DNA from: Eutreptiella sp. 'Long Island Sound 2002'
Lineage: Eukaryota; Euglenozoa; Euglenophyceae; Eutreptiales; Eutreptiaceae
Direction of reading: 5' to 3'
Assembly (NCBI GenBank): GCA_964036045.1
Contig: OZ038385.1
Span: forward strand, 3,162,001 to 3,226,000
Length of the DNA stretch: 64,000 nucleotides
A program made the translations under genes and the position numbers. The first letter of the stretch is position 1. Every line of letters begins with the position of its first letter. The notes below the pieces were generated by a model that worked only from the letters and a program-made list of their open reading frames with translations, was not told the origin of the DNA and made no database searches. Positions 1-64,000 of this stretch are shown here, in pieces.

Positions 1-3000
1 GAGGAGCCAATAGTCTTGCATGTATGCGCAGTAGTGCGGACAGGATTTTTATGGGCCTTGTGTTCTTGTTGACATTGCACCCCTCTGACTTGTGTGCTGT
101 CATGTGCAGTACTTCTTTCACTTCTTCCGGCCACTGTTCGTACCCCATCCTGAGTATCTGGATGAACTGGTGTGCTGCTTGTATTCCAAACAGTTTTACA
201 AATGCTGGGGTGAACCCCTCACTCCTGCTGTTTTGTTTACCATCTCTCCTTTTCTGTGGACCAGAGCACTTGTTGAGACTGGTCCTGCCCCTTTGCGGAT
301 GATGAGCTCTGCCGCCCTCTCCACTCGTTGTGGTCGTTCATCTGTCACGTGTTTTCCCACTAGGTCCTCCACCCATTCCACTGGTACTCGTGTAGTGTGT
401 ACTGGGTTCTTTTTGAGACACTCCTTGCTGACCACTGTGAGAATTTCTTTCCCTTCCACTGTGCACTGACGATCCGTGTCATCCACCTGATGCAGTATTT
501 TGAAGGGATTTGCTGCCTTTAATCTGAGAACTTTCAATGTTCTCCCCGCCATCCCTGGCTGTGATACTTGACGCCACTGCTGCACTGTGGTCTCCCAGTA
601 TTTTGCTGTAAGCGACTGCTGCACCCTGTCTGTTACTTTCCAGCCTTTGCCCTGGACCACTCTCTTGAGCTGCCGGATTGTTTCCCTGTCATCCTTTGTC
701 TCCTCCTCCAGCTGGTTCCTGAATTCCCTGTTCACGATGACCACTGCTTCTCGTATCATTTGCATCCATTGCTGTGGTGTTGTCCTTCTCCCACTGAATG
801 CCTCCACTAAGTCTGAGAACATCACATTGTGGTGTTTGTCCCATTGCAGGGGTGTGACCGGCTTGGCGTCTGATTGTGCTGCTCCTGCTGCCAGTTCTAC
901 TTCCCCTTTGACGCATACCACTGGGTGGTCCCCTACTGAAGATAGCCATACCCCTCTCTGTTGCTGATTTATTCCGTTTATGATGAAGAAGTCCTTTGGC
1001 AGGTGTTGGCGACCTGTCATGTACGCTACGGTCCTGCCCTTGGTGAGAAGCGTGGCTATGGTTTCTCTGTGGAACCGTATGTCTCGATTCCAGTCTCCAC
1101 CTACTGCTTCCCAATCATGTGGAGTCTTGTCCAGTGTCTCCAGCATTTCCACCATCTGCCCCTTATACTCATGGGGTTCGTTCTTCTGGGCCATGTGTAC
1201 TGATCCTACTATTCCCAGACCCATGGCATTGCGTACCAATACCATGAGTGCACTGGGTATATCCAGCAGGACTGCTTGTTTTCGTGCCCAGGCAAGTCGC
1301 ACCCACACTTCATTGGCCTGTCCCACTTTCGTGTGTTGTGACTGTTGCACCCAGTATCCTGCTATGGTTCTTTGTCTCTCCTTCTTCTGCGACCCCCACA
1401 TTTCTTGACACGCCAGCACGTCCGCTTGGGTTTCCACTACCACTGTGGTCACCTCATCCCATTTTCGAGTGGGTGTTTCATTCTCTCTGTTGATGCCTTG
1501 GCAGTTCACTGATACCAGACTGTATCTCATTTTCACCTGTTGACTGTTCTCTGGTACCATCATTGCCTTCCACGCTTGCTGTTCATATTGCTGTCGTCCC
1601 CAGTGTGGCGCACTCCAGTCGATTCTTATCGCCCCTCTGCCATGCCCCTCTGTGTATTTTACCAGTTCGTCCCTCCAGTGGCGCTCCTGGGGATCCCATT
1701 TCGTGATGTTGCATATTTCTGCCCACCATGACCCCATGTCTGTTTCTTCTTTTCGCCTGCATCTGTTGATTCCTGTCTCCTTCACCAGTACTTGGTGCTG
1801 CCTCCCATGGCTCCATACCTGCATTACTATCCAGAGTTTGACTGTGACCTCTGCATTGCATTCTTGTGCCATGGGGAAATTCAGTAATCCCACTCTCTCA
1901 AGTGCTGCTCCTTCTGTCCACAGTGTGAATTTAGTCTCCCCACACTGCAGTATTCCCGAGTGCAGCTGCTCTGCGCCGCTAATGGCTGGTCTTCCCGGTA
2001 GTTTGACTACCCTGTGGGCCATTATCTCATGCGGTGTCCCACTACCAGTCCATTTGGGACCCAAGATTCTGGTTACTGCGACCCTCTGATCCCCTTGACG
2101 TAGGACTTCACTGTGTCTTCCTGTTCGTCTTTTTGGCAGCTGTACTCTTTCCCCTGCCAGGGTTAGTGTGCCACTGTCCTCAGTAGGGCATGCCATTGTT
2201 TGCACTGGGTGGTAGCCCCCTGTTTTGTGTTTTTTATTCTGCTTGTTGAGCCCTTTGTACTCCTTGGACTGAGTCAGCTGTTGCAGTACCCACGGCGGTG
2301 CATCTTGCATCCCATGTCCTCTGCTTCTAACGACCACCTCAAACTGATGTGCTGCTTTGTCCCACTCACTCTCTGTGGAGTTTAATGAGTGCCTTTCGTT
2401 CTGTGATCCTTCTAGTCTCTTTTGAAAACTGTTCTGAATACCCCATATGCCATGTCTCTCTGCTATTTCTGCAATGTCCCGTTGGGCATCTTCCATGCTT
2501 GCTGTGAACGTCACTGTTCCTCCCATTTCTGTGCATTGTCCAAATCCCCACAGGGATATGAATGCATGTCGTGGACTATACGGGGGCATGAGACACCACA
2601 CTGTTTGATCTGTGAGTGCATCCACAACCACACCTGTCGCTGCCACTTCCACTGCCGCTTCCGGCTTGGTTTGCTGTGGTGAAGGGATCCTCGCCGCAAT
2701 CTTTTTCAGGCCATCCAGCATGGATAGCTCCTTGATTTCTATTTTGTCTGACCGCTGCATGGGGTCTCTCGCTGCAGAGACTCGAAATGAGTCCCTATAC
2801 GCCCCTGATAGGGCCGTGTCCAGTTGTTCCCCTGGGACAAACATGACTACTTCATTGTACTGTCTCTGCATGTCTCTGAATGTCCTGAAGTCCAGCGACA
2901 ACATCCCAAACACTTCTTCTCCTGCCGAGTACGAGTCCATTGCATCTGTGTATTGGAACCCTGTCAGGAGCACTTGTCGAAGTTGTTTGGCTCCTCTCGT

Positions 3001-4042
3001 GAGTCGCTGGACTACCACTTTGTTGACTCCTTCACCCGTTTTCCACACTCCTGTCGGGGTATCGGCTGCTGCACTGCCATGGGACGTGTCCTCCTTTGCC
3101 GGGGGCCTCTGGTTGTCCTGGACCTCTTCTGCCTGATCCTCTACATCCTCATCGCCATTTGTCTTGTTAGTGTCATCTGGCAGTATTACCCTTTGGGCTG
3201 CGCCTTGATTGTTCTTGGCGTACTTCCTGCTCCTCTCCTTCGGCGTTGATGACTTTTTGGGTGACCACTTTCTGGCTTGTGCTCTGTCTCGATCCTGTTG
3301 TTTGGCGTGCTCCGCCTCCTTTGCCCTCTGGGCTCTGGCCTTATCCTCTTCCTCTACTCGGTCTCTTCTGACGTATCTCACATATTTGACCAGCACTTTG
3401 GCCCACCATTTGACTTCTGATTGCGTCGCCTATGTGATTCTTTTCCGCACTGCTGAGTATATGCCCGTCGCTGGCAGCAGTAGTATGGCCATGTCAATCT
3501 CATCCCCGTATTCTTCTGCCACCAGGGCTTGCAGTCTGTCCTCTTCCGGGATGTTGAGGTCGTGCAGTGATTCCATTAGGGCCAGTACTTTTTTCATTTC
3601 CGTCTGATCGATGTCTCCTCTGGGTCTTTCCTCCTGCTGATTGGCTGTCGAGGGGGGGGTCTCCTTCATCCCCTGGTTCTGACCTGGCATCCAGATCTCT
3701 ATACATCTTGGGCCATGCCATATTCCACATCGCCCTGGCCTCTGCGTCCTTCATGATGATGCTCGCTGACCATGTGGTCAGCAGTCCTTTGTCGGAGACT
3801 CGTCTTACCACCTCTACTGTGGCATCTAGTAGTGAGTACTTGCTGCGGATCCCCATCGGTCGTGCTCCTGCCTTCGGGGCTATGTCTTGTACTACATCTT
3901 TTTCCTCATCAGGTTGCAGCTTCAGCATCATTGTGTTCCAGGTCGCCGTCTCCACATCTGGTTTGAGTCTGGTGATCTCTGTTATCACCGCTTGTTCTAC
4001 ATCTCCACAGAGGAGGTGCATTGTCATGAGCCTGGTGGAGTC
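1..4042 (-). pseudogene. LINE polyprotein remnant of copy A (N-terminal region, endonuclease, part of RT)
   Basis: The reading frame encodes the unknown N-terminal region, then an APE-type endonuclease (NCQGIN, CQEMWGS, GGDWNRD and GDHPVV motifs, about 910-1,530) and the beginning of the reverse transcriptase. It is broken by an in-frame TAG at 3,430-3,432 (GAG in C), an extra G in the G-run near 3,655, and a lost base near 218 just before the position of the TAGVDG motif. The start codon region is deleted. The long open stretch 196-3,396 shows decay is recent or slight. The RT catalytic motifs would lie beyond the left edge. Confidence 0.9.
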
Positions 4043-4400
4043 TAGGCATCCAGCTCCGTGCTTGCCGCACTCTTGAGTCTGGGTCTCATCACCGGTCGTT
4101 CCGTTCGGTGGCATCTAGCTCCCTGCTCTTTGCAGTTGGAGTCTCGGCATCCAGCTTCGTGCCTGTGGCACTCGAAGTCTGGGTATCTGGTGATATCTTC
4201 TTTTCTCAGGCCTCTTCATCTGGACTATTGTGCGGTTGCCCCTTTTTGTCCAGGCATCCAGCTCGCTGCTCGTAGCAGTTGGAGTCTGGGCATCCAGCTC
4301 CGTGTATCCCACACTTGGCGTCTGGGCATCCGGCCCTGCACATTGCTGTGACTGGGTCCAGGCATCCTCGCTGGTGCGCTTCTGCACAACTCAGCTGGGC
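4042..4400 (-). repeat. Leader hairpin array of LINE copy A
   Basis: Tandem units of about 34-40 bp built around GGCATCCAGCTC and GGAGTCTGG. Each unit can fold into a stem-loop, with inner stems such as GTGC/GCAC, CTGC/GCAG and CTGCT/AGCAG. This is the same array as at 35,175-35,575 in C. In A it is joined by a deletion almost directly to the coding region. Confidence 0.75.
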
Positions 4401-4800
4401 ATCTTGGTCACCATTCCTGTTTTTTGCTCTCACCCTTTTGTCTTTCGGACCGTCGGTGGTTTCCACCCGTCCTGACTTCTTGTCTTTCACCCTTTGCTGT
4501 TGATGTCTGGGCTTCTTGTGTAATGCCCTGGGCACTCACTGTCCTGGGACCCGGTTGCTCTGCCGGTTCCAGGCAGGTGTTGCTGTACTTGGGGTTATCA
4601 CCTGGTCTATATGTGTGTGTTTCCCCTTTTCCATTAATCTTGTTCCCCTCCAGTTGCTGGTAGAGATTTGTTGCCCGACTGTCTGCCCCGTATACTCTCC
4701 AGTTCTCATCTCGTCCGTAGTGTCCAGTCCTTTGGGGCTCACCTGACGACAGGGCTTGACAATTCGCACCTGCACAGCCACCGAAGGGCGCTAAGGGGAG

Positions 4801-5030
4801 AGGGGAGCATGGGATAGCATGGGATAGCATGGGATGGCATGGGATAGCATGGGATGGCATGGGATAGCCTGGGATAGCATGGGATAGCATGGGATAGCAT
4901 GGGATGGCATGGGATAGCATGGGATAGCCTGGGATAGTATGGGATAGCATGGGATAGCACGGGATAGCATGGGATAGCACGGGATAGCATGGGATGGTAT
5001 GGGATAGCATGGGATAGCATGGGATGGCAT
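4801..5030. repeat. 10-bp satellite array S1
   Basis: About 23 copies of GGGATAGCAT, with GGGATGGCAT and occasional GGGATAGCCT or GGGATAGCAC variants. It lies between the truncated 5' end of LINE A and the (GTTTT)n 3' end of the tiny LINE copy E1. The long open frames across it are an artefact of 10-bp periodicity. Confidence 0.97.
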
Positions 5031-5356
5031 GTTTTGTTTTGTTTTGTTTTGTGAAAAACGCCTTGGCCAGGGTCGTACTGGTCCCCTCCCAGAGATTACC
5101 CATCTTCTCTTCGGTGGTGCGCTTCCCTTACCCTTGTATTACCCGTGCCCCCCCCCCCCTTTTTTTTTTCCTTTCCCCGAAAATTTTCACGTCTTCTTGA
5201 ACTTGTACTGCCAAAGAAAACAAAACAACCTGCCACTGGCTTGTACCGGCAGGTACCTTTTCTGGTTTTTCTCTTGTCCTTCTGGTAGATGTTGTTTTTG
5301 CTGTGGATTGATTGTTGCACCTGTTTTTGTGTGATCCTGACTCTTCTTTCCCCTGC
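5031..5356 (-). mobile_element. LINE 3'-end fragment E1 (severely 5'-truncated copy)
   Basis: It consists only of the last 325 bp or so of a family 1 LINE, matching 26,591-26,913 in C: the (GTTTT)n end, the poly-C/poly-T stretch, the 3' stem-loop and the beginning of the 3' UTR. It is embedded between satellite arrays S1 and S2. A 3'-end-only copy flanked by satellite on both sides is what a heavily truncated insertion into the satellite would leave. Confidence 0.88.
5228..5254 (-). other. 3' UTR stem-loop of LINE fragment E1
   Basis: ACCTGCC pairs with GGCAGGT around a 13-nt loop. The same hairpin occurs at 5,857-5,883 and 26,784-26,810, about 200 nt from each family 1 3' end. Several LINE families use a 3' stem-loop for template recognition by their RT; that role here is inference. 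Confidence 0.6.
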
Positions 5357-5658
5357 CATGGGATGGCATGGGATAGCATGGGATAGCATGGGATAGCATG
5401 GGATAGCATGGGATAGCACGGGATAGCACGGGATAGCATGGGATAGCATGGGATAGAATGGGATAGCATGGGATGGCATGGGATGATAGCATGGGATAGC
5501 CTGGAATGGCATGGGATGGCATGGGATGGCATGGGATGGCATGGGATAGAATGGGATAGCATGGGATAGCATGGGATGGCATGGGATGGCATGGGATAGC
5601 ACGGGATAGCATGGGATGGCACGGCATAGCATGGGATAGCATGGGATAGCATGGGATG
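5357..5658. repeat. 10-bp satellite array S2
   Basis: About 30 copies of GGGATAGCAT or GGGATGGCAT, with one irregular unit near 5,485. It separates LINE fragment E1 from the 3' end of LINE B. Confidence 0.97.
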
Positions 5659-5856
5659 TTTTGTTTTGTTTTGTTTTGTGAAAAACGCTTTGGCCAGGGT
5701 CGTACCGGTTCCCTCCCGGAGATTACCCATCTTCTCTTCGGTGGTGCGCTTCCCTTTCCCTTTTATTACCCGTGCCTTTTTTTTTCTTTCAACTTTTTTT
5801 TTTTCCTGAAAATTCTCGTGCCTTCCTGAAACTGTACTGCCAAAGAAAACAAAACA

Positions 5857-5883
5857 ACCTGCCACTGGCTTGTACCGGCAGGT
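5857..5883 (-). other. 3' UTR stem-loop of LINE B
   Basis: ACCTGCC/GGCAGGT stem, identical to those in E1 and C. Confidence 0.6.
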
Positions 5884-5884
5884 A

Positions 5885-6537
5885 CCTTTTCTGGTTTTTC
5901 TCATATCTTTTTTGGTAGATGTTGTTTCTGCTGTAGATTGATTGTTGCACCTGTTTTTGTGTGATCCTGACTCTTCTGTCCCTTGCCTACCCCCTGCACA
6001 AGACACGCACTGCACCATTTGCTCATGTGATGTCTCTGCTGCTGCACTGTATTTCTGGGGCCTTTGTGTCGCTTCTGCGCATCAGCACCAGGGCCTGCTG
6101 CGTTGTGGCAGTGCTCTGTGCAGAGAAGCTTTGACTGTCTGTGATGTTACAACGTCCCACTGCCACATGGTGGCTCAGTGGTGTGCTGCCCGTGCTAGGG
6201 AATGCCCTGCTGCACTGCGGCTGCTTCTGTTATCTGGATTACCTGCTGATCTGAACCTGTGCACGACGTTTGACTTGCTGGACATACATACGGCTGCTCC
6301 CTTTTGTGGGGACTGGACCGTTGACAGGACTTTTTATATAGGTCACCTGGGCTTCTGTGCCTGTTGCTGGACATTTTATATACTGCACCCGGGCATCCGT
6401 GTCTGTTGCTGGTTGCTGTTACTCGTCTGACGTTGCTCATCGTCTCGTGTATGGCTGCTGCCATTGTTTGGGGTACCCCTTGGTACCTCCTTTTGGGCCT
6501 CTGTCTCCTTTGGCCCACGTCGAGCTGCGGGCGTACC
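5885..6537 (-). other. 3' UTR of LINE B
   Basis: This non-coding stretch lies between the stop codon at 6,538 and the 3' stem-loop. It contains two similar segments of about 45 bp around 6,340-6,415 (both with TTGCTGG and a TATATA-containing stretch). It is collinear with 26,812-27,441 in C apart from small indels. No gene is seen. Confidence 0.75.
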
Positions 6538-9500
6538 TCATGGCAGAGCCTTTGCCTCCTTTTCCTTTTGCTTCGCGATGTCCTGTAGAAGAGTCACCGT
6601 GTTCCTGCACACATCTGGCTGCACTCCCTTCACTGTATCCCGGTCCCTGATCACCCACTTGACGAACTGCTCGTTTATCTCCAGACACCACAGCTGCATG
6701 CCACTATCCATTCTGCACCCTGTCCATTCCCACGCACTGCCAACCAGACACCAGTACACCCCCCTCCCCTGTGATCCTCTGCTTTGCGCTTCCCGTATAA
6801 TCCGACCTTTTTCTCCTCCATCTTCTCCTACCCACACATTCGGTACTCTCCTGGTCCATTCTGCTGCTCCTATGCCTTCTGGAGATTGCACCAGTAGTGC
6901 CACCACTGTATCTGCTCGTGGCCTTGTTGCTGAGATGAGGGTCCACCATGTGTGGAGGGCCATGGGTTTGACTGTGCCCTGATTGTCACCCGTTTCTTCA
7001 GCCACACATTGCCTTCTTCATCCACCACCATTGCTGCTCCCCCCCACTGCTCTATGTTGCTGGCATCTCCGAATATGTATAGGACCCTGACGGTCGTGAT
7101 TTCCTCCGGCCTCTGTAGGGTCCATACTTTTCCTTGTTGTGATTCCACCCTGATGAACGTGATGCCCATGCTGTGGACTCTTGCTCTCAGTCTCTTCACA
7201 TCCTTGTCCCACCTGTGGAGATCTTCTGACTGCCAGTGTACCCAGGTTGTCTCGTTCAGCACCTGACTTGGGCTGTTCGTTGCCTTGTGATACTCCACTA
7301 TGGCTGTGACCCACATCTGTGTGTCCGGGCCTGGTCTCCCTATGATGTCATATACACATTCTCTGGGTGTTCTCCTGGGTATGCCAAACGCTCCTCTGAA
7401 TGCTCTGGTCACCATGCCTGTCAGTTCACTGATTTGTCCCTCTGTTGGAATGTTTACCACGCATTTGTACACCATGCGATTATCCACCAGTCCCTCGATG
7501 ACTGCGATGGTGACTCCTGCTGACACTGGCCACCTGGCCAATTGCCCTATCACTCTGTTGGTCCATGTCTTGATGACCTTCCTTATGGCTGCATATCCTC
7601 CTGTGATGTTGACATTCCCTCCTAGTAGTTTGACATGTGCATGCCTGTTTTCTGTGATGACCTTGTCTGCTCCCCATTTGACCTTGAACTTATGCACTGC
7701 TATGTTGTCGTTCACCACCTTGAACCCCAGCACTTTCATTTTCCCACTGTGGTTCCTTTGCCCCAGTGTATGGATTGCACTCCTCAGTGTGTCAGCGAGG
7801 TGCTGAGTAATTTCTGCCACGTCTTTTGCTGGTGCTGCTGCCGCTGCTGCCGTGTCATCCACATACCCCATGGAGCCTACTGTTTCCTCCCCGAGTATGA
7901 CCCTTAGCTGCACTCCTACTCCTGCTTCCCGTACTGCCAAGTGCAGGAGGTACATGGGGATGATGTACAATAGGGGGTCCAGCCCCCCCCTTGTAGTACT
8001 CCATCGATCTGTTTATACCACTCGCTGAGCCCATAGGCCGTGACTACGTATGTTCTCAGATGTTCATACAGCTCCAGCACTCTGTTCACTGTGTCTCTGA
8101 CGTCTGGTGTGCCTTGCTGTGCCACGACTTTGATTGACTGTCTCATGACTTCGTCTAAGGCCCCCACTATGTCCAGCAGTAACAGTCCCACTGCCCCCTT
8201 GGTGGCCAGTGCCTGTGTGATGAGCATGTGCATGAGCCTCCTCATGCCATGCACTGAGCTACCTTTGTATCCCGCAAGCTGTCTACCTGCCGACCACCTT
8301 GGTCTGGTCATGGTTTGTACCAAGGGAGCCAATAGTCTTGCCTGTATGCGCAATAGGGCTGACAGGATTTTTATGGGCTTTGTGTTCTTGTTGACACTGC
8401 ACCCCTCTGACTTGTGTGCTGTCATGTGCAGTACTTCTTTCACTTCTTCCGGCCACTGTTCGTACCCCGTCTTGAGTATCTGGATGAACTGGTGTGCTGC
8501 ATGTATTCCAAACAGTTTCACAAATGCTGGGGTGAACCCATCCACTCCTGCTGTTTTGTTTACCATCTCTCCTTTTCTGTGGACCGGAGCACTTATTGAG
8601 ACTGGTCCTGCCCCTTTGCGGATGATGGACTCCGCCGCCCTCTCCACTCGTTGTGGGCGTTCATCTTTCACATGATTTCCCACCAGGTCCTCCACCCATT
8701 CCACTGGTACCCGCGTAGTGTGTGCTGGGTACTTTTTGAGACACTCCTTGCTGACCACTTTGAGAATTTCTTTTCCTTCCACTGTGCACTTGCGATCCTT
8801 GTCCTCCACCTGGTGCAGTATTTTGAAGGGATTTGCCGCCTTCAATCTGAGTATTTTCAATGTTCTCCCCGCCATCCCTGGCTGTGATACTTGACGCCAC
8901 TGCTCCACCGTGGTCTCCCAGTATTTTGCTGTTAGTGACCGCTGCACCCTGTCTCTTACTTTCCAGCCTTTGCCCTGGAGCACTCTCTTGAGCTGCCGGA
9001 TTGTTTCTTTGTCATCCTTTGTTTCCGTTTCCAACTGGTTCCTGAATTCCCTGTTGACTACTGTTTCTCGTATCATATGCATCCATTGCTGTGGTGTTGT
9101 CCTTCCTCCACTGAATGCCTCCACTAAGTCTGAGAACATCACGTTGTGGCGTTTGTCTTATTGCAGGGGTGTGAGTGGCTTGGTGTCTGATGGGGCTGCT
9201 CCTGCTGCCATTTCTACTTCTCCCTTGACCCACACCACTGGGTGGTCCTCTACTGCAGATAGCCATACCCCTCTCTGTTGCTGGTTTGTCCCTTTTATGA
9301 TGAAGAAGTCCTTTGGCAGATGTTGGCGACCTGTCATGTACGCCACGGTCCTGCCCTTGGTAAGAAGCGTGGCTATGGTTTCTCTGTGGAACGGTATGTC
9401 TCGATTCCAGTCTCCACCTACTGCCTCCCAGTCATGTGGGGTCTTGTCCAGTGTCTCCAGTATTTCCACCATCTGCCCCTTATACTCATGAGGTTCGTTC

Positions 9501-12476
9501 TTCTGGGCCATGTGTACTGATCCTACTATTCCCAGACCCATGGCATTGCGTACTAATACAATGAGTGCACTGGGTACATCCAGCAGGACTGCTTGTTTTC
9601 GTGCCCAGGCAAGTCGCACCCACACTTCATTGGCCTGTCCCACTCTCGTGTGTTGTGACTGTTGCATCCAGTATCCTGCTATGGTTCTTTGTCTCTCCTT
9701 CCTCTGCGACCCCCACATTTCTTGACACGCCAGCACGTCCGCTTGGGTTTCCACTACCACTGTGGTCACCTCATCCCATTTTCGAGTGGGTGTTTCCTTC
9801 TCTCTGTTGATGCCTTGGCAGTTCACTGATACCAGACTGTATCTCATTTTCACCTGTTGACTGTTCTCTGGTACCATCATTGCCTTCCACGCTCGTTGTT
9901 CATATTGTTGTCGTCCCCAGTGTGGAGCACTCCAGTTGATTCTTATGGCTCCTCTGCCATGCCCCTCTGTGTATTTTACCAGTTCGTCCCTCCAGTGGCG
10001 CTCCTGAGGATCCCATTTCGTTATGTTGCATATTTCTGCCCACCATGACCCCATGTCTGTTTCTTCTGTTTGCCTGCGTCTGTTGATTCCTGTCTCCTTC
10101 ACCAGTACTTGATGCTCCCTCCCATGGCGCGATATCTGCATTACTATCCAGAGTTTGACTGTGACCTCTTCATTGCATTTCTGTGCCATGGTGAAATTCA
10201 GTATTCCCACTCTCTCAAGTGCTGCTCCTTCTGTCCACAGTGTGAACTTAGTCTCCCCACACTGCAGTATCCCCGAGTGCAGCTGCTCTGCGCCGCTGAT
10301 GGCTGGTCTTCCGGTAGTTTGACTACCCTGTGGGCCATCATCTCATGCGGTGTCCCACTACCAGTCCATTTGGGACCCAAGATTCTGGTTGCTGCGACTC
10401 TCTGATCCCGTTGATGTAAGACTTCACTGTGGCTTCCTGTTTGTCTTGTTGGCGGCTGTACTCTTTCCCCTGCCAGGGTTAGTGTGCCACTGTCCCCTGT
10501 AGGGCATGCCATTGTTTGCACTGGGTGGTATCCCCCACGTTTTGTGTTTTTTATTCTGCTTGTTGAGCCTTTTGTACGCCTTGGACTGAGTCAGTTGTTG
10601 CAGTACCCACGGCGGTGCATCCTGCATCCCATGTCCTCTGCTTCTGACGACCACCTCAAACTGATCTGCCCTTTGTCCCACTCACTCTCTGTGGAGTTTA
10701 ATGGGTGTCTTTCGTTCTGTGATCCTTCTGGTCTCTTTTGAAAACTGTTCTGAATACCCCATATGCCATGTCTCTCTGCTATTTCTGCAATGTCCCGTTG
10801 GGCATCTTCCATGCCTGCTGTGAACGTCACTGTTCCTCCCATTTCTGTGCATTGTCCAAATCCCCACAGGGATATGAATGCATGTTGTGGACTATACGGG
10901 GGCATGAGACACCACACTGTTTGATCTGTGAGCGCATCCACAATCACACCTGTCGCTGTCACCTCCACTGCTGCTTCCGGCTTGGTTTGTTGTGGTGATG
11001 GGATCCTTGCCGCGATCTTTTTCAGGCCATCCAGCATGGATAGCTCCTTGATTTCTATTTCGTCCGACCGCTGCATGGGGTCTCTCGCTGCAGAGACTCG
11101 AAATGAGTCCCTATACGCCCCTGATAGGGCCGTGTCCAGTTGTTCCCCTGGGACAAACATGACTATTTCGTTGTATTGTCTCTGCATGTCTCTGAATGTC
11201 CTGAAGTCCAGCGACAACATCCCAAACACTTCTTCTGCTGCCGAGTATGAGTCCATTGCATCTGTGTATTGGAACCCTGTCAGGAGCACTGGTCGAAGTT
11301 GTTTGGCTCCTCTTGTGAGTCGCTGAACTACCACTTTGTTCACTCCTTCACCCGTTTCCACACTCCGGTAGGGGTATCTGCTGCTGCACTGCCATGGGAC
11401 GTGTCCTTTTTTGCTGGGGGCTTCAGGTTGTCCTAGACTTCTTCTGCCTGTTCCTCTACATCCTCATTGCCATCTGTCTTGTTAGTGTCATCTGGCAATA
11501 TTACCCTTTGGGCTGCGCCTTGATTGCTCTTGGCGTACTTCCTCTCCGTCGGCGTTGACTTTTTGGGTGACCACTTCCTGGCTTGTGCTCTGTCTCGATC
11601 CTGTTGTTTGGTGTGTTCCGCCTCCTTTGCCCTCTGGGCTCTGGCCTTATCTTCTTCCTCTACTCGGTCTCTTCTGACGTATCTCACATATTTGACTAGC
11701 ACTTTGGCCCACCATTTGACTTCTGATTGCGTCGCCTCTGTGATTCTTTTCCGCACTGCTGAGTATATGCCCGTTGCTCGCAGCAGTAGTATGGCCATGT
11801 TCTCATCCTCGTATTCTTCTGCCACCAAGGCTTGCAGTCTGTCCTCTTCGGGGATGTTGAGGTCGTGCAGTGATTCCAGCAGGGCCAGTACTTTTTTCAT
11901 TTCCGTTTGATCGGTGTCTCCTCTGGGTCTTTCTTCATGCTGATTGGCTGTCAAGGGGGGGTCTCCTTCATCCCCTGGTTCTGACCTGGCATCCAGGTCT
12001 CTATACATCTTGGGCCATGCCATATTCCACATCGCCCTGGCCTCTGCGTCCTTCATGATGATGCTTGCTGACCATGTGGTCAGCAGTCCTTTGTCGGAGA
12101 CTCGTCTTACCACCTCTACTGTGGCATCTAGTAGTGAGTACTTGCTGCGGATCCCCATCAGTCGTGCTCCTGCCTTCGAGGCTATGTCTTGTACTACATC
12201 TTTTTCCTCATCAGGTTGCAGCTTCAGCATCATTGTGTTCCAGGTCGCCGTCTCCACATCTGGTTTGAGTCTGGTGATCTCTGTTATCACCGCTTGTTCT
12301 ACATCTCCACAAAGGAGGTGCATTGTCATGAGCCTGGCTCTATGGCTGCCTGGTTGCAAGCATAGTCCCAGGGTCTCCGTCGCTGCGTCTCCGTTCTCTG
12401 GCCCCCATCTTATTTTCTTGGGATCGCCTTGCACTGCTCGGACTTTGCCCCACGATGTTTGTATGGCTGGCGGCAT
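6538..12476 (-). pseudogene. LINE polyprotein of copy B, broken
   Basis: The start is placed at the ATG giving MPPAI, the first part also conserved in the diverged element D; the frame stays open for a further 115 codons upstream. Recognisable parts are the N-terminal region, the endonuclease (GGDWNRD, DHPVV), the RT (LLLDIVGALDE for motif A, QGGG for motif B, YVDD for motif C) and the beginning of RNase H (FGDAS). Lesions against C are a TAG at 11,433, one-base losses near 11,353, 10,665 and 10,310, a one-base gain near 10,540, a TAA at 9,158-9,160, loss of one G in the G-run of motif B near 7,985, and a 1.13-kb deletion near 6,978. The C-terminal 150 codons after the deletion are open. It cannot encode a working enzyme. 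Confidence 0.92.
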
Positions 12477-13109
12477 CGTGTTCCTGTATAATACCAAGAG
12501 TACCAGTGTTTGCTGTGCTCTGTGTCTATGTTTACTTGCTGTTGGCAGCCATCGTAGCTTACTATCGACGTCTGCTTTGTTGTTGTGCAGTCTGGCACTC
12601 GTGTCCAGCTGCTGGTGTTGTGCTTGCCAGCCGGTTTCTCTCTTGTGGGGCTCTCGTGACCCTATTCTCAGATTTATTCTGGCTCTTCTCTGCTCCGTGA
12701 AGCCATTGACTCGCCTTTCTACCTCAGCACTCGGGTACTCGTGACCCTTGTGGCTGTCTGTCTGTGCATCGGCTCCCGCGGCCTTCTTGCACCTTGTTTG
12801 ATTTTCGTTCTCCTGTTTCATGTTTCTGGGTACTCATGACCCACATGCACTGTCACCCTGTTTATCTCTTCAGGCCATCGTGGCCAGCCCACTTTCGTAG
12901 TGGTCTCTTTTCACGTTATCATGTGTTTTCTGCACAGACCATGTCATCTCTGTTTGACTGTTGTTCGCTCCGTGGAGTCCGTGCTCCGTTATGCACTGCA
13001 AGCACACACGTGGCACATATTGATGAGGTTCTGGGCAACTGCCCTAATTGTACATGATTGCACAGTTCCGACGTTTCATGTCTTCTGGAGTAGCCAGTGG
13101 TGTGGTCTG

Positions 13110-13700
13110 TTGTTCCAGGCATCTAACTCCCTCCCTGTCTTGGACAGGTGGAGTCCAGGCATCCAGCTCCGTGCTTGCCGCACTCTTGAGTCTGGGTCTC
13201 TTCACCGGTCGTTCCGTTCGGTGGCATCTAGCTCCCTGCTCTTTGCAGTTGGAGTCTAGGCATCCAGCTTCGTGCCTGTGGCACTCGAAGTCTGGGTATC
13301 TGGTGCTGCCCTTTGCATCCCTTGCATTCTGGTTGCTGTGCTGTTTTTCAAGGGGACTGCGACTTTATGATCTGTGAGTCATCGGTAGATGTACTGTCTT
13401 GGCATCTAGCTCTCTGTTCATTGCAGCTGATGACATGGCATCTAGCTTCTCGTCGAAGACTAGGTATCTGTTCCTGATATCTTCTTTTCTCAGGCCTCTT
13501 CATCTGGACTATTGTGCGGTTGCTCCTTTTTGTCCAGGCATCCAGCTCGCTCCCCGTAGCAGTTGGAGTCTGGGCATCCAGCTCCGTGTATCCCACACTT
13601 GGAGTCTGGGCATCTGGCCCTGCACATTGCTGTGACTGGGTCCAGGCATCCTCGCTGGTGCGCTTCAGCACAACTCAGCTGGGCATCTTGGTCACCACTC
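13110..13700 (-). repeat. Leader hairpin array of LINE B
   Basis: Same type of unit as in C, with extra copies at 13,385-13,470. The clearest unit is 13,442-13,463, which pairs CTAG-CTTC around TCGTC with GAAG-A-CTAG. Inner stems differ between units but stay paired. Confidence 0.75.
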
Positions 13701-14035
13701 CTGTTTTTGCTCTCACCCTTTTGTCTTTCGGACCGTCGGTGGTTTCCACCCGTCCTGACTTCTTGTCCTTCACCCTTGGCTGTTGATGTCTGGGCTTCTT
13801 GTGTAATGCCCTGGGCACTCACTGTCCTGGGACCCGGTTGCTCTGCTGGTCCCAGGCAGGTGGTGCTGTGCTTTGGGTTACCGCCTGGTCTGATTGTTTG
13901 CGTTTCCCCTTTTCCATAAATCTTGTTCCCCTCCAGTTGCTGGTAGAGATATGTTGCCTGGCTCTGACTGTCTGCCCTGTGTACTCTCCATTTCTCTTCT
14001 CGTCCGTAGTGCCCAGTCCTTTGGGGCTCACCTGA

Positions 14036-15260
14036 CGACAGGGCTTGACAATTCGCACCTGCACAGACACTGCAGGGCGCTAAGGGGCATTCTTAACTTC
14101 ACGGCAGCGCCGCATAGAAAGATTGCTGTTTTGCAGAAACAAACCAGAGCCGCCATAGGCATTGTTGACCCCTCGGGTTTCCATCCCGGCGCCAACCCTG
14201 GTTTGCTTCTTAGGCTGAAAATTGCCGCGCCAAAATAGCAGAAAACAAAAGAAAACGAAACAATTGTTACTGCACCTACCTATTTTTACAAGTGCCGCTC
14301 TTTCACTATACCTCGTCTGCGTTCTTTACCCTGTCACCCCGGTCTCCCGGCTCTTTGTCAGTGCACCAGATGAGCGGTGCCATGAGTCTCGTTGTCCTTT
14401 TCTTGTCTTGGCCGCACGACACCACGACGCCCCGCTCACCCAAGCGCCACGAGAGACGGAGTAAGGGTGGATCCTCTTCAGATACAGCCTGAGGCTCTGC
14501 TTGAGGTCTCTGGGGGGTGCTTTCGCGACCACCTACAGCTGGAGCCCACGCTCAACCACTGCAAGCGCCGTGGCCGGACCATGATTGTGAAGCCACACGG
14601 GGACCACAAGGCCCACGGGGGCTGTTGCCTAGGTTGGGGATGAGCCGACCGTCCTTGTTCTGGTGTATTGGGCTGTTTTGCCCTCCCAGCAGAAACCCTC
14701 GCCCGGCAGGTTTCTGCTTTTTACCGTACCGGCAACTCGTCAGCACCACGTGGCACCGGCGAGTTGCATCCATTCCTCAAACACGTCCGCATACCCGCCA
14801 CCCAGTGGCTGGGCCCCAGGTCTGTCGCCCAGGGTTGGGAAGGGAGACTTTTCTATTTACAACAAATCAATATCTTGTTTGACCCAAAGGTTTGAACCAA
14901 GCTCGCCTATTTAAGCACAAAGGTATACTGACACTGCTCGCCAACGATTTATTGACATCCTATTTACCACAAACCAATATCGAGCCTGACAGTCACCTGC
15001 CACCATGTGGCTAGGCCCCAGGTCGCTTGCCCGGGTTTTGGAAGGGAGACAATGTGTTACACCATGTACCCTGGTTGATATTGACGTTCGTGATTTTGCT
15101 TTCGCTGTCTTACTCCACTCTCTTGTCAATGAGCACAAACTCCATGCACTGGTACTGAAGTGGATGTCTCACGTTTCAGAGCCTATAAGAGAAAAACAGG
15201 CATACCTCCCCAAACCTTCCCTGTTTGCAACCACCTTCGCAGAAGAGGGCCCGGTCAAGG
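14036..15260 (-). promoter_or_regulatory. Outer leader block of LINE B (putative promoter)
   Basis: This 5'-terminal block is shared by B, C and D. It contains a structured module at 14,140-14,205, a perfect 10-bp stem AGCAGAAACC/GGTTTCTGCT at 14,688-14,718, a stem CAACTCG/CGAGTTG at 14,733-14,766, and two related segments (14,797-14,850 and 15,000-15,051) sharing GGCCCCAGGTC and GGAAGGGAGAC. LINE promoters are internal and lie at the 5' end, and tandem monomers are known from some L1 families. Promoter function is inferred from position only. Confidence 0.55.
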
Positions 15261-15600
15261 ATATAGCATGGGATGGCATGGGATAGCATGGGATAGCATG
15301 GGATGGCATGGGATAGCATGGGATAGCATGGGATAGCACGGGATAGCATGGGATAGCATGGGATAGCATGGGATAGAATGGGATAGCATGGGATAGCATG
15401 GGATAGCATGAGATAGAATGGGATAGAATGGGATAGCATGGGATAGCATGGGATGGCATGGGATAGCATGGGATAGCATGGGATAGCATGGGATAGCACG
15501 GGATAACATGGGATAGCATGGGATAGCATGGGATAGAATGGGATAGCATGGGATGGCATGGGATAGCATGGGATAGCATGGGATAGCACGGGATGGCATG
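15261..15600. repeat. 10-bp satellite array S3
   Basis: About 33 copies of the 10-bp unit, with GGGATAGAAT and GAGATAGAAT variants. It lies exactly between the 5' end of LINE B and the 3' end of LINE D. Confidence 0.97.
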
Positions 15601-16499
15601 TTTTGTTTTGTTAAAAACGCTTTGGCCAGATTCGTACTGGTCCCCTCCCGGGTATACCCATCTTCGCTGGTGGTTGCATTCTTGCCCTTACCTGCCCTCT
15701 ACGTCCTTCATACCTTCTCAGTTGGTTGCCAAAGAAAACAAAACAAACCGCCGCTCTGCCCGGCTGTCCCCTGACTATCTTGTGTCATGTGTATTCTGAT
15801 ATGGCACTGGTCGCTACCCCTTTTGGTCCTACGAAAAAAAAATTATTTTCTCTGATAAGGACATCTGTACGTACACAGCTACAGTCTGTCAGCAGGGATC
15901 ACGCGCACAGCACTACGCTGACACGAACACTCTCATTGCTTCTGAAATTCTGCTTGCAATCGCTGTCATCTGTTATTTGGAACTGGTGCCGTGCACCAGG
16001 TTAACCACCGTGGTAGAACTCGTGCGGACTGACGCAAGGTCCCTTGCGAACCTCCTGCCCGGTCACTGTGTCTACACACTGTCCCATATATACGCTTATG
16101 TACGCAAATATATTGCGTGTGCCGATGGGCAGCATGGGTTGTGAACCCCTGCATGTACCGCTTCGCACTGCTTCACTGCTTACCTGACACCTGGGATGTC
16201 TGGTGCTCTCCGCTTGAGACACACACACAAAAAAAAACAGGACAAAAGTAAGACATTCAACAGAAACCACAAAATGGTGGTAACATCATAATAGTATCAT
16301 GAAACAGACTGGCACCCTCTGGCTCAGTCGCGCTCTGCTGTGTCCTGTAATCGATGAATGCGTTGCCCCCTTACTTACCGCCTGGTGTAAGGCCGGTGCC
16401 ACTGGGACACGGCCCCTTTGCCTTTCGGCCCGTTCCTTCCTCCCTTGCCACCGGCTTTCCACGTTTCGCGGCGCACGAACCCGCTGTTCGGTGGTCGCC
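15601..16499 (-). other. 3' UTR of LINE D
   Basis: Non-coding. It resembles the family 1 3' UTR only near the extreme 3' end (15,601-15,720) and around the AAAGAAAACAAAACAAA stretch. No open frame of interest was found. Confidence 0.7.
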
Positions 16500-19400
16500 T
16501 CACTTGACTGTACCCGGTTGCCTCGTTGCGACCTGCAAAATACACGCAATGGCCGCGCACTTGTCGGGCTGTACCCCCTGCACTCCTTCGAAATTTCTAA
16601 CGGCCCATCCTACTGCCACCCCCAGTACATCCAGGTACCACAGATGAACTCCACTATCCTTGCGACACCCCCTCCAGCCCCACTCGCTATGGACTAGGCA
16701 CCAGTACACTGTTTTCCCCTGGGTGCCTCTACGCACTGCCCCACTAGCAACAGCACTCACCGGACCTGTTGCCTGACCCATCCATACATGTGGTACTCTG
16801 GGGTTCCACTCTGTTGCATGAATGCCGTCTCATGTTTGCAACAGCAGCGCTAGAGTGCTTTCTGCCCTGGGCCTGATGGCTGAACTAAGTACCCACCATA
16901 CTGGGAACTCTGCAGGTTTTGCCCCTCTGCGTCTTTTGGGGTTGATTCCTGATACTACTCTGCAGTTCGTTCCTGCTCTCCATCCACACAGGATGCTCGG
17001 CCGCACCGGGCTGTGCGCACCCGCTTCCTCTCCGGAGTGCACCATGACGTGAGCCGCCTCAAGTACTTGAAGTATCACAGCCTGTACTCTCCTGGCACCT
17101 GCTCGTGCTAACGGCACTGCTATTCCCCTGATAGGGCCTAATCCAAGCCACACTGGCCACACTACTCTGGTCTCAGAGTCTCCATCTATCAGGCTGCTCG
17201 CTCTGGATGGGTGGGACCACACTATATCTACTCTTGGCTTGCCCGTAATTCGAACTCCTCCCCATGTCGGCTGGATTCTGTTCACAGAGACACCTTCTGC
17301 CTGCAGGATGCGGCACCCCTCCTGTACCCACAAGTATACCCTGGGCTTGGTCACCATGCATTCATGGAACAGGTGGTGGCGCACACTGTCGCACCACATT
17401 TCGCATTGGGGGCAGTGCTGCTGCACCCCTTCCCATTCCCACTCATGGGCACTGGCATACAGGCACCACGTCCGTACTTCTCCCCAATCTCTCAGGGCTA
17501 GCGGTTGTACTCTCCTCCATGCTCTCATCGCCTCTGCCGTCTCCTGGAAGACGCTAGTCCATGCCCTCTTGCCAGGTGCTGCTGTGGCTGATGGGCTAGT
17601 GCACTGGAGTGCAGGTTGACTGTTACTCAGCAGGAACTTTCTCAAGTCCCCTATGACCTCTCCCTTGTAGAATGGTAATACCGTCTTACCATCTAACCAC
17701 ACCACTGGCAACCTCATGGGCGGTGCCCTGCCATGCGCACCTTCCTTGTCTTCCTTGTCCATGAGCTGGTTCTCTCTGGAAATCCAATCCTGCTGGTGTC
17801 AGTCATGCTGAGCCTGCACCCACCCCCAGTTGGCTGTGACTTCTTCTCCCTGACATGCTGTGATTACCCTATCCACTATCAACCCTTGCTTCTGTCGTAC
17901 TTCCGCCGACTGGATCCCTTGGATCGCCCCTAAGCAATCTGACCAGGCCCACACTTCGTGAACTTCTACATCGTGGCTGACTACTCCTTCTCTCACTGCA
18001 TCATACGCCATCGCAATCATGGTAGCTTCTACTAATTTGGTGCTCATCCCGTGCGCTAGCAGTGTTACCTTTTTCTGCAGCCACACTCTGCCCGCATCGT
18101 CCATCACTTTGGCTGCCCCTCCCCATTTGGGAATGTTGCTGGCATCTCCGAATATGTACAGGATGCGGCACTTTCTCGTCCCCTGTGGCTTGTTCAGCAC
18201 CCACTTTTCGGCTTTTTCGAAAGCCACTCTGTGGAACTCCACCCCTATCTCCCCAGCTCTTTTTCCGAGGCGTGACACATCTTTGTCGTATTTATGTAGG
18301 TCTGGATTTTGCCACTGATGCCACGCCGCTGCTTTCAGTACTTCAATGGGGCTGTTCATGGCTTTGTGATACTCCACTAACGCCGTGGTCCACAGTACTT
18401 GATCAGGGGAGGTTCTCCCCACTACTTCGTACACACACTCTCTTGGTGTGCGTCTTGGAATCCCGAAAGCCCCTCTGAACGCTCTGGTTACCATACCGGT
18501 TAACTCATCCAGCTGCCCGTCCGATGGGATGTTTACGATGCCTTTGAATACCATCCTATTATCCACCATGCCTTCGATGATCGCTATTGCCACTCCTGCG
18601 GACACTGGCCATCGGCTTAATTGCGCTGTTACTTTGTTTGTCCATTTCTTGATGTCGTGCCTGATCTGCGCATATCCTCCTGTGATATTGGCATTACCCC
18701 CCAACAGCTTGACGAACCTGTGCCTCGGCTGGGTGGTCACTTTGTCCGTCCCCCACTTGATGAAGAACCTGTGTGTTCTCACTTCGCCATCTTGTACCTT
18801 GTACCCGAGCATCTTCATCTTCCCACTGTGGTTCCTCTGCCCCAACGCATGAACTAGTCCTCGGAGGGTGTCTGCCAGAGCTTGCGTTTCCTGTGCCACT
18901 TCCTTTGGGGGGGCTGCAGCCGCTGCTGCTGTGTCATCTACATACCCCATCGTGCCCACAACTTCTCTTCCCCCATCTATGGTAACGGGCACTCCTTGCT
19001 GCATTTCCCTGACTGCCAAGTGCATGGGGTGCATGGCCATGATGTACAGGACTGGGTCTAACCCCCCGCCCTGCAAAACTCCATCGAGCTGGCTGTACCA
19101 CTCGCTCAGTCCATACGCCGTCACTACATACGTTCGCAGAGATTCATACATGTCCAACACTCTATGCACCACATCCCTTACCGCTGGTGGCCCTTGATCT
19201 GCCATCACCTTTATGGACTGTCTCATGACTTCGTCATACGCTCCCACTATGTCAAGAAGCATAACACCTACTGCTCCTTTCGTGGCCAGGGCTTGCGTGA
19301 TGAGAATGTGCATCACCCTCCTCATGCCGTGCACTGAGCTCCCTGTATATCCTGCAAATTGTCTTCCTGCAGACCATCTGGGCCTAGTCAACGTTTGCAC

Positions 19401-22400
19401 CATGGGCGCTAGTAGCTTCGCTTGAATCCTGAGCAACGCTGACAAGACCTTGATGGGCCTTGTGTTCTTGTTCACGTCAAACCCTGTTGACTTGTGCAGG
19501 GTCATGTGAAGTACCTGTCTGGTCTCCTCTGGCCACTGTCCATACTCCATGTTGAGGATGTCAGCAAAATTACTTGCTGTCCTCATCCCAAACAGTTTCA
19601 GCAAGCTGGGCACCACGCAATCTACTCCTGCTGTCTTGTTACCGAACTCGGCTTTTCTGTTTAGCATCGTGGCTACTGACACTCTTCCCGCGTCCTTGCT
19701 CTCTATCGTGTCCGCCACTTGCTCTACCCGGCTGCTACTAGCCTTTGCCACTTGTCTGTCCACTAGCCCCGCCACCCATTCGGATGGGACAGTGGTGCTG
19801 TGCCTGGGATACTTCTTGGCACACTCCCGGCTGACTACTCGCAGTACGTCGCTGCCCTCCACAACTTCGCCGGACTCTGTGTCTGCTACCTTGTGCATCT
19901 TCAGGAACGGGTTGGCAGCCTGCAAGCGGAGTACCTTGAGGGTGCGCCCCTGGAGACCCCCCCCTGCTACTTGCTTCCAGTTCTCTATCGTGGCCTCCCA
20001 GAACTTAGCTGTGAGGGATTGCTGGATTCTGTCTCGAACTTTCCATCCTTTCCCCTGCACTACGGTCTTGAGACGTCGAATTACCTCCCTGTCATCGCTC
20101 TCCGGCTCTGATGCGCTCTTCATGAACTCCTGGTTAGCTAGCACTATCACCTCTCTCATCGTGTGCAGCCACTCTTCTGTCGACACTAGAGGTGAAGCAC
20201 TGTACGCCTCCATGATGTCCGAGAACATCTTTTTCTGTGACCCATCCCACCTGAGTGGGGTCACTGGCCTGAGTGCCGACGGGGTCGCTCCCGCTGTCAG
20301 CTGCACCGAGCCTTTTACCCATACTACTGGGTGGTCACCTACTGGTGTGAGCCATACTCCTAGCTCCTGCATGTGCATGCCCCTGGGCATGAAGAAGTCC
20401 TTTGGATGCTGCTGACTTCCACTCATAAAGGCTACTACTGAGTCTTGGCGCTGAAGTGTGGCTATGGTCTCTCGATGTGACCGGATGTCCCTGTTCCAAT
20501 CCCCACCTACCACCATCCAGTTGTGCGGCGTGACGTCTAGGGCCTGGCGGATCTCCACCAGCTGGTGCGTGTATTCTTTGGGCTCGTTTTTCTGGGCCAT
20601 GTGTACTGACCCTACAACTCCTACTCCTGCAGCGGTGTGCGTCAGGATCAGCAGCGCACTTGGGGTGTCCAGGATCACCGCTTGTTTGGTTGCCCATTGC
20701 TATCTAACCCATACCTCGTGGGCTTGACCCACCTTGGTGTGCTTGGAGTTCTCGTGCCAAAATCCTTCCATTTGTCTCTCTACCCTCTTCTTGTCGGATC
20801 CCCACGTCTCTTGGCACGTGACTACTGTGGCCCGGGTTTCCTGGGCTATAACGACCACTTCATCCCACTTCTTGCGCGGCTGCTCCTTCTCTCGGTTGAT
20901 ACCTTGGCAGTTGACCGACACCAGGCTGTATCCCATACTCACTTGGTGACGGGCCTCGGGGACTCGCATGGCACTCCATGCTTTTGCTTCGTATTTCTGC
21001 CTGTTCCATTCTGGGGCCGTCCAGTCTAAATACACTGTACTCTTGCCCCCCCATACCTTGTATTTTACTGTCTCTCCCGCCCACTGGCGCTGAGTAGCAT
21101 CCCATCCCGTTGCTCTACATATTGCTTTCCACCATTGGATCATGTCGCTGGGCGTCCTACGCCTGGTCCTTTGTGCTCGGCCTGCTCTGATTAGTACTTG
21201 ATGGTCCCTGCCGTGCTCCCACACTTGCATGACTACCCACAGGCGGGTTATCAGCTCTCCTTCCTGGGAGTCTTCAGCTGGTGCTTGCAGTATCCCACAC
21301 TTGCTTATGGTAGGCGACGCAGCCTGCATCACGAACTTCGTCGTCCCGCACGCTAGCACTCCTGATTGCACTGCATCTCCCTCTGGGGATGGTGCTTTGC
21401 CAATTAGCTGCACACTCCTGGTCCCCATTGTCTCCAACCGGGTCCCTTGTCCTGTCCATTTCGGGCCAAGAATTTTGGTGACTCGGACACTCTGGCCTCT
21501 GCACGTCAGTTCTCTGACGTCGTCTTCCGTTTGGCTGCTTTCTGGCATCCTGAACTCTCCCGCTAGTGTGTACAGGCCCAGCTCGTCTGCCTGGCATCCT
21601 TGGGCTGACGTCGGCTGGTAGTTGCCTGTCTTCTGCACCGGCACTCTTCTGCTGGCCCTCTTGATGGTTGCCGACTGAGCAATTTCCTGCAACGCTCACT
21701 CTGGGGCTTCTTGCAGCCCGTGGCCTCTGTGCCGGATCCTGAGCTCCATATCATCTGCCACTTGTTCCCACTCTTGGGCATCATCTCCACTACCCCCTTG
21801 TTGGCTGGTACTGCTGCACCTATCTGTACTACTGAAGGCGCTCTGTAATCCGCAGATCGCATGTCTCTCTACGGTCGTCCTCCTAGCCGAATCGATTGCC
21901 GGGGTGTCACTGTGAAACTCAACTGCGGCTTCTATTTCTACACTGCCTCCGTACCCCCATAGCGACATGAACACGCTATCTGCTGAGTATGGGGGCATGA
22001 TACACCACACTGCCGCCCCCCAACTCTCTTGATGGTACACACCTGTGACTGGGAGTGCCGTCGTGGCATTCGCTTTACCCGAGGGCTGTGCTGGGATCCT
22101 GGCTGCAATCTTTTTCAGTCCATCTAGCAGCAGCAGCTCTTTGATCTCAATTTCGTCGGACCTCTGCATCGGGTCACGTGCTGCACTCACCCTGAACGAG
22201 TCCCTGTACACGCCCGACAGCGCTGCGTCTAGTTTGTCTCCGGGCACAAACATTACCACTTCATTGTACTGCTGGAGCATATCCCTGAACGTCCGATAAT
22301 CCAGTGATACCGCTCCGAATATCCCTTCGCATGCTGCATAGCTATCCATCGGGTCGGTGTACTGGAATCCTGTGAGCAGGACTGGTCTCAACCTCTTGGG

Positions 22401-23582
22401 CCCTTTGGTGAGGCGTTCTACGGTGACCTTGTTCACGCCAGCCCCTGTGTGCCACTTGCCACCGACCCTTGCTTCGTCTCCCGTATCCCGGGGTTTGCTG
22501 GCCTCAACTTCGTCACGAAGCCCAGCTACTCCTTCTCGATGCTGGCCATGGCTCTCGCTAGTTTCACCGTCGTCTGGCACCAGTACCCGTCTCGCATTCC
22601 CCAGATTGTCCTTCGCATACTTCCTGCTCCTCGGTGAGGGGGACCCCACGCTCTTGTTCTTCTCCGGCGTCTTCCTGGGCGCTTGGTCGATAGTCTCCTT
22701 GGGTGGCTTTCTGGCAGCATCCGCAGCTGCTCTACGTTCCGCCCTAGCGGCTTCTTCATCCTCTAGTCTTGCTTTTCGGACATGCTTTACGAATTTGACT
22801 ATCATGGTCCACCACCACTTTGCCTCTTCTTCGGACGCTTGTGGTAACCGGCGCTTCACCCCCGAGAATATTCATGTGGCCGGCATCAACAGTACCTCTA
22901 CATCAATCTCCTCAACATAATCCTCAGCTATCATCGCTTGCAGTTTGTCCTCCTCGGGGTTGTTGAGGTCTTGCAGCGATGACAGCAGCACCATGGCTTT
23001 CTCGGAGTGCTTGCCGCCCCCCTGGTTCTTCTCTCCCGAACCGCTAGCCGCCTGGGCGTCTGTTTGTGGCTGATCGTCGCCCGGCTCCGACCGTATGTCT
23101 TCGTGCTGGAACAGCTTGGGCCAGAGTATATTCCACATGGCTCTGGCATCCTGATCCTTGGTGATGACGTTGGAAGACCAGGTTGTCAGTAGGGTCTTGC
23201 TGGACACCCTCCTGGTCACTTCTACCACTGCGTCAAGCAGTGTATACTTGCTCTTGATGCCCGTAAACTTTCCACCTGCCCGCGGCGCTAGTTCTTGAAC
23301 AACTTCCTGTTCTACCTCCGGTGCCACTTTGATGTACAGTGCAGACCACGGGGACGTCTCGATTTCTGGCCTCAGTTTTTCTACTTCTGCAGCTACAGCA
23401 TGGTCTACGTCTCCACTCAGCATGAGCGTGGTGAGCATGCGTGCCCGCAAACTGCCTGGTTCGACCCATAGCCCCAAGGCCTCCGTGACCTCCAGCCCTT
23501 GGTCTGGCACCCACTCGAGTTTCCGATGGTCCCCTTGAACGGCCTTGACCTTCTTAGGTTTGACCTCTATGGCTGGGGGCAT
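16500..23582 (-). pseudogene. LINE polyprotein of copy D with five in-frame stops
   Basis: One continuous frame of 2,361 codons that starts at the MPPAI ATG. The order is an unknown N-terminal region (about 880 residues, with an arginine/lysine-rich segment and the conserved LLTGFQYTD stretch), endonuclease (NCQGIN, CQETWGS, GGDWNRD, GDHPVV), RT (LLDIVGAYDE, LQGGGLDP, YVDD at about 18,933-18,950), RNase H (FGDAS, LVEATM, SDCLGAIQ, then the WVQAQHD and NQLMDKE segment) and a zinc knuckle CPQCEMWCDSVRHHLFHEC. It is interrupted by TGA at 22,872-22,874, TGA at 21,696-21,698 (Trp TGG in C), TAG at 20,700-20,702, TGA at 17,799-17,801 and TGA at 16,830-16,832. No frameshift was found in 7 kb, unlike A and B. 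Confidence 0.92.
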
Positions 23583-23889
23583 GACAACTCTGAGACAGTA
23601 CAAACCAGTGTGCATTACTTCGTCCTTATGCCCTCTTACCGTGCCGCTCATATCTAGTGGCTCTAGGCTCTCGTGGCCCTACTAGGGCCATCGTAGCCCG
23701 TTTGCCTGCATGGCTTTTCGCACACTTGGAAACTCGTACTGCCACTCTTATCTCTCTAGCAGTGCTGCTGCACTTCACTTCTTGGTCTGTACCGTGCCGC
23801 ACTCGTGGCGGGCTTTGCTAGCACACTTGCTGCACGCACGCACAGGCACTGCACTATGTCCTGAGGCTTCTCGGCTCGCATCCCGTCAC

Positions 23890-24735
23890 TGTGTCAGGGC
23901 ATCCGCACTTGCGGGCATGAGTCTCGTAGACTCGCATCCCTCGGGTACAAGGGGCATCCACCTTGGTGGGCATGAGCCTATACGGCTCGCATCCTCCCCG
24001 TCCTTGCGTTCCGCCGCTCTCCCTTGTCACTTGGTGCTATGTGCGCACTGGCACTTGCCCTTACCGTTGTCGCCCTAATCCTCGCTCCCCCCCCCCCCCC
24101 TGTGCCCATGCTCTCGCTGTTGCTGCCCATCTTCGTTGCTGCACTCCGTCGCCATCATGTTACTATGTCTAGAGCCTTTGTGACTCGCATCCCTTCACTG
24201 TACCGGGGCATCCGCATTCGCGGCCATGAGTCCGGGGTACTCGCATCCCGCAAGTGCATGGGGCATCCACCTCGGTGGGATGGAGCCCGTGTGATTCGCA
24301 TCCCCCCTACTCTCATGGGGACCTGTTCAGCTTTGTTGTAGCTCTCTCTGGACCAACTAGCACGGTTTGTGCTCTGGCTCTGGGTCATACCCTGGCTGTC
24401 TACCTTCGTTCGGCCTTCTCCCTCTGTGGCTATGCACTTGCTATCATGGGCTCATGATTCCACAGCTCGCATCCCGATCAGTTGTCGGGGCATCCACTGC
24501 CGTGGGCATGAGCATCAGCTGCTCGCATCCCAACACTCTGTCGGGGTATCTCCATACCTTGTCACTATTCCCGCACCCGATGGGCGCTCTCCACTTCCCT
24601 CATGGGGATATCTACTTCAGTGGGCATGAGTCTCTGCGACTCGCATCCCATCAAAATGGGGCATCCACTACTGTGGGCATGAGCTCTCAAAGCTCGCATC
24701 CCATTGCCATGCGGCATCCACACCTGTGGGTATGT
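23890..24735 (-). repeat. Leader hairpin array of LINE D with covarying stems
   Basis: At least eight diverged units carry two small hairpins each, separated by GGCATCC and CTCGCATCCC. The first hairpin has a CCAC/GTGG-type stem (23,904, 23,958, 24,211, 24,266, 24,494, 24,612, 24,665, 24,718). The second has a GAGNN/NNCTC stem (23,920, 23,974, 24,227, 24,510, 24,628, 24,681). Stem bases change in pairs between units, for example GAGCC/GGCTC, GAGCA/TGCTC, GAGTC/GACTC and GAGCT/AGCTC. Loops are not conserved. This is direct evidence of selection for, or mutational maintenance of, base pairing. Confidence 0.85.
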
Positions 24736-25168
24736 GTCCGTGTATTTCCTTTCTCAGCCTGTGGCTGGGGAGTGTCATCGGGGGCTACACCTCCATGGAC
24801 GCCGACTCTAGGTTTCTGGGAAACTTGCCTGGGGGGTTGTTCTCCACGCTGGCCTGGTCCCCCTGAACTTGGTCGGTGGGTTTTGGGGATCTCCTTCTTT
24901 TGCACCCATGGTATCTGTCAATGTCAGGCCCATTGCCACCTCACGTGTCGGTGCTACCCTGGCCGCCGGCTAAAGATATCCTACTGGAACGCCTTGTATC
25001 CACACAAGCCGCCTTAGCCTGGTTGCCTGGTAAACCAGTGGGTTTCGTGCTGTCTGTACATGCCTCCTGCCTCGCAGGGGTTCCTCACCTGGTGGGTCTA
25101 CTCGCTGCTCAGCCTGGGACCCGCTGAGATGTTCGTGGGGTGTGCTTAGGCAGTCTAGCTCTCCTTGA

Positions 25169-25240
25169 AAACAAAACAGAGCCGCCATAGGCATTGTTGA
25201 CCCTCAGGGTTTCCATCCCGGCGCCAACCCTGTTTTGTTT
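25169..25240 (-). other. Structured leader module, family 2 version
   Basis: An outer stem AAACAAAACAG/CTGTTTTGTTT encloses an ACCC/GGGT hairpin and a GGCGCC palindrome. It is a diverged second copy of the module found 215 bp further out in the same element. Confidence 0.65.
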
Positions 25241-25276
25241 CCCCGGGGTACCAGTACCTCCAATACCGGACTCTCT

Positions 25277-26517
25277 CGACGACAGGGCTTGACAATTCGC
25301 ACCTGCACAGCCACCGCAGGGCGCTAAGGGGCATTCTTAACTTCACGGCAGCGCCGCAAAGAAAGATTGCTGTTTTGCAGAAACAAACCAGGGCCGCCAT
25401 AGGCATTGTTGACCCCTCGGGTTTCCATCCCGGCGCCAACCCTGGTTTGCTTCTTAGGCTGAAAATTGCCACGCCAAAATAGCGGAAAACAGATGAAAAC
25501 GAAACAATTGTTACTGCACCTACCTATCTTTACTAGTGCCGCTCTCTCACTATACCTCGTCAACGTTCTTTACCCTGTCACCCCGGTCTCCCGGCTCTTT
25601 GTCAGTGCACCAGATGAGCGGTGCCATGAGTCTTGTTGTCCTTTTCTTGTCTTGGCCGCACGACACCACGACGCCCCGCTCACCCAACCGCCACGAGAGA
25701 CGGAGTAAGGTTGGATCCTCTTCAGATACAGCCTGAGGCTCTGCTTGAGGTCTGGGGGGTGTGCTTTCGCGACCACCTACAGCTGGAGCCCACGCTCAAC
25801 CACTGCAAGCGCCGTGGCCGGACCATGATTGCGAAGCCACACGGGGACCACAAGGCCCACGGGGGCTGTTGCCTAGGTTGGGGATGAGCCGACCTTCTTT
25901 GTTCTGGTGTATTGGGCTGTTTTGCCCCCCCAGCAGAAACCCTCGCCCGGCAGGTTTCTGCTTTTTACCGTACCGGCAACTCGTCAGCACCACGTGGCAC
26001 CGGCGAGTTGCATCAATTCCACAAACAAATCGGTCCGCATACCCGCCACACGGTGGCTGGGCCCCAGGTCTGTCGCCCAGGGTTGGGAAGGGAGACTTTC
26101 CTATTTACAGCAAACCAATATCTTGTTTGATCCACAGGTTTGACCCGAACTTGCCTATTTAGGCACAATGGTCCATTTAGTTCACACTGGTCAAGACAAA
26201 GCTCTCCTTCGACATCCTATTTACCACAAACCAACATCGTGTCGGACAGTCACCTGCCACCCTGTGGCTAGGCCCCAGGTCGCTTGCCCGGGTTTTGGAA
26301 GGGAGAGTATGTTGTTAACCCAACCTCTTTAGGGCGTGAACTCTGTTTGACTGTGTCTTTCACTGCGTTTATCCACCTTCTTGTCGTTGATCTCTTACAC
26401 CATTTACACCATTCACTCGTTCCGAAATGCTTTCAGCCTACAAGAGAAAAACACGAATACCCTCCCTAACCTTCCCTGTTTGCAACCACCTTCGCAAAAG
26501 AGGGCCCGGTTAAGGGA
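25277..26517 (-). promoter_or_regulatory. Outer leader block of LINE D (putative promoter, family 1 type)
   Basis: Nearly identical to 35,915-37,183 of C up to about 26,100, with more divergence in the last 400 bp. It contains the structured module (25,384-25,449), the AGCAGAAACC stem-loop (25,932-25,962) and two monomer-like segments (26,043-26,096 and 26,256-26,308). Promoter role is inferred from its 5'-terminal position. Confidence 0.55.
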
Positions 26518-26590
26518 ACGGGATGGCATGGGATGGCATGGGATAGCATGGGATAGCATGGGATAGCATGGGATGTCATGGGATAGCATG
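26518..26590. repeat. 10-bp satellite array S4 (shortest between full elements)
   Basis: About seven units of GGGATAGCAT or GGGATGGCAT between the 5' end of D and the 3' end of C. Confidence 0.96.
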
Positions 26591-26783
26591 TTTTGTTTTG
26601 TTTTGTTTTGTGAAAAACGCTTTGGCCAGGGTCGTACTGGTCCCCTCCCGGAGATTACCCATCTTCTCTTCGGTGGTGCGCTTCCCTTACCCTTGTATTA
26701 CCCGTGCCCCCCCCCCCTTTTTTTTTCTTTCCCCGAAAATTTTCACGTCTTCTTGAACTTGTACTGCCAAAGAAAACAAAACA

Positions 26784-26810
26784 ACCTGCCACTGGCTTGT
26801 ACCGGCAGGT
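26784..26810 (-). other. 3' UTR stem-loop of LINE C
   Basis: A 7-bp ACCTGCC/GGCAGGT stem about 200 nt before the 3' end, identical in the three family 1 copies that retain this region. Confidence 0.6.
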
Positions 26811-26811
26811 A

Positions 26812-27441
26812 CCTTTTCTGGTTTTTCTCATGTCTTTCTGGTAGATGTTGTTTTTGCTGTGGATTGATTGTTGCACCTGTTTTTGTGTGATCCTAACTCT
26901 TCTTTCCCCTGCCTACCCCCTGCACAGGACACGCACTGCACCATTTGCTCATGTGATGTCTCTGCTGCTGCACTGTTTCTCTGGGGCCTTTGTGCCAGGG
27001 CCTGCTGCGTTGTGGCAGTGCTCTGTGCAGAGAGGCTCTGTCTGTCTGTGATGTTACAACGTCCCACTGCCACATGGTGGTTCTGTGGTGTGCTGCCCGT
27101 GCTCGGGAATGCCCTGCTGCACTGTGGCTGCTTCTGGTATCTGGAGTACCTGATCTGAACCTGTGCACGACGTTTGACTGACTGGACATACATACGGCTG
27201 CTCCCTTCTGCTGGGACTTGACCGTTGACAGGACTTTTTATATAGGTCACCTGGGCTTCTGTGTCCGTTGCTGGACATTTCATATACTGCACCTAGGCAT
27301 CCATGTCTGTTGCTGGCTGCAGTTAATGGTCCGACGTTGCTCATCGTCTCGTGTATGGCTGCTGCCATTGTTTGGGGTACCCCTTGGTACCTCCTTTTGG
27401 GCCTCTGTCTCCTTTGGCCCACGTTGCGCTGCGAGCGTACC
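26812..27441 (-). other. 3' UTR of LINE C
   Basis: Non-coding stretch between the stop codon at 27,442 and the 3' stem-loop. Two similar segments with TTGCTGG and a TATATA-containing stretch lie near 27,235-27,320. No gene is seen. Confidence 0.75.
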
Positions 27442-30400
27442 TCATGGCAGAGCCTTTGCCTCCTTTTCCTTTGGCTTCGTGATATCCTGTAGAAGAGTCA
27501 CAGCGTTCCTGCACACGTCTGGCCGCACTCCCTTCACTGTGTCTCGGTCCTTGATCACCCACTTGACGAACTGCTCGTTTATCTCCAGACACCACAGCTG
27601 CATGCCACTATCCATTCTGCACCCTGTCCATTCCCACGCACTGCCAACCAGACACCAGTACACCCCTCTCCCCTGTGATCCTCTGCTTTGCGCTTCTCGT
27701 ATAACCTGACCTTTGTCTCCTCCATCTTCTCGTACCCACACATCCGGTACTCTCCTGGTCCATTCTGCTGCTCCTATGCCTTCTAGAGATTGCACCAGTA
27801 GTGCCACGACTGTATCTCTTCGTGGCCTTGTTGCTGAGATGAGGGTCCACCATGTGTGGAGGGCCATGGGTTTGACTGCTCTTTTTCGTTTTTTCACTTG
27901 ACCTACTGCTATTCTGCAGTTGGTTCCTGCTTGCCAGTCTGCCAGTAGTCTGTTGTGCTGGTCCATCTTCATCTCTGATTCCTCCGCTGCATACACTATG
28001 GCATATGCCGCTTCTAGGGTTCTGAACACCACTGATTTGGGGTGCTGTACCCCCACTCTCGCTAGTGGCACTGTGATTCCTTGCACTGGACCTATGCCCA
28101 GCCACACTGGCCACACTGTTCTATTTGAGTGTTTCTGTGGTTGCAGTACACTCGTTCTGGAGGGAGGAGACCATACTATGTCTACTTGCTGCTTCCCTTG
28201 TATCCGAACCCCCCCCCATGTCGGGGTGATACGTCCTGGCTGTACCCCCTCACTGATGAGTATCTGGCACACCTCCTGCACCCATAGGTATATCCTCGTT
28301 TTCGTCACTATGCATTCATGCAGTTGATGGTGCCTGACGCTCTCACACCACAGCCCACATTTTTCACAGTGTTGTTGCTTTCCTTCCCATTCCCACTCTG
28401 CTGCCTCTGCATACGGACTCCATGTTCTGATTTCTCCCCAGTCTCTTATGCTCAGTGGTTGCAGTCTTTGCCATGCTCTCTGTGCCTCCTTTGCTTCCGG
28501 GAACACTCTGGTCCATGTATGCTGCTGTGGTGCTGGTGTCCTGTCGCTCTCTTCACTGCACAGTGCTGACGTCGTGTGCTGCAGGAGGTATTTTTTTATG
28601 TCGATGATGACCTCGTCATTCACAAATGGCAGAACCACTGCTCCGTCTGTCCACACTTGTGGCAGGCGCAGTGGTGTGCCTCTGCCTTTGGCCCCTTCTT
28701 TGGCCTCCTTGTCCATTTCCTGGTTTGCCTGTGATATCCAGTCTTGCTGTTGAGTGTCATGATGTGCCTGTACCCATCCCCACTCCGGGGGTACTGTTGT
28801 TTCCTGTCCCGTGGCTATTATTCTGTCCATGATGGATGCTGGTCGTTGTTGCAACTGCCCTGACGCCAGAGACTGGATTGCTTCCAGGCTATCCGGACAT
28901 GCCCACACCTTCTGGACTGTCACTTCTTATTTCCTGATGGCTTGGAGCACTGCCTCCAGTGCCATCACTATCATGGTGGCCTCTACCAGCTTTGTACTGA
29001 GTCCCTGTGCCTTTATAGTCACCCGTTTCTTCAACCACACATTGCCTTCTTCATCCACCACCATTGCTGCTCCCCCCCACTGTTCTATGTTGCTGGCATC
29101 GCCGAATATGTATAAGACCCTGACCGCTGTGTTTTCCTCCTGCCTCTGTAGGGTCCATACCTCTCCTTGTTGTGGTTCCACCCTGATGAATTTGATGCCC
29201 ATGCTGTGGACTCTTGCTCTCAGTCTCCTCACATCCTCGTCCCACCTGTGGAGATCTTCTGACTGCCAGTGTACCCAGGTTGTCTCGTTCAGCACCTGAC
29301 TGGGGCCGTTAATCGCCTTGTGATACTCCACTATGGCTGTGACCCACATCAGTGTGTCCGGGCCTGGTCTCCCTATGATGTCATATACACATTCTCTGGG
29401 TGTTCTCCTGGGTATGCCAAACGCTCCTCTGAATGCTCTGGTCACCATGCCTGTCAGTTCACTGATCTGTCCCTCTGTTGGAATGTTTACCACGCATTTG
29501 TACACCATGCGGTTCTCCACCAGTCCCTCGATGACTGCGATGGTGACTCCTGCTGACACTGGCCACCTGGCCAATTACCCTATCACTCTGTTGGTCCATG
29601 TCTTGATGACCTTCCTTATGGCTGCATATCCTCCTGTGATGTTGACATTACCTCCCAGTAGTTTTATACGTGCATGCCTGTTTTCTGTGGTGACCTTGTC
29701 TGCTCCCCATTTGACCTTGAACTTATGCACTGCTATGTTGTCGTTCTCCACCTTGAACCCTAGTACTTTCATTTTCCCACTGTGGTTTCTTTGCCCCAGT
29801 GTATGGATTGCACTCCTCAGTGTGTCTGCCAAGTGCTGGGTAATCTCTGCTACTTCTTTTGCTGGTGCCGTTGCTGCTGCTGCTGCCGTGTCATCCACAT
29901 ACCCCATGGAGCCTACTGTTTCCTCTCCCAGAATGACCCGTAGCCGCACTCCTACTCCTGCTTCCCGTACTGCCAGGTGCAGGAGGTGCATGGGGATGAT
30001 GTACAGTAGGGGGTCCAGCCCCCCCCCTTGCAGTACTCCGTCTATCTGTTTGTACCACTCGCTGAGCCCATAGGCTGTGACTACGTATGTTCTCAGATGT
30101 TCATACAGTTTCAGCACTCCGTTCACTGTGTCTCTGACGTCGGGTGTGCCTTGGTGTGCCATGACTGTGATGGACTGTCTCATGACTTCATCAAAGGCCC
30201 CCACTATGTCCAGCAGTAATACTCCCACTGCCCCCTTGGTGGCTAGTGCCTGTGTGATGAGCATGTGCATGAGCCTCCTCATACCATGCACTGAGCTGCC
30301 TTTGTATCCCGCAAACTGTCTGCCTGCCGACCACCTCGGTCTGGTCATGGTTTGTACCAGAGGAGCCAATAGTCTTGCCTGTATGCGCAGTAGTGCGGAC

Positions 30401-33400
30401 AGGATTTTTATGGGCCTTGTGTTCTTGTTGACATCGCACCCCTCTGACTTGTGTGCTGTCATGTGCAGTACTTCTTTCACTTCTTCCGGCCACTGTTCGT
30501 ACCCCATCCTGAGTATCTGGATGAACTGGTGTGCTGCTTGTATTCCAAACAGTTTTACAAATGCTGGGGTGAACCCATCCACTCCTGCTGTTTTGTTTAC
30601 CATCTCTCCTTTTCTGTGGACCAGAGCACTTATTGAGACCTGTCCTGCCCCTTTGCGGATGATGAGCTCCGCCGCCCTCTCCACTCGTTGTGGTCGTTCA
30701 TCTGTCACGTGTTTTCCCACTAGGTCCTCCACCCATTCCACTGGTACTCGTGTAGTGTGTACTGGGTACTTTTTGAGATACTCCTTGCTGACCACTGTGA
30801 GAATTTCTTTCCCTTCCACTGTGCACTGACGATCCGTGTCCTCCACCTGATGTAGTATTTTGAAGGGATTTGCTGCCTTTAATTTGAGAACTTTCAATGT
30901 TCTCCCTGCCATCCCTGGCTGTGATACTTGACGCCACTGCTGCACTGTGGTCTCCCAGTATTTTGCTGTAAGCGACTGCTGCACCCTGTCTCTTACTTTC
31001 CAGCCTTTGCCCTGGACCACTCTCTTGAGCTGCCGTATTGTTTCCCTGTCATCCTTTGTCTCCTCCTCCAGCTGGTTCCTGAATTCCCTGTTCACGATGA
31101 CCACTGTTTCTCGTATCATATGCATCCATTGCTGTGGTGTCGTCCTTCTCCCACTGAATGCCTCCACTAAGTCTGAGAACATCACATTGTGGTGTTTGTC
31201 CCATTGCAGGGGTGTGACCGGCTTGGCGTCTGATTGTGCTGCTCCTGCTGCCAGTTCTACTTCCCCTTTGACCCATACCACTGGGTGGTCCCCTACTGGA
31301 GATAGCCATACCCCTCTCTGTTGCTGATTTATTCCGTTTATGATGAAGAAGTCCTTTGGCAGGTGTTGGCGACCTGTCATGTACGCTACGGTCCTGCCCT
31401 TGGTGAGAAGCGTGGCTATGGTTTCTGTGTGGAACCGTATGTCTCGATTCCAGTCTCCACCTACTGCCTCCCAATCATGTGGAGTCTTGTCCACTGTCTC
31501 CAGTATTTCCACCATCTGCCCCTTATACTCATGGGGTTCGTTCTTCTGGGCCATGTGTACTGATCCTACTATTCCCAGACCCATGGCATTGCGTACCAAT
31601 ACCATGAGTGCACTGGGTATATCCAGCAGGACTGCTTGTTTTCGTGCCCAGGCAAGTCGCACCCACACTTCATTGGCCTGTCCCACTCTCGTGTGTTGTG
31701 ACTGTTGCATCCAGTATCCTGCTATGGTTCTTTGTCTCTCCTTCCTCTGCGACCCCCACATTTCTTGACACGCCAGCACGTCCGCTTGGGTTTCCACTAC
31801 CACTGTGGTCACCTCATCCCATTTTTGAGTGGGTGTTTCCTTCTCTCTGTTGATGCCTTGGCAGTTCACTGATACCAGACTGTATCTCATTTTCACCTGT
31901 TGACTGTTCTCTGGTACCATCGTTGCCTTCCACGCTTGCTGTTCATATTGCTGTCGTCCCCAGTGTGGCGCACTCCAGTTGATTCTTATCGCCCCTCTGC
32001 CATGCCCCTCTGTGTATTTTACCAGTTCGTCCCTCCAGTGGCGCTCCTGAGGATCCCATTTCGTGATGTTGCATATTTCTGCCCACCATGACCCCATGTC
32101 TGTTTCTTCTTTTCGCTTGCGTCTGTTGATTCCTGTCTCCTTCACCAGTACTTGGTGCTGCCTCCCATGGCTCCATATCTGCATTACTATCCAGAGTTTG
32201 ACTGTGACCTCTGCATTGCATTCTTGTGCCATGGGGAAATTCAGTATTCCCACTCTCTCAAGTGCTGCTCCTTCTGTCCACAGTGTGAATTTAGTCTCCC
32301 CACACTGCAGTATTCCCGAGTGCAGCTGCTCTGCGCCGCTAATGGCTGGTCTTCCCGGTAGTTTGACTACCCTGTGTGCCATTATCTCATGCGGTGTCCC
32401 ACTACCAGTCCATTTGGGACCCAACATTCTGGTTACTGCGACCCTCTGATCCCCTTGACGTAGGACTTCACTGTGTCTTCCTGTTCGTCTTTTTGGCAGC
32501 TGTACTCTTTCCCCTGCCAGGGTTAGTGTGCCACTGTCCTCAGTAGGGCATGCCATTGTTTGCACGGGGTGGTAGCCCCCTGTTTTGTGTTTTTTATTCT
32601 GCTTGTTGAGCCCTTTGTACGCCTTGGACTGAGTCAGCTGTTGCAGTACCCACGGCGGTGCATCCTGCATCCCATGTTCTCTGCTTCTGACGACCACCTC
32701 AAACTGATCTGCTGCTTTGTCCCACTCACTCTCTGTGGAGTTTAATGAGTGCCTTTCGTTCTGTGATCCTTCTAGTCTCTTTTGAAAACTTTTCTCAATA
32801 CCCCATATGCCATGTCTCTCTGCTATTTCTGCAATGTCCCGTTGGGCATCTTTCATGCCTGCTGTGAACGTCACTGTTCCTCCCATTTCTGTGCGTTGTC
32901 CAAATCCCCACAAAGATATGAATGCATGTTGTGGACTATACGGGGGCATGAGACACCACACTGTTTGATCTGTGAGTGCATCCACAACCACACCTGTCGC
33001 TGCCACTTCCACTGCCGCTTCCGGCTTGGTTTGCTGTGGTGAAGGGATCCTTGCCGCAATCTTTTTCAGGCCATCCAGCATGGATAGCTCCTTGATTTCT
33101 ATTTCGTCTGACCGCTGCATGGGGTCTCTGGCTGCAGAGACTCGAAATGAGTCCCTATACGCCCCTGATAGGGCCGTGTCCAGTTGTTCCCCTGGGACAA
33201 ACATGACTACTTCATTGTACTGTCTCTGCATGTCTCTGAATGTCCTGAAGTCCAGCGACAACATCCCAAACACTTCTTCTGCTGCCGAGTACGAGTCCAT
33301 TGCATCTGTGTATTGGAACCCTGTCAGGAGCACTGGTCGAAGTCGTTTGGCTCCTCTCGTGAGTCGCTGGACTACCACTTTGTTGACTCCTTCACCCGTT

Positions 33401-34533
33401 TTCCACACTCCTGTCGGGGTATCGGCTGCTGCACTGCCATGGGACGTGTCCTCCTTTGCCGGGGGCCTCTGGTTGTCCTGGACCTCTTCCGCCTGATCCT
33501 CTACATCCTCATCGCCATTTGTCTTGTTAGTGTCATCTGGCAGTATTACCCTTTGGGCTGCGCCTTGATTGTTCTTGGCGTACTTCCTGCTCCTCTCCTT
33601 CGGCGTTGATGACTTTTTGGGTGACCACTTTTTGGCTTGTGCTCTGTCTCGATCCTGTTGTTTGGCGTGTTCCGCCTCCTTTGCCCTCTGGGCTCTGGCC
33701 TTATCCTCTTCCTCTACTCGGTCTCTTCTGACGTATCTCACATATTTGACCAGCACTTTGGCCCACCATTTGACTTCTGATTGCGTCGCCTCTGTGATTC
33801 TTTTCCGCACTGCTGAGTATATGCCCGTCGCTGGCAGCAGTAGTATGGCCATGTCAATCTCATCCTCGTATTCTTCTGCCACTAGGGCTTGCAGTCTGTC
33901 CTCTTCCGGGATGTTGAGGTCGTGGAGTGATTCCAGTAGGGCCAGTACTTTTTTCATTTCCGTCTGATCGATGTCTCCTCTGGGTCTTTCCTCCTGCTGA
34001 TTGGCTGTCGAGGGGGGGTCTCCTTCATCCCCTGGTTCTGACCTGGCATCCAGATCTCTATACATCTTGGGCCATGCCATATTCCACATCGCCCTGGCCT
34101 CTGCGTCCTTCATGATGATGCTCGCTGACCATGTGGTCAGCAGTCCTTTGTCGGAGACTCGTCTTACCACTTCTACTGTGGCATCTAGTAGTGAGTACTT
34201 GCTGCGGATCCCCATCAGTCGTGCTCCTGCCTTCGGGGCTATGTCTTGTACTACATCTTTTTCCTCATCAGGTTGCAGCTTCAGCATCATTGTGTTCCAG
34301 GTCGCCGTCTCCACATCTGGTTTGAGTCTGGTGATCTCTGTTATCACCGCTTGCTCTACATCTCCACAGAGGAGGTGCATTGTCATGAGCCTGGCTCTAT
34401 GGCTGCCTGATTGCAGCCATAGTCCCAGGGTCTCCGTCGCTGCGTCTTCGTTCTCTGGCTCCCATCTTATTTTCTTGGGATCGCCTTGTACTGCTCGGAC
34501 TTTGCCCCACGATGTTTGTATGGCTGGCGGCAT
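27442..34533 (-). pseudogene. LINE polyprotein of copy C: N-terminal region, APE endonuclease, RT, RNase H, zinc knuckle; two nonsense codons
   Basis: The single frame of 2,364 codons would cut target DNA and copy the element RNA. The first 880 residues or so match nothing I recognise; they contain a basic segment and a well-conserved LLTGFQYTDAMDSY region. The endonuclease spans about 31,890-31,270 (NCQGIN, CQEMWGS, GGDWNRD, GDHPVV). In the RT, motif A is LLLDIVGAFDE (30,186-30,216), motif B is LQGGGLDPLL (30,005-30,037) and motif C is YVDD (29,890-29,905). RNase H has FGDAS (29,097-29,112), LVEATM (28,974-28,991), PDSLEAIQ (28,879-28,905) and WVQAHHD with NQEMDKE (28,700-28,780). The zinc knuckle CEKC...H...C is at 28,312-28,368. 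Stops are TAA at 29,575-29,577 (CAA in B) and TAA at 28,927-28,929. The start is the MPPAI ATG conserved in D, although the frame is open to 34,878. Confidence 0.93.
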
Positions 34534-35169
34534 CGTGTTCCTGTATAATATCAAGAGTACTAGTGTTCGCAGTGCTCTTTGTCTCTGTTTACATGTTGTC
34601 GGCAGCCATCGTAGCTTACTATCGACGCCTGCTTTGCTGTTGTGTAGTCTGGCACCCGTGTCCAGCTGCTGGTGCTGTGCTTGCCAGCCGGTTTCTCTCT
34701 TATGGGGCTCTCGTGACCCTCTTCTCAGATTTATTCTTGCTCTTCTCTGCTCTGTGCAGCCATTGACTCGCCTTTTTACCCCAGCACTCGGGTACTCGTG
34801 ACCCTTGTGGCTGTCTGTCTGTGCACCGGCTCTCGCGGCCTGCTTGTACCTTGTTTGATTTTCGTTCTCCTGCTTCATGTTTCTGGGTACTCATGACCCT
34901 TATGCACTGTCACCCTGTTTATCTCTTCGGGCCATCGTGGCCAGCCCACTTTCGTAGTGGTCTCTTTTCACGTTACCTTGTGTTTTCTGCACAGACCATG
35001 TCATCTGTGTTTGACTGCTGTTCGCTCCGTGGAGTCCTTGCTCCGTTATGCACTGCAAGCACACACATGGCACAGATTGATGAGGTTCTGGGCAACTGCC
35101 CTGGTTGTACATGGTTGCACAGTTCTGACGTTTCATGTCTTCTGGAGTAGCCAGTGATGCGGTCTGTTG

Positions 35170-35575
35170 TTCCAGGCATCTAGCTCCCTCCCTGTCTTGG
35201 ACAGGTGGAGTCCAGGCATCCAGCTCCGTGCTTGCCGCACTCTTGAGTCTGGGTCTCATCACCGGTCGTTCCGTTCGGTGGCATCTAGCTCCCTGCTCTT
35301 TGCAGTTGGAGTCTCGGCATCCAGCTTCGTGCATGTGGCACTCGAAGTCTGGGTATCTGGTGATATCTTCTTTTCTCAGGCCTCTTCATCTGGACTATTG
35401 CGCGGTTGCCCCTTTTTGTCCAGGCATCCAGCTCGCTGCTCGTAGCAGTTGGAGTCTAGGCATCCAGCTCCGTGTATCCCACACTTGGAGTCTGGGCATC
35501 TGGCCCTGCACATTGCTGTGACTGGGTCCAGGCATCCTCGCTGGTGCGCTTCTGCACAACTCAGCTGGGCATCTT
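35170..35575 (-). repeat. Leader hairpin array of LINE C with covarying stems
   Basis: Seven or more units of about 34-40 bp. Good examples are 35,220-35,252 (CCAG, CTC, GTGC closed by GCAC, GAG, CTGG) and 35,321-35,352 (CCAG, CTTC, GTGC closed by GCAC, GAAG, CTGG). Other inner stems are CTGTC/GACAG (35,192-35,204), CTGC/GCAG (35,293-35,305), CTGCT/AGCAG (35,436-35,448) and CACA/TGTG near 35,510. CTCC/GGAG changes to CTTC/GAAG as a pair. Confidence 0.82.
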
Positions 35576-35914
35576 GGTCACCATTCCTGTTTTTTGCTCT
35601 CACCCTTTTGTCTTTCGGACTGTCGGTGGTTTCCACCCGTCCTGACTTCTTGTCTTTCACCCTTTGCTGTTGATGTCTGGGCTTCTTGTGTAATGCCCTG
35701 GGCACTCACTGTCCTGGGACCCGGTTGCTCTGCCGGTTCCAGGCAGGTGTTGCTGTACTTGGGGTTACCGCCTGGTCTATATGTGTGTGTTTCCCCTTTT
35801 CCATTAATCTTGTTCCCCTCCAGTTGCTGGTAGAGATTTGTTGCCCGACTGTCTGCCCTGTATACTCTCCAGTTCTCATCTCGTCCGTAGTGTCCAGTCC
35901 TTTGGGGCTCACCT

Positions 35915-37183
35915 GACGACAGGGCTTGACAATTCGCACCTGCACAGCCACCGCAGGGCGCTAAGAGGCATTCTTAACTTCACGGCAGCGCCGCAAAGAA
36001 AGATTGCTGTTTTGCAGAAACAAACCAGAGCCGCCATAGGCATTGTTGACCCTTCGGGTTTCCATCCCGGCGCCAACCCTGGTTTGCTTCTTAGGCTGAA
36101 AATTGCCGCGCCAAAATAGCGGAAAACAGAAGAAAACGAAACAATTGTTACTGCACCTACCTATCTTTACTAGTGCCGCTCTCTCACTATACCTCGTCAG
36201 CATTCTTTACCCTGTCACCCCGGTCTCCCGGCTCTTTGTCAGTGCACCAGATGAGCGGTGCCATGAGTCTTGTTGTCCTTTACTTGTCTTGGCCGCAGGA
36301 CACCACGACGCCCCGCTCACCCAACCGCCACGAGAGACGGAGTAAGGTTGGATCCTCTTCAGATACAGCCTGAGGCTCTGCTTGAGGTCTGGGGGGTGTG
36401 CTTTCGCGACCACCTACAGCTGGAGCCCACGCTCAACCACTGCAAGCGCCGTGGCCGGACCATGATTGCGAAGCCACACGGGGACCACAAGGCCCACGGG
36501 GGCTGTTGCCTAGGTTGGGGATGAGCCGACCTTCCTTGTTCTGGTGTATTGGGCTGTTTTGCCCTCCCAACAGAAACCCTCGCCCGGCAGGTTTCTGCTT
36601 TTTACCGTACCGGCAACTCGTCAGCACCACGTGGCACCGGCGAGTTGCATCAATTCCACAAACAAATCGGTCCGCATACCCGCCACGTGGCTGGGCCCCA
36701 GGTCTGTCGCCCAGGATTGGGAAGGGAGACTTTCCTATTTACAGCAAACCAATCTCATCCAGACTCATCTACTTACGACAAACCAACATCTTGTTTGACC
36801 CATAGGTATTAACCGAGTTCCCCTATTTAGGCACAAAGCTCTCCTTCACTCCAGTGACATCCTATTTGCCACAAATCAATATCGTGTCTGACAGTCACCT
36901 GCCACCCTGTGGCTAGGCCCCAGGTCACTTGCCCGGGTTTTGGAAGGGAGAGCATTTTGATAACCCATTGTTAACCAATAATTTGTTTGTACCCTGTTTG
37001 ATGTGGATTTTCTTGATTTCATCGTCGCTGCATTAATCCACGCTCTGGTCACTGATCACTTACTCCATTCACTCGTACTGTATCGGACGTCTTGCTTTTC
37101 AGTTCCTATAAGAGAACAACAGGCATACCTCCCCTAACCTTCCCTGTTTGCAACCACCTTCGCAGAAGAGGGCCCGGTTAAGG
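35915..37183 (-). promoter_or_regulatory. Outer leader block of LINE C (putative promoter)
   Basis: It contains the structured module 36,021-36,086 (CAAACCAG/CTGGTTTG outer stem, ACCC/GGGT hairpin), a stem-loop at 36,569-36,599 with one mismatch, and monomer-like repeats at 36,682-36,730 and 36,901-36,952. It ends at the satellite. Three short sense-strand frames (68, 65 and 80 codons) lie in it. The 68- and 65-codon frames are also open in B and D, but sequence identity is too high for that to show selection. Confidence 0.55.
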
Positions 37184-37647
37184 AATGGGATAGCATGGGA
37201 TGGCATGGGATAGCATGGGATGGCATGGGATGGCATGGGATAGCACGGGATAGCATGGGATAGCATGGGATAGCATGGGATAGAATGGGATAGCATGGGA
37301 TGGCATGGGATAGCATGGGATGGCATGGGATAGCATGGGATAGCATGGGATAGCATGGGATAGCATGGGATAGCATGGGATGGCATGGGATAGCATGGGA
37401 TAGCATGGGATGGCATGGGATAGCATGGGATGGCATGGGATAGCATGGGATAGCCTGGGATAGCATGGGATAGCATGGGATAGCACGGGATGGCATGGGA
37501 TAGCATGGGATAGCATGGGATAGAATGGGATAGCATGGGATGGCATGGGATAGCATGGGATGGCATGGGATAGCATGGGATAGCATGGGATAGCATGGGA
37601 TGGCATGGGATGGCATGGGATAGCATGGGATAGCATGGGATGGCATG
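37184..37647. repeat. 10-bp satellite array S5 (longest)
   Basis: About 46 copies of GGGATAGCAT or GGGATGGCAT, with few other variants. It lies between the 5' end of LINE C and the 3' end of micro-copy E2. Confidence 0.97.
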
Positions 37648-37753
37648 TTTTGTTTTGTTTTGTTTTGTGAAAAACGCTTTGGCCAGGGTCGTACTGGTCC
37701 CCTCCCGGAGATTACCCATCTTCTCTTCGGTGGTGCGCTTCCCTTACCTTCGT
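37648..37753 (-). mobile_element. LINE 3'-end fragment E2 (about 105 bp)
   Basis: It matches only the terminal 105 bp or so of family 1 LINEs (26,591-26,697 in C): four GTTTT repeats, GAAAAACGCTTTGGCCAGG and the CTCCCGGAGATTACCC region. It is flanked by satellite on both sides (S5 and S6) and marks the right edge of the LINE array. Confidence 0.88.
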
Positions 37754-37800
37754 ATGGGATGGCATGGGATAGCATGGGATAGCATGGGATAGCATGGGGA
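37754..37800. repeat. 10-bp satellite array S6, right edge of the array
   Basis: Four to five units of the 10-bp satellite, after which unique sequence begins at 37,801. It may be the remnant of the original satellite locus into which the LINEs inserted. Confidence 0.93.
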
Positions 37801-38139
37801 TAATTAGCTATGGCCACATGGTTGCAGACTGTGCAGCCTCTTGCAGGGCTATGCCACCACCTCTTGGGACACTACAGGCACAGTAATCACTCCTTCTTGG
37901 AGGTGCCTTGCCGAATTCGTCCTTCAAGTTCAACCACCACTTCAAACATTTCTGGTGCCGATTTCCGCACACTGAACCAGCCGCAAGACTGTCCCCCCTC
38001 CAACGTGTACTTTTTACTGTCGGGCATCTGCAGACATTGGCAAGCAACAGAGCGTGAATTACCGTACATTGCTTTCCCACATGCACTTCACACACAAGTT
38101 CACTCCATTTCTATTTCACGTTTGCATTGTGGTCCTCAG

Positions 38140-38514
38140 GTGCAGCGCCACCACCAGTACATCCGCGAACAGATCCTCACATTCCAGTGCCCTCGCTGCG
38201 GTCAAGCCTTCTTTGATTTCGACGGCTGCTTCGCTTTGACTTGTGGACGCTGCAAGGCCGCCTTCTGCGCTTACTGTCTCCGTGACTGTGGGCACGACGC
38301 ACACCAACACGTCGCCAACTGCCCCAACAACTTGGCTCCGGGCAGGGACGTCTTCGGGCGAGAGGAGTTGTTCACAGAAGCGCAGCGGCAGCGCCGACAG
38401 CGGATGGTCAAGGACTACTTGGACGCATTGGACGTGGATCTTCGACGGCAAGTCCTCGAGCACTGTCAGCGGGATCTAAGGGATATTGGCGTGCAACTGA
38501 GGCCATGGTGGTAA
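38140..38514 (+). CDS. IBR/RING-like cysteine-rich protein, terminal exon (partial gene)
   Basis: The exon encodes about 124 residues ending at TAA 38,512-38,514. Residues encoded at about 38,188-38,318 form a zinc-binding pattern: CPRC, a DFDGC segment, CGRC, FCAYC, CGHDAH and a final NC. This resembles the in-between-RING type fold found in ubiquitin-ligase-related proteins of algae and other protists; the family call is from motif recognition only. The start is placed after a pyrimidine-containing splice acceptor (CCTCAG, 38,134-38,139). The frame is also open upstream to 37,810, but that part has no recognisable domain. The C-terminal tail is rich in Arg and Gln and probably helical. The LINE array begins only 340 bp upstream, so earlier exons must lie beyond it or be lost. 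Confidence 0.6.
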   Translation: MQRHHQYIREQILTFQCPRCGQAFFDFDGCFALTCGRCKAAFCAYCLRDCGHDAHQHVANCPNNLAPGRDVFGREELFTEAQRQRRQRMVKDYLDALDVDLRRQVLEHCQRDLRDIGVQLRPWW

Positions 38515-39319
38515 ACCAACGAACTGTTTTTCGGTCACGCCATGTTTTGGGTCGCATCTATTTTGGCTGTAGTCATCTTCTGACCTTGGCCTCCAGTGGT
38601 AGTTGTGGAAGCTGGGCTCTGTTGATGTTTTCCGCCACCATGCGTTTGTAGGCACTTGGTGGTTGTGTGCGGTGCTGCGGTCCTTTCATCTCTTTGCTCA
38701 GGCACTCCCACAAAGTCTTGGCGCTTTGTGGTGGCAGCTGGTTTTCTTGCCAGTTCTGTTGCATCATTCAGGGCATTTGTGCAGAGTCTTGTTGATGGGC
38801 GCCAGGTGACGCTTCTCTGGCCTGGTGCTCGGAACTCGGCCTCTGGTTCTGACGATGTGTGTTCCGGATATCGGCACTTGAGGTGACCGTTTAACAGACC
38901 TTGTTCTTTGCTGCCTGTCCCCTGTCCCTTTTGCCTTCCGCTTTCTTCCTTTTTCAATTACGGTCTGGGTGCTGATCTGCTGGTCTTGTGAAGCCCGTGG
39001 CATTCCGGTGCTATGCCCATCATGGCAGGTGGATGGCGAACAAAACTGTGGCCGTTGGTGTTCTTTTGTTGTTTTGTATGGTCTCACGGTGTATGTGTGC
39101 GTGTCCATGCAGTGCTGGGCCCGCACCAATGACTGCAACAGGAGGTGCGTGGTGGTCCAACCCGTCGACGAGCTCCGCGGTATGAGAAGGACTGGGCCCT
39201 TGCACACGCAGAGAGCGGGTGTGTGTCTCTGTAGTGCTTGTACACCAAGAACCCCCACGTGTGGCGGACGGAGACGCCGTTCCTCCGAAATCCATGGCGG
39301 GCGGTACTCACTGACGGAC
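38515..39319. other. No recognisable gene
   Basis: Moderately GC-rich sequence. A minus-strand frame runs through 38,535-38,957 and another through 38,764-39,666, but neither has a domain I can name and their composition is consistent with chance. Confidence 0.5.
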
Positions 39320-39475
39320 TGCAGATATAATGCAGAACAGCCATCAGGGGTTGTGAGCTCACAGATATGATGCAGAGCAGCCATCAAGGGTTGTGAGGAC
39401 ATAGACATGATCCAGAAAAGCCATGGGGGGTTGTGAGCACACAGATATGATGCAGAACAGCCATAATTAGGACAC
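39320..39475. repeat. 40-bp minisatellite
   Basis: Nearly four tandem units begin at 39,320, 39,360, 39,400 and 39,440. They share CAGATATGATGCAGA, CAGCCATC and GGGTTGTGAG. A further short piece (AGCCATAATTAGGACA) repeats at 39,520. Confidence 0.9.
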
Positions 39476-39539
39476 CCCCCAGTGCCCCGGGGGTAACGCG
39501 GGGACACACAGTGCAAAAAGCCATAATTAGGACATGTTT

Positions 39540-40600
39540 GGATATACAAACCCGAGCCAATAACATGTATTTGAACCCAAACACCGGTTTTGACTTTTGA
39601 GGAGGGCAACAATAACTGGTTGTGGGCGTTAAAAAAGGTTCCAAGTTTTATGTTAGAAGCAACCAATAAGGTAAATGGACGAGCTAACCATTCTACATGC
39701 AGGTTCAGCTACAAGTGTTAAATATTGAGATCTAATCAAGTATTTTGCCTTGGTCACTTAATATCCAGGCATGAACCTAGAAATTTTGAAATCATTGCGC
39801 TTTTGTAAATTACAGCAGATTTGGAAAATGCATCTATCAAAGTTTTATCTTATTTCCATTTTTGCATGCAACCCATTATGGAAAAACGGAAATCAAATGT
39901 TGAAGTTCATTAGATGAGTTTGCAGTGAATGTACAAAACATGATTCTTAACAAAGTGTCGTCTCGTGCTGCCGGTTATACATACACATATTTCCAAAAGA
40001 CACTATGCATCAAAGTCGCTATACTTCGGGTTGGTCAAAACAGCAGAAAAGGTTTCAGTGCTAGGGTTGTGAAACGAAAAAAATCTATAAGTTAAAAGGT
40101 AGCAACGTCAAATGGAGTTTTGAAATGTGTTTCGCACTGCTACATGTAACACCGTTGGTCGTGTAGCAGAAATGTGAGATGTCGTTAAAGAAGCACCACA
40201 AGCTTCAAAAAGACTCCTAAAAAGAGTTACAAAGCAACAACAAATACAACAAATATGGCCCAATTCGTAAAGATAAGACTACCTAGCTCTTAGGCATTTT
40301 TTCATCACAATGTTTTTATATTGTATACTAATACTGCTATAATTCCGTAGTAATGCATTTTAATAGTAAGCCATACTCACTCACTTTTTTCCTAAATGCA
40401 CACCTAATGTACATTTTGACCATTGCCGGGTTGCTTTTTTCTTCCAAAAAAACATGCGCATGATTTCTTTCAAGCCATGTAGAAAGTTCAATGACAACGG
40501 TTTCAAGCAATGTGCAGTACTCCATAATTCATTCACAATGCGAATATTGCATTGCCTCTTTTTCATGTTTTAAAAGTTTATCACATTCTTGAAGACACTT
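39540..40600. other. AT-rich intergenic stretch without genes
   Basis: Base composition changes abruptly to AT-rich at about 39,540. Only two short overlapping frames near 40,340-40,566 exist. I see no tRNA, repeat or coding signal. Confidence 0.6.
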
Positions 40601-41707
40601 CATCTGATAACACTAAACGCGGACATCATCCAACACTAAGTCTGAACGGATGGGTACACCAGTGGGGCGAACCTTTGGCCGGCGCCCGCGACTACGCATC
40701 GAAGCGGGAACACTCAACTTTGTCACCGGAAAACGGGAGACACCACGGTTTCTATTGCATCCCTCATAATGGCTCCATCCCCGGCAGCGGGCTTTTCATG
40801 CCGGCTCAATCAGAGAAAAAATGATATTTGATGGTATTTTGGCCACAAAATACCATGAGGGAGCCTAGGATTGAGGTGCATTTTTGTAAAACCGCAGAGG
40901 CTCCATGAGTCCAAAATAGTAAGTGCTATCTGGCCAGATTACCCCCCTCCACTTTGGAGACCTTGGCTACGTATCAAGCAAATCAAAGCAACATCGAACT
41001 CCTATCTCTTCTGAAAAAGTCCCCATACTATTGAGATTAGCATCACTTCAAGCACCAGCTTGCTTGCAACAGAGTTGTGTGTGACAGTATACAGATTCTA
41101 CATGAGCATGAAACATATACATGTATGTTTCTAATTTGCAACTCAAAAGCGTCAAACTGCAAATCTGTATTTTTTTGTTATTCTGTATTTTCTTGTGGCT
41201 GTCGACTACCACACACTCAAAGGCGTCTGTGGACAAAAACTGCTTAGGTGGAGACAAAGTTCCTATGGCTTTGGTGCCCCCTTGGGACCTCAAAAACGGT
41301 TCGTCTCTACCTAAGTGCGGGTAGGTACCCCGTGTACACTGCAATCTCCAACGTGGGGCCCAGTTGTAATTCTGTTGTTGCACATGAGACCATAATGACA
41401 TACATGCAAATGACATGACACAAATTAGGACGGACTTTGCTCTCTGTCTTGCCCACACTGCAACCACCAAAGCATAGTTCTTGACCCATGGCACACTACT
41501 TATTGCAACATGTCTTAAAATGAAAATGAAAATGAAAATAAAATGGGACATGAGGGACAAAATTGCAAGCACCAGGCACAAGGAGGCAAGGAAAGCTGCA
41601 TTGTTGAGATGTCACTGCCTCTGCAACTTGTGTCGCCTCACAAGTACACGGCAACAGTTCCGAACGTGCACGTGCCGAAGGCACCGGGCGAAACTTGCTC
41701 ATCAGTT
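40601..41707. other. Intergenic stretch, no gene recognised
   Basis: It contains a small GC-richer island (40,640-40,810) and a minus-strand frame of 177 codons (41,048-41,581) without a recognisable domain. A plus-strand frame at 40,552-40,824 is likewise unrecognised. Confidence 0.45.
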
Positions 41708-43219
41708 TCAACAATGTCGATACCGAACCCACCAACGATTCCAGTCCCCATGCCCACTCTCCATGGGCTGCTCGTCACCCAACCCCGAAAGTTTGTTCTC
41801 TTTTACAAAAAAAAGACCTTGTGTCACCGCCATATATTCCTTAGGGCTGGGGCGGTGCGCAAAAAAGTGTCGAGCCACATACCCAGTGCAACTCGCGCAC
41901 CGGAGCTCTAAGGCCTTAAGTAGGTGCGGCTGGGCCTCGAAGTCAATGTTTGCCCCCATGAGTGCCTAAAATTCTCTTTACTTCAAGAAACGAGTGATCA
42001 ACTTGACCCTCTCAGAACAAGCACCCTGAAACCCACTCAGATCACTCTCCCTGCTTTTTTGCGACTCAGACCTGAGCAGAAATGGTCTTGTAATTTCAGC
42101 TGCCACAGCACTAGTGCACAACTGCGAGCACACCTTGCAAATATAGGCATGTCCGAAGTATGCTGTCTTAGCTATCCCTAAATCAACCAGTACTTTGTCG
42201 AATTCAATGGCGTGGTCCCCCTTTTGTGGTGGGAGGTTTTTTTCAGTGGTGGCTAACTTTTTATGACACAGTTTCAACTCCTTTGTACGTGCGAGTGCTT
42301 TCTCTAAGGCCTCTTCAGCCTCATGCAGGCCTAGTTCTCTGCTCTTAGTGCGCTTTGTAATTCTCTTCTGGCGCTGAAGCTTTCTGCGCCAACGATTCAC
42401 CAACTACCCATAACCTTCCTTTGCCCGATGCCTGTCTGTTTCACTGTCTCATGCATAGCCGTCGCTGGCACTATTGTACAGTTGAGCTTTCAGGCCATCA
42501 ACCAAGTTAATGAGACCACGAACCTCTGTTATTGTCCCTCTCAGGTCCTCTATAACTCGATTCACCTTATCAGTGGCTGCCTGCACCTGCAGCCGAGCAG
42601 ACTGCAACCTGTTGCGCACCTGGAGACTTAGGGGACCGGTCTTAGCATCTAACTCATCACAGGCCTGAGTCGGTTCTTTCATTCTGTTGGTGACAATGCC
42701 TATGTTATTGTGGATAGGGGTTGCCATTGTGTGTTTAGCTCCCAAAAACAGCAAAGGTTCCCCCTTAGTGATGTTATGCCAAGGCCCTCTACGGTCAGGT
42801 GGCCCATGGCCTTTGGCGGCCCTGTCAGTAACACACTTCTGGTACGAAAGAACACCATTCACAACTTCACTTTGCTTGAGTGATTGTCTAACATAATCTA
42901 TCGCAGTACTTGGCGCAAATGCACCTGGTGGGAGAGCAGGTGTTGAAAGAGAGAGATCAGCATACTTGGCAAGAACCGGACCACCTGGTATGGTACCCGG
43001 GTTGAGGACAGCAAGCCCAGGAATGTCAAAAATATTGAAAAACTCACTGCTGTGCCCTGAATGACCTAACTGGGTGGACTGCAGCTTCTGGTCTGAACCA
43101 GAAAAAAACTCTGGAATATACCCTTGCGGGTCCGTGTAGACAGACAATTGGTTGGTCCAGTTAATTTTTAACCGATAGGGCTCCGCCAACTGCCTTTCCT
43201 CAATCTGTTTTGTTTTCAA
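41708..43219 (-). pseudogene. Decayed hypothetical gene, probably repeat-derived
   Basis: Three successive minus-strand frames read as one decayed or spliced protein. The first (43,219-42,449, 256 codons) is proline-rich in the middle (TPALPPGAFAPSTA) and ends in a heptad-like helical stretch rich in Val, Leu and Arg. The second (42,403-41,978) continues the helix and contains EFDKVLVDLGIAKTAYFGHA, followed by a possible donor (AAG/GTGTGC). The third (41,959-41,708) contains GDEQPMESGHGDWNRWWVRY. The EFDKVL...YHG-like and EQ...ES...WNR-like motifs recall C-terminal parts of uncharacterised transposon-encoded proteins common in invertebrate and algal genomes. That resemblance is from memory and needs a search. 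Frame changes near 42,410 and 41,970 may be introns or mutations. Confidence 0.45.
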
Positions 43220-43395
43220 ACTGTTTCATTGCTTTATCCCTTATCGTGTTGTTTTCAATGACCTCGACGTGTTTTTCAACTCCCAGTGTCTATCCACACT
43301 GTTAATATACCTATTTCAACTTGGTTTCACACCTTTTTTGGGTTAGAAATTGTGAAATCGAGGATTGTGATCGCTTTTTGGGGTGATGCTTGGTT
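43183..43395. repeat. Direct duplication, left copy
   Basis: About 213 bp matching 44,200-44,418 with scattered differences and small indels. Shared blocks include CAACTTGGTTTCACACC, GTGTTTTTCAACTC and the CCAACTGCC...TTTTCAA region. The left copy includes the first codons of the decayed gene that starts at 43,219. Confidence 0.8.
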
Positions 43396-43404
43396 AGGGT
43401 TTGC

Positions 43405-44132
43405 AACCAGTTATGCCGATTAATCGATTGATCGGGTCAATTGCAATTAATCGGCGGCCAAAAACTAAAAATCGCATCGAATCGCTTATTTTCCTGTCAA
43501 AATTCGAATCGAACCGGTTTGTTTTTTCAAAAAAAAACCTTTGCTCTGGCCACTGTTGGTGCAGGCGCTGCACAATATAGAAAAGCCGCAAAACAGATAG
43601 AATGCAACCTTTGGTAACCATACATCCACAAAAAAATTTCCGAAAAAGTTATTTTTGGAAAAAAAAAACTTTCTTAAAAGTTTTTGTACAAAAAAAACGT
43701 TGCAGATTCTAAAGTAGACAAACAATTTCAATCCAAAAAGGTGGAACACTGCTCAAGATGAAAGGATGGCTTGAGAGTTATAGGCATGTGAGGGCCTACG
43801 GGTGCTCACGGCCCGTAGGTTCTCCCATCTCCGCTCCAACATCTAAGCCTTGGTCTCCCTATTTGCGTTTGAAGTGCCTCTAAAAGCAGGAGACATGGTC
43901 CAAACCTAGTACACAATTTGCAAGACAAAAAGAGGTTGATATCACAAAAATGTACAAACATGTTTGCAAAGAAACACACCGGAGTGACCAGCAAGGAAAG
44001 TTTCACCATGCAGAAGATCCAATTAATCCGGGAAAACCGGGTAATCGGAAATAGCCGCTGAATTGGCTTGGGCAGTGGAAAGATTCGCATTGAACCGGTT
44101 ATTTTGAAAACTAATAATCGGCATAACTGGTT
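43405..44132. repeat. Segment bounded by an 18-bp perfect inverted repeat
   Basis: AACCAGTTATGCCGATTA at 43,405-43,422 recurs in reverse complement at 44,115-44,132. Inside are several AATCGG/CCGGTT-containing stretches and A/T runs but no long frame. The segment lies between the two direct-duplication copies. Confidence 0.7.
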
Positions 44133-44199
44133 ATTTTTGAAAAAATAATCGAAAAAAACCGGTGGGTTTTTTAAAAAAAGAGGTTCCAAACCCTACAAG

Positions 44200-44418
44200 G
44201 CTCCACCAACTGCCTTTTTTCAATCGGTTTTGTTGTCAAACTCTTTCATGCTTTATCACTTTTTGGTGTTGTTTTCCATGACCTCAAGGTGTTTTTCAAC
44301 TCTCAGCGCTTATCCACTGTGTCCAATACCTTTTGGTCTCTTTTCAACTTGGTTTCACACCCTTTTTGGGTGAGAAATCATGAGATGTAGGTTTGTGAAC
44401 GCTTTTTGGAGTGATGCC
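44200..44418. repeat. Direct duplication, right copy
   Basis: Diverged copy of 43,183-43,395. It lacks the coding continuation of the gene beyond the first few codons. Confidence 0.8.
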
Positions 44419-47400
44419 CAGTGGCTGCAGCTGCCCAAAAGAAATCCTCCACAATAGACCAATTCTCGCTTCAAAGACGAGCAGCAACTTTGGTGAATTG
44501 CTGCATTGACCAATGCTTCAACGTGCAACTTTCCATATTGCGAAGCGGTTGGATATTGTGCCTTCCCATATCACTAATAATGCATTTTAGAATTGAAAAA
44601 TTGTGCTCGAGCATCTTACCTTCTGAGCGCGAAAATCCATTCCAAAACTTGCATCCGAACAGAAAATTTGATGATTGCAAAATGGATTATCATGCCATCA
44701 AACAATAAATAAACTTTGGACTTTCCATTCTTTGGCATTCTTAGAAATTGTCTGTACAAAAATTGCAAATGAAGCGGCCCGTGGCTTTGTCGGGCGGGAA
44801 GATTGTCGTGTCTTTTGACCATCCATATTCATGTGTTTCTGTGCCCCCTTTGAGTCATACAAATTGCTGGGGCAAAACAATGATGAACGGTTGTGTTCAT
44901 TCATTCATAGCATGGCTACATTCTTGGAAACTTGATGTCCATTGTGGTGTGTAATGTTATCTAAAAAGGTCAAGTTGAAGCGGTTTGGGTCTGTCTGAAA
45001 AATTGCCCTTGTTCTTGGCTGGGCTGGCAACTTTTCAAATGGGTCAAGTGACAACGGAGGGCAGTGGGATTCTCACTGAAGCTCTGGTTTGTAAACAGAC
45101 CAGGTGGGCATTATTATTGCGAGATAAAAGCAAACTTGGAGGGAGGATGGGGCGTAGCATTCATCAAGAAATGGCGGCAATAGCGCATGCGGGGTTTGGG
45201 GTGTGCTTTGCCATTGACAATGACTGAAATGAGTGCAATGTGGTGCCTGCCGATACTCAATCAAACAGCTGGGGGGGGATGCAGCCGCTGGGATTGGCAA
45301 AAAAGGCGGAACAATACGGAAAATGTGGAGGAAAATGCCATAGAAAATGTGGTTTTGTTGGAATGGTGTATGCCCTCTGAAACCCGTCTTGTTTGTCAAA
45401 ACGCATGTTGATCTGTTGACACCATCGCACCATCAATGTGAAAACTATGGCCCCGGCTCAAAATGCAGTCCGAGTTGCCTTGCGGCAAGCAACCAGCAAT
45501 GGTGGTGTACTTCTGCAACCAAGCACACATGAGGGGGTGATCCAATTTGTCCTATGGAACACCGGCACCGGTGAAGACAAATTCCGTATCATCGACAGCC
45601 TTGTTGTTGTCATTGCATAAAGCTACGACGGATTGTAGGTTGGGCTGCCTCATGGCACCTTTATGAGGTAGAGCCTCTACCTCTGCCTCTAGGCGGCGCT
45701 CGAGTCGAGCCTTATCCCTCTTCTGCATAATCTCAACGGCCACTTGGTGTTTTTTGCAGTCTCGTCACACGCCTACGTGTCTTCCGAATCCGTCACTATG
45801 TGGAGCTGGATCCCCAGGAATTTTTTGCTGATCGCCAAAATGACCCCATACAACTCCTCCATATCACTTGATTCAGGGGGGGCGGGGGATACGGTCCGCA
45901 TTTTTCCGCATTTTTTGGGTAGGTCCCTTAGCGTAATGTTGAAGCAGAAATATTCTAGTGGCATTGTGCACTTCAACTGAAAGGTAGTCTTGTAGTCAGT
46001 TGGTGTTTGCATACCTGCCCCACACTGCCACTTTGTTCTTGACATTGTTCCTTTTCCAACAGACATGTCACATGCTATGCCCTCAATTTGCCCTACTTGT
46101 GAGCCCACATCTGATGATGGAAACAGTCCGCCCAGCTGCAAAGTACGTGGTAAGGGGAAAGGTGGCGCCAAGTATTGCACCATGGGCCCTTGCAAACGGA
46201 AGGAACAGTTCCCTGCTGGTCATCTCCTTAGTGTCCGCACCAATGATCTTGGTATTGAAGTACTATGGTGATGCGTGTGGGGGGCCCGTGAGCCACGCTC
46301 AGTCCAAAGTCATTTAGACTGCACTGAGACATGGTTCCCAAAAAGTTCCCACTGTAATCACAAGCGTTCCCACAGGTCCATATGTGCCAGCACCAGCACC
46401 AGTCCAAAATGTTGAGCCACTCTGCTGAGCTGCAGAAGGGGGTTTGCCAAAAAACCTAAGCAAATGTGCCACTTGGTGGAGGACTCAATGGTCGGTTCTG
46501 ATTGACTGAATGAATCCCTGGACAAGTTCAGCTGTTAGTCCCTTATGTGCATGCAGTTTCACATGTATCCCCTTCTTGGTTGGGGTGATGCACTGCAAAA
46601 TATGATACAATATAAGGTGACGCGTTCAAAATATCAAATATGTGTGGCTGGCTTGGGACGTCCAAAGTGCGAGTCTGGGTATCATCCTTCCCCACAAATT
46701 GAAACAACAGTGAACACCAACAACCACAAACAGCCAAAACATGGACGTTCATGAATTCTGATACTGACTGGTGAGATGATGAGGGACACAGATCTAATTG
46801 TTTCTTCTCACCAAAAGAACAACAGTCCCAGCCCGCCTCTGGCATGCAGCATCAAAATGTATGGTGCTCGTACCAACCCATGATTGAACAACCCTCTTCA
46901 AAGTGCTTTGAGCCAACATGTCCCAAATTCAGCAAAATACCAGCGATGTTCAGTGTCCCAGGCACCTTTGCATTTTCTCCCAGCCAAGCTGAGGGGTCGT
47001 CATGGAAACAAGAAATTAATGGTCCATGAGGCCGAGGGCAATGCCCCACAACGTGGGATGAGCCTCACATGGCATAGGCTGATGGGACAAATTTGTCAGG
47101 CCTGCCACCCAATATGTTTCATTGTTTTGTTCTTCGGGTTGTGAAGCTAAAAATGTCCAATGGGATCCCGACAACCAGAACTCTGTGCCTGCAGTAATTC
47201 AGCAATGAATAAATTTGCCTTCAGAATTCCCAACCTTCCTTGCCCCAAACAGGAGCCCACAGGGTTTGCATAATGCACAAAACGCAGTAGAGGTGGAGGT
47301 GGGCCTGGGGGCAAACTAAAAAGAATCAAATCTCGAAAAGTGGAAAACGCAACTGCAAACAAGAAAGAGATAGCGCACGCTCTGGGCAAGTGCATTTTCA

Positions 47401-47430
47401 TTCTGCAGACCTGTTCTGGTTTCACCTCAA
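44419..47430. other. No confident gene; scattered short frames
   Basis: Frames of 60-140 codons occur on both strands. The most suggestive is on the minus strand, 46,195-45,773, ending with SSDMEELYGVILAI and IVTDSEDT, which have the spacing of the Glu and second Asp blocks of RNase H. I do not consider it a gene. Confidence 0.4.
46488..46600 (+). repeat. Dispersed repeat, copy 1
   Basis: It matches 60,498-60,610 in the same orientation: CAATGGTCGGT, ATTGATTGACTGAATG-like, TTAGTCC and CCCCTTCTTGGTTGGGGTG blocks are shared, with indels between them. Confidence 0.75.
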
Positions 47431-47710
47431 AGCAACCACACCAACCAGATGGGGGCGGGGAGTTAAGGATGGATGAAGAGCCTAGAAATGCAATAGGAGC
47501 CATTATAATACAACCCAATAGGACACATTTTGGGGGGCGGCCTTGTAAACAATTCCAACACTTGCCTGATTTAACCACCAGCTCAACGCGCGTTGGAAGC
47601 TGCTAGTGAAAGCAAATTGTTTGGCCTTGAAGTGGGCTCTGGAACAAAACCCTGCCCCAAAACATATACTCCAATTCCTACCTGACACCTTCACCTCAGC
47701 CCATTGTCGG
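47430..47710 (+). pseudogene. RNase H-like retroelement relic
   Basis: A plus-strand frame with LRMDEEP, AIGAIIIQPNRTHFGG and DLTTSSTR is followed, after a frame change near 47,590, by ALKWALEQNPAPKHI. This order resembles the first half of a LINE-type RNase H (first strand, TSTRAEL helix, WALEQNP helix). The catalytic blocks are degraded. It lies just downstream of the carbonyl reductase stop codon, in the opposite orientation. Confidence 0.45.
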
Positions 47711-47767
47711 TCACACAGATCACAGATGCAACGCCACAACCTGCGTGCCAATATTGCCTGCCACCTG

Positions 47768-47891
47768 CTACCAGGGTCGCTGGCCCTGCGCCCAATTATA
47801 TACATTTCGGTCGTACCAGAATTGCCCTGTGGGCGAAGGTGCAGGAATTAATGCCAAATAAATTGCAGTATCTGCTCCTTGTGCAGGGCTT
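47768..47891 (-). CDS. CBR1: Carbonyl reductase exon 7 (last)
   Basis: Acceptor CCACAG at 47,897-47,892. It encodes residues 235-275 (SPAQGADTAIYLALIP to the C-terminus QRPW) and the stop codon. Confidence 0.9.
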
Positions 47892-50800
47892 CTGTGGACA
47901 AAAGCAGGAAATGGGTGTGTATGGTGTGGTAACACATTGACCAGACCTGCCACTGGCATCTGCCACCAAACTTCTGATCAGGTGGTGCTCCGTTCTCGCA
48001 GGCTGTGCAATGGATGCGATTATGATTGGTTCCTACCCAGTTCTACCCAGTACCCAGTACTACCCAGTCTGCGTGTGAAGTGGGCAGGCATTACGGCGTG
48101 ACAAGTGGCACAGGTGGTGGAAAATAACCCCCCCAAAGGGGAGAAACCCCCCCCCAAACGGGGAGAAACCCCCGGGGGGGGGGGGGGTACTACACCCATA
48201 GGAGAAACCCCCCCCCACTCTTAAAAACCCCGCCCATCTGGGGAGAACCCCCCCCCCCCGCCCACTGTGGCATGCCCTAACCAATTTAAAACAACAAACT
48301 CCGGGCCCAAAACCAAACTTCTCTGCAGAGCTCCCATGCAGGTTTCAGCCTCATTAACCCTCCCCCCCCCAACCTTTCCTGCCATTGCCACAACTCAATG
48401 TCAAGCTTCTTCTCCTCACCAACACACGTTCCTTTGCAGCTCCCCTGTTGTTGCCCCCCCCCCCCCCCCCCCCGCCCCTCCTCCCTAAGCTGACCAAAAA
48501 CTGAATTTTGTACTTTGACTCAAACTGCACTCACCTGCAACAGAGCGAACACGAATGCGACACGAAAGCGAGAATTCAAATCGGAAATGAAACACACCCT
48601 GTCTTTCTCCTGCCCCCCCCCTCCGAATCTGTTCCTTCTTGGCAATGCATCCCCCTTTCTGTCCCCTCCATGTCTTCTGTGCTGCCCTTCCATACCACAG
48701 GTGTTTCATCACGGTCACCTTTTCTACCTCCATGCCTCACATGGAAATGGGGCAAGCCCCCCTTCCCCCGTCACAAAAATACCCCCCACCATGGCACAAT
48801 GAAGGTGGGGACCACAGTTGACCACCATTGCGGCGCACACTCACATATGTGCTGCCATTCCAACTTCACACCTTGCAGAGATGTTGTACAACACAACATA
48901 TGGTCAATTGGCAACCTGCAGCCCTTCAAACGGGTTGCCAAAGAGCCACTAATGGGTTACACATGCCCACCATGGCCCCCTGTGGAATTCATGGACTACT
49001 GGTATAAGGGTGGAAAAAAGTCCCACAAAAGGTGAAAAAACCCTCAAAAAATGGTGAAAAAAAACCCAAACAGCGAGAACTCCCCCCCCAGAAGTAGTGG
49101 AAAAAAACCGCAAACGCGCAGAAAAGACCCCCAAGACGTCCACCCCAGAAACAAGCCCCCAATTTAGGTGAAAAACCCCTCCCTTTGTGGAGAAAAACTC
49201 GGGGGGGGGGGTCTCCCCTACCTGTGGCACAGGGCTGCATCTAACAAGACACAGAAGCTAGCTGAACGCGCGTGGAGTTAATGATCTGATGATCTGGCCT
49301 ACAACCCATTCCATTTGAACCCTCGGACCCAATTATCTGAATGGATGAAAAGAATCTCGCTCAGAACTATCAATCTATGAGCACCACAATGTGGTAGGAG
49401 CCATAAAGTCCACCAATACACATGGCTTCAATGACACAGAGCATTGCCAGTGAAGGAGAACAACATGCTCAAGGGGGACAAGAAGGGGGACAAATGATAC
49501 GTACAAAAAAACCCCCATACTTACCAACGCCCCTCCCCATTTTGTACCAACGCCCCCCCGCTTTAACCGGAAAACCCCCCAATTTGTACAAAAAAACCCA
49601 AGAGATAACCAAATTGACCGTAAAAATCCCATTTCTTACCGAAAAACCCCCCAATCTTACCAACACCCCCCCCCCCCAACTCTTGGCCCAAACCCCCCAT
49701 TTCTTACCAAAGAAGCTCATCCATCACCCAACCGTTTGGACGACCCTGCCACACCCTACAGCCATACATTAATTGAACAACAAACACAAAGCACCGAAAC
49801 GCGTAAAAGACATCCACATAGATCAAATTCATTGATCAATTGTTGTTGCATGGACGTAGGTATATGCACACCAGTGGATCCCTTGTTTTCCAGTCACTTA
49901 GTGCACCTGCACTCACTTGGCTGCACCACACGAATACGTTATATTATGACAAAGGCACTGCACCGGAAGCAGGCAACAAAAAATAGAAAAAAGCGTAGTG
50001 ACTTGTCAAAATCGCTGACTGGTCGGCAAAATACGGGTTGGGCCGCGAAGCGGATCTCCGTGCACTCATGACCACTACAACCAACTAGCAAGCCCACAGA
50101 CCTTTTCTGGCACAAACTTGGGGTCTGCCCCCATGCTCAAAAAGCAATGCTGATGTTTTAGCGGGTCATATCTTAAAACCAAAGACCGGACCCTTTCAGA
50201 AGTGGCATGCTTCAGAGACCAGGGGTACAGAACTGGGTGGACATGAACAGACATGAGGGCGGAAACAAAGGCGGAAACAAAGGCGAATGCAGGTGAAGAG
50301 GCACAGAGGAATACGGAGATATGGAGCTTCCAACAGCAACCCCAAGACAAGCCTCCGTACAGAACAGCAAACCAATCCAATGACAATCACACTTCTGCTG
50401 CATGGACCGCACAATCAAACCTGTGGCCTCTGTGAGAACTCATATCTGTACTGCAGTATCCGGGGCACATGGCGTTCACGGCAATATTGCGCGGCTGCAA
50501 ACAAACAGTGGCAATGGCCGGAAAGGGCACGGACAATAGATCCCCAGGGGTCTTTTGGGGGGCTGTATTGCCCCCCTTCCCCCTCCCGCAATTGAAAGCC
50601 CAACATCCCGGGGGTGGGGTGGGGTGCCCGATTTTCGAGTGGCCCAGGTTCCCAACACTTCCTGCGACACTCCACACCAAAAAGATCTTAAGCTCCACAA
50701 TTTGCCTGTATCATGGACCACCCTGCGCCATCACAACCTGCACACTGGATCAGTGGTTGGCCAAAAGTGACTTGGTATTGCTGCCTATATCCTTGCACCA

Positions 50801-53800
50801 GCCTTGTACTCGGTTGTGCGGGAGCAAGGTGAAGCGAGACAACACCTGCAGCTGTCTCGCTAACATCATTGTCAAGGCCGTAAGTCCACATTTAGACACT
50901 CCATAGCACGAGTTTGGCCAGCCCTTCGGCTGGTGCACACCACTCTGTACGTCGGCGATGAATTGCTGCATCAGGCCACATAGAGCGTCGCGTGTCAGAC
51001 CGGGATCCAGGAAACGGGCCTGATCAATCAAAAAGAGGAGCAGGGGATCAGAGCCACCGTGGTCCGCTTGCTCTGGCACCCCAGCGCTGACCATTCAAAT
51101 GCTTGCAGTGCGGTGTTGGTGTGATAGTGCTGTGTGCCTGTGTGACCCCGATAAGGCAGGGGGTATGTAGCCATCTCCGTCTGTCTTCAAGTTGCACCAT
51201 AGGTTATTGGGGATTGGTGGTTGATGGCGGTTGGCAGTGGTTGGCGGTTGTCGGTTGGTCGCCGCTGGCAGTTGGCGGTTGGCGGTTGGCGGCGGTTGGC
51301 GGTTGGTGGCGGTTGGAGGTTGGCGGTTGATGGTCCCTTGGGGCGGTCCCTAAGGGCGGTCCTTAACCAAAAAAAAAAAATCTCGGTCCCAAAGGACCGC
51401 CCTGGATGCTATTCTCAGCAAGGCAATAGACGTTACCGTCTCATCCACCAAAATATCTCCCAATTCCACATGGCGAGCGGCGAAATACTGCAGTGCCTAG
51501 CATTCACAGCAGTTTTGTGCAGGTAAACCTCCACAAACCTTACCAAATATGTTGAACCAGAAGTGCCAACCGGCAAGCCTACTCCACACCTTACTTTTTA
51601 TGCCCACACCCGCAACAAAAAAAGCCCTTCCCCCTTGCAGGTGTTGAGGGGGAAGGACACTGCAAAGCATTCCACCCACCCACACCCTGGAGAAACATGT
51701 ATGCAAGCGACCTTCACCTGCAAGGCACACTCAACTTGTAACATCGCCGGCAAAATGCCCGGAACTGCATTGCTTTGCTGATGATACCATGTTATCCTCC
51801 CGCACTGTGCAGAGCGCACCCTCCAAAGTTCACAGCTTGGGAATAATTCAAATGTGAAGCCTGGCAGCAGCGGTCCTCCGTGCTCCTCATTGCTCCACTT
51901 TCCTCTGTTTTCTGCTCTGTGCTTGAGATGGGGGCGGGAGTCGGGCTGTTGCGTTCAGATTGGGGTGAAGGGTGCACCATCGTTGAGTAAAGACTCAAAG
52001 ACGCAAATCAGACGCAAATTGGCTGACAACCCCCGCAATGATCCAGGGACGCTTGAGCGCCTTCACTCGTTGAGTGGGCTGAGGCGAAAATGTGGGTGTG
52101 ACTTTTTTTGATTTTATGCGACCTTATTCCCTTTTCACTCAGTGCAGGTTACCTGTGTGAAACGTTCAAGTGAAGTGGGATGGCAGACGTCATAATGTTC
52201 GCCCCGAGGGATATAATTCATCACTTATGGTGGGGTTCAGCTGACCTCACTGGTAAAGATGCCCCGTTCTGATTGCTATGCCCATCGCTCCCATAGTCGG
52301 TACTGCCTTGTTGCATGTGGTTATTTGCTGGTCATCATCAAAGATGATCCGAATTTGCTGTTCCCTGTACCCTAATTGAATTTCAGTCCATCAATGGTCT
52401 TTGCCGTTGTGCACAACGACTTTAACGAGCATACCAGAAAACATGGGGTCACTCCTTCTCTGCATAAGCATCTGCAAACCCAAGCACCTCCTAACGTGGA
52501 GTCCACAAAAGAATCAAAGAGGTTGGTCACTCTGCCAAAGAGTGCGCATCGCATGTTTCAACTGTCTCCTCATGACCATCAAGAGGTCATATCATCTTTC
52601 CGGGTTTCCATTTGGGTATGCCCTGTACAACGGGAAGCTCTGTCCTAAGTGAGAGCCGCACAAAATCTTTGTCTTGCAAGAGCAAGTGGAAGAATTCCCC
52701 ACTGTCAAACCCCCCAAAACGGTCACAAGATGTCTACAGACTCCTCCACGCCAGCCAAAATCCTGGCAGGCGTTGGCGGGAGACTAAATATGAGGCAAAA
52801 TGGGGGGCAAATGGCACCAAACGGAGTGGAGTACAGGTAAAACGTGGGAAATCAGGAGGAAATATGGGAAATAGGGGTTTTTTGATTCGAGACATCTCAG
52901 AGCGGGGGTTGCAGGCCCTCTTTCAACGGTTTCCCCTGTTTTTCCAACTCGGCACATCTTTCCCATTTTCCCCAGCTTTTGTGGTGCTCTTTCTTTCAGG
53001 CAAATTTGCCCATTCCAACCTCCGTCCTCTCTCTTTGGGATGTGGGTGGTCTGAAAAGGCCATTTACCTCATTTCCCCACACTTTCCAACATTTTGCCCT
53101 GTTTCCCTGTTTTTTCCCCCCGCATTTCCCGTGTCTTTCCATGCGTTTTCAGATGTTTTCCCATTAGCACAGTGGCAATTTCCCACTGCATTGGCAGGGG
53201 GAGTTGTTTTGGCGTTGGCGGGCGTTGAGGCCTGCAGACTAGATCACGAGGATGGGGCAATCTGCAGCAGACTTTCCTGCTCGTCCAATTTCCCAAAACT
53301 TCGGGGAGATTAGATTATGGCTGCCTCCTGAGTGTGGTGGGAGTTGCCAAAATTGGTCGGCCGAATTTTGTCGTTGCCAATTCGTCATCGCCGGGGGGGG
53401 GGGGGGGTCTGGGGGGAACCCCCTCCCTCCCCCACGATATCCATCCCGGGAAACTTCCTGAGTCAGGACATTTCTCGGATCGGTTTGGTTTAAATATATG
53501 CGTTTGTGTTCACTGCGAAAGAGAACGGCACGCCACAACAGCATTTTTCAGGGCACTGGGTGACGTGTGGGACAGCATGTGGCTGACTACAGAGACTCAA
53601 TGCCCTAGCACAAAGGGTGTTCCTGCCAAACCACATTCAAACCCGTCTGAAAGAAGGGGAGAGAATGGCTCGCAAAAGGGCGGAAAGGCGGGGCGTCACT
53701 AGCATTTTTGATTGTATTTTGGGACACTTGGAACCCTCAACACTGCGACAATCCCGGCCTCCGGCCGATGGGGGCAGCTGGAGTCTTGACCATCTCCCAT

Positions 53801-56800
53801 TGGGCGGCATGGTAGAGGAGAGCACACACCTGCAACGCCGGGGCGTAGCTGTTCATGTACCCAGAAATACTGGATACGTTCACGATGCGCCCACCGGGCC
53901 GGATCAGCGGAATGAGAGCCTCCGTAAGTGCCAGCGTCCCGAAGAAATTGATGGCAATTGTGGGCTGAGCCTGCGCCTGAAACGGCGTGGGGTCTGCGGC
54001 CTGCAAACAGAGTTCGTCAGCGGAGGTTGTGATGATGGACACAACTGTACCACAGGCGCAGAACTGACTGACACACAAACCACCACCTCAGTGTTCACTT
54101 CCAGGACTGACCCCACTGTCCCTCAGGGTCCAAGAGGGTGGGGTAACCCCCTAAAACACACCTGCCTGTCCTGAGTTTGGCTGGCGCCGAAGACGCAGGA
54201 GAAAAACTATGGACTCCACCGAAAAGGCGCGAATTGTTTGTCGAATGACTTCAGGAGTCCCCCCCCCCCCCCTTGCGAGAACAATGATAAAAGCACTGAA
54301 AAACGGGGGAAACAACGCCTCCTGTTCTCCTGTTCTGACAAGGACGCTGTTTACACGCATCCTGAGAAGACACAGGCAGTGGCACTACCTCAGTGCCCAC
54401 TCCATGTCTGATGACCTGCACGCCCAGACAGCCAGACGTGTGGCAACGAGTGGCAGGACCGCAATCGGCATCCCCAAAACCATCTCCAAATCCGCAAAAC
54501 GCAGAAAAAAATGGATCTTCACGGACAAGCAGCAAATGGAACCGCCACATTTCATGGTCCCAAAAGTTGCGGACACTTTGCGTTGCTCTGACAAGGACGC
54601 AGATCATATTCAAACTTCACCAGCCTTCGTGCTGTGCCTTACCTTCACGAGAGCATAATGTCCGTCAGTCGGTGGCAATGTTCTGAGCTACTCCACCTCC
54701 CAGTACTCATAATGAACACTGGACGGTTCCGCCATGCTCCAGGCCACCCTCACTACATGGATTGGTCAGTGTCTGACAGCCTCCTACCCCCCCCCCCCTT
54801 GTATAAGCTACGCCGAAGTACCAAATTAATACAGTCCCTACGCCTGCTGTAGCTTGGACAAGGGCGTGGCTTACGTGCAACACATACAACTACTGAAAGA
54901 CACGTCATTGAGCACATGGTGTGAGTGCATGGTGAGCTGGTGCAAGAAAGGGGGAAATAGTGCACAAATATCCCCAAAATCAGAAGTAATTGGGCAAACA
55001 CTCACAACAAATGTGTCCATGACCCTATGTGACTGGCAAATTTGTCATCAAACCCATGTCTTACAACCCAGCCCCCAAATCGGCGAAGAAATCCCAACAA
55101 ATCGGCAAACAAATCGGCGGACCGATTTTTCGCCAAAACAGGCTCCCAGTGCCCTGGATCTCAGTCCCAGGCCCCAAACACACCTTCCTTTTGGTTGCTC
55201 TGTTATTGCAGTCATGTGGAAACCCAAAATATCTCGCAATTTTCGAAAAAAAATTTTTTTGTCTCTCGGTCTGTAAATGGTCCCTGAGCCATATTATGAT
55301 AGTTTCAGGCGGTGGTCCAGTGGTGTATGCACTGGTCTGTAAATTGGCTGACGTGGGTTCAGTTCCCCAACCGATTTTTTTTGCATTTCTTGTCACTTGT
55401 CTTGATGAGAAAATTGGTTTTCTATGCACAAACAAAGCCTGCCGGAAGAAGATGAATGCACACATTTCCATCTCACTGTGTTGGGTGGGTGTGCAACCAA
55501 CCAACTCTGATCTGCAACCAAAGCTGTCCTGCAGTAGTCAATCTGATGGGTCTTTTTGTGGGCAGTAAAAACACTTCATTGTGCCAATCTGAACAACCAA
55601 TATAGAAAGAAAAGGTATTATCCAGTGTCCCAAAGTAAATGATGCACATCTTAGAGTGACACCTCCAAATCAGGCGTCCTAGAATCCCAGAAGCCCCAAC
55701 AAGTCAGCAGAATCACAGAAACCCCACAAATCGGCAGAACAAATTGGCGGAATTCAGAAACCTAACAAATTGGCAGAACAATAGGCGAAATCGGCCGAAT
55801 TCGGCCGCCGATTTGGGGGCTGGGTTGGTCTTATGTGGCTGCACTACATTTGGTACTGAATTAAAATTAGGTACCAAATTAATACAGTCCCTGCGCCTGC
55901 TGTAGCTTGGACAAGGGCGTGGCTTGCACAAGGGGGGGGGGGGGTACATGGGGGGGGTGCTTTCGAGTGGGGATTATTTTGTCAGGGAATATTTCAGAGG
56001 GAAAAATTTTCGCCACCCTTGCAAATACCAAAGCTCTTACTGCCTCATACACACACTGCACTGCCAACACCCCTAGATTTCGCCACGGGAAAATCTCGCC
56101 CTTCCTTGAAGACGAAAATTTCCCACAAAATCATCCCCCCCTCTGAACTTTTTGCCCTCCTCTGCCCTGATGAGTCGAATCCGGTGGCCAGCTGGCGACC
56201 TGGCTCTAGAATACCATCACTGAAGGAGGCAAACCACCTTGAGAAACGAGGGAACTCGGTACTACAACCACAGCCCTTGGCAGGGGGTCCCTGTGGCTTC
56301 TCCCTTCAGTGGCCTCTGACTGGTGGATGCATCGACTGACACATCATACAGGGGTTTCTAGGGTGTGTTGCGGGGTCTCAGACAACCTTTTGACTAACCC
56401 CCCCTTGCAATCCAAATGGGTCATGAAAGGACGGAGTGGGTGCCCGTATGGGGGCGCCATGATTGGTGCACCTCTGGCAAGAAGTTTTGAGGTTGGTGGA
56501 GGCCATGGGGGATTTACTGTCCATACAGTGGGTTCCGTCTCATGTAGAAATCTTTGGAAATGAAGAGGCAGCCCGTTTGGCGAAGGACCGGTGTAGACAT
56601 GCATCCTACACCGTCGAGTGGGTGGCAAAAATCAGAGTCGAGCAAGATAAGGTAATGACTGAGTTGGGTCTGCAGGCAATGCCAGAGAACTCGGACGGAT
56701 CAGAGATATCGGGTGCATCGGGGACAGAAGGGACGCGGACAGAGCAGGGTCCACAGGGGGGTTGTGGTTCAGCAGGGGGTACCTTCCTCACCATCTAAAT

Positions 56801-59800
56801 ACGCGCCAAAGGTTGGACCCACCAAAAGTATTGCATGATGTCCGAAAGTGTTAAAAAAAAGTTTTGATAAAAAAAAAGGCAAACCTGATTCACCCCCATT
56901 TGCCCCCCCAAAATCTGTTCCGAACCAATGTCAGTTGAAAAAAGAAGGTCTGGCCCTTCGAGCCTGTTTCCTAGAATCCCCACCTCTACTTCAGGATTTG
57001 CGCCAGCAGATGAAACAAGGTCCACAATAATGTGTCCCTCATGGACTTGACCTGAGCGCCCCCCCCCCCCAAAAAAAACAGACCTGTCGCCCTGCCCCAA
57101 CCTATAACCTCTGCAACCCCCCCCCCCCCCCGCCTCCAACACACACACACACACACGTGCGCGCGCCCAGTCCGATCACCTCCCCACCACATATGCACGA
57201 GGCACCCAGAGCATAATGGACTCAGGGGTGGGTGCTACTAAGCCTCTCCAGATCAGTAGGCAGGTTTCGAAACAGACAACTGCAATGGGAGCAGCATTTG
57301 AAAAGGAAGACAGCATTTGCACAATGGTACCACAAAATCCAGGGTTCATATGTTGATGGAGCCAAAACCGACAGACGTTCATCCTTGGGATTGCCTGTGA
57401 GGCAAGACCTCAGGGGTTTTGTCAGGGGCAACGCCTTGTGTACCTTAAAGGCAATTGCTGCATTGTTCACCAGGATGTCCAGACCACCGTACTGAGCATG
57501 CAACATCTGAGCAAAACACTGGATGCTGTTCTGATCCCCAATATCCAAGGGTAAGAACACCACATTGCAACCCTGCGGGACAACAGAGGAGTGGAGGAGC
57601 GAGCAGGAAATAAACCTAACCAGCAGGAGTTAAGGGGTCCTTGGAATCCTGAAGGCAAGGATAGGGACATTGCCCTGGAGGGGCCGCAAACAGGTAAGTG
57701 CTCCTCCAGACATGCACGTCCTGGTGTGCATGCGCAGCAATTTTCGGCAGTGCTGTGTAATCCAATGAAAACGTTCTGACCGGCATCCTTGCTCTTAGCA
57801 TATTTCGTCAACACTGTGTGTTTACATGCAGTTGGGGGCTCCTGGGTGAGAAAGTCATAAATTGCACCCTACATCAGTTCGGGTGTTTGAGGAGATACGC
57901 TATGTACAATGAAGATGAAACACAAAGCCTTCAACCGTCATCAATCTGGTACATATCTACAATCAAACTCCGATGAGCTGGCCTGTTTGATGTTGAAAAC
58001 TTGTTCGGCAGGTGTACTGCCTGCATGGAACATGCATCTGGTCTGATATCTGGTGCCAGACGAATTCCCAAGAAATCATCCCTGGGGAACCTGAACTGGG
58101 TTGTGTTTGTGTTTTTTGTTCTTGGGATGATGCAGAGGCCCCCACTGGGCAACTCATTCCAATCCTGCAGCAATTGCAGAGGTTCGATGAGGGACAGCCG
58201 CCATATGTACAAGGGCCCGTGACCTGGAGGGACCAAGCAGGAGGAAAACGTGCATTCCATCGCACGTGCACCCTAGAAGAGGTGGTTGTCACTGGGTCCA
58301 ATGAGACACTGGGACTAACATACCAATACAAAAAACGAAAAAAAAAGCAGGGAAAAGCAGGAAATACATACCACAATACCCCCACCCCTTCCCTGGCTGA
58401 GGTCAAAAGGGTCCACATTGAGGGGGAATGTTTGGAAAGTGTCAGGGCAGGCATACCTCAGCCATGAGCTGGGCAGCAGCATTCCTTCCAAGACTTTCAT
58501 TCCTGCAACCCAGAATACACAGTACCCCAGGGGCCTTACCCAAGCCCCTTGCAATTTCATAACCAATACCTTTGTTGGCACCTGCAATCACATGCGAGCA
58601 TATGTGTGCCAGAGTGGAAAGTGTGGCTGTTGTGGCATCAGGCATGCCATTCTGACTGCAATTTGTGGTTGGCTTTGGCCCATGCTCAAGTTGAGGTGTA
58701 GTCCAGGTCCGAGAGAGACCAATAGCAGTGATGCAGATACCTTTGGTGGTCCAACTCAAGGAAGTGTGAAAATGGCAACACTCCGAAGGAATTAACAATT
58801 GCATGAGATGCAAAGCTATCTATCTATATCACCGTTATTGCAAACAATTGCCCCTATACGTTCCACGATAAATTTGGGCCTTCTGTCACATCTAGGGCGC
58901 AGCTTGTTGCCCATTGAGATTGGTCTATGAAGGAAATTGAGTTACACCCCCCCCCCCCTTGTATAAGCTACGCCATATGTACACAATTATTACGGTCCCT
59001 ACGCCTACTGTAGCGTGGACAAGGGCGTGGCTTCCACGCAACACATACAACCGCCGACACACACACGCGCAGGCCACATGTGCTGAAATTGGCAATTCAG
59101 GACCTATGGGATGCATCAGACTAAAATAAAAAATTTCCTGGTGCACCAGCAGGGGGCCACATGTGCTGAAATTGGCAAATGTGACGACAAACCCATGTCT
59201 TATGTGGCCGCACTACATTTCGTACGTAATTAAATTATGTACCCAATTATCACGGTCCCTACGCCCACTGCAGCTTGGACAAGGTCGTAGCTTATACAAA
59301 GGGGGGGGGGGGTACAAGCTAGAAATGCTGGCAGGCAATGAAAATCACCGAGGCTGGGGCCAAAATAGTGATGATGAAGTCTGTCCAGCTTTTGCAAATG
59401 TGATCTGTTCTTGTGGGCCGTTCTTGTGCTTTTTGGCAAAAATTGATGAACTGGCAGTCCACTAGATCCCATTTAAAGGATGCTCAAATGAGAGGCATTC
59501 TGTGGAATCTGGGAGATGATGCAGTGCCATGCACAAGGGCTTCCTTCAATTCCGAGCTAACAAACTGTTGCAGCAGTCTGCATTGTTAGGAAGGGGTGAA
59601 GCAACAATTTGGTAAGCAAGTGTGAATAACACCAAACCCCAAAGTAACAAATGATTTTTTTTGGGAGGGGTGTCTCCATACAATGCCAATGACTGATGTT
59701 CGGAGATGGAATGGCACAAGAAAGCATTGCAAAATACCACACAGAAGATCACGGGCAGGTTACAAGCCTACAATCTTATGGGCTTGGAAGCAGGTCGCTG

Positions 59801-60034
59801 CTGGCTGCAATGATCAACAGTACCTTGCGGCCAAACACAGCAACCTACGCCTCACTGGCAGTGGCTGCAACAACCGTGCTTGGAGGGGCAGGATTTGCAA
59901 CACACATACACATATTCCATGAGAAATCGCAACATGCACACGCGTGCGAACACACAGTCAAGCAATCTGTCGTAAACAGGGAAATCTCGTCTGCAAAACA
60001 TACCTGTTACCACAGCAATTCTGGGAGCGGACAT
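47768..60034 (-). CDS. CBR1: Carbonyl reductase (NADPH), CBR1-type short-chain dehydrogenase, 7 exons
   Basis: Joining seven exons (31, 125, 129, 171, 174, 74 and 124 nt) gives an 828-nt reading frame for 275 residues; human CBR1 has 277. Features are TGANKGIG for NADPH binding (residues 10-17), DILVNNAA (in exon 3), the catalytic Ser in VNVSSIS (about 138-139), the catalytic YGVSK (Tyr191, Lys195), CPGYCSTDM after the active site, and the C-terminal GADTAIYLALIP segment typical of carbonyl reductases. The insertion between the Ser and Tyr blocks, ending GVHQPKGWP, is characteristic of the CBR subfamily. The enzyme is expected in the cytosol, reducing carbonyl compounds with NADPH. All six introns are GT-AG, and phases match at every junction (1,0,0,0,0,2). 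The start is the only ATG in frame; a possible 5' UTR splice acceptor (TTGCAG) precedes it. No lesion was found, so the gene is probably functional. Confidence 0.93.
48120..48275. repeat. Poly-C/G-rich degenerate minisatellite
   Basis: Repeats of GGGGAGAAACCCCCC-like units inside intron 6 of the carbonyl reductase gene, including long homopolymeric C and G runs. Confidence 0.8.
48452..48475. repeat. Poly-C tract
   Basis: An almost pure C run of about 20 bases, one of several in introns of this gene. Confidence 0.9.
49010..49215. repeat. Degenerate GTGAAAAAACCC-type minisatellite
   Basis: Imperfect units alternate A-runs and C-runs (GGTGAAAAAACCC, GGTGAAAAAAAACCC, GGTGAAAAACCCC) and end in a G-run. 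It lies within intron 6. Confidence 0.75.
49500..49725. repeat. Degenerate TTACCGAAAAACCCCCC-type minisatellite
   Basis: Ten or so imperfect units of 18-25 bp contain TTACCAA or TGTACAA followed by CCCCCC. It lies in intron 6 and is related in style to the repeat at 49,010. Confidence 0.75.
50421..50494 (-). CDS. CBR1: Carbonyl reductase exon 6
   Basis: Acceptor TTGCAG, donor ACAG/GTTTGA. It encodes PRNIAVNAMCPGYCSTDM and the following SHRGH, ending in phase 2. Confidence 0.9.
50846..51019 (-). CDS. CBR1: Carbonyl reductase exon 5 (active-site Tyr and Lys)
   Basis: Acceptor GATCAG, donor CAG/GTGTTG. It encodes residues 153-210, including GVHQPKGWPNS and YGVSK. Confidence 0.92.
51215..51335. 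repeat. (TTGGCGG)n microsatellite
   Basis: Imperfect heptamer repeats TTGGCGG, GTTGGTGG and TTGGAGG in intron 4 of the carbonyl reductase gene. Confidence 0.9.
53391..53407. repeat. Poly-G tract
   Basis: A run of G in intron 4 followed by TCTGGGGGGAACCCCC. It resembles the poly-G ends of elements X and Y but lacks their flanking repeat. Confidence 0.8.
53830..54000 (-). CDS. CBR1: Carbonyl reductase exon 4 (catalytic Ser)
   Basis: Acceptor TTGCAG, donor CAG/GTGTGT. It encodes residues 96-152, including INFFGT and IVNVSSISG. Confidence 0.92.
55064..55827. mobile_element. 764-bp terminal-inverted-repeat DNA element inserted in X
   Basis: The ends are perfect 22-bp inverted repeats (55,064-55,085 and 55,806-55,827) beginning CAACCCAGCCCCC. 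It is flanked by GTCTTA on both sides (55,058-55,063 and 55,828-55,833), and element Y has a single GTCTTA at the matching place (59,197-59,202). Both subterminal regions are rich in AAATCGGC and AAATTGGC repeats, which could be transposase binding sites. No transposase frame is present, so it is non-autonomous. Confidence 0.88.
55307..55382 (+). ncRNA. tRNA-like segment with internal Pol III promoter boxes
   Basis: An A-box-like TGGTCCAGTGG (55,313-55,323), a D-stem CCAG/CTGG (55,317-55,320 and 55,332-55,335), a B-box-like GGTTCAGTTCC (55,357-55,367) and an eight-T run (55,375-55,382) are spaced as in a tRNA gene. The anticodon and T stems pair poorly, so it is a tRNA-derived relic or SINE head rather than a working tRNA. 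Confidence 0.6.
56463..56642 (+). pseudogene. RNase H C-terminal relic
   Basis: The frame contains IQWVPSHVEIFGNEEAARLAKD, which matches the His and last Asp/Glu block of LINE-type RNase H (WVPSH...GNE.A..LAK). The preceding catalytic blocks are not visible. It lies in intron 3 of the carbonyl reductase gene, on the opposite strand. Confidence 0.65.
57130..57168. repeat. (CA)n/(CG)n microsatellite
   Basis: ACACAC repeats followed by GTGCGCGCGC in intron 3. Confidence 0.9.
57444..57572 (-). CDS. CBR1: Carbonyl reductase exon 3
   Basis: Acceptor CCGCAG, donor AAG/GTACAC. It encodes residues 53-95, including VVFLPLDIGD and DILVNNAAIAFK. Confidence 0.92.
58457..58581 (-). CDS. CBR1: Carbonyl reductase exon 2
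   Basis: Acceptor TTGCAG, donor GAG/GTATGC. It completes Gly11 and encodes up to residue 52, with ANKGIG and CRNESLGRNAA. Confidence 0.92.
58947..59312. mobile_element. Element Y: poly-C/poly-G-ended non-autonomous element, uninterrupted
   Basis: A 366-bp relative of X: 12 C plus TTGTATAAGCTACGCC at the left end, and CGTAGCTTATACAAA plus 12 G at the right. Diverged 55-bp direct repeats lie at 58,979-59,033 and 59,238-59,292. Both flanks read TACA (58,943-58,946 and 59,313-59,316), consistent with a short target duplication. The interior repeats CCACATGTGCTGAAATTGGC at 59,083 and 59,157. It lies in intron 1 of the carbonyl reductase gene. Confidence 0.78.
60004..60034 (-). CDS. CBR1: Carbonyl reductase exon 1 (31 nt)
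   Basis: ATG at 60,034-60,032 encodes MSAPRIAVVT and the first base of Gly11. Donor ACAG/GTATGT. The tiny exon is supported by exact completion of the TGANKGIG motif and the matching phase 1 acceptor of exon 2. Confidence 0.88.
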
Positions 60035-61220
60035 TCTGCAATTAACCCACCAAACCTGGAGACAAAAAGAAAACAAGTGGAACGCGGCCACTGCACTGCA
60101 AGTGCAAAACAGTGCAAACATGCCTCAAAGCATGGACCTCCCTGCTGTGCATCTTGGTGGCTCCTGTTGAGAACATGTGGCTGACTGTGGCTCTTATTGC
60201 ACATATGGCCAGCTTCTCTGGTGCCATAACCATGGTGATCTGCAGACCTGTTTTGTCCAGAGCCGGCGAAAGATCAGGGCATTATGACCGTACCACCTCC
60301 CTGCGCAACCACGCTGAAAGTCAGAGAAACGACAGTCAAGCGAGGCCCCGTGCTTAGACAAGCCCTGTGCTTGCACGCGACACGTGGTACCAAAAGAATG
60401 CATGTACAAAAACCACGGTCAGAAAAAACTGGGAAAACGATGGTCAGACGGGTCCCGTGCTTGGACAAGCTGGTGCTTGCGCACGGGGGGGGGGGGGGGT
60501 CAATGGTCGGTATTGATTGACTGAATGTCCCGCCCATAGACAGTTTCAGCCCTTAGTCCAGTGGTTCTTGCACAGCAATTGTGTCCCCTTCTTGGTTGGG
60601 GTGCTCCACTATCTCATGTACACCTGGTCGATGTATGAAGTAGTGGTGCCCAAGACATGAAGGTCCAACATGCAAGAAGGACTCACAACACAATTACATT
60701 GCAGCCCACCAATGACCAATAGGCCCAGCACAAAATCAGTTGAAAGGTTGCAAATTCAACTAAGGTTGTACACAAAGAAAGAAAGAACCTGCAACAAGGG
60801 AACAGTACAAGGCAACATGGCAAGCATAGGAGGGAGCACTAATCCTCACCCATGCCACAACTAGTATGCTACCCATGCTATTGCTATTATTCCTAGAAAA
60901 ACCGAAGGGTCATTTTGGCCCATTTTACCCCAAGCCAAAATTTTTGGGGCCCCACGGCTAGAACTTCTTTGTGGTGGCTTTGGGCCGACCAAGATACGTA
61001 GGGCTACCAAATTTGTACTAGCAGCATGAAATGTTTGGGGACCGGAATTGGCCCAAAACATGTGCATAGCCTACTTCATATTGTACAACAATAAGCCGTT
61101 ATTTGGAAAAAAAATTGGGGTGCAAAATTTTTTGACATATTGTGGGGGGCTATTTTTTCCGGGCCACCCCCCCCCCAAAAGGGGCAGGGGGGGGTTATGA
61201 AAAAAAGGTGATACCGCAAA
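60035..61220. other. 5' flank of the carbonyl reductase gene with repeats, no gene
   Basis: It contains two diverged copies of a roughly 100-bp unit (60,310-60,380 and 60,418-60,482) with CCCGTGCTT.GACAAGC, a poly-G run ending at 60,499, and the dispersed repeat copy at 60,498-60,610. 60,620-61,220 shows nothing recognisable. Confidence 0.55.
60498..60610 (+). repeat. Dispersed repeat, copy 2
   Basis: Matches 46,488-46,600. It starts directly after a 15-base G run. Confidence 0.75.
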
Positions 61221-61221
61221 C

Positions 61222-61530
61222 CATCCAGCACCATGCGGTAGCACACAGCACCGCGCGGCATCATGCGGCACTATGCGGCACCATGCGGCACCATGCGGCA
61301 CCACCACACATGGTGCCGTGAGGTGCCGCGTGGTGCTGCATGGTGTCGCTTGGTGCCGCAGAATGCCGCGTGGTGACGCTTGATGCTGCATGATGCCCTT
61401 TGGTGCCGAATGGTGCCGCGCGGTGCCGTGTGATGCCCCATGGTGCCGTGTGGTGCCGCATGGAGCCGTGAAGTGCCGTATGGTGCCACGTGGCACCACA
61501 TGGTGCCGCTTGGTGCCACATAGGGGGCGT
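61222..61530. repeat. TGGTGCCGCA-type 10-bp minisatellite with an internal inversion
   Basis: Units read GCACCATGCG up to about 61,308 and TGGTGCCGCA from there on, so the array inverts at CACCACCACACATGGTG. About 30 degenerate units. It is unrelated in sequence to the LINE-associated satellite but has the same unit length. Confidence 0.88.
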
Positions 61531-61813
61531 ACCATGCGCTGTGCACGCACTGTGCGAAAAGTTGGCTGTTCTCCACCACCAAGAGTTCGGTAAGTTCAGA
61601 AGATTGAAAGGACGTCATTGAATGGCTGCTGCAGTGGACGGGGCTATAGGGGGCAGAATTTAGGTCCCTGGGACCCATGGCAAGCATCAGATGTTTGAAT
61701 TTTTGAGTTTTGAATTGATTGTGCATGATTCCGCAGGTGGGTGGTTTTCAGGGTTGTTACCTGGATAATCACCATAATAATTGGCGCTGTGCGCGCGCTG
61801 TGCGAAAACGCCC

Positions 61814-61960
61814 CCATAGTGCCGCATGGTGCTGTGTCGTGCCGCATGGTGCCGCGCGGTGCCTCGCAGCCCCGTGTGGTGCCGCCGAGTGCCGCATGGT
61901 GCCGTGTTGTACTGCATGGTAACGCATGGTGCTGCGTGGTGCTACGGGGTGCCGGGGTTG
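61814..61960. repeat. TGGTGCCGCA-type 10-bp minisatellite, second block
   Basis: About 14 degenerate units. It is preceded by GCGCTGTGCGCGCGCTGTGCG (61,789-61,809), a near copy of the sequence that follows the first block at 61,537-61,557. Confidence 0.85.
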
Positions 61961-62956
61961 GTGAATGGACGGATTGGTGGGTTGCTAGATGGATGAATGG
62001 ATGGATGAAAGGATGGAGGCGGTGCATGGCCATGTGCATTGTGCATGTGTTATATAAATTCGCTCCCCTCCGGTATTCGCAATCGTTGCAAGTGTGGATG
62101 ATGGAGACAATAGATGTACAAAAAGCGTTCTTTGCAAGCAGAAGCATAAGTGGATATGCTAAAAATGCAACAGCAGTGAGGGACGCGACAACCCGAGGCC
62201 ATGGATTGGTAGCAACTGGATTGGTAGCAACAACGCAGGGAAGGGGGACAAATTGACGGAAGTGGCGAGGGTGCAGAATATAGTTGTGAAGGTAGAGAGG
62301 AATGCGGCGGGGATGAAAGAAGAGGCATTGAAGAAGCAAACAGCTTTAGCACAGTTGTCCATATTCATGCCAAAGGGCCTGGGCTGAAAGGAGATAGCAA
62401 CAGCCTGGGTCCACTGCAAGCAGCAGGCCACTTGCTGAAAGGATGGGAAGGGACTGATAGGGGAGAAGTTGTGTGCTGCCAGGAGACCCATGTAGTGTTT
62501 GACCATTGGGCATTCATATGACGAGCATGAGGGGTATGGGGGGCATTGCAAGCGAGTGACAGTCACTCAGAAGAGTACATAAACAATTTTTATGGGTATT
62601 TGCCAGCCCGCACCAATATGGATACAACCCCCCCCCCCCCCTGCGCAGGTCGTTGTCCTCAACATCTATGCCAGTCATGGAGTACACACTCCTAGAGGCC
62701 ATTTGTGTTGCTATTGGGGCAGAAACCACTTGGATCACACGATGTGGCGGGTGACGTGCTAGTTGTAGTAGTACAACATTCCAAGTCCTCAAGTTGTTGG
62801 ATTTCACCTCTTTTGAAGACACAGGATTGATTCCGTGGGATAAAGCCAAGGAAATTTTGCTTTGCCTTGCAATCGCCCCTCCCCCACCAACCGCTACGAG
62901 GGGTTCTGGTTGGCATGGGGAGCAGGAGTGGCCATTGGTTTTATGTGGCTCTGTAG
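61961..62956. other. No recognised gene; possible coding relics
   Basis: Short tandem GGATGGATGA-like repeats at 61,985-62,020, a plus-strand stretch near 62,255-62,387 reading KLTEVARVQNIVVKVERNAA (helical, unidentified), and a poly-C tract at 62,628-62,641. Confidence 0.4.
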
Positions 62957-63361
62957 GGGTCCCCTCGGGCTCCAAGTGGTGGAGCGGTCTGTACCGAGTT
63001 TTCCACGCTTGCCGAGCTCACTGACATTGTGTTGCTTCTCGATGGTTTTGCACGGACAGCCACTTCACCCGCTGGAGCCCAAGCATGCCGCATTTGGGTA
63101 GTTATGGGTAAGGCCAAAATTTCGCTAGGCATAGTGGCCAAGGGCACACTTGATCGGTGTACTGTTCAAGACATCCGTTTGAAGCTTGCTCGTGATTGTA
63201 TAGCCATTCCACCCGCACTGCAATTGGCACATATTATTGCCACTCCCTCTAATGTGCATGAAGTGTTGCACACCATGCGGGTAGTGCACATGCAACCAAT
63301 TGCGCCACCCACGCTGCAAGTTCCCATACCACCCGGTGGTTCCTCGGGCTCTTCTTTGTAA
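62957..63361 (+). CDS. Unidentified coding exon or relic
   Basis: A plus-strand frame opens after a possible acceptor (CTGTAG) and runs 134 codons: ELTDIVLLLDGFARTATS, RIWVVMGKAKISLGIVAKGT and a Pro/Gly/Ser-rich end. A possible donor (CTTT/GTAAAT) lies at the stop. The composition looks protein-like, but I recognise no domain. Confidence 0.35.
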   Translation, partial: GSPRAPSGGAVCTEFSTLAELTDIVLLLDGFARTATSPAGAQACRIWVVMGKAKISLGIVAKGTLDRCTVQDIRLKLARDCIAIPPALQLAHIIATPSNVHEVLHTMRVVHMQPIAPPTLQVPIPPGGSSGSSL

Positions 63362-63408
63362 ATAGTGCGGCGTGGCAACAATGCAAGAGAATTGTACCCC
63401 TCAACCAC

Positions 63409-64000
63409 ATGAACGCACATTGTTTACCTTCTTTTGGGCAACACCGTCAAGTTGCAATCTTAGTCCGCAATCTACGCACCATACCTACCATGCCGACGGA
63501 CTCAGTGGCCGAGCAATCCATTGTGCATGCAGATTTGGCACCCCCACCTCCATGCTGTCCAAAAGTGCCGCCATTTGGAATGAAGGATGCAAACCATTTA
63601 CGCCATGCATATCTATCGCGGCACGCATATGAGAAGGCCACATGGCGGCTGGTTGATGGCTTGGGCTTGGAATCGGTTTCTGAAAGTTGCCAACCATGGC
63701 GGCATCTTATTGGCGTAAAACATAGCCACATTGGAAATGATTTTTTTTGAAATTTTGAAGAACCATTGCGTTCAGGGATCGCCCCTACAAAGACATTCAT
63801 TCTAAAGTGTCTCCCCAACCATCGTGATATGCTCTTATGGGATTGCGCTGTGGACGAGGTTTCTTTGCAACCCTAGATAGGGGTGGTGAAGTTTGGCCAT
63901 GCGACCGGTGCATGTAGAACATGCACCTCGAGGGAGCATCGCTTGGTTGACCAAGAAACCGTGGATGAACTAGCTAATTTGCTTGAGGACTCTAACTCAA
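63409..64000 (+). pseudogene. Unidentified coding relic running off the window
   Basis: One plus-strand frame reads protein-like through 63,409-64,000 despite TGA at 63,748-63,750 and TAG at 63,874-63,876: QVAILVRNLRT, GMKDANHLRHAYLSRHAYEK, KTFILKCLPNHRDMLLWD, GHATGACRTCTSREHRLVDQ. The last part suggests a Cys-containing segment. No family is recognised; it is probably a decayed mobile-element or duplicated gene. Confidence 0.4.

Follow-up and report, generated by a model that had tools for sequence, protein, structure and literature searches.

Organization of the array

The first 37,800 positions of the window, by which we mean the whole 64-kb stretch of contig C8 that was analysed, contain six LINE-derived units in the same orientation, alternating with six blocks of a 10-bp satellite with the unit GGGATAGCAT (Table 1). 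The satellite blocks S1–S6 were located by Tandem Repeats Finder, and together with the mapping of the units they confirm the layout proposed in the first-pass annotation, namely six LINE units on the same strand with satellite at their junctions. Tandem Repeats Finder set the limits of S1 to S6 at 4806–5031, 5357–5657, 15263–15600, 26520–26590, 37185–37647 and 37754–37798. On the plus strand the LINE tail is read as (GTTTT)n, the units themselves lying on the minus strand. The boundary GGGCCCGGT(T/C)AAGG, which had been proposed as common to intact 5' ends, was found in all three window units that have one. The number of six holds for the window but not for the extent of the array, which continues leftward to its start at C8:3,147,897, 14.1 kb left of the window, and comprises seven LINE units and eight satellite blocks as a whole. 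Likewise, the description as one LINE-derived array stands for the six units but not for a single family, as unit B belongs to a different one: its BLASTN alignment with the other units is limited to the 5'-most 1.2 kb, and within the coding region a part matches at about 72%. A search of the window against Rfam at the gathering threshold gave no matches.

The genome contains 105 perfect double units of the satellite, every one on the same strand, and none of the reversed pattern used as control, so that a chance origin of the satellite can be rejected. All 105 were placed by counting in retrieved DNA, 62 at the C8 locus and 43 at a duplicate of this locus on contig C24.

Table 1. Features of the array, of unit A and of the right flank, in window positions.
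Feature	Position	Strand	Remarks
LINE unit D, 5'-truncated at GCGCTAAGGGG	1–4805 in window	-	Total length 7,833 bp; its 3' end, at C8:3,158,978, lies beyond the window
Satellite block S1, 10-bp unit GGGATAGCAT	4806–5031	+	Tandem Repeats Finder
LINE fragment f326, 5'-truncated	5032–5356	-	3' end only, ~326 bp, (AAAAC)n tail
Satellite block S2	5357–5657	+	Variant order also on C24, beside the homologue of unit C
LINE unit C, intact 5' end	5658–15260	-	3' junction common to the C24 copy
Satellite block S3	15261–15600	+	Tandem Repeats Finder
LINE unit B, diverged family	15601–26515	-	Close to the other units over the 5'-most 1.2 kb only
Satellite block S4, 7 units	26516–26590	+	Tandem Repeats Finder
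LINE unit A, full length	26591–37183	-	(AAAAC)4 tail
Long coding frame of unit A	27442–34878	-	2,479 codons, terminal stop counted; interrupted in frame by stops at 1768 and 1984
Putative CCHC-like cysteine/histidine motif	28312–28368	-	Our reading of the motif
FGDAS, possible RNase H motif	29092–29106	-	Our reading of the motif
Reverse transcriptase	29812–30429	-	PF00078; YVDD motif at 29904–29887
Putative endonuclease-like region	31273–31884	-	SxNxQG, QE, GGDWN, GDHP; our reading of the motifs
Satellite block S5, 46 units	37184–37647	+	Tandem Repeats Finder
LINE fragment f106, 5'-truncated	37648–37752	-	~106 bp, (AAAAC)n tail
Satellite block S6 and array edge	37753–37800	+	Tandem Repeats Finder
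Right flank common to C24	37801–44063		98.95% over 6.3 kb; holds an IBR/RBR-like coding stretch

Structure of the element

Unit A consists of ~2.3 kb followed by one long frame interrupted by two in-frame stops, a further ~0.8 kb and the tail. Its reverse transcriptase matches PF00078 with an E-value of 4.2e-07 (2.5e-07 in unit B), and a PDB search found the R2 protein (E 7.9e-09). The two ends of the units are unlike in sequence, and the element, with a reverse transcriptase domain and no LTRs, is a non-LTR retrotransposon (LINE). In agreement with this class, its copies are anchored at the 3' end, with target duplications and variable 5' truncation; a truncated 5' end combined with an intact tail was observed in unit D, in both short fragments and in the copy c24_1.

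The motifs SxNxQG, QE, GGDWN and GDHP lie in this order before the reverse transcriptase of unit A, and we take them to be endonuclease-like. PF03372 was detected in two of the three members tested (best E 0.0015, the single displayed score being below the cut-off), and weakly suggests that this region may be APE-like. A PDB search with the region gave one match, unrelated and not significant (E 0.47), and the structure model obtained for it was unusable (pLDDT 33.5). After the reverse transcriptase of unit A the sequence FGDAS may be an RNase H motif, with no Pfam match to RNase H in this part; LINE clades bearing RNase H include I, Tad, LOA, Ingi and others. The cysteine/histidine motif of the same unit we assume to be CCHC-like. 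A protein search, with scoring limited to the 7,999 candidates that had most words in common with the query, returned P0004 (62% over 72%) and P0005 (38% over 67%), and a second search P0004 alone. By eye, the endonuclease segment of P0004 is closely like that of unit B.

Genomic distribution of the tails and their flanking repeats

Across the 2.28-Gb genome, 109 exact matches to a 20-mer of the LINE tail were counted, 57 on the plus strand and 52 on the minus strand. Flanks were read from the best-scoring copies rather than from a random sample, and a tandem repeat was detected at the 3' flank by script, with Tandem Repeats Finder, in 50 of the 51 read (39 of 40 outside the C8 and C24 arrays). 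The exception, L091, is a tail-trimming miss of the script, its array ending at the tail start on inspection. Tails in unrelated non-repeat DNA, which the first-pass annotation had named as the case against its own reading, were thus not found among the 40 read outside both arrays (39 by script, 1 by inspection); the insertions read are confined to tandem repeats, with fixed position and orientation. The flanking repeats vary in sequence, (GGGGCT)n and (GGTAT)n being among them, and have units of 4, 5, 6, 8, 10, 12, 22, 24 and about 50 bp. The proposal of a satellite-targeted retrotransposon consequently survives in its general part, the targeting of a tandem repeat, but not in naming a single 10-bp satellite as the target, since many other repeats flank the same family.

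These repeats are G-skewed on the primer strand, mostly with a GNAT end. Among 34 de-duplicated junctions, the bases before the tail were G at -4 in 30, A at -2 in 28 and T at -1 in 32. Many read flanks share (GGGAT)n or (GGAT)n, and 11 of 41 were removed as duplicates before measuring G-skew; the 30 distinct flanks that remained gave a mean of 0.77 with every value positive, that of L046 being only 0.16, against a control in which 0.26% of 1,160 windows reached an absolute value of 0.6. In 60 kb of arbitrary genome, 77 of 1,177 GNAT sites lay within tandem repeats, as did 42 of 122 GGGAT sites, in that case within one array. Tandem repeats made up 7,579 of these 60,000 bases, mostly in two arrays, so the genome is repeat-rich.

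As the copies analysed are standing ones, that is, insertions seen after selection, a weakly specific endonuclease could also have produced this distribution if insertions outside G-rich repeats had been lost by selection or deletion. We regard this as improbable: all 51 read flanks end in repeats (50 by script and 1 by inspection), strong G-skew is rare in the control, and several copies look young, with ends 98–100% identical to unit A. Recognition, and not later loss elsewhere, would then be the cause of the pattern.

Clustering is equally marked, with 71 of the 100 listed tails falling into 23 clusters. Among these 100, neighbouring tails formed 48 pairs on the same strand and none on opposite strands, where about 0.44 close pairs would be expected at random. 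The 23 clusters are spread over many contigs, with several on one contig in cases such as C8, C10 and C23, and the C8 locus is situated 3.2 Mb into a contig of 80.6 Mb, the C24 locus 13.2 Mb into one of 35.3 Mb. Judged by these two positions and the scatter of the clusters, the suggested likeness to LINE clusters at chromosome ends or centromeres finds no support. Such repeats are difficult to assemble, and a tandem order created by collapsed or misjoined long reads has to be considered; nevertheless, two loci have different arrays between the same flanks and 21 further clusters obey the same strand rule, which makes such an artefact highly improbable.

Insertion junctions and the duplicate locus

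Fifteen stretches were retrieved, and the 5' end of the element was visible in eight of them. Identical repeat was present on both sides in seven, while the eighth (L073) had a related but not identical repeat on the other side. Target duplications could be read within long repeat units, as 14 bp exact within a 49-bp unit (L037/L076) and as 11 bp with one mismatch within a 22-bp unit (L046/L081). For units A and B a 12-bp duplication fits, although with short repeat units the length is defined only modulo the unit length. Such short duplications (11 and 14 bp) are compatible with target-primed reverse transcription.

The homology between C8 and C24 ends, within the retrieved stretch, at window position 44,063. 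At the site where C8 carries element E, the satellite on C24 is uninterrupted, and this unoccupied site inside the satellite implies that the satellite is older than the insertion of element E. Judging by the 3' junction common to both loci, the insertion of unit C is ancestral. The first-pass annotation had offered, as an alternative, that the satellite is synthesised as the 3' tail of the element, and it might also have arisen by expansion of a target duplication after insertion. Perfect double 10-bp units are indeed found only at the C8 locus and its C24 duplicate, and a relative on C7 has no array within the part read. However, the same tail adjoins many different repeats in other copies and the element is bordered by repeat at either end, and for element E the empty site on C24 refutes a satellite of its own making. 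An origin of the satellite from the element is therefore the least credible of the explanations considered.

Tandem copying of one LINE-plus-satellite unit by unequal crossing-over or segmental duplication, with few true insertions, would be another route to a head-to-tail array. Local duplication does contribute elsewhere, as copies with identical flanks lie ~18.6 kb apart in one cluster (L026/L033) and about 21.4 kb apart in another (L085/L089); moreover, the whole C8 locus has been duplicated on C24, and in the tree unit D branches as sister to unit A (95/83). Against this, the C8 units are unlike one another in truncation, length of tail, junction phase and family, and identity between those compared does not exceed 98.3% (f106 being too short to compare). 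The array members do not form one clade on the tree (2 changes each, with 1 change in 0% of bootstrap trees), and the 3' 400 bp of unit A is listed with 100% identity to a copy on C15. We consider tandem copying very unlikely as the main source of the C8 array. The repeat on both sides, the target duplications, the empty site on C24 and the lack of a single clade together support serial, independent insertion of LINEs into a tandem repeat that was already there and persists through every insertion.

Discussion

Our preferred explanation, to which we assign a probability of about 0.88, is a non-LTR family with G-skewed short tandem repeats as its insertion targets, the C8 array being one of its 23 same-strand clusters. 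An endonuclease of the element would nick the G-rich strand of the array following GNAT or a comparable site that ends in T, the nicked 3' end would prime reverse transcription at the (AAAAC)n tail, and the other end would be joined after a short target duplication of ~11–14 bp. We propose that the asymmetry of the repeat makes every copy face the same way, and that the repeat left on both sides provides new targets after each insertion, so that arrays would grow head to tail.

In our reading the element is not bound to one sequence but accepts tandem repeats of a G-skewed class. What is recognized could be a DNA structure or state common to such repeats (G-quadruplex, R-loop or repeat chromatin), sequence then mattering little except for a T before the nick. 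That repeats such as (GGGGCT)n and (GGTAT)n are used, with units ranging from 4 to about 50 bp, would suit such recognition, whereas the GNAT-type consensus at the nick argues for some direct reading of sequence and the skew of L046 is low; we consider it possible but doubtful. Similarly tentative is the idea that the element senses G-rich, strand-skewed tandem repetition as such and colonises newborn minisatellites of almost any unit, for which G-quadruplexes, R-loops or multivalent binding of spaced G runs might be the means.

A LINE clade accepting a whole class of G-skewed repeats offers a natural series of targets, graded in unit length, from which the recognition rule could be read, and opens the way these elements choose their targets to direct testing. 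It would also explain how head-to-tail arrays of satellite and LINE form and how minisatellites become self-renewing safe havens. The duplicated locus on C8 and C24 preserves a history of insertions made one after another in a single satellite, including a site that has stayed empty.

As far as we know, the repeat-targeted LINEs described are each tied to one repeat or its near relatives. Dong and others are microsatellite-specific, and the element described here is longer than SART1 and TRAS. In the open-access literature, judged mostly by title and the start of the abstract, we recognised no LINE targeting varied G-rich tandem repeats, which does not prove its absence. SART1 and TRAS of Bombyx resemble our element in that each enters a short tandem repeat in a single orientation, and SART1 is reported to require at least 3 repeats and to tolerate other telomeric repeats at low efficiency (PMC7265360); here, by contrast, the repeats are of many unit lengths and sequences and lie at interstitial places. 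Togen, which targets (TG)n, and some microsatellite-specific HERO families likewise use simple repeats, but Togen is reported to have one microsatellite as target and the clades described encode an RLE, against a class of repeats and a possibly APE-like region in our element (PMC4640811). The Zepp clusters of the alga Coccomyxa, also LINE clusters mostly inside chromosomes, are described as nested, one per chromosome and probably centromeric, whereas those found here run head to tail in satellite with several on one contig (PMC3446292). The fungal FoTeR and MoTeR elements are site-directed LINEs associated with repeats too, though they are reported to have a REL-type endonuclease, a location at chromosome ends and tandem repeats inside the element, while in our case the repeats are the target (PMC12857005). 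We read the element as a new form of microsatellite-targeting LINE, one that has a class of repeats as its target.

The C8 array and its elements

The window covers positions 3,162,001-3,226,000 of contig C8. The assembly comprises 2.28 Gb in 2,205 contigs, with a G+C content of about 59% in a 60-kb control sample. On contig C8, LINE-derived units alternate with a satellite of 10-bp units, and the array, which begins left of the window, totals seven LINE units and eight satellite blocks. The double perfect satellite unit occurs 105 times in the genome, 62 at the C8 locus and 43 at its duplicate on contig C24. An IBR/RBR-like coding stretch, with Pfam scores all below threshold, adjoins the array edge on the right. 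Left of the array lies a tandem array of about 3.4 kb (L009) with 64-bp steps, as deduced from match offsets; it is also present on C24, at a different length. The G-rich minisatellite in the window is a candidate unoccupied repeat, although its consensus lacks GNAT.

Coordinates of the features discussed
Feature	Contig	Position	Remark
Array start	C8	3,147,897	
Array within the window	C8	window 1-37,800	six LINE-derived units interleaved with six satellite blocks; LINEs on minus strand
Unit B	C8	window 15601-26515	
IBR/RBR-like coding stretch	C8	window 37810-38514	
G-rich minisatellite	C8	window 51214-51347	TTGGCGGTTGGTGGCGG-like; without LINE of the tail family
Second 10-bp-unit array family	C8	window 61220-61942	ACCATGCGGC / CATGGTGCCG; no adjoining LINE of the tail family recognised
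L009	C8	3,139,290-3,142,736	
Duplicate locus	C24	around 13.22-13.25 Mb	same flanks as on C8
Relative of the locus (L095)	C7	85,268,300-85,268,820	521 bp read
L068	C15	57,650,650-57,652,450	
LINE cluster	C23	24.84-24.90 Mb	
LINE cluster	C8	78.34-78.38 Mb	

Unit A holds a single long frame of 2,479 codons, a count that takes in the terminal stop as well as two in-frame stops. It begins with a long N-terminal part lacking any Pfam match; next come motifs resembling those of an endonuclease, then a reverse transcriptase (PF00078, E 4.2e-07), then FGDAS, possibly a motif of an RNase H, and finally a CCHC-like motif. The endonuclease assignment is based on motifs that we take to be those of APE-type LINEs, together with PF03372 matches in two of three members (best E 0.0015; the single score shown is below the cut-off). 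Judged by its sequence, unit B is of a family distinct from the other units, with about 72% identity to them across part of the coding region, and is close to the other family (about 89–97%) only over the 5'-most 1.2 kb. It thus looks chimeric, as might result from recombination between families or from template switching.

Insertion into a class of tandem repeats

The first-pass annotation had proposed serial insertion into one 10-bp satellite; we consider it very likely that the LINE family inserts into a class of G-skewed tandem repeats. A 400-base query from the 3' end gave 41 matches, with 40 of 195 candidates scored; on inspection, the flanks ended in tandem repeats at every one of the 30 loci extracted, which include two from the C8 array. 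The same was seen in 12/12 flanks read from the 40 matches listed for a second query, taken from unit B. In a scripted set of 51 flanks, 11 from the C8 and C24 arrays and 40 from elsewhere, the Tandem Repeats Finder criterion was passed by 50, including 39/40 outside the two arrays; the sole miss, L091, is a failure of tail trimming, and its repeat array stops at the tail start. The best-scoring repeat units measured 4, 5, 6, 8, 10, 12, 15, 22, 24, 49 and 50 bp; among the longer lengths, some may be multiples of shorter units. (GGGAT)n or (GGAT)n is common to many loci.

By the same kind of criterion, 77/1,177 GNAT sites in a 60-kb control lay inside tandem repeats, as did 42/122 GGGAT sites, all in one long array; repeats covered 7,579 of its 60,000 bases, mostly as two arrays. 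For the right part of the window the figure was 21/726 GNAT sites. Even the largest control fraction would not yield 39 of 40 flanks in repeats.

Removal of 11 of 41 flanks whose last 50 bases repeat another's left 30, one from the C8 array. On the primer strand every one of the 30 showed G-skew, averaging 0.77 and never falling below 0.16 (values are somewhat shifted in L031, L086, L091 and L094, where the tail was incompletely trimmed), and only 0.26% of 1,160 control windows reach an absolute skew of at least 0.6. The bases preceding the tail, (AAAAC)n, were mostly GNAT in 34 de-duplicated junctions (11 in the two arrays; four retain part of the tail).

When 15 stretches of 1.8 kb were fetched at expected 5' ends, the end was visible in eight and in none of the other seven. 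The same repeat stood at both element ends in 7/8, including the truncated L074, and in L073 the 5' repeat was related to the 3' one without being the same. An exact duplication of 14 bases was found in a 49-bp-unit repeat (L037/L076), and one of 11 bases with one mismatch in a 22-bp-unit repeat (L046/L081); a duplication of 12 fits units A and B. For short repeat units the length is determined only modulo the unit. The L068 element has the succession ATACAT, AGAT run, GGAT run on either side, a hint of a periodic array or of a target duplication of far greater length.

Clustering, independence and age

The genome contains the exact 20-mer of the tail 109 times, 57 on one strand and 52 on the other; the reversed control is absent. 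Among 100 places listed, 71 fall into 23 groups when places up to 100 kb apart are chained, and in 48/48 neighbouring pairs both tails lie on the same strand; random placement would give 0.44 close pairs on average. Among 80 3'-end places listed for the two queries above, 45 pairs within 40 kb were same-strand and none opposite, and for six of 40 listed 5'-end places a listed 3' end followed within 2 kb, always head-to-tail. These lists overlap one another, and the counts refer to the matches listed.

Local duplication of LINE units could also build such clusters. In a tree built from 36 3' regions, each 1.4 kb long (a coarse result, with unsettled bootstrap and a few long-branch rows), array members were spread over several branches, each array label required two changes, and no bootstrap tree united the members as one clade. 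Two pairs lay close together in the tree: unit C and its counterpart on C24 (100/100), and units D and A (95/83). A copy on C15 is listed at 100% identity to unit A over 400 bases; the comparable units within the C8 array reach 98.3% at most. Elsewhere in the genome local duplication does contribute, since L026/L033 and L085/L089 have identical flanks. In the clusters on C23 and at C8:78 Mb, the distance between identical-flank copies is about 18.6 and 21.4 kb, and LINE pairs may therefore have undergone later segmental duplication.

The C24 array contains four LINE units between the same flanks as on C8. The right flanks are 98.95% identical over 6.3 kb; the left flanks, together with the start of the satellite, reach 98.1% over 7.5 kb. 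Unit C shares its 3' junction and the adjacent order of satellite variants with its C24 counterpart, and its insertion therefore predates the duplication. The satellite stretch preceding element E, a further C8 element, runs on unbroken in C24. C24 thus preserves an empty site inside the satellite, so that the satellite is older than this insertion. A right-flank query found three places, with rounded identities of 100% on C8 and on C24 and 89% on C7. The C7 relative resembles the left flank at one end. Close to the opposite end, two short, weaker matches sit together: the first is to left-flank sequence about 0.1 kb short of the satellite (E 5.7e-07), the second to right-flank sequence about 60 bp beyond it (E 0.011). 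The 521 bp contain no satellite array, with a lone GGGATGGCAA at the would-be satellite position. Flank matches without an array in the part read hint, short of proof, that the satellite expanded only after the split from the C7 relative.

Proposed mechanism and known systems

The junctions make target-primed insertion most likely. The G-rich strand of the repeat would be the site of target-primed reverse transcription, with priming after a T usually preceded by GNA and the template beginning at the (AAAAC)n tail; a short staggered cut would follow, and then joining of the other end. Recognition may depend either on spaced sequence motifs or on a structure of G-skewed DNA. SART1 of Bombyx requires three or more telomeric repeats, although other repeats are tolerated (PMC7265360), and simultaneous recognition of several repeat units is therefore plausible here too. 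LINEs that target repeats are already known (PMC4640811, PMC5035012); in the open-access literature, as far as covered, we recognised no report of one accepting such varied repeats. Compared with those repeat-targeted LINEs as described in these papers, the present family combines a broader range of accepted repeats with an element bearing an APE-like region.
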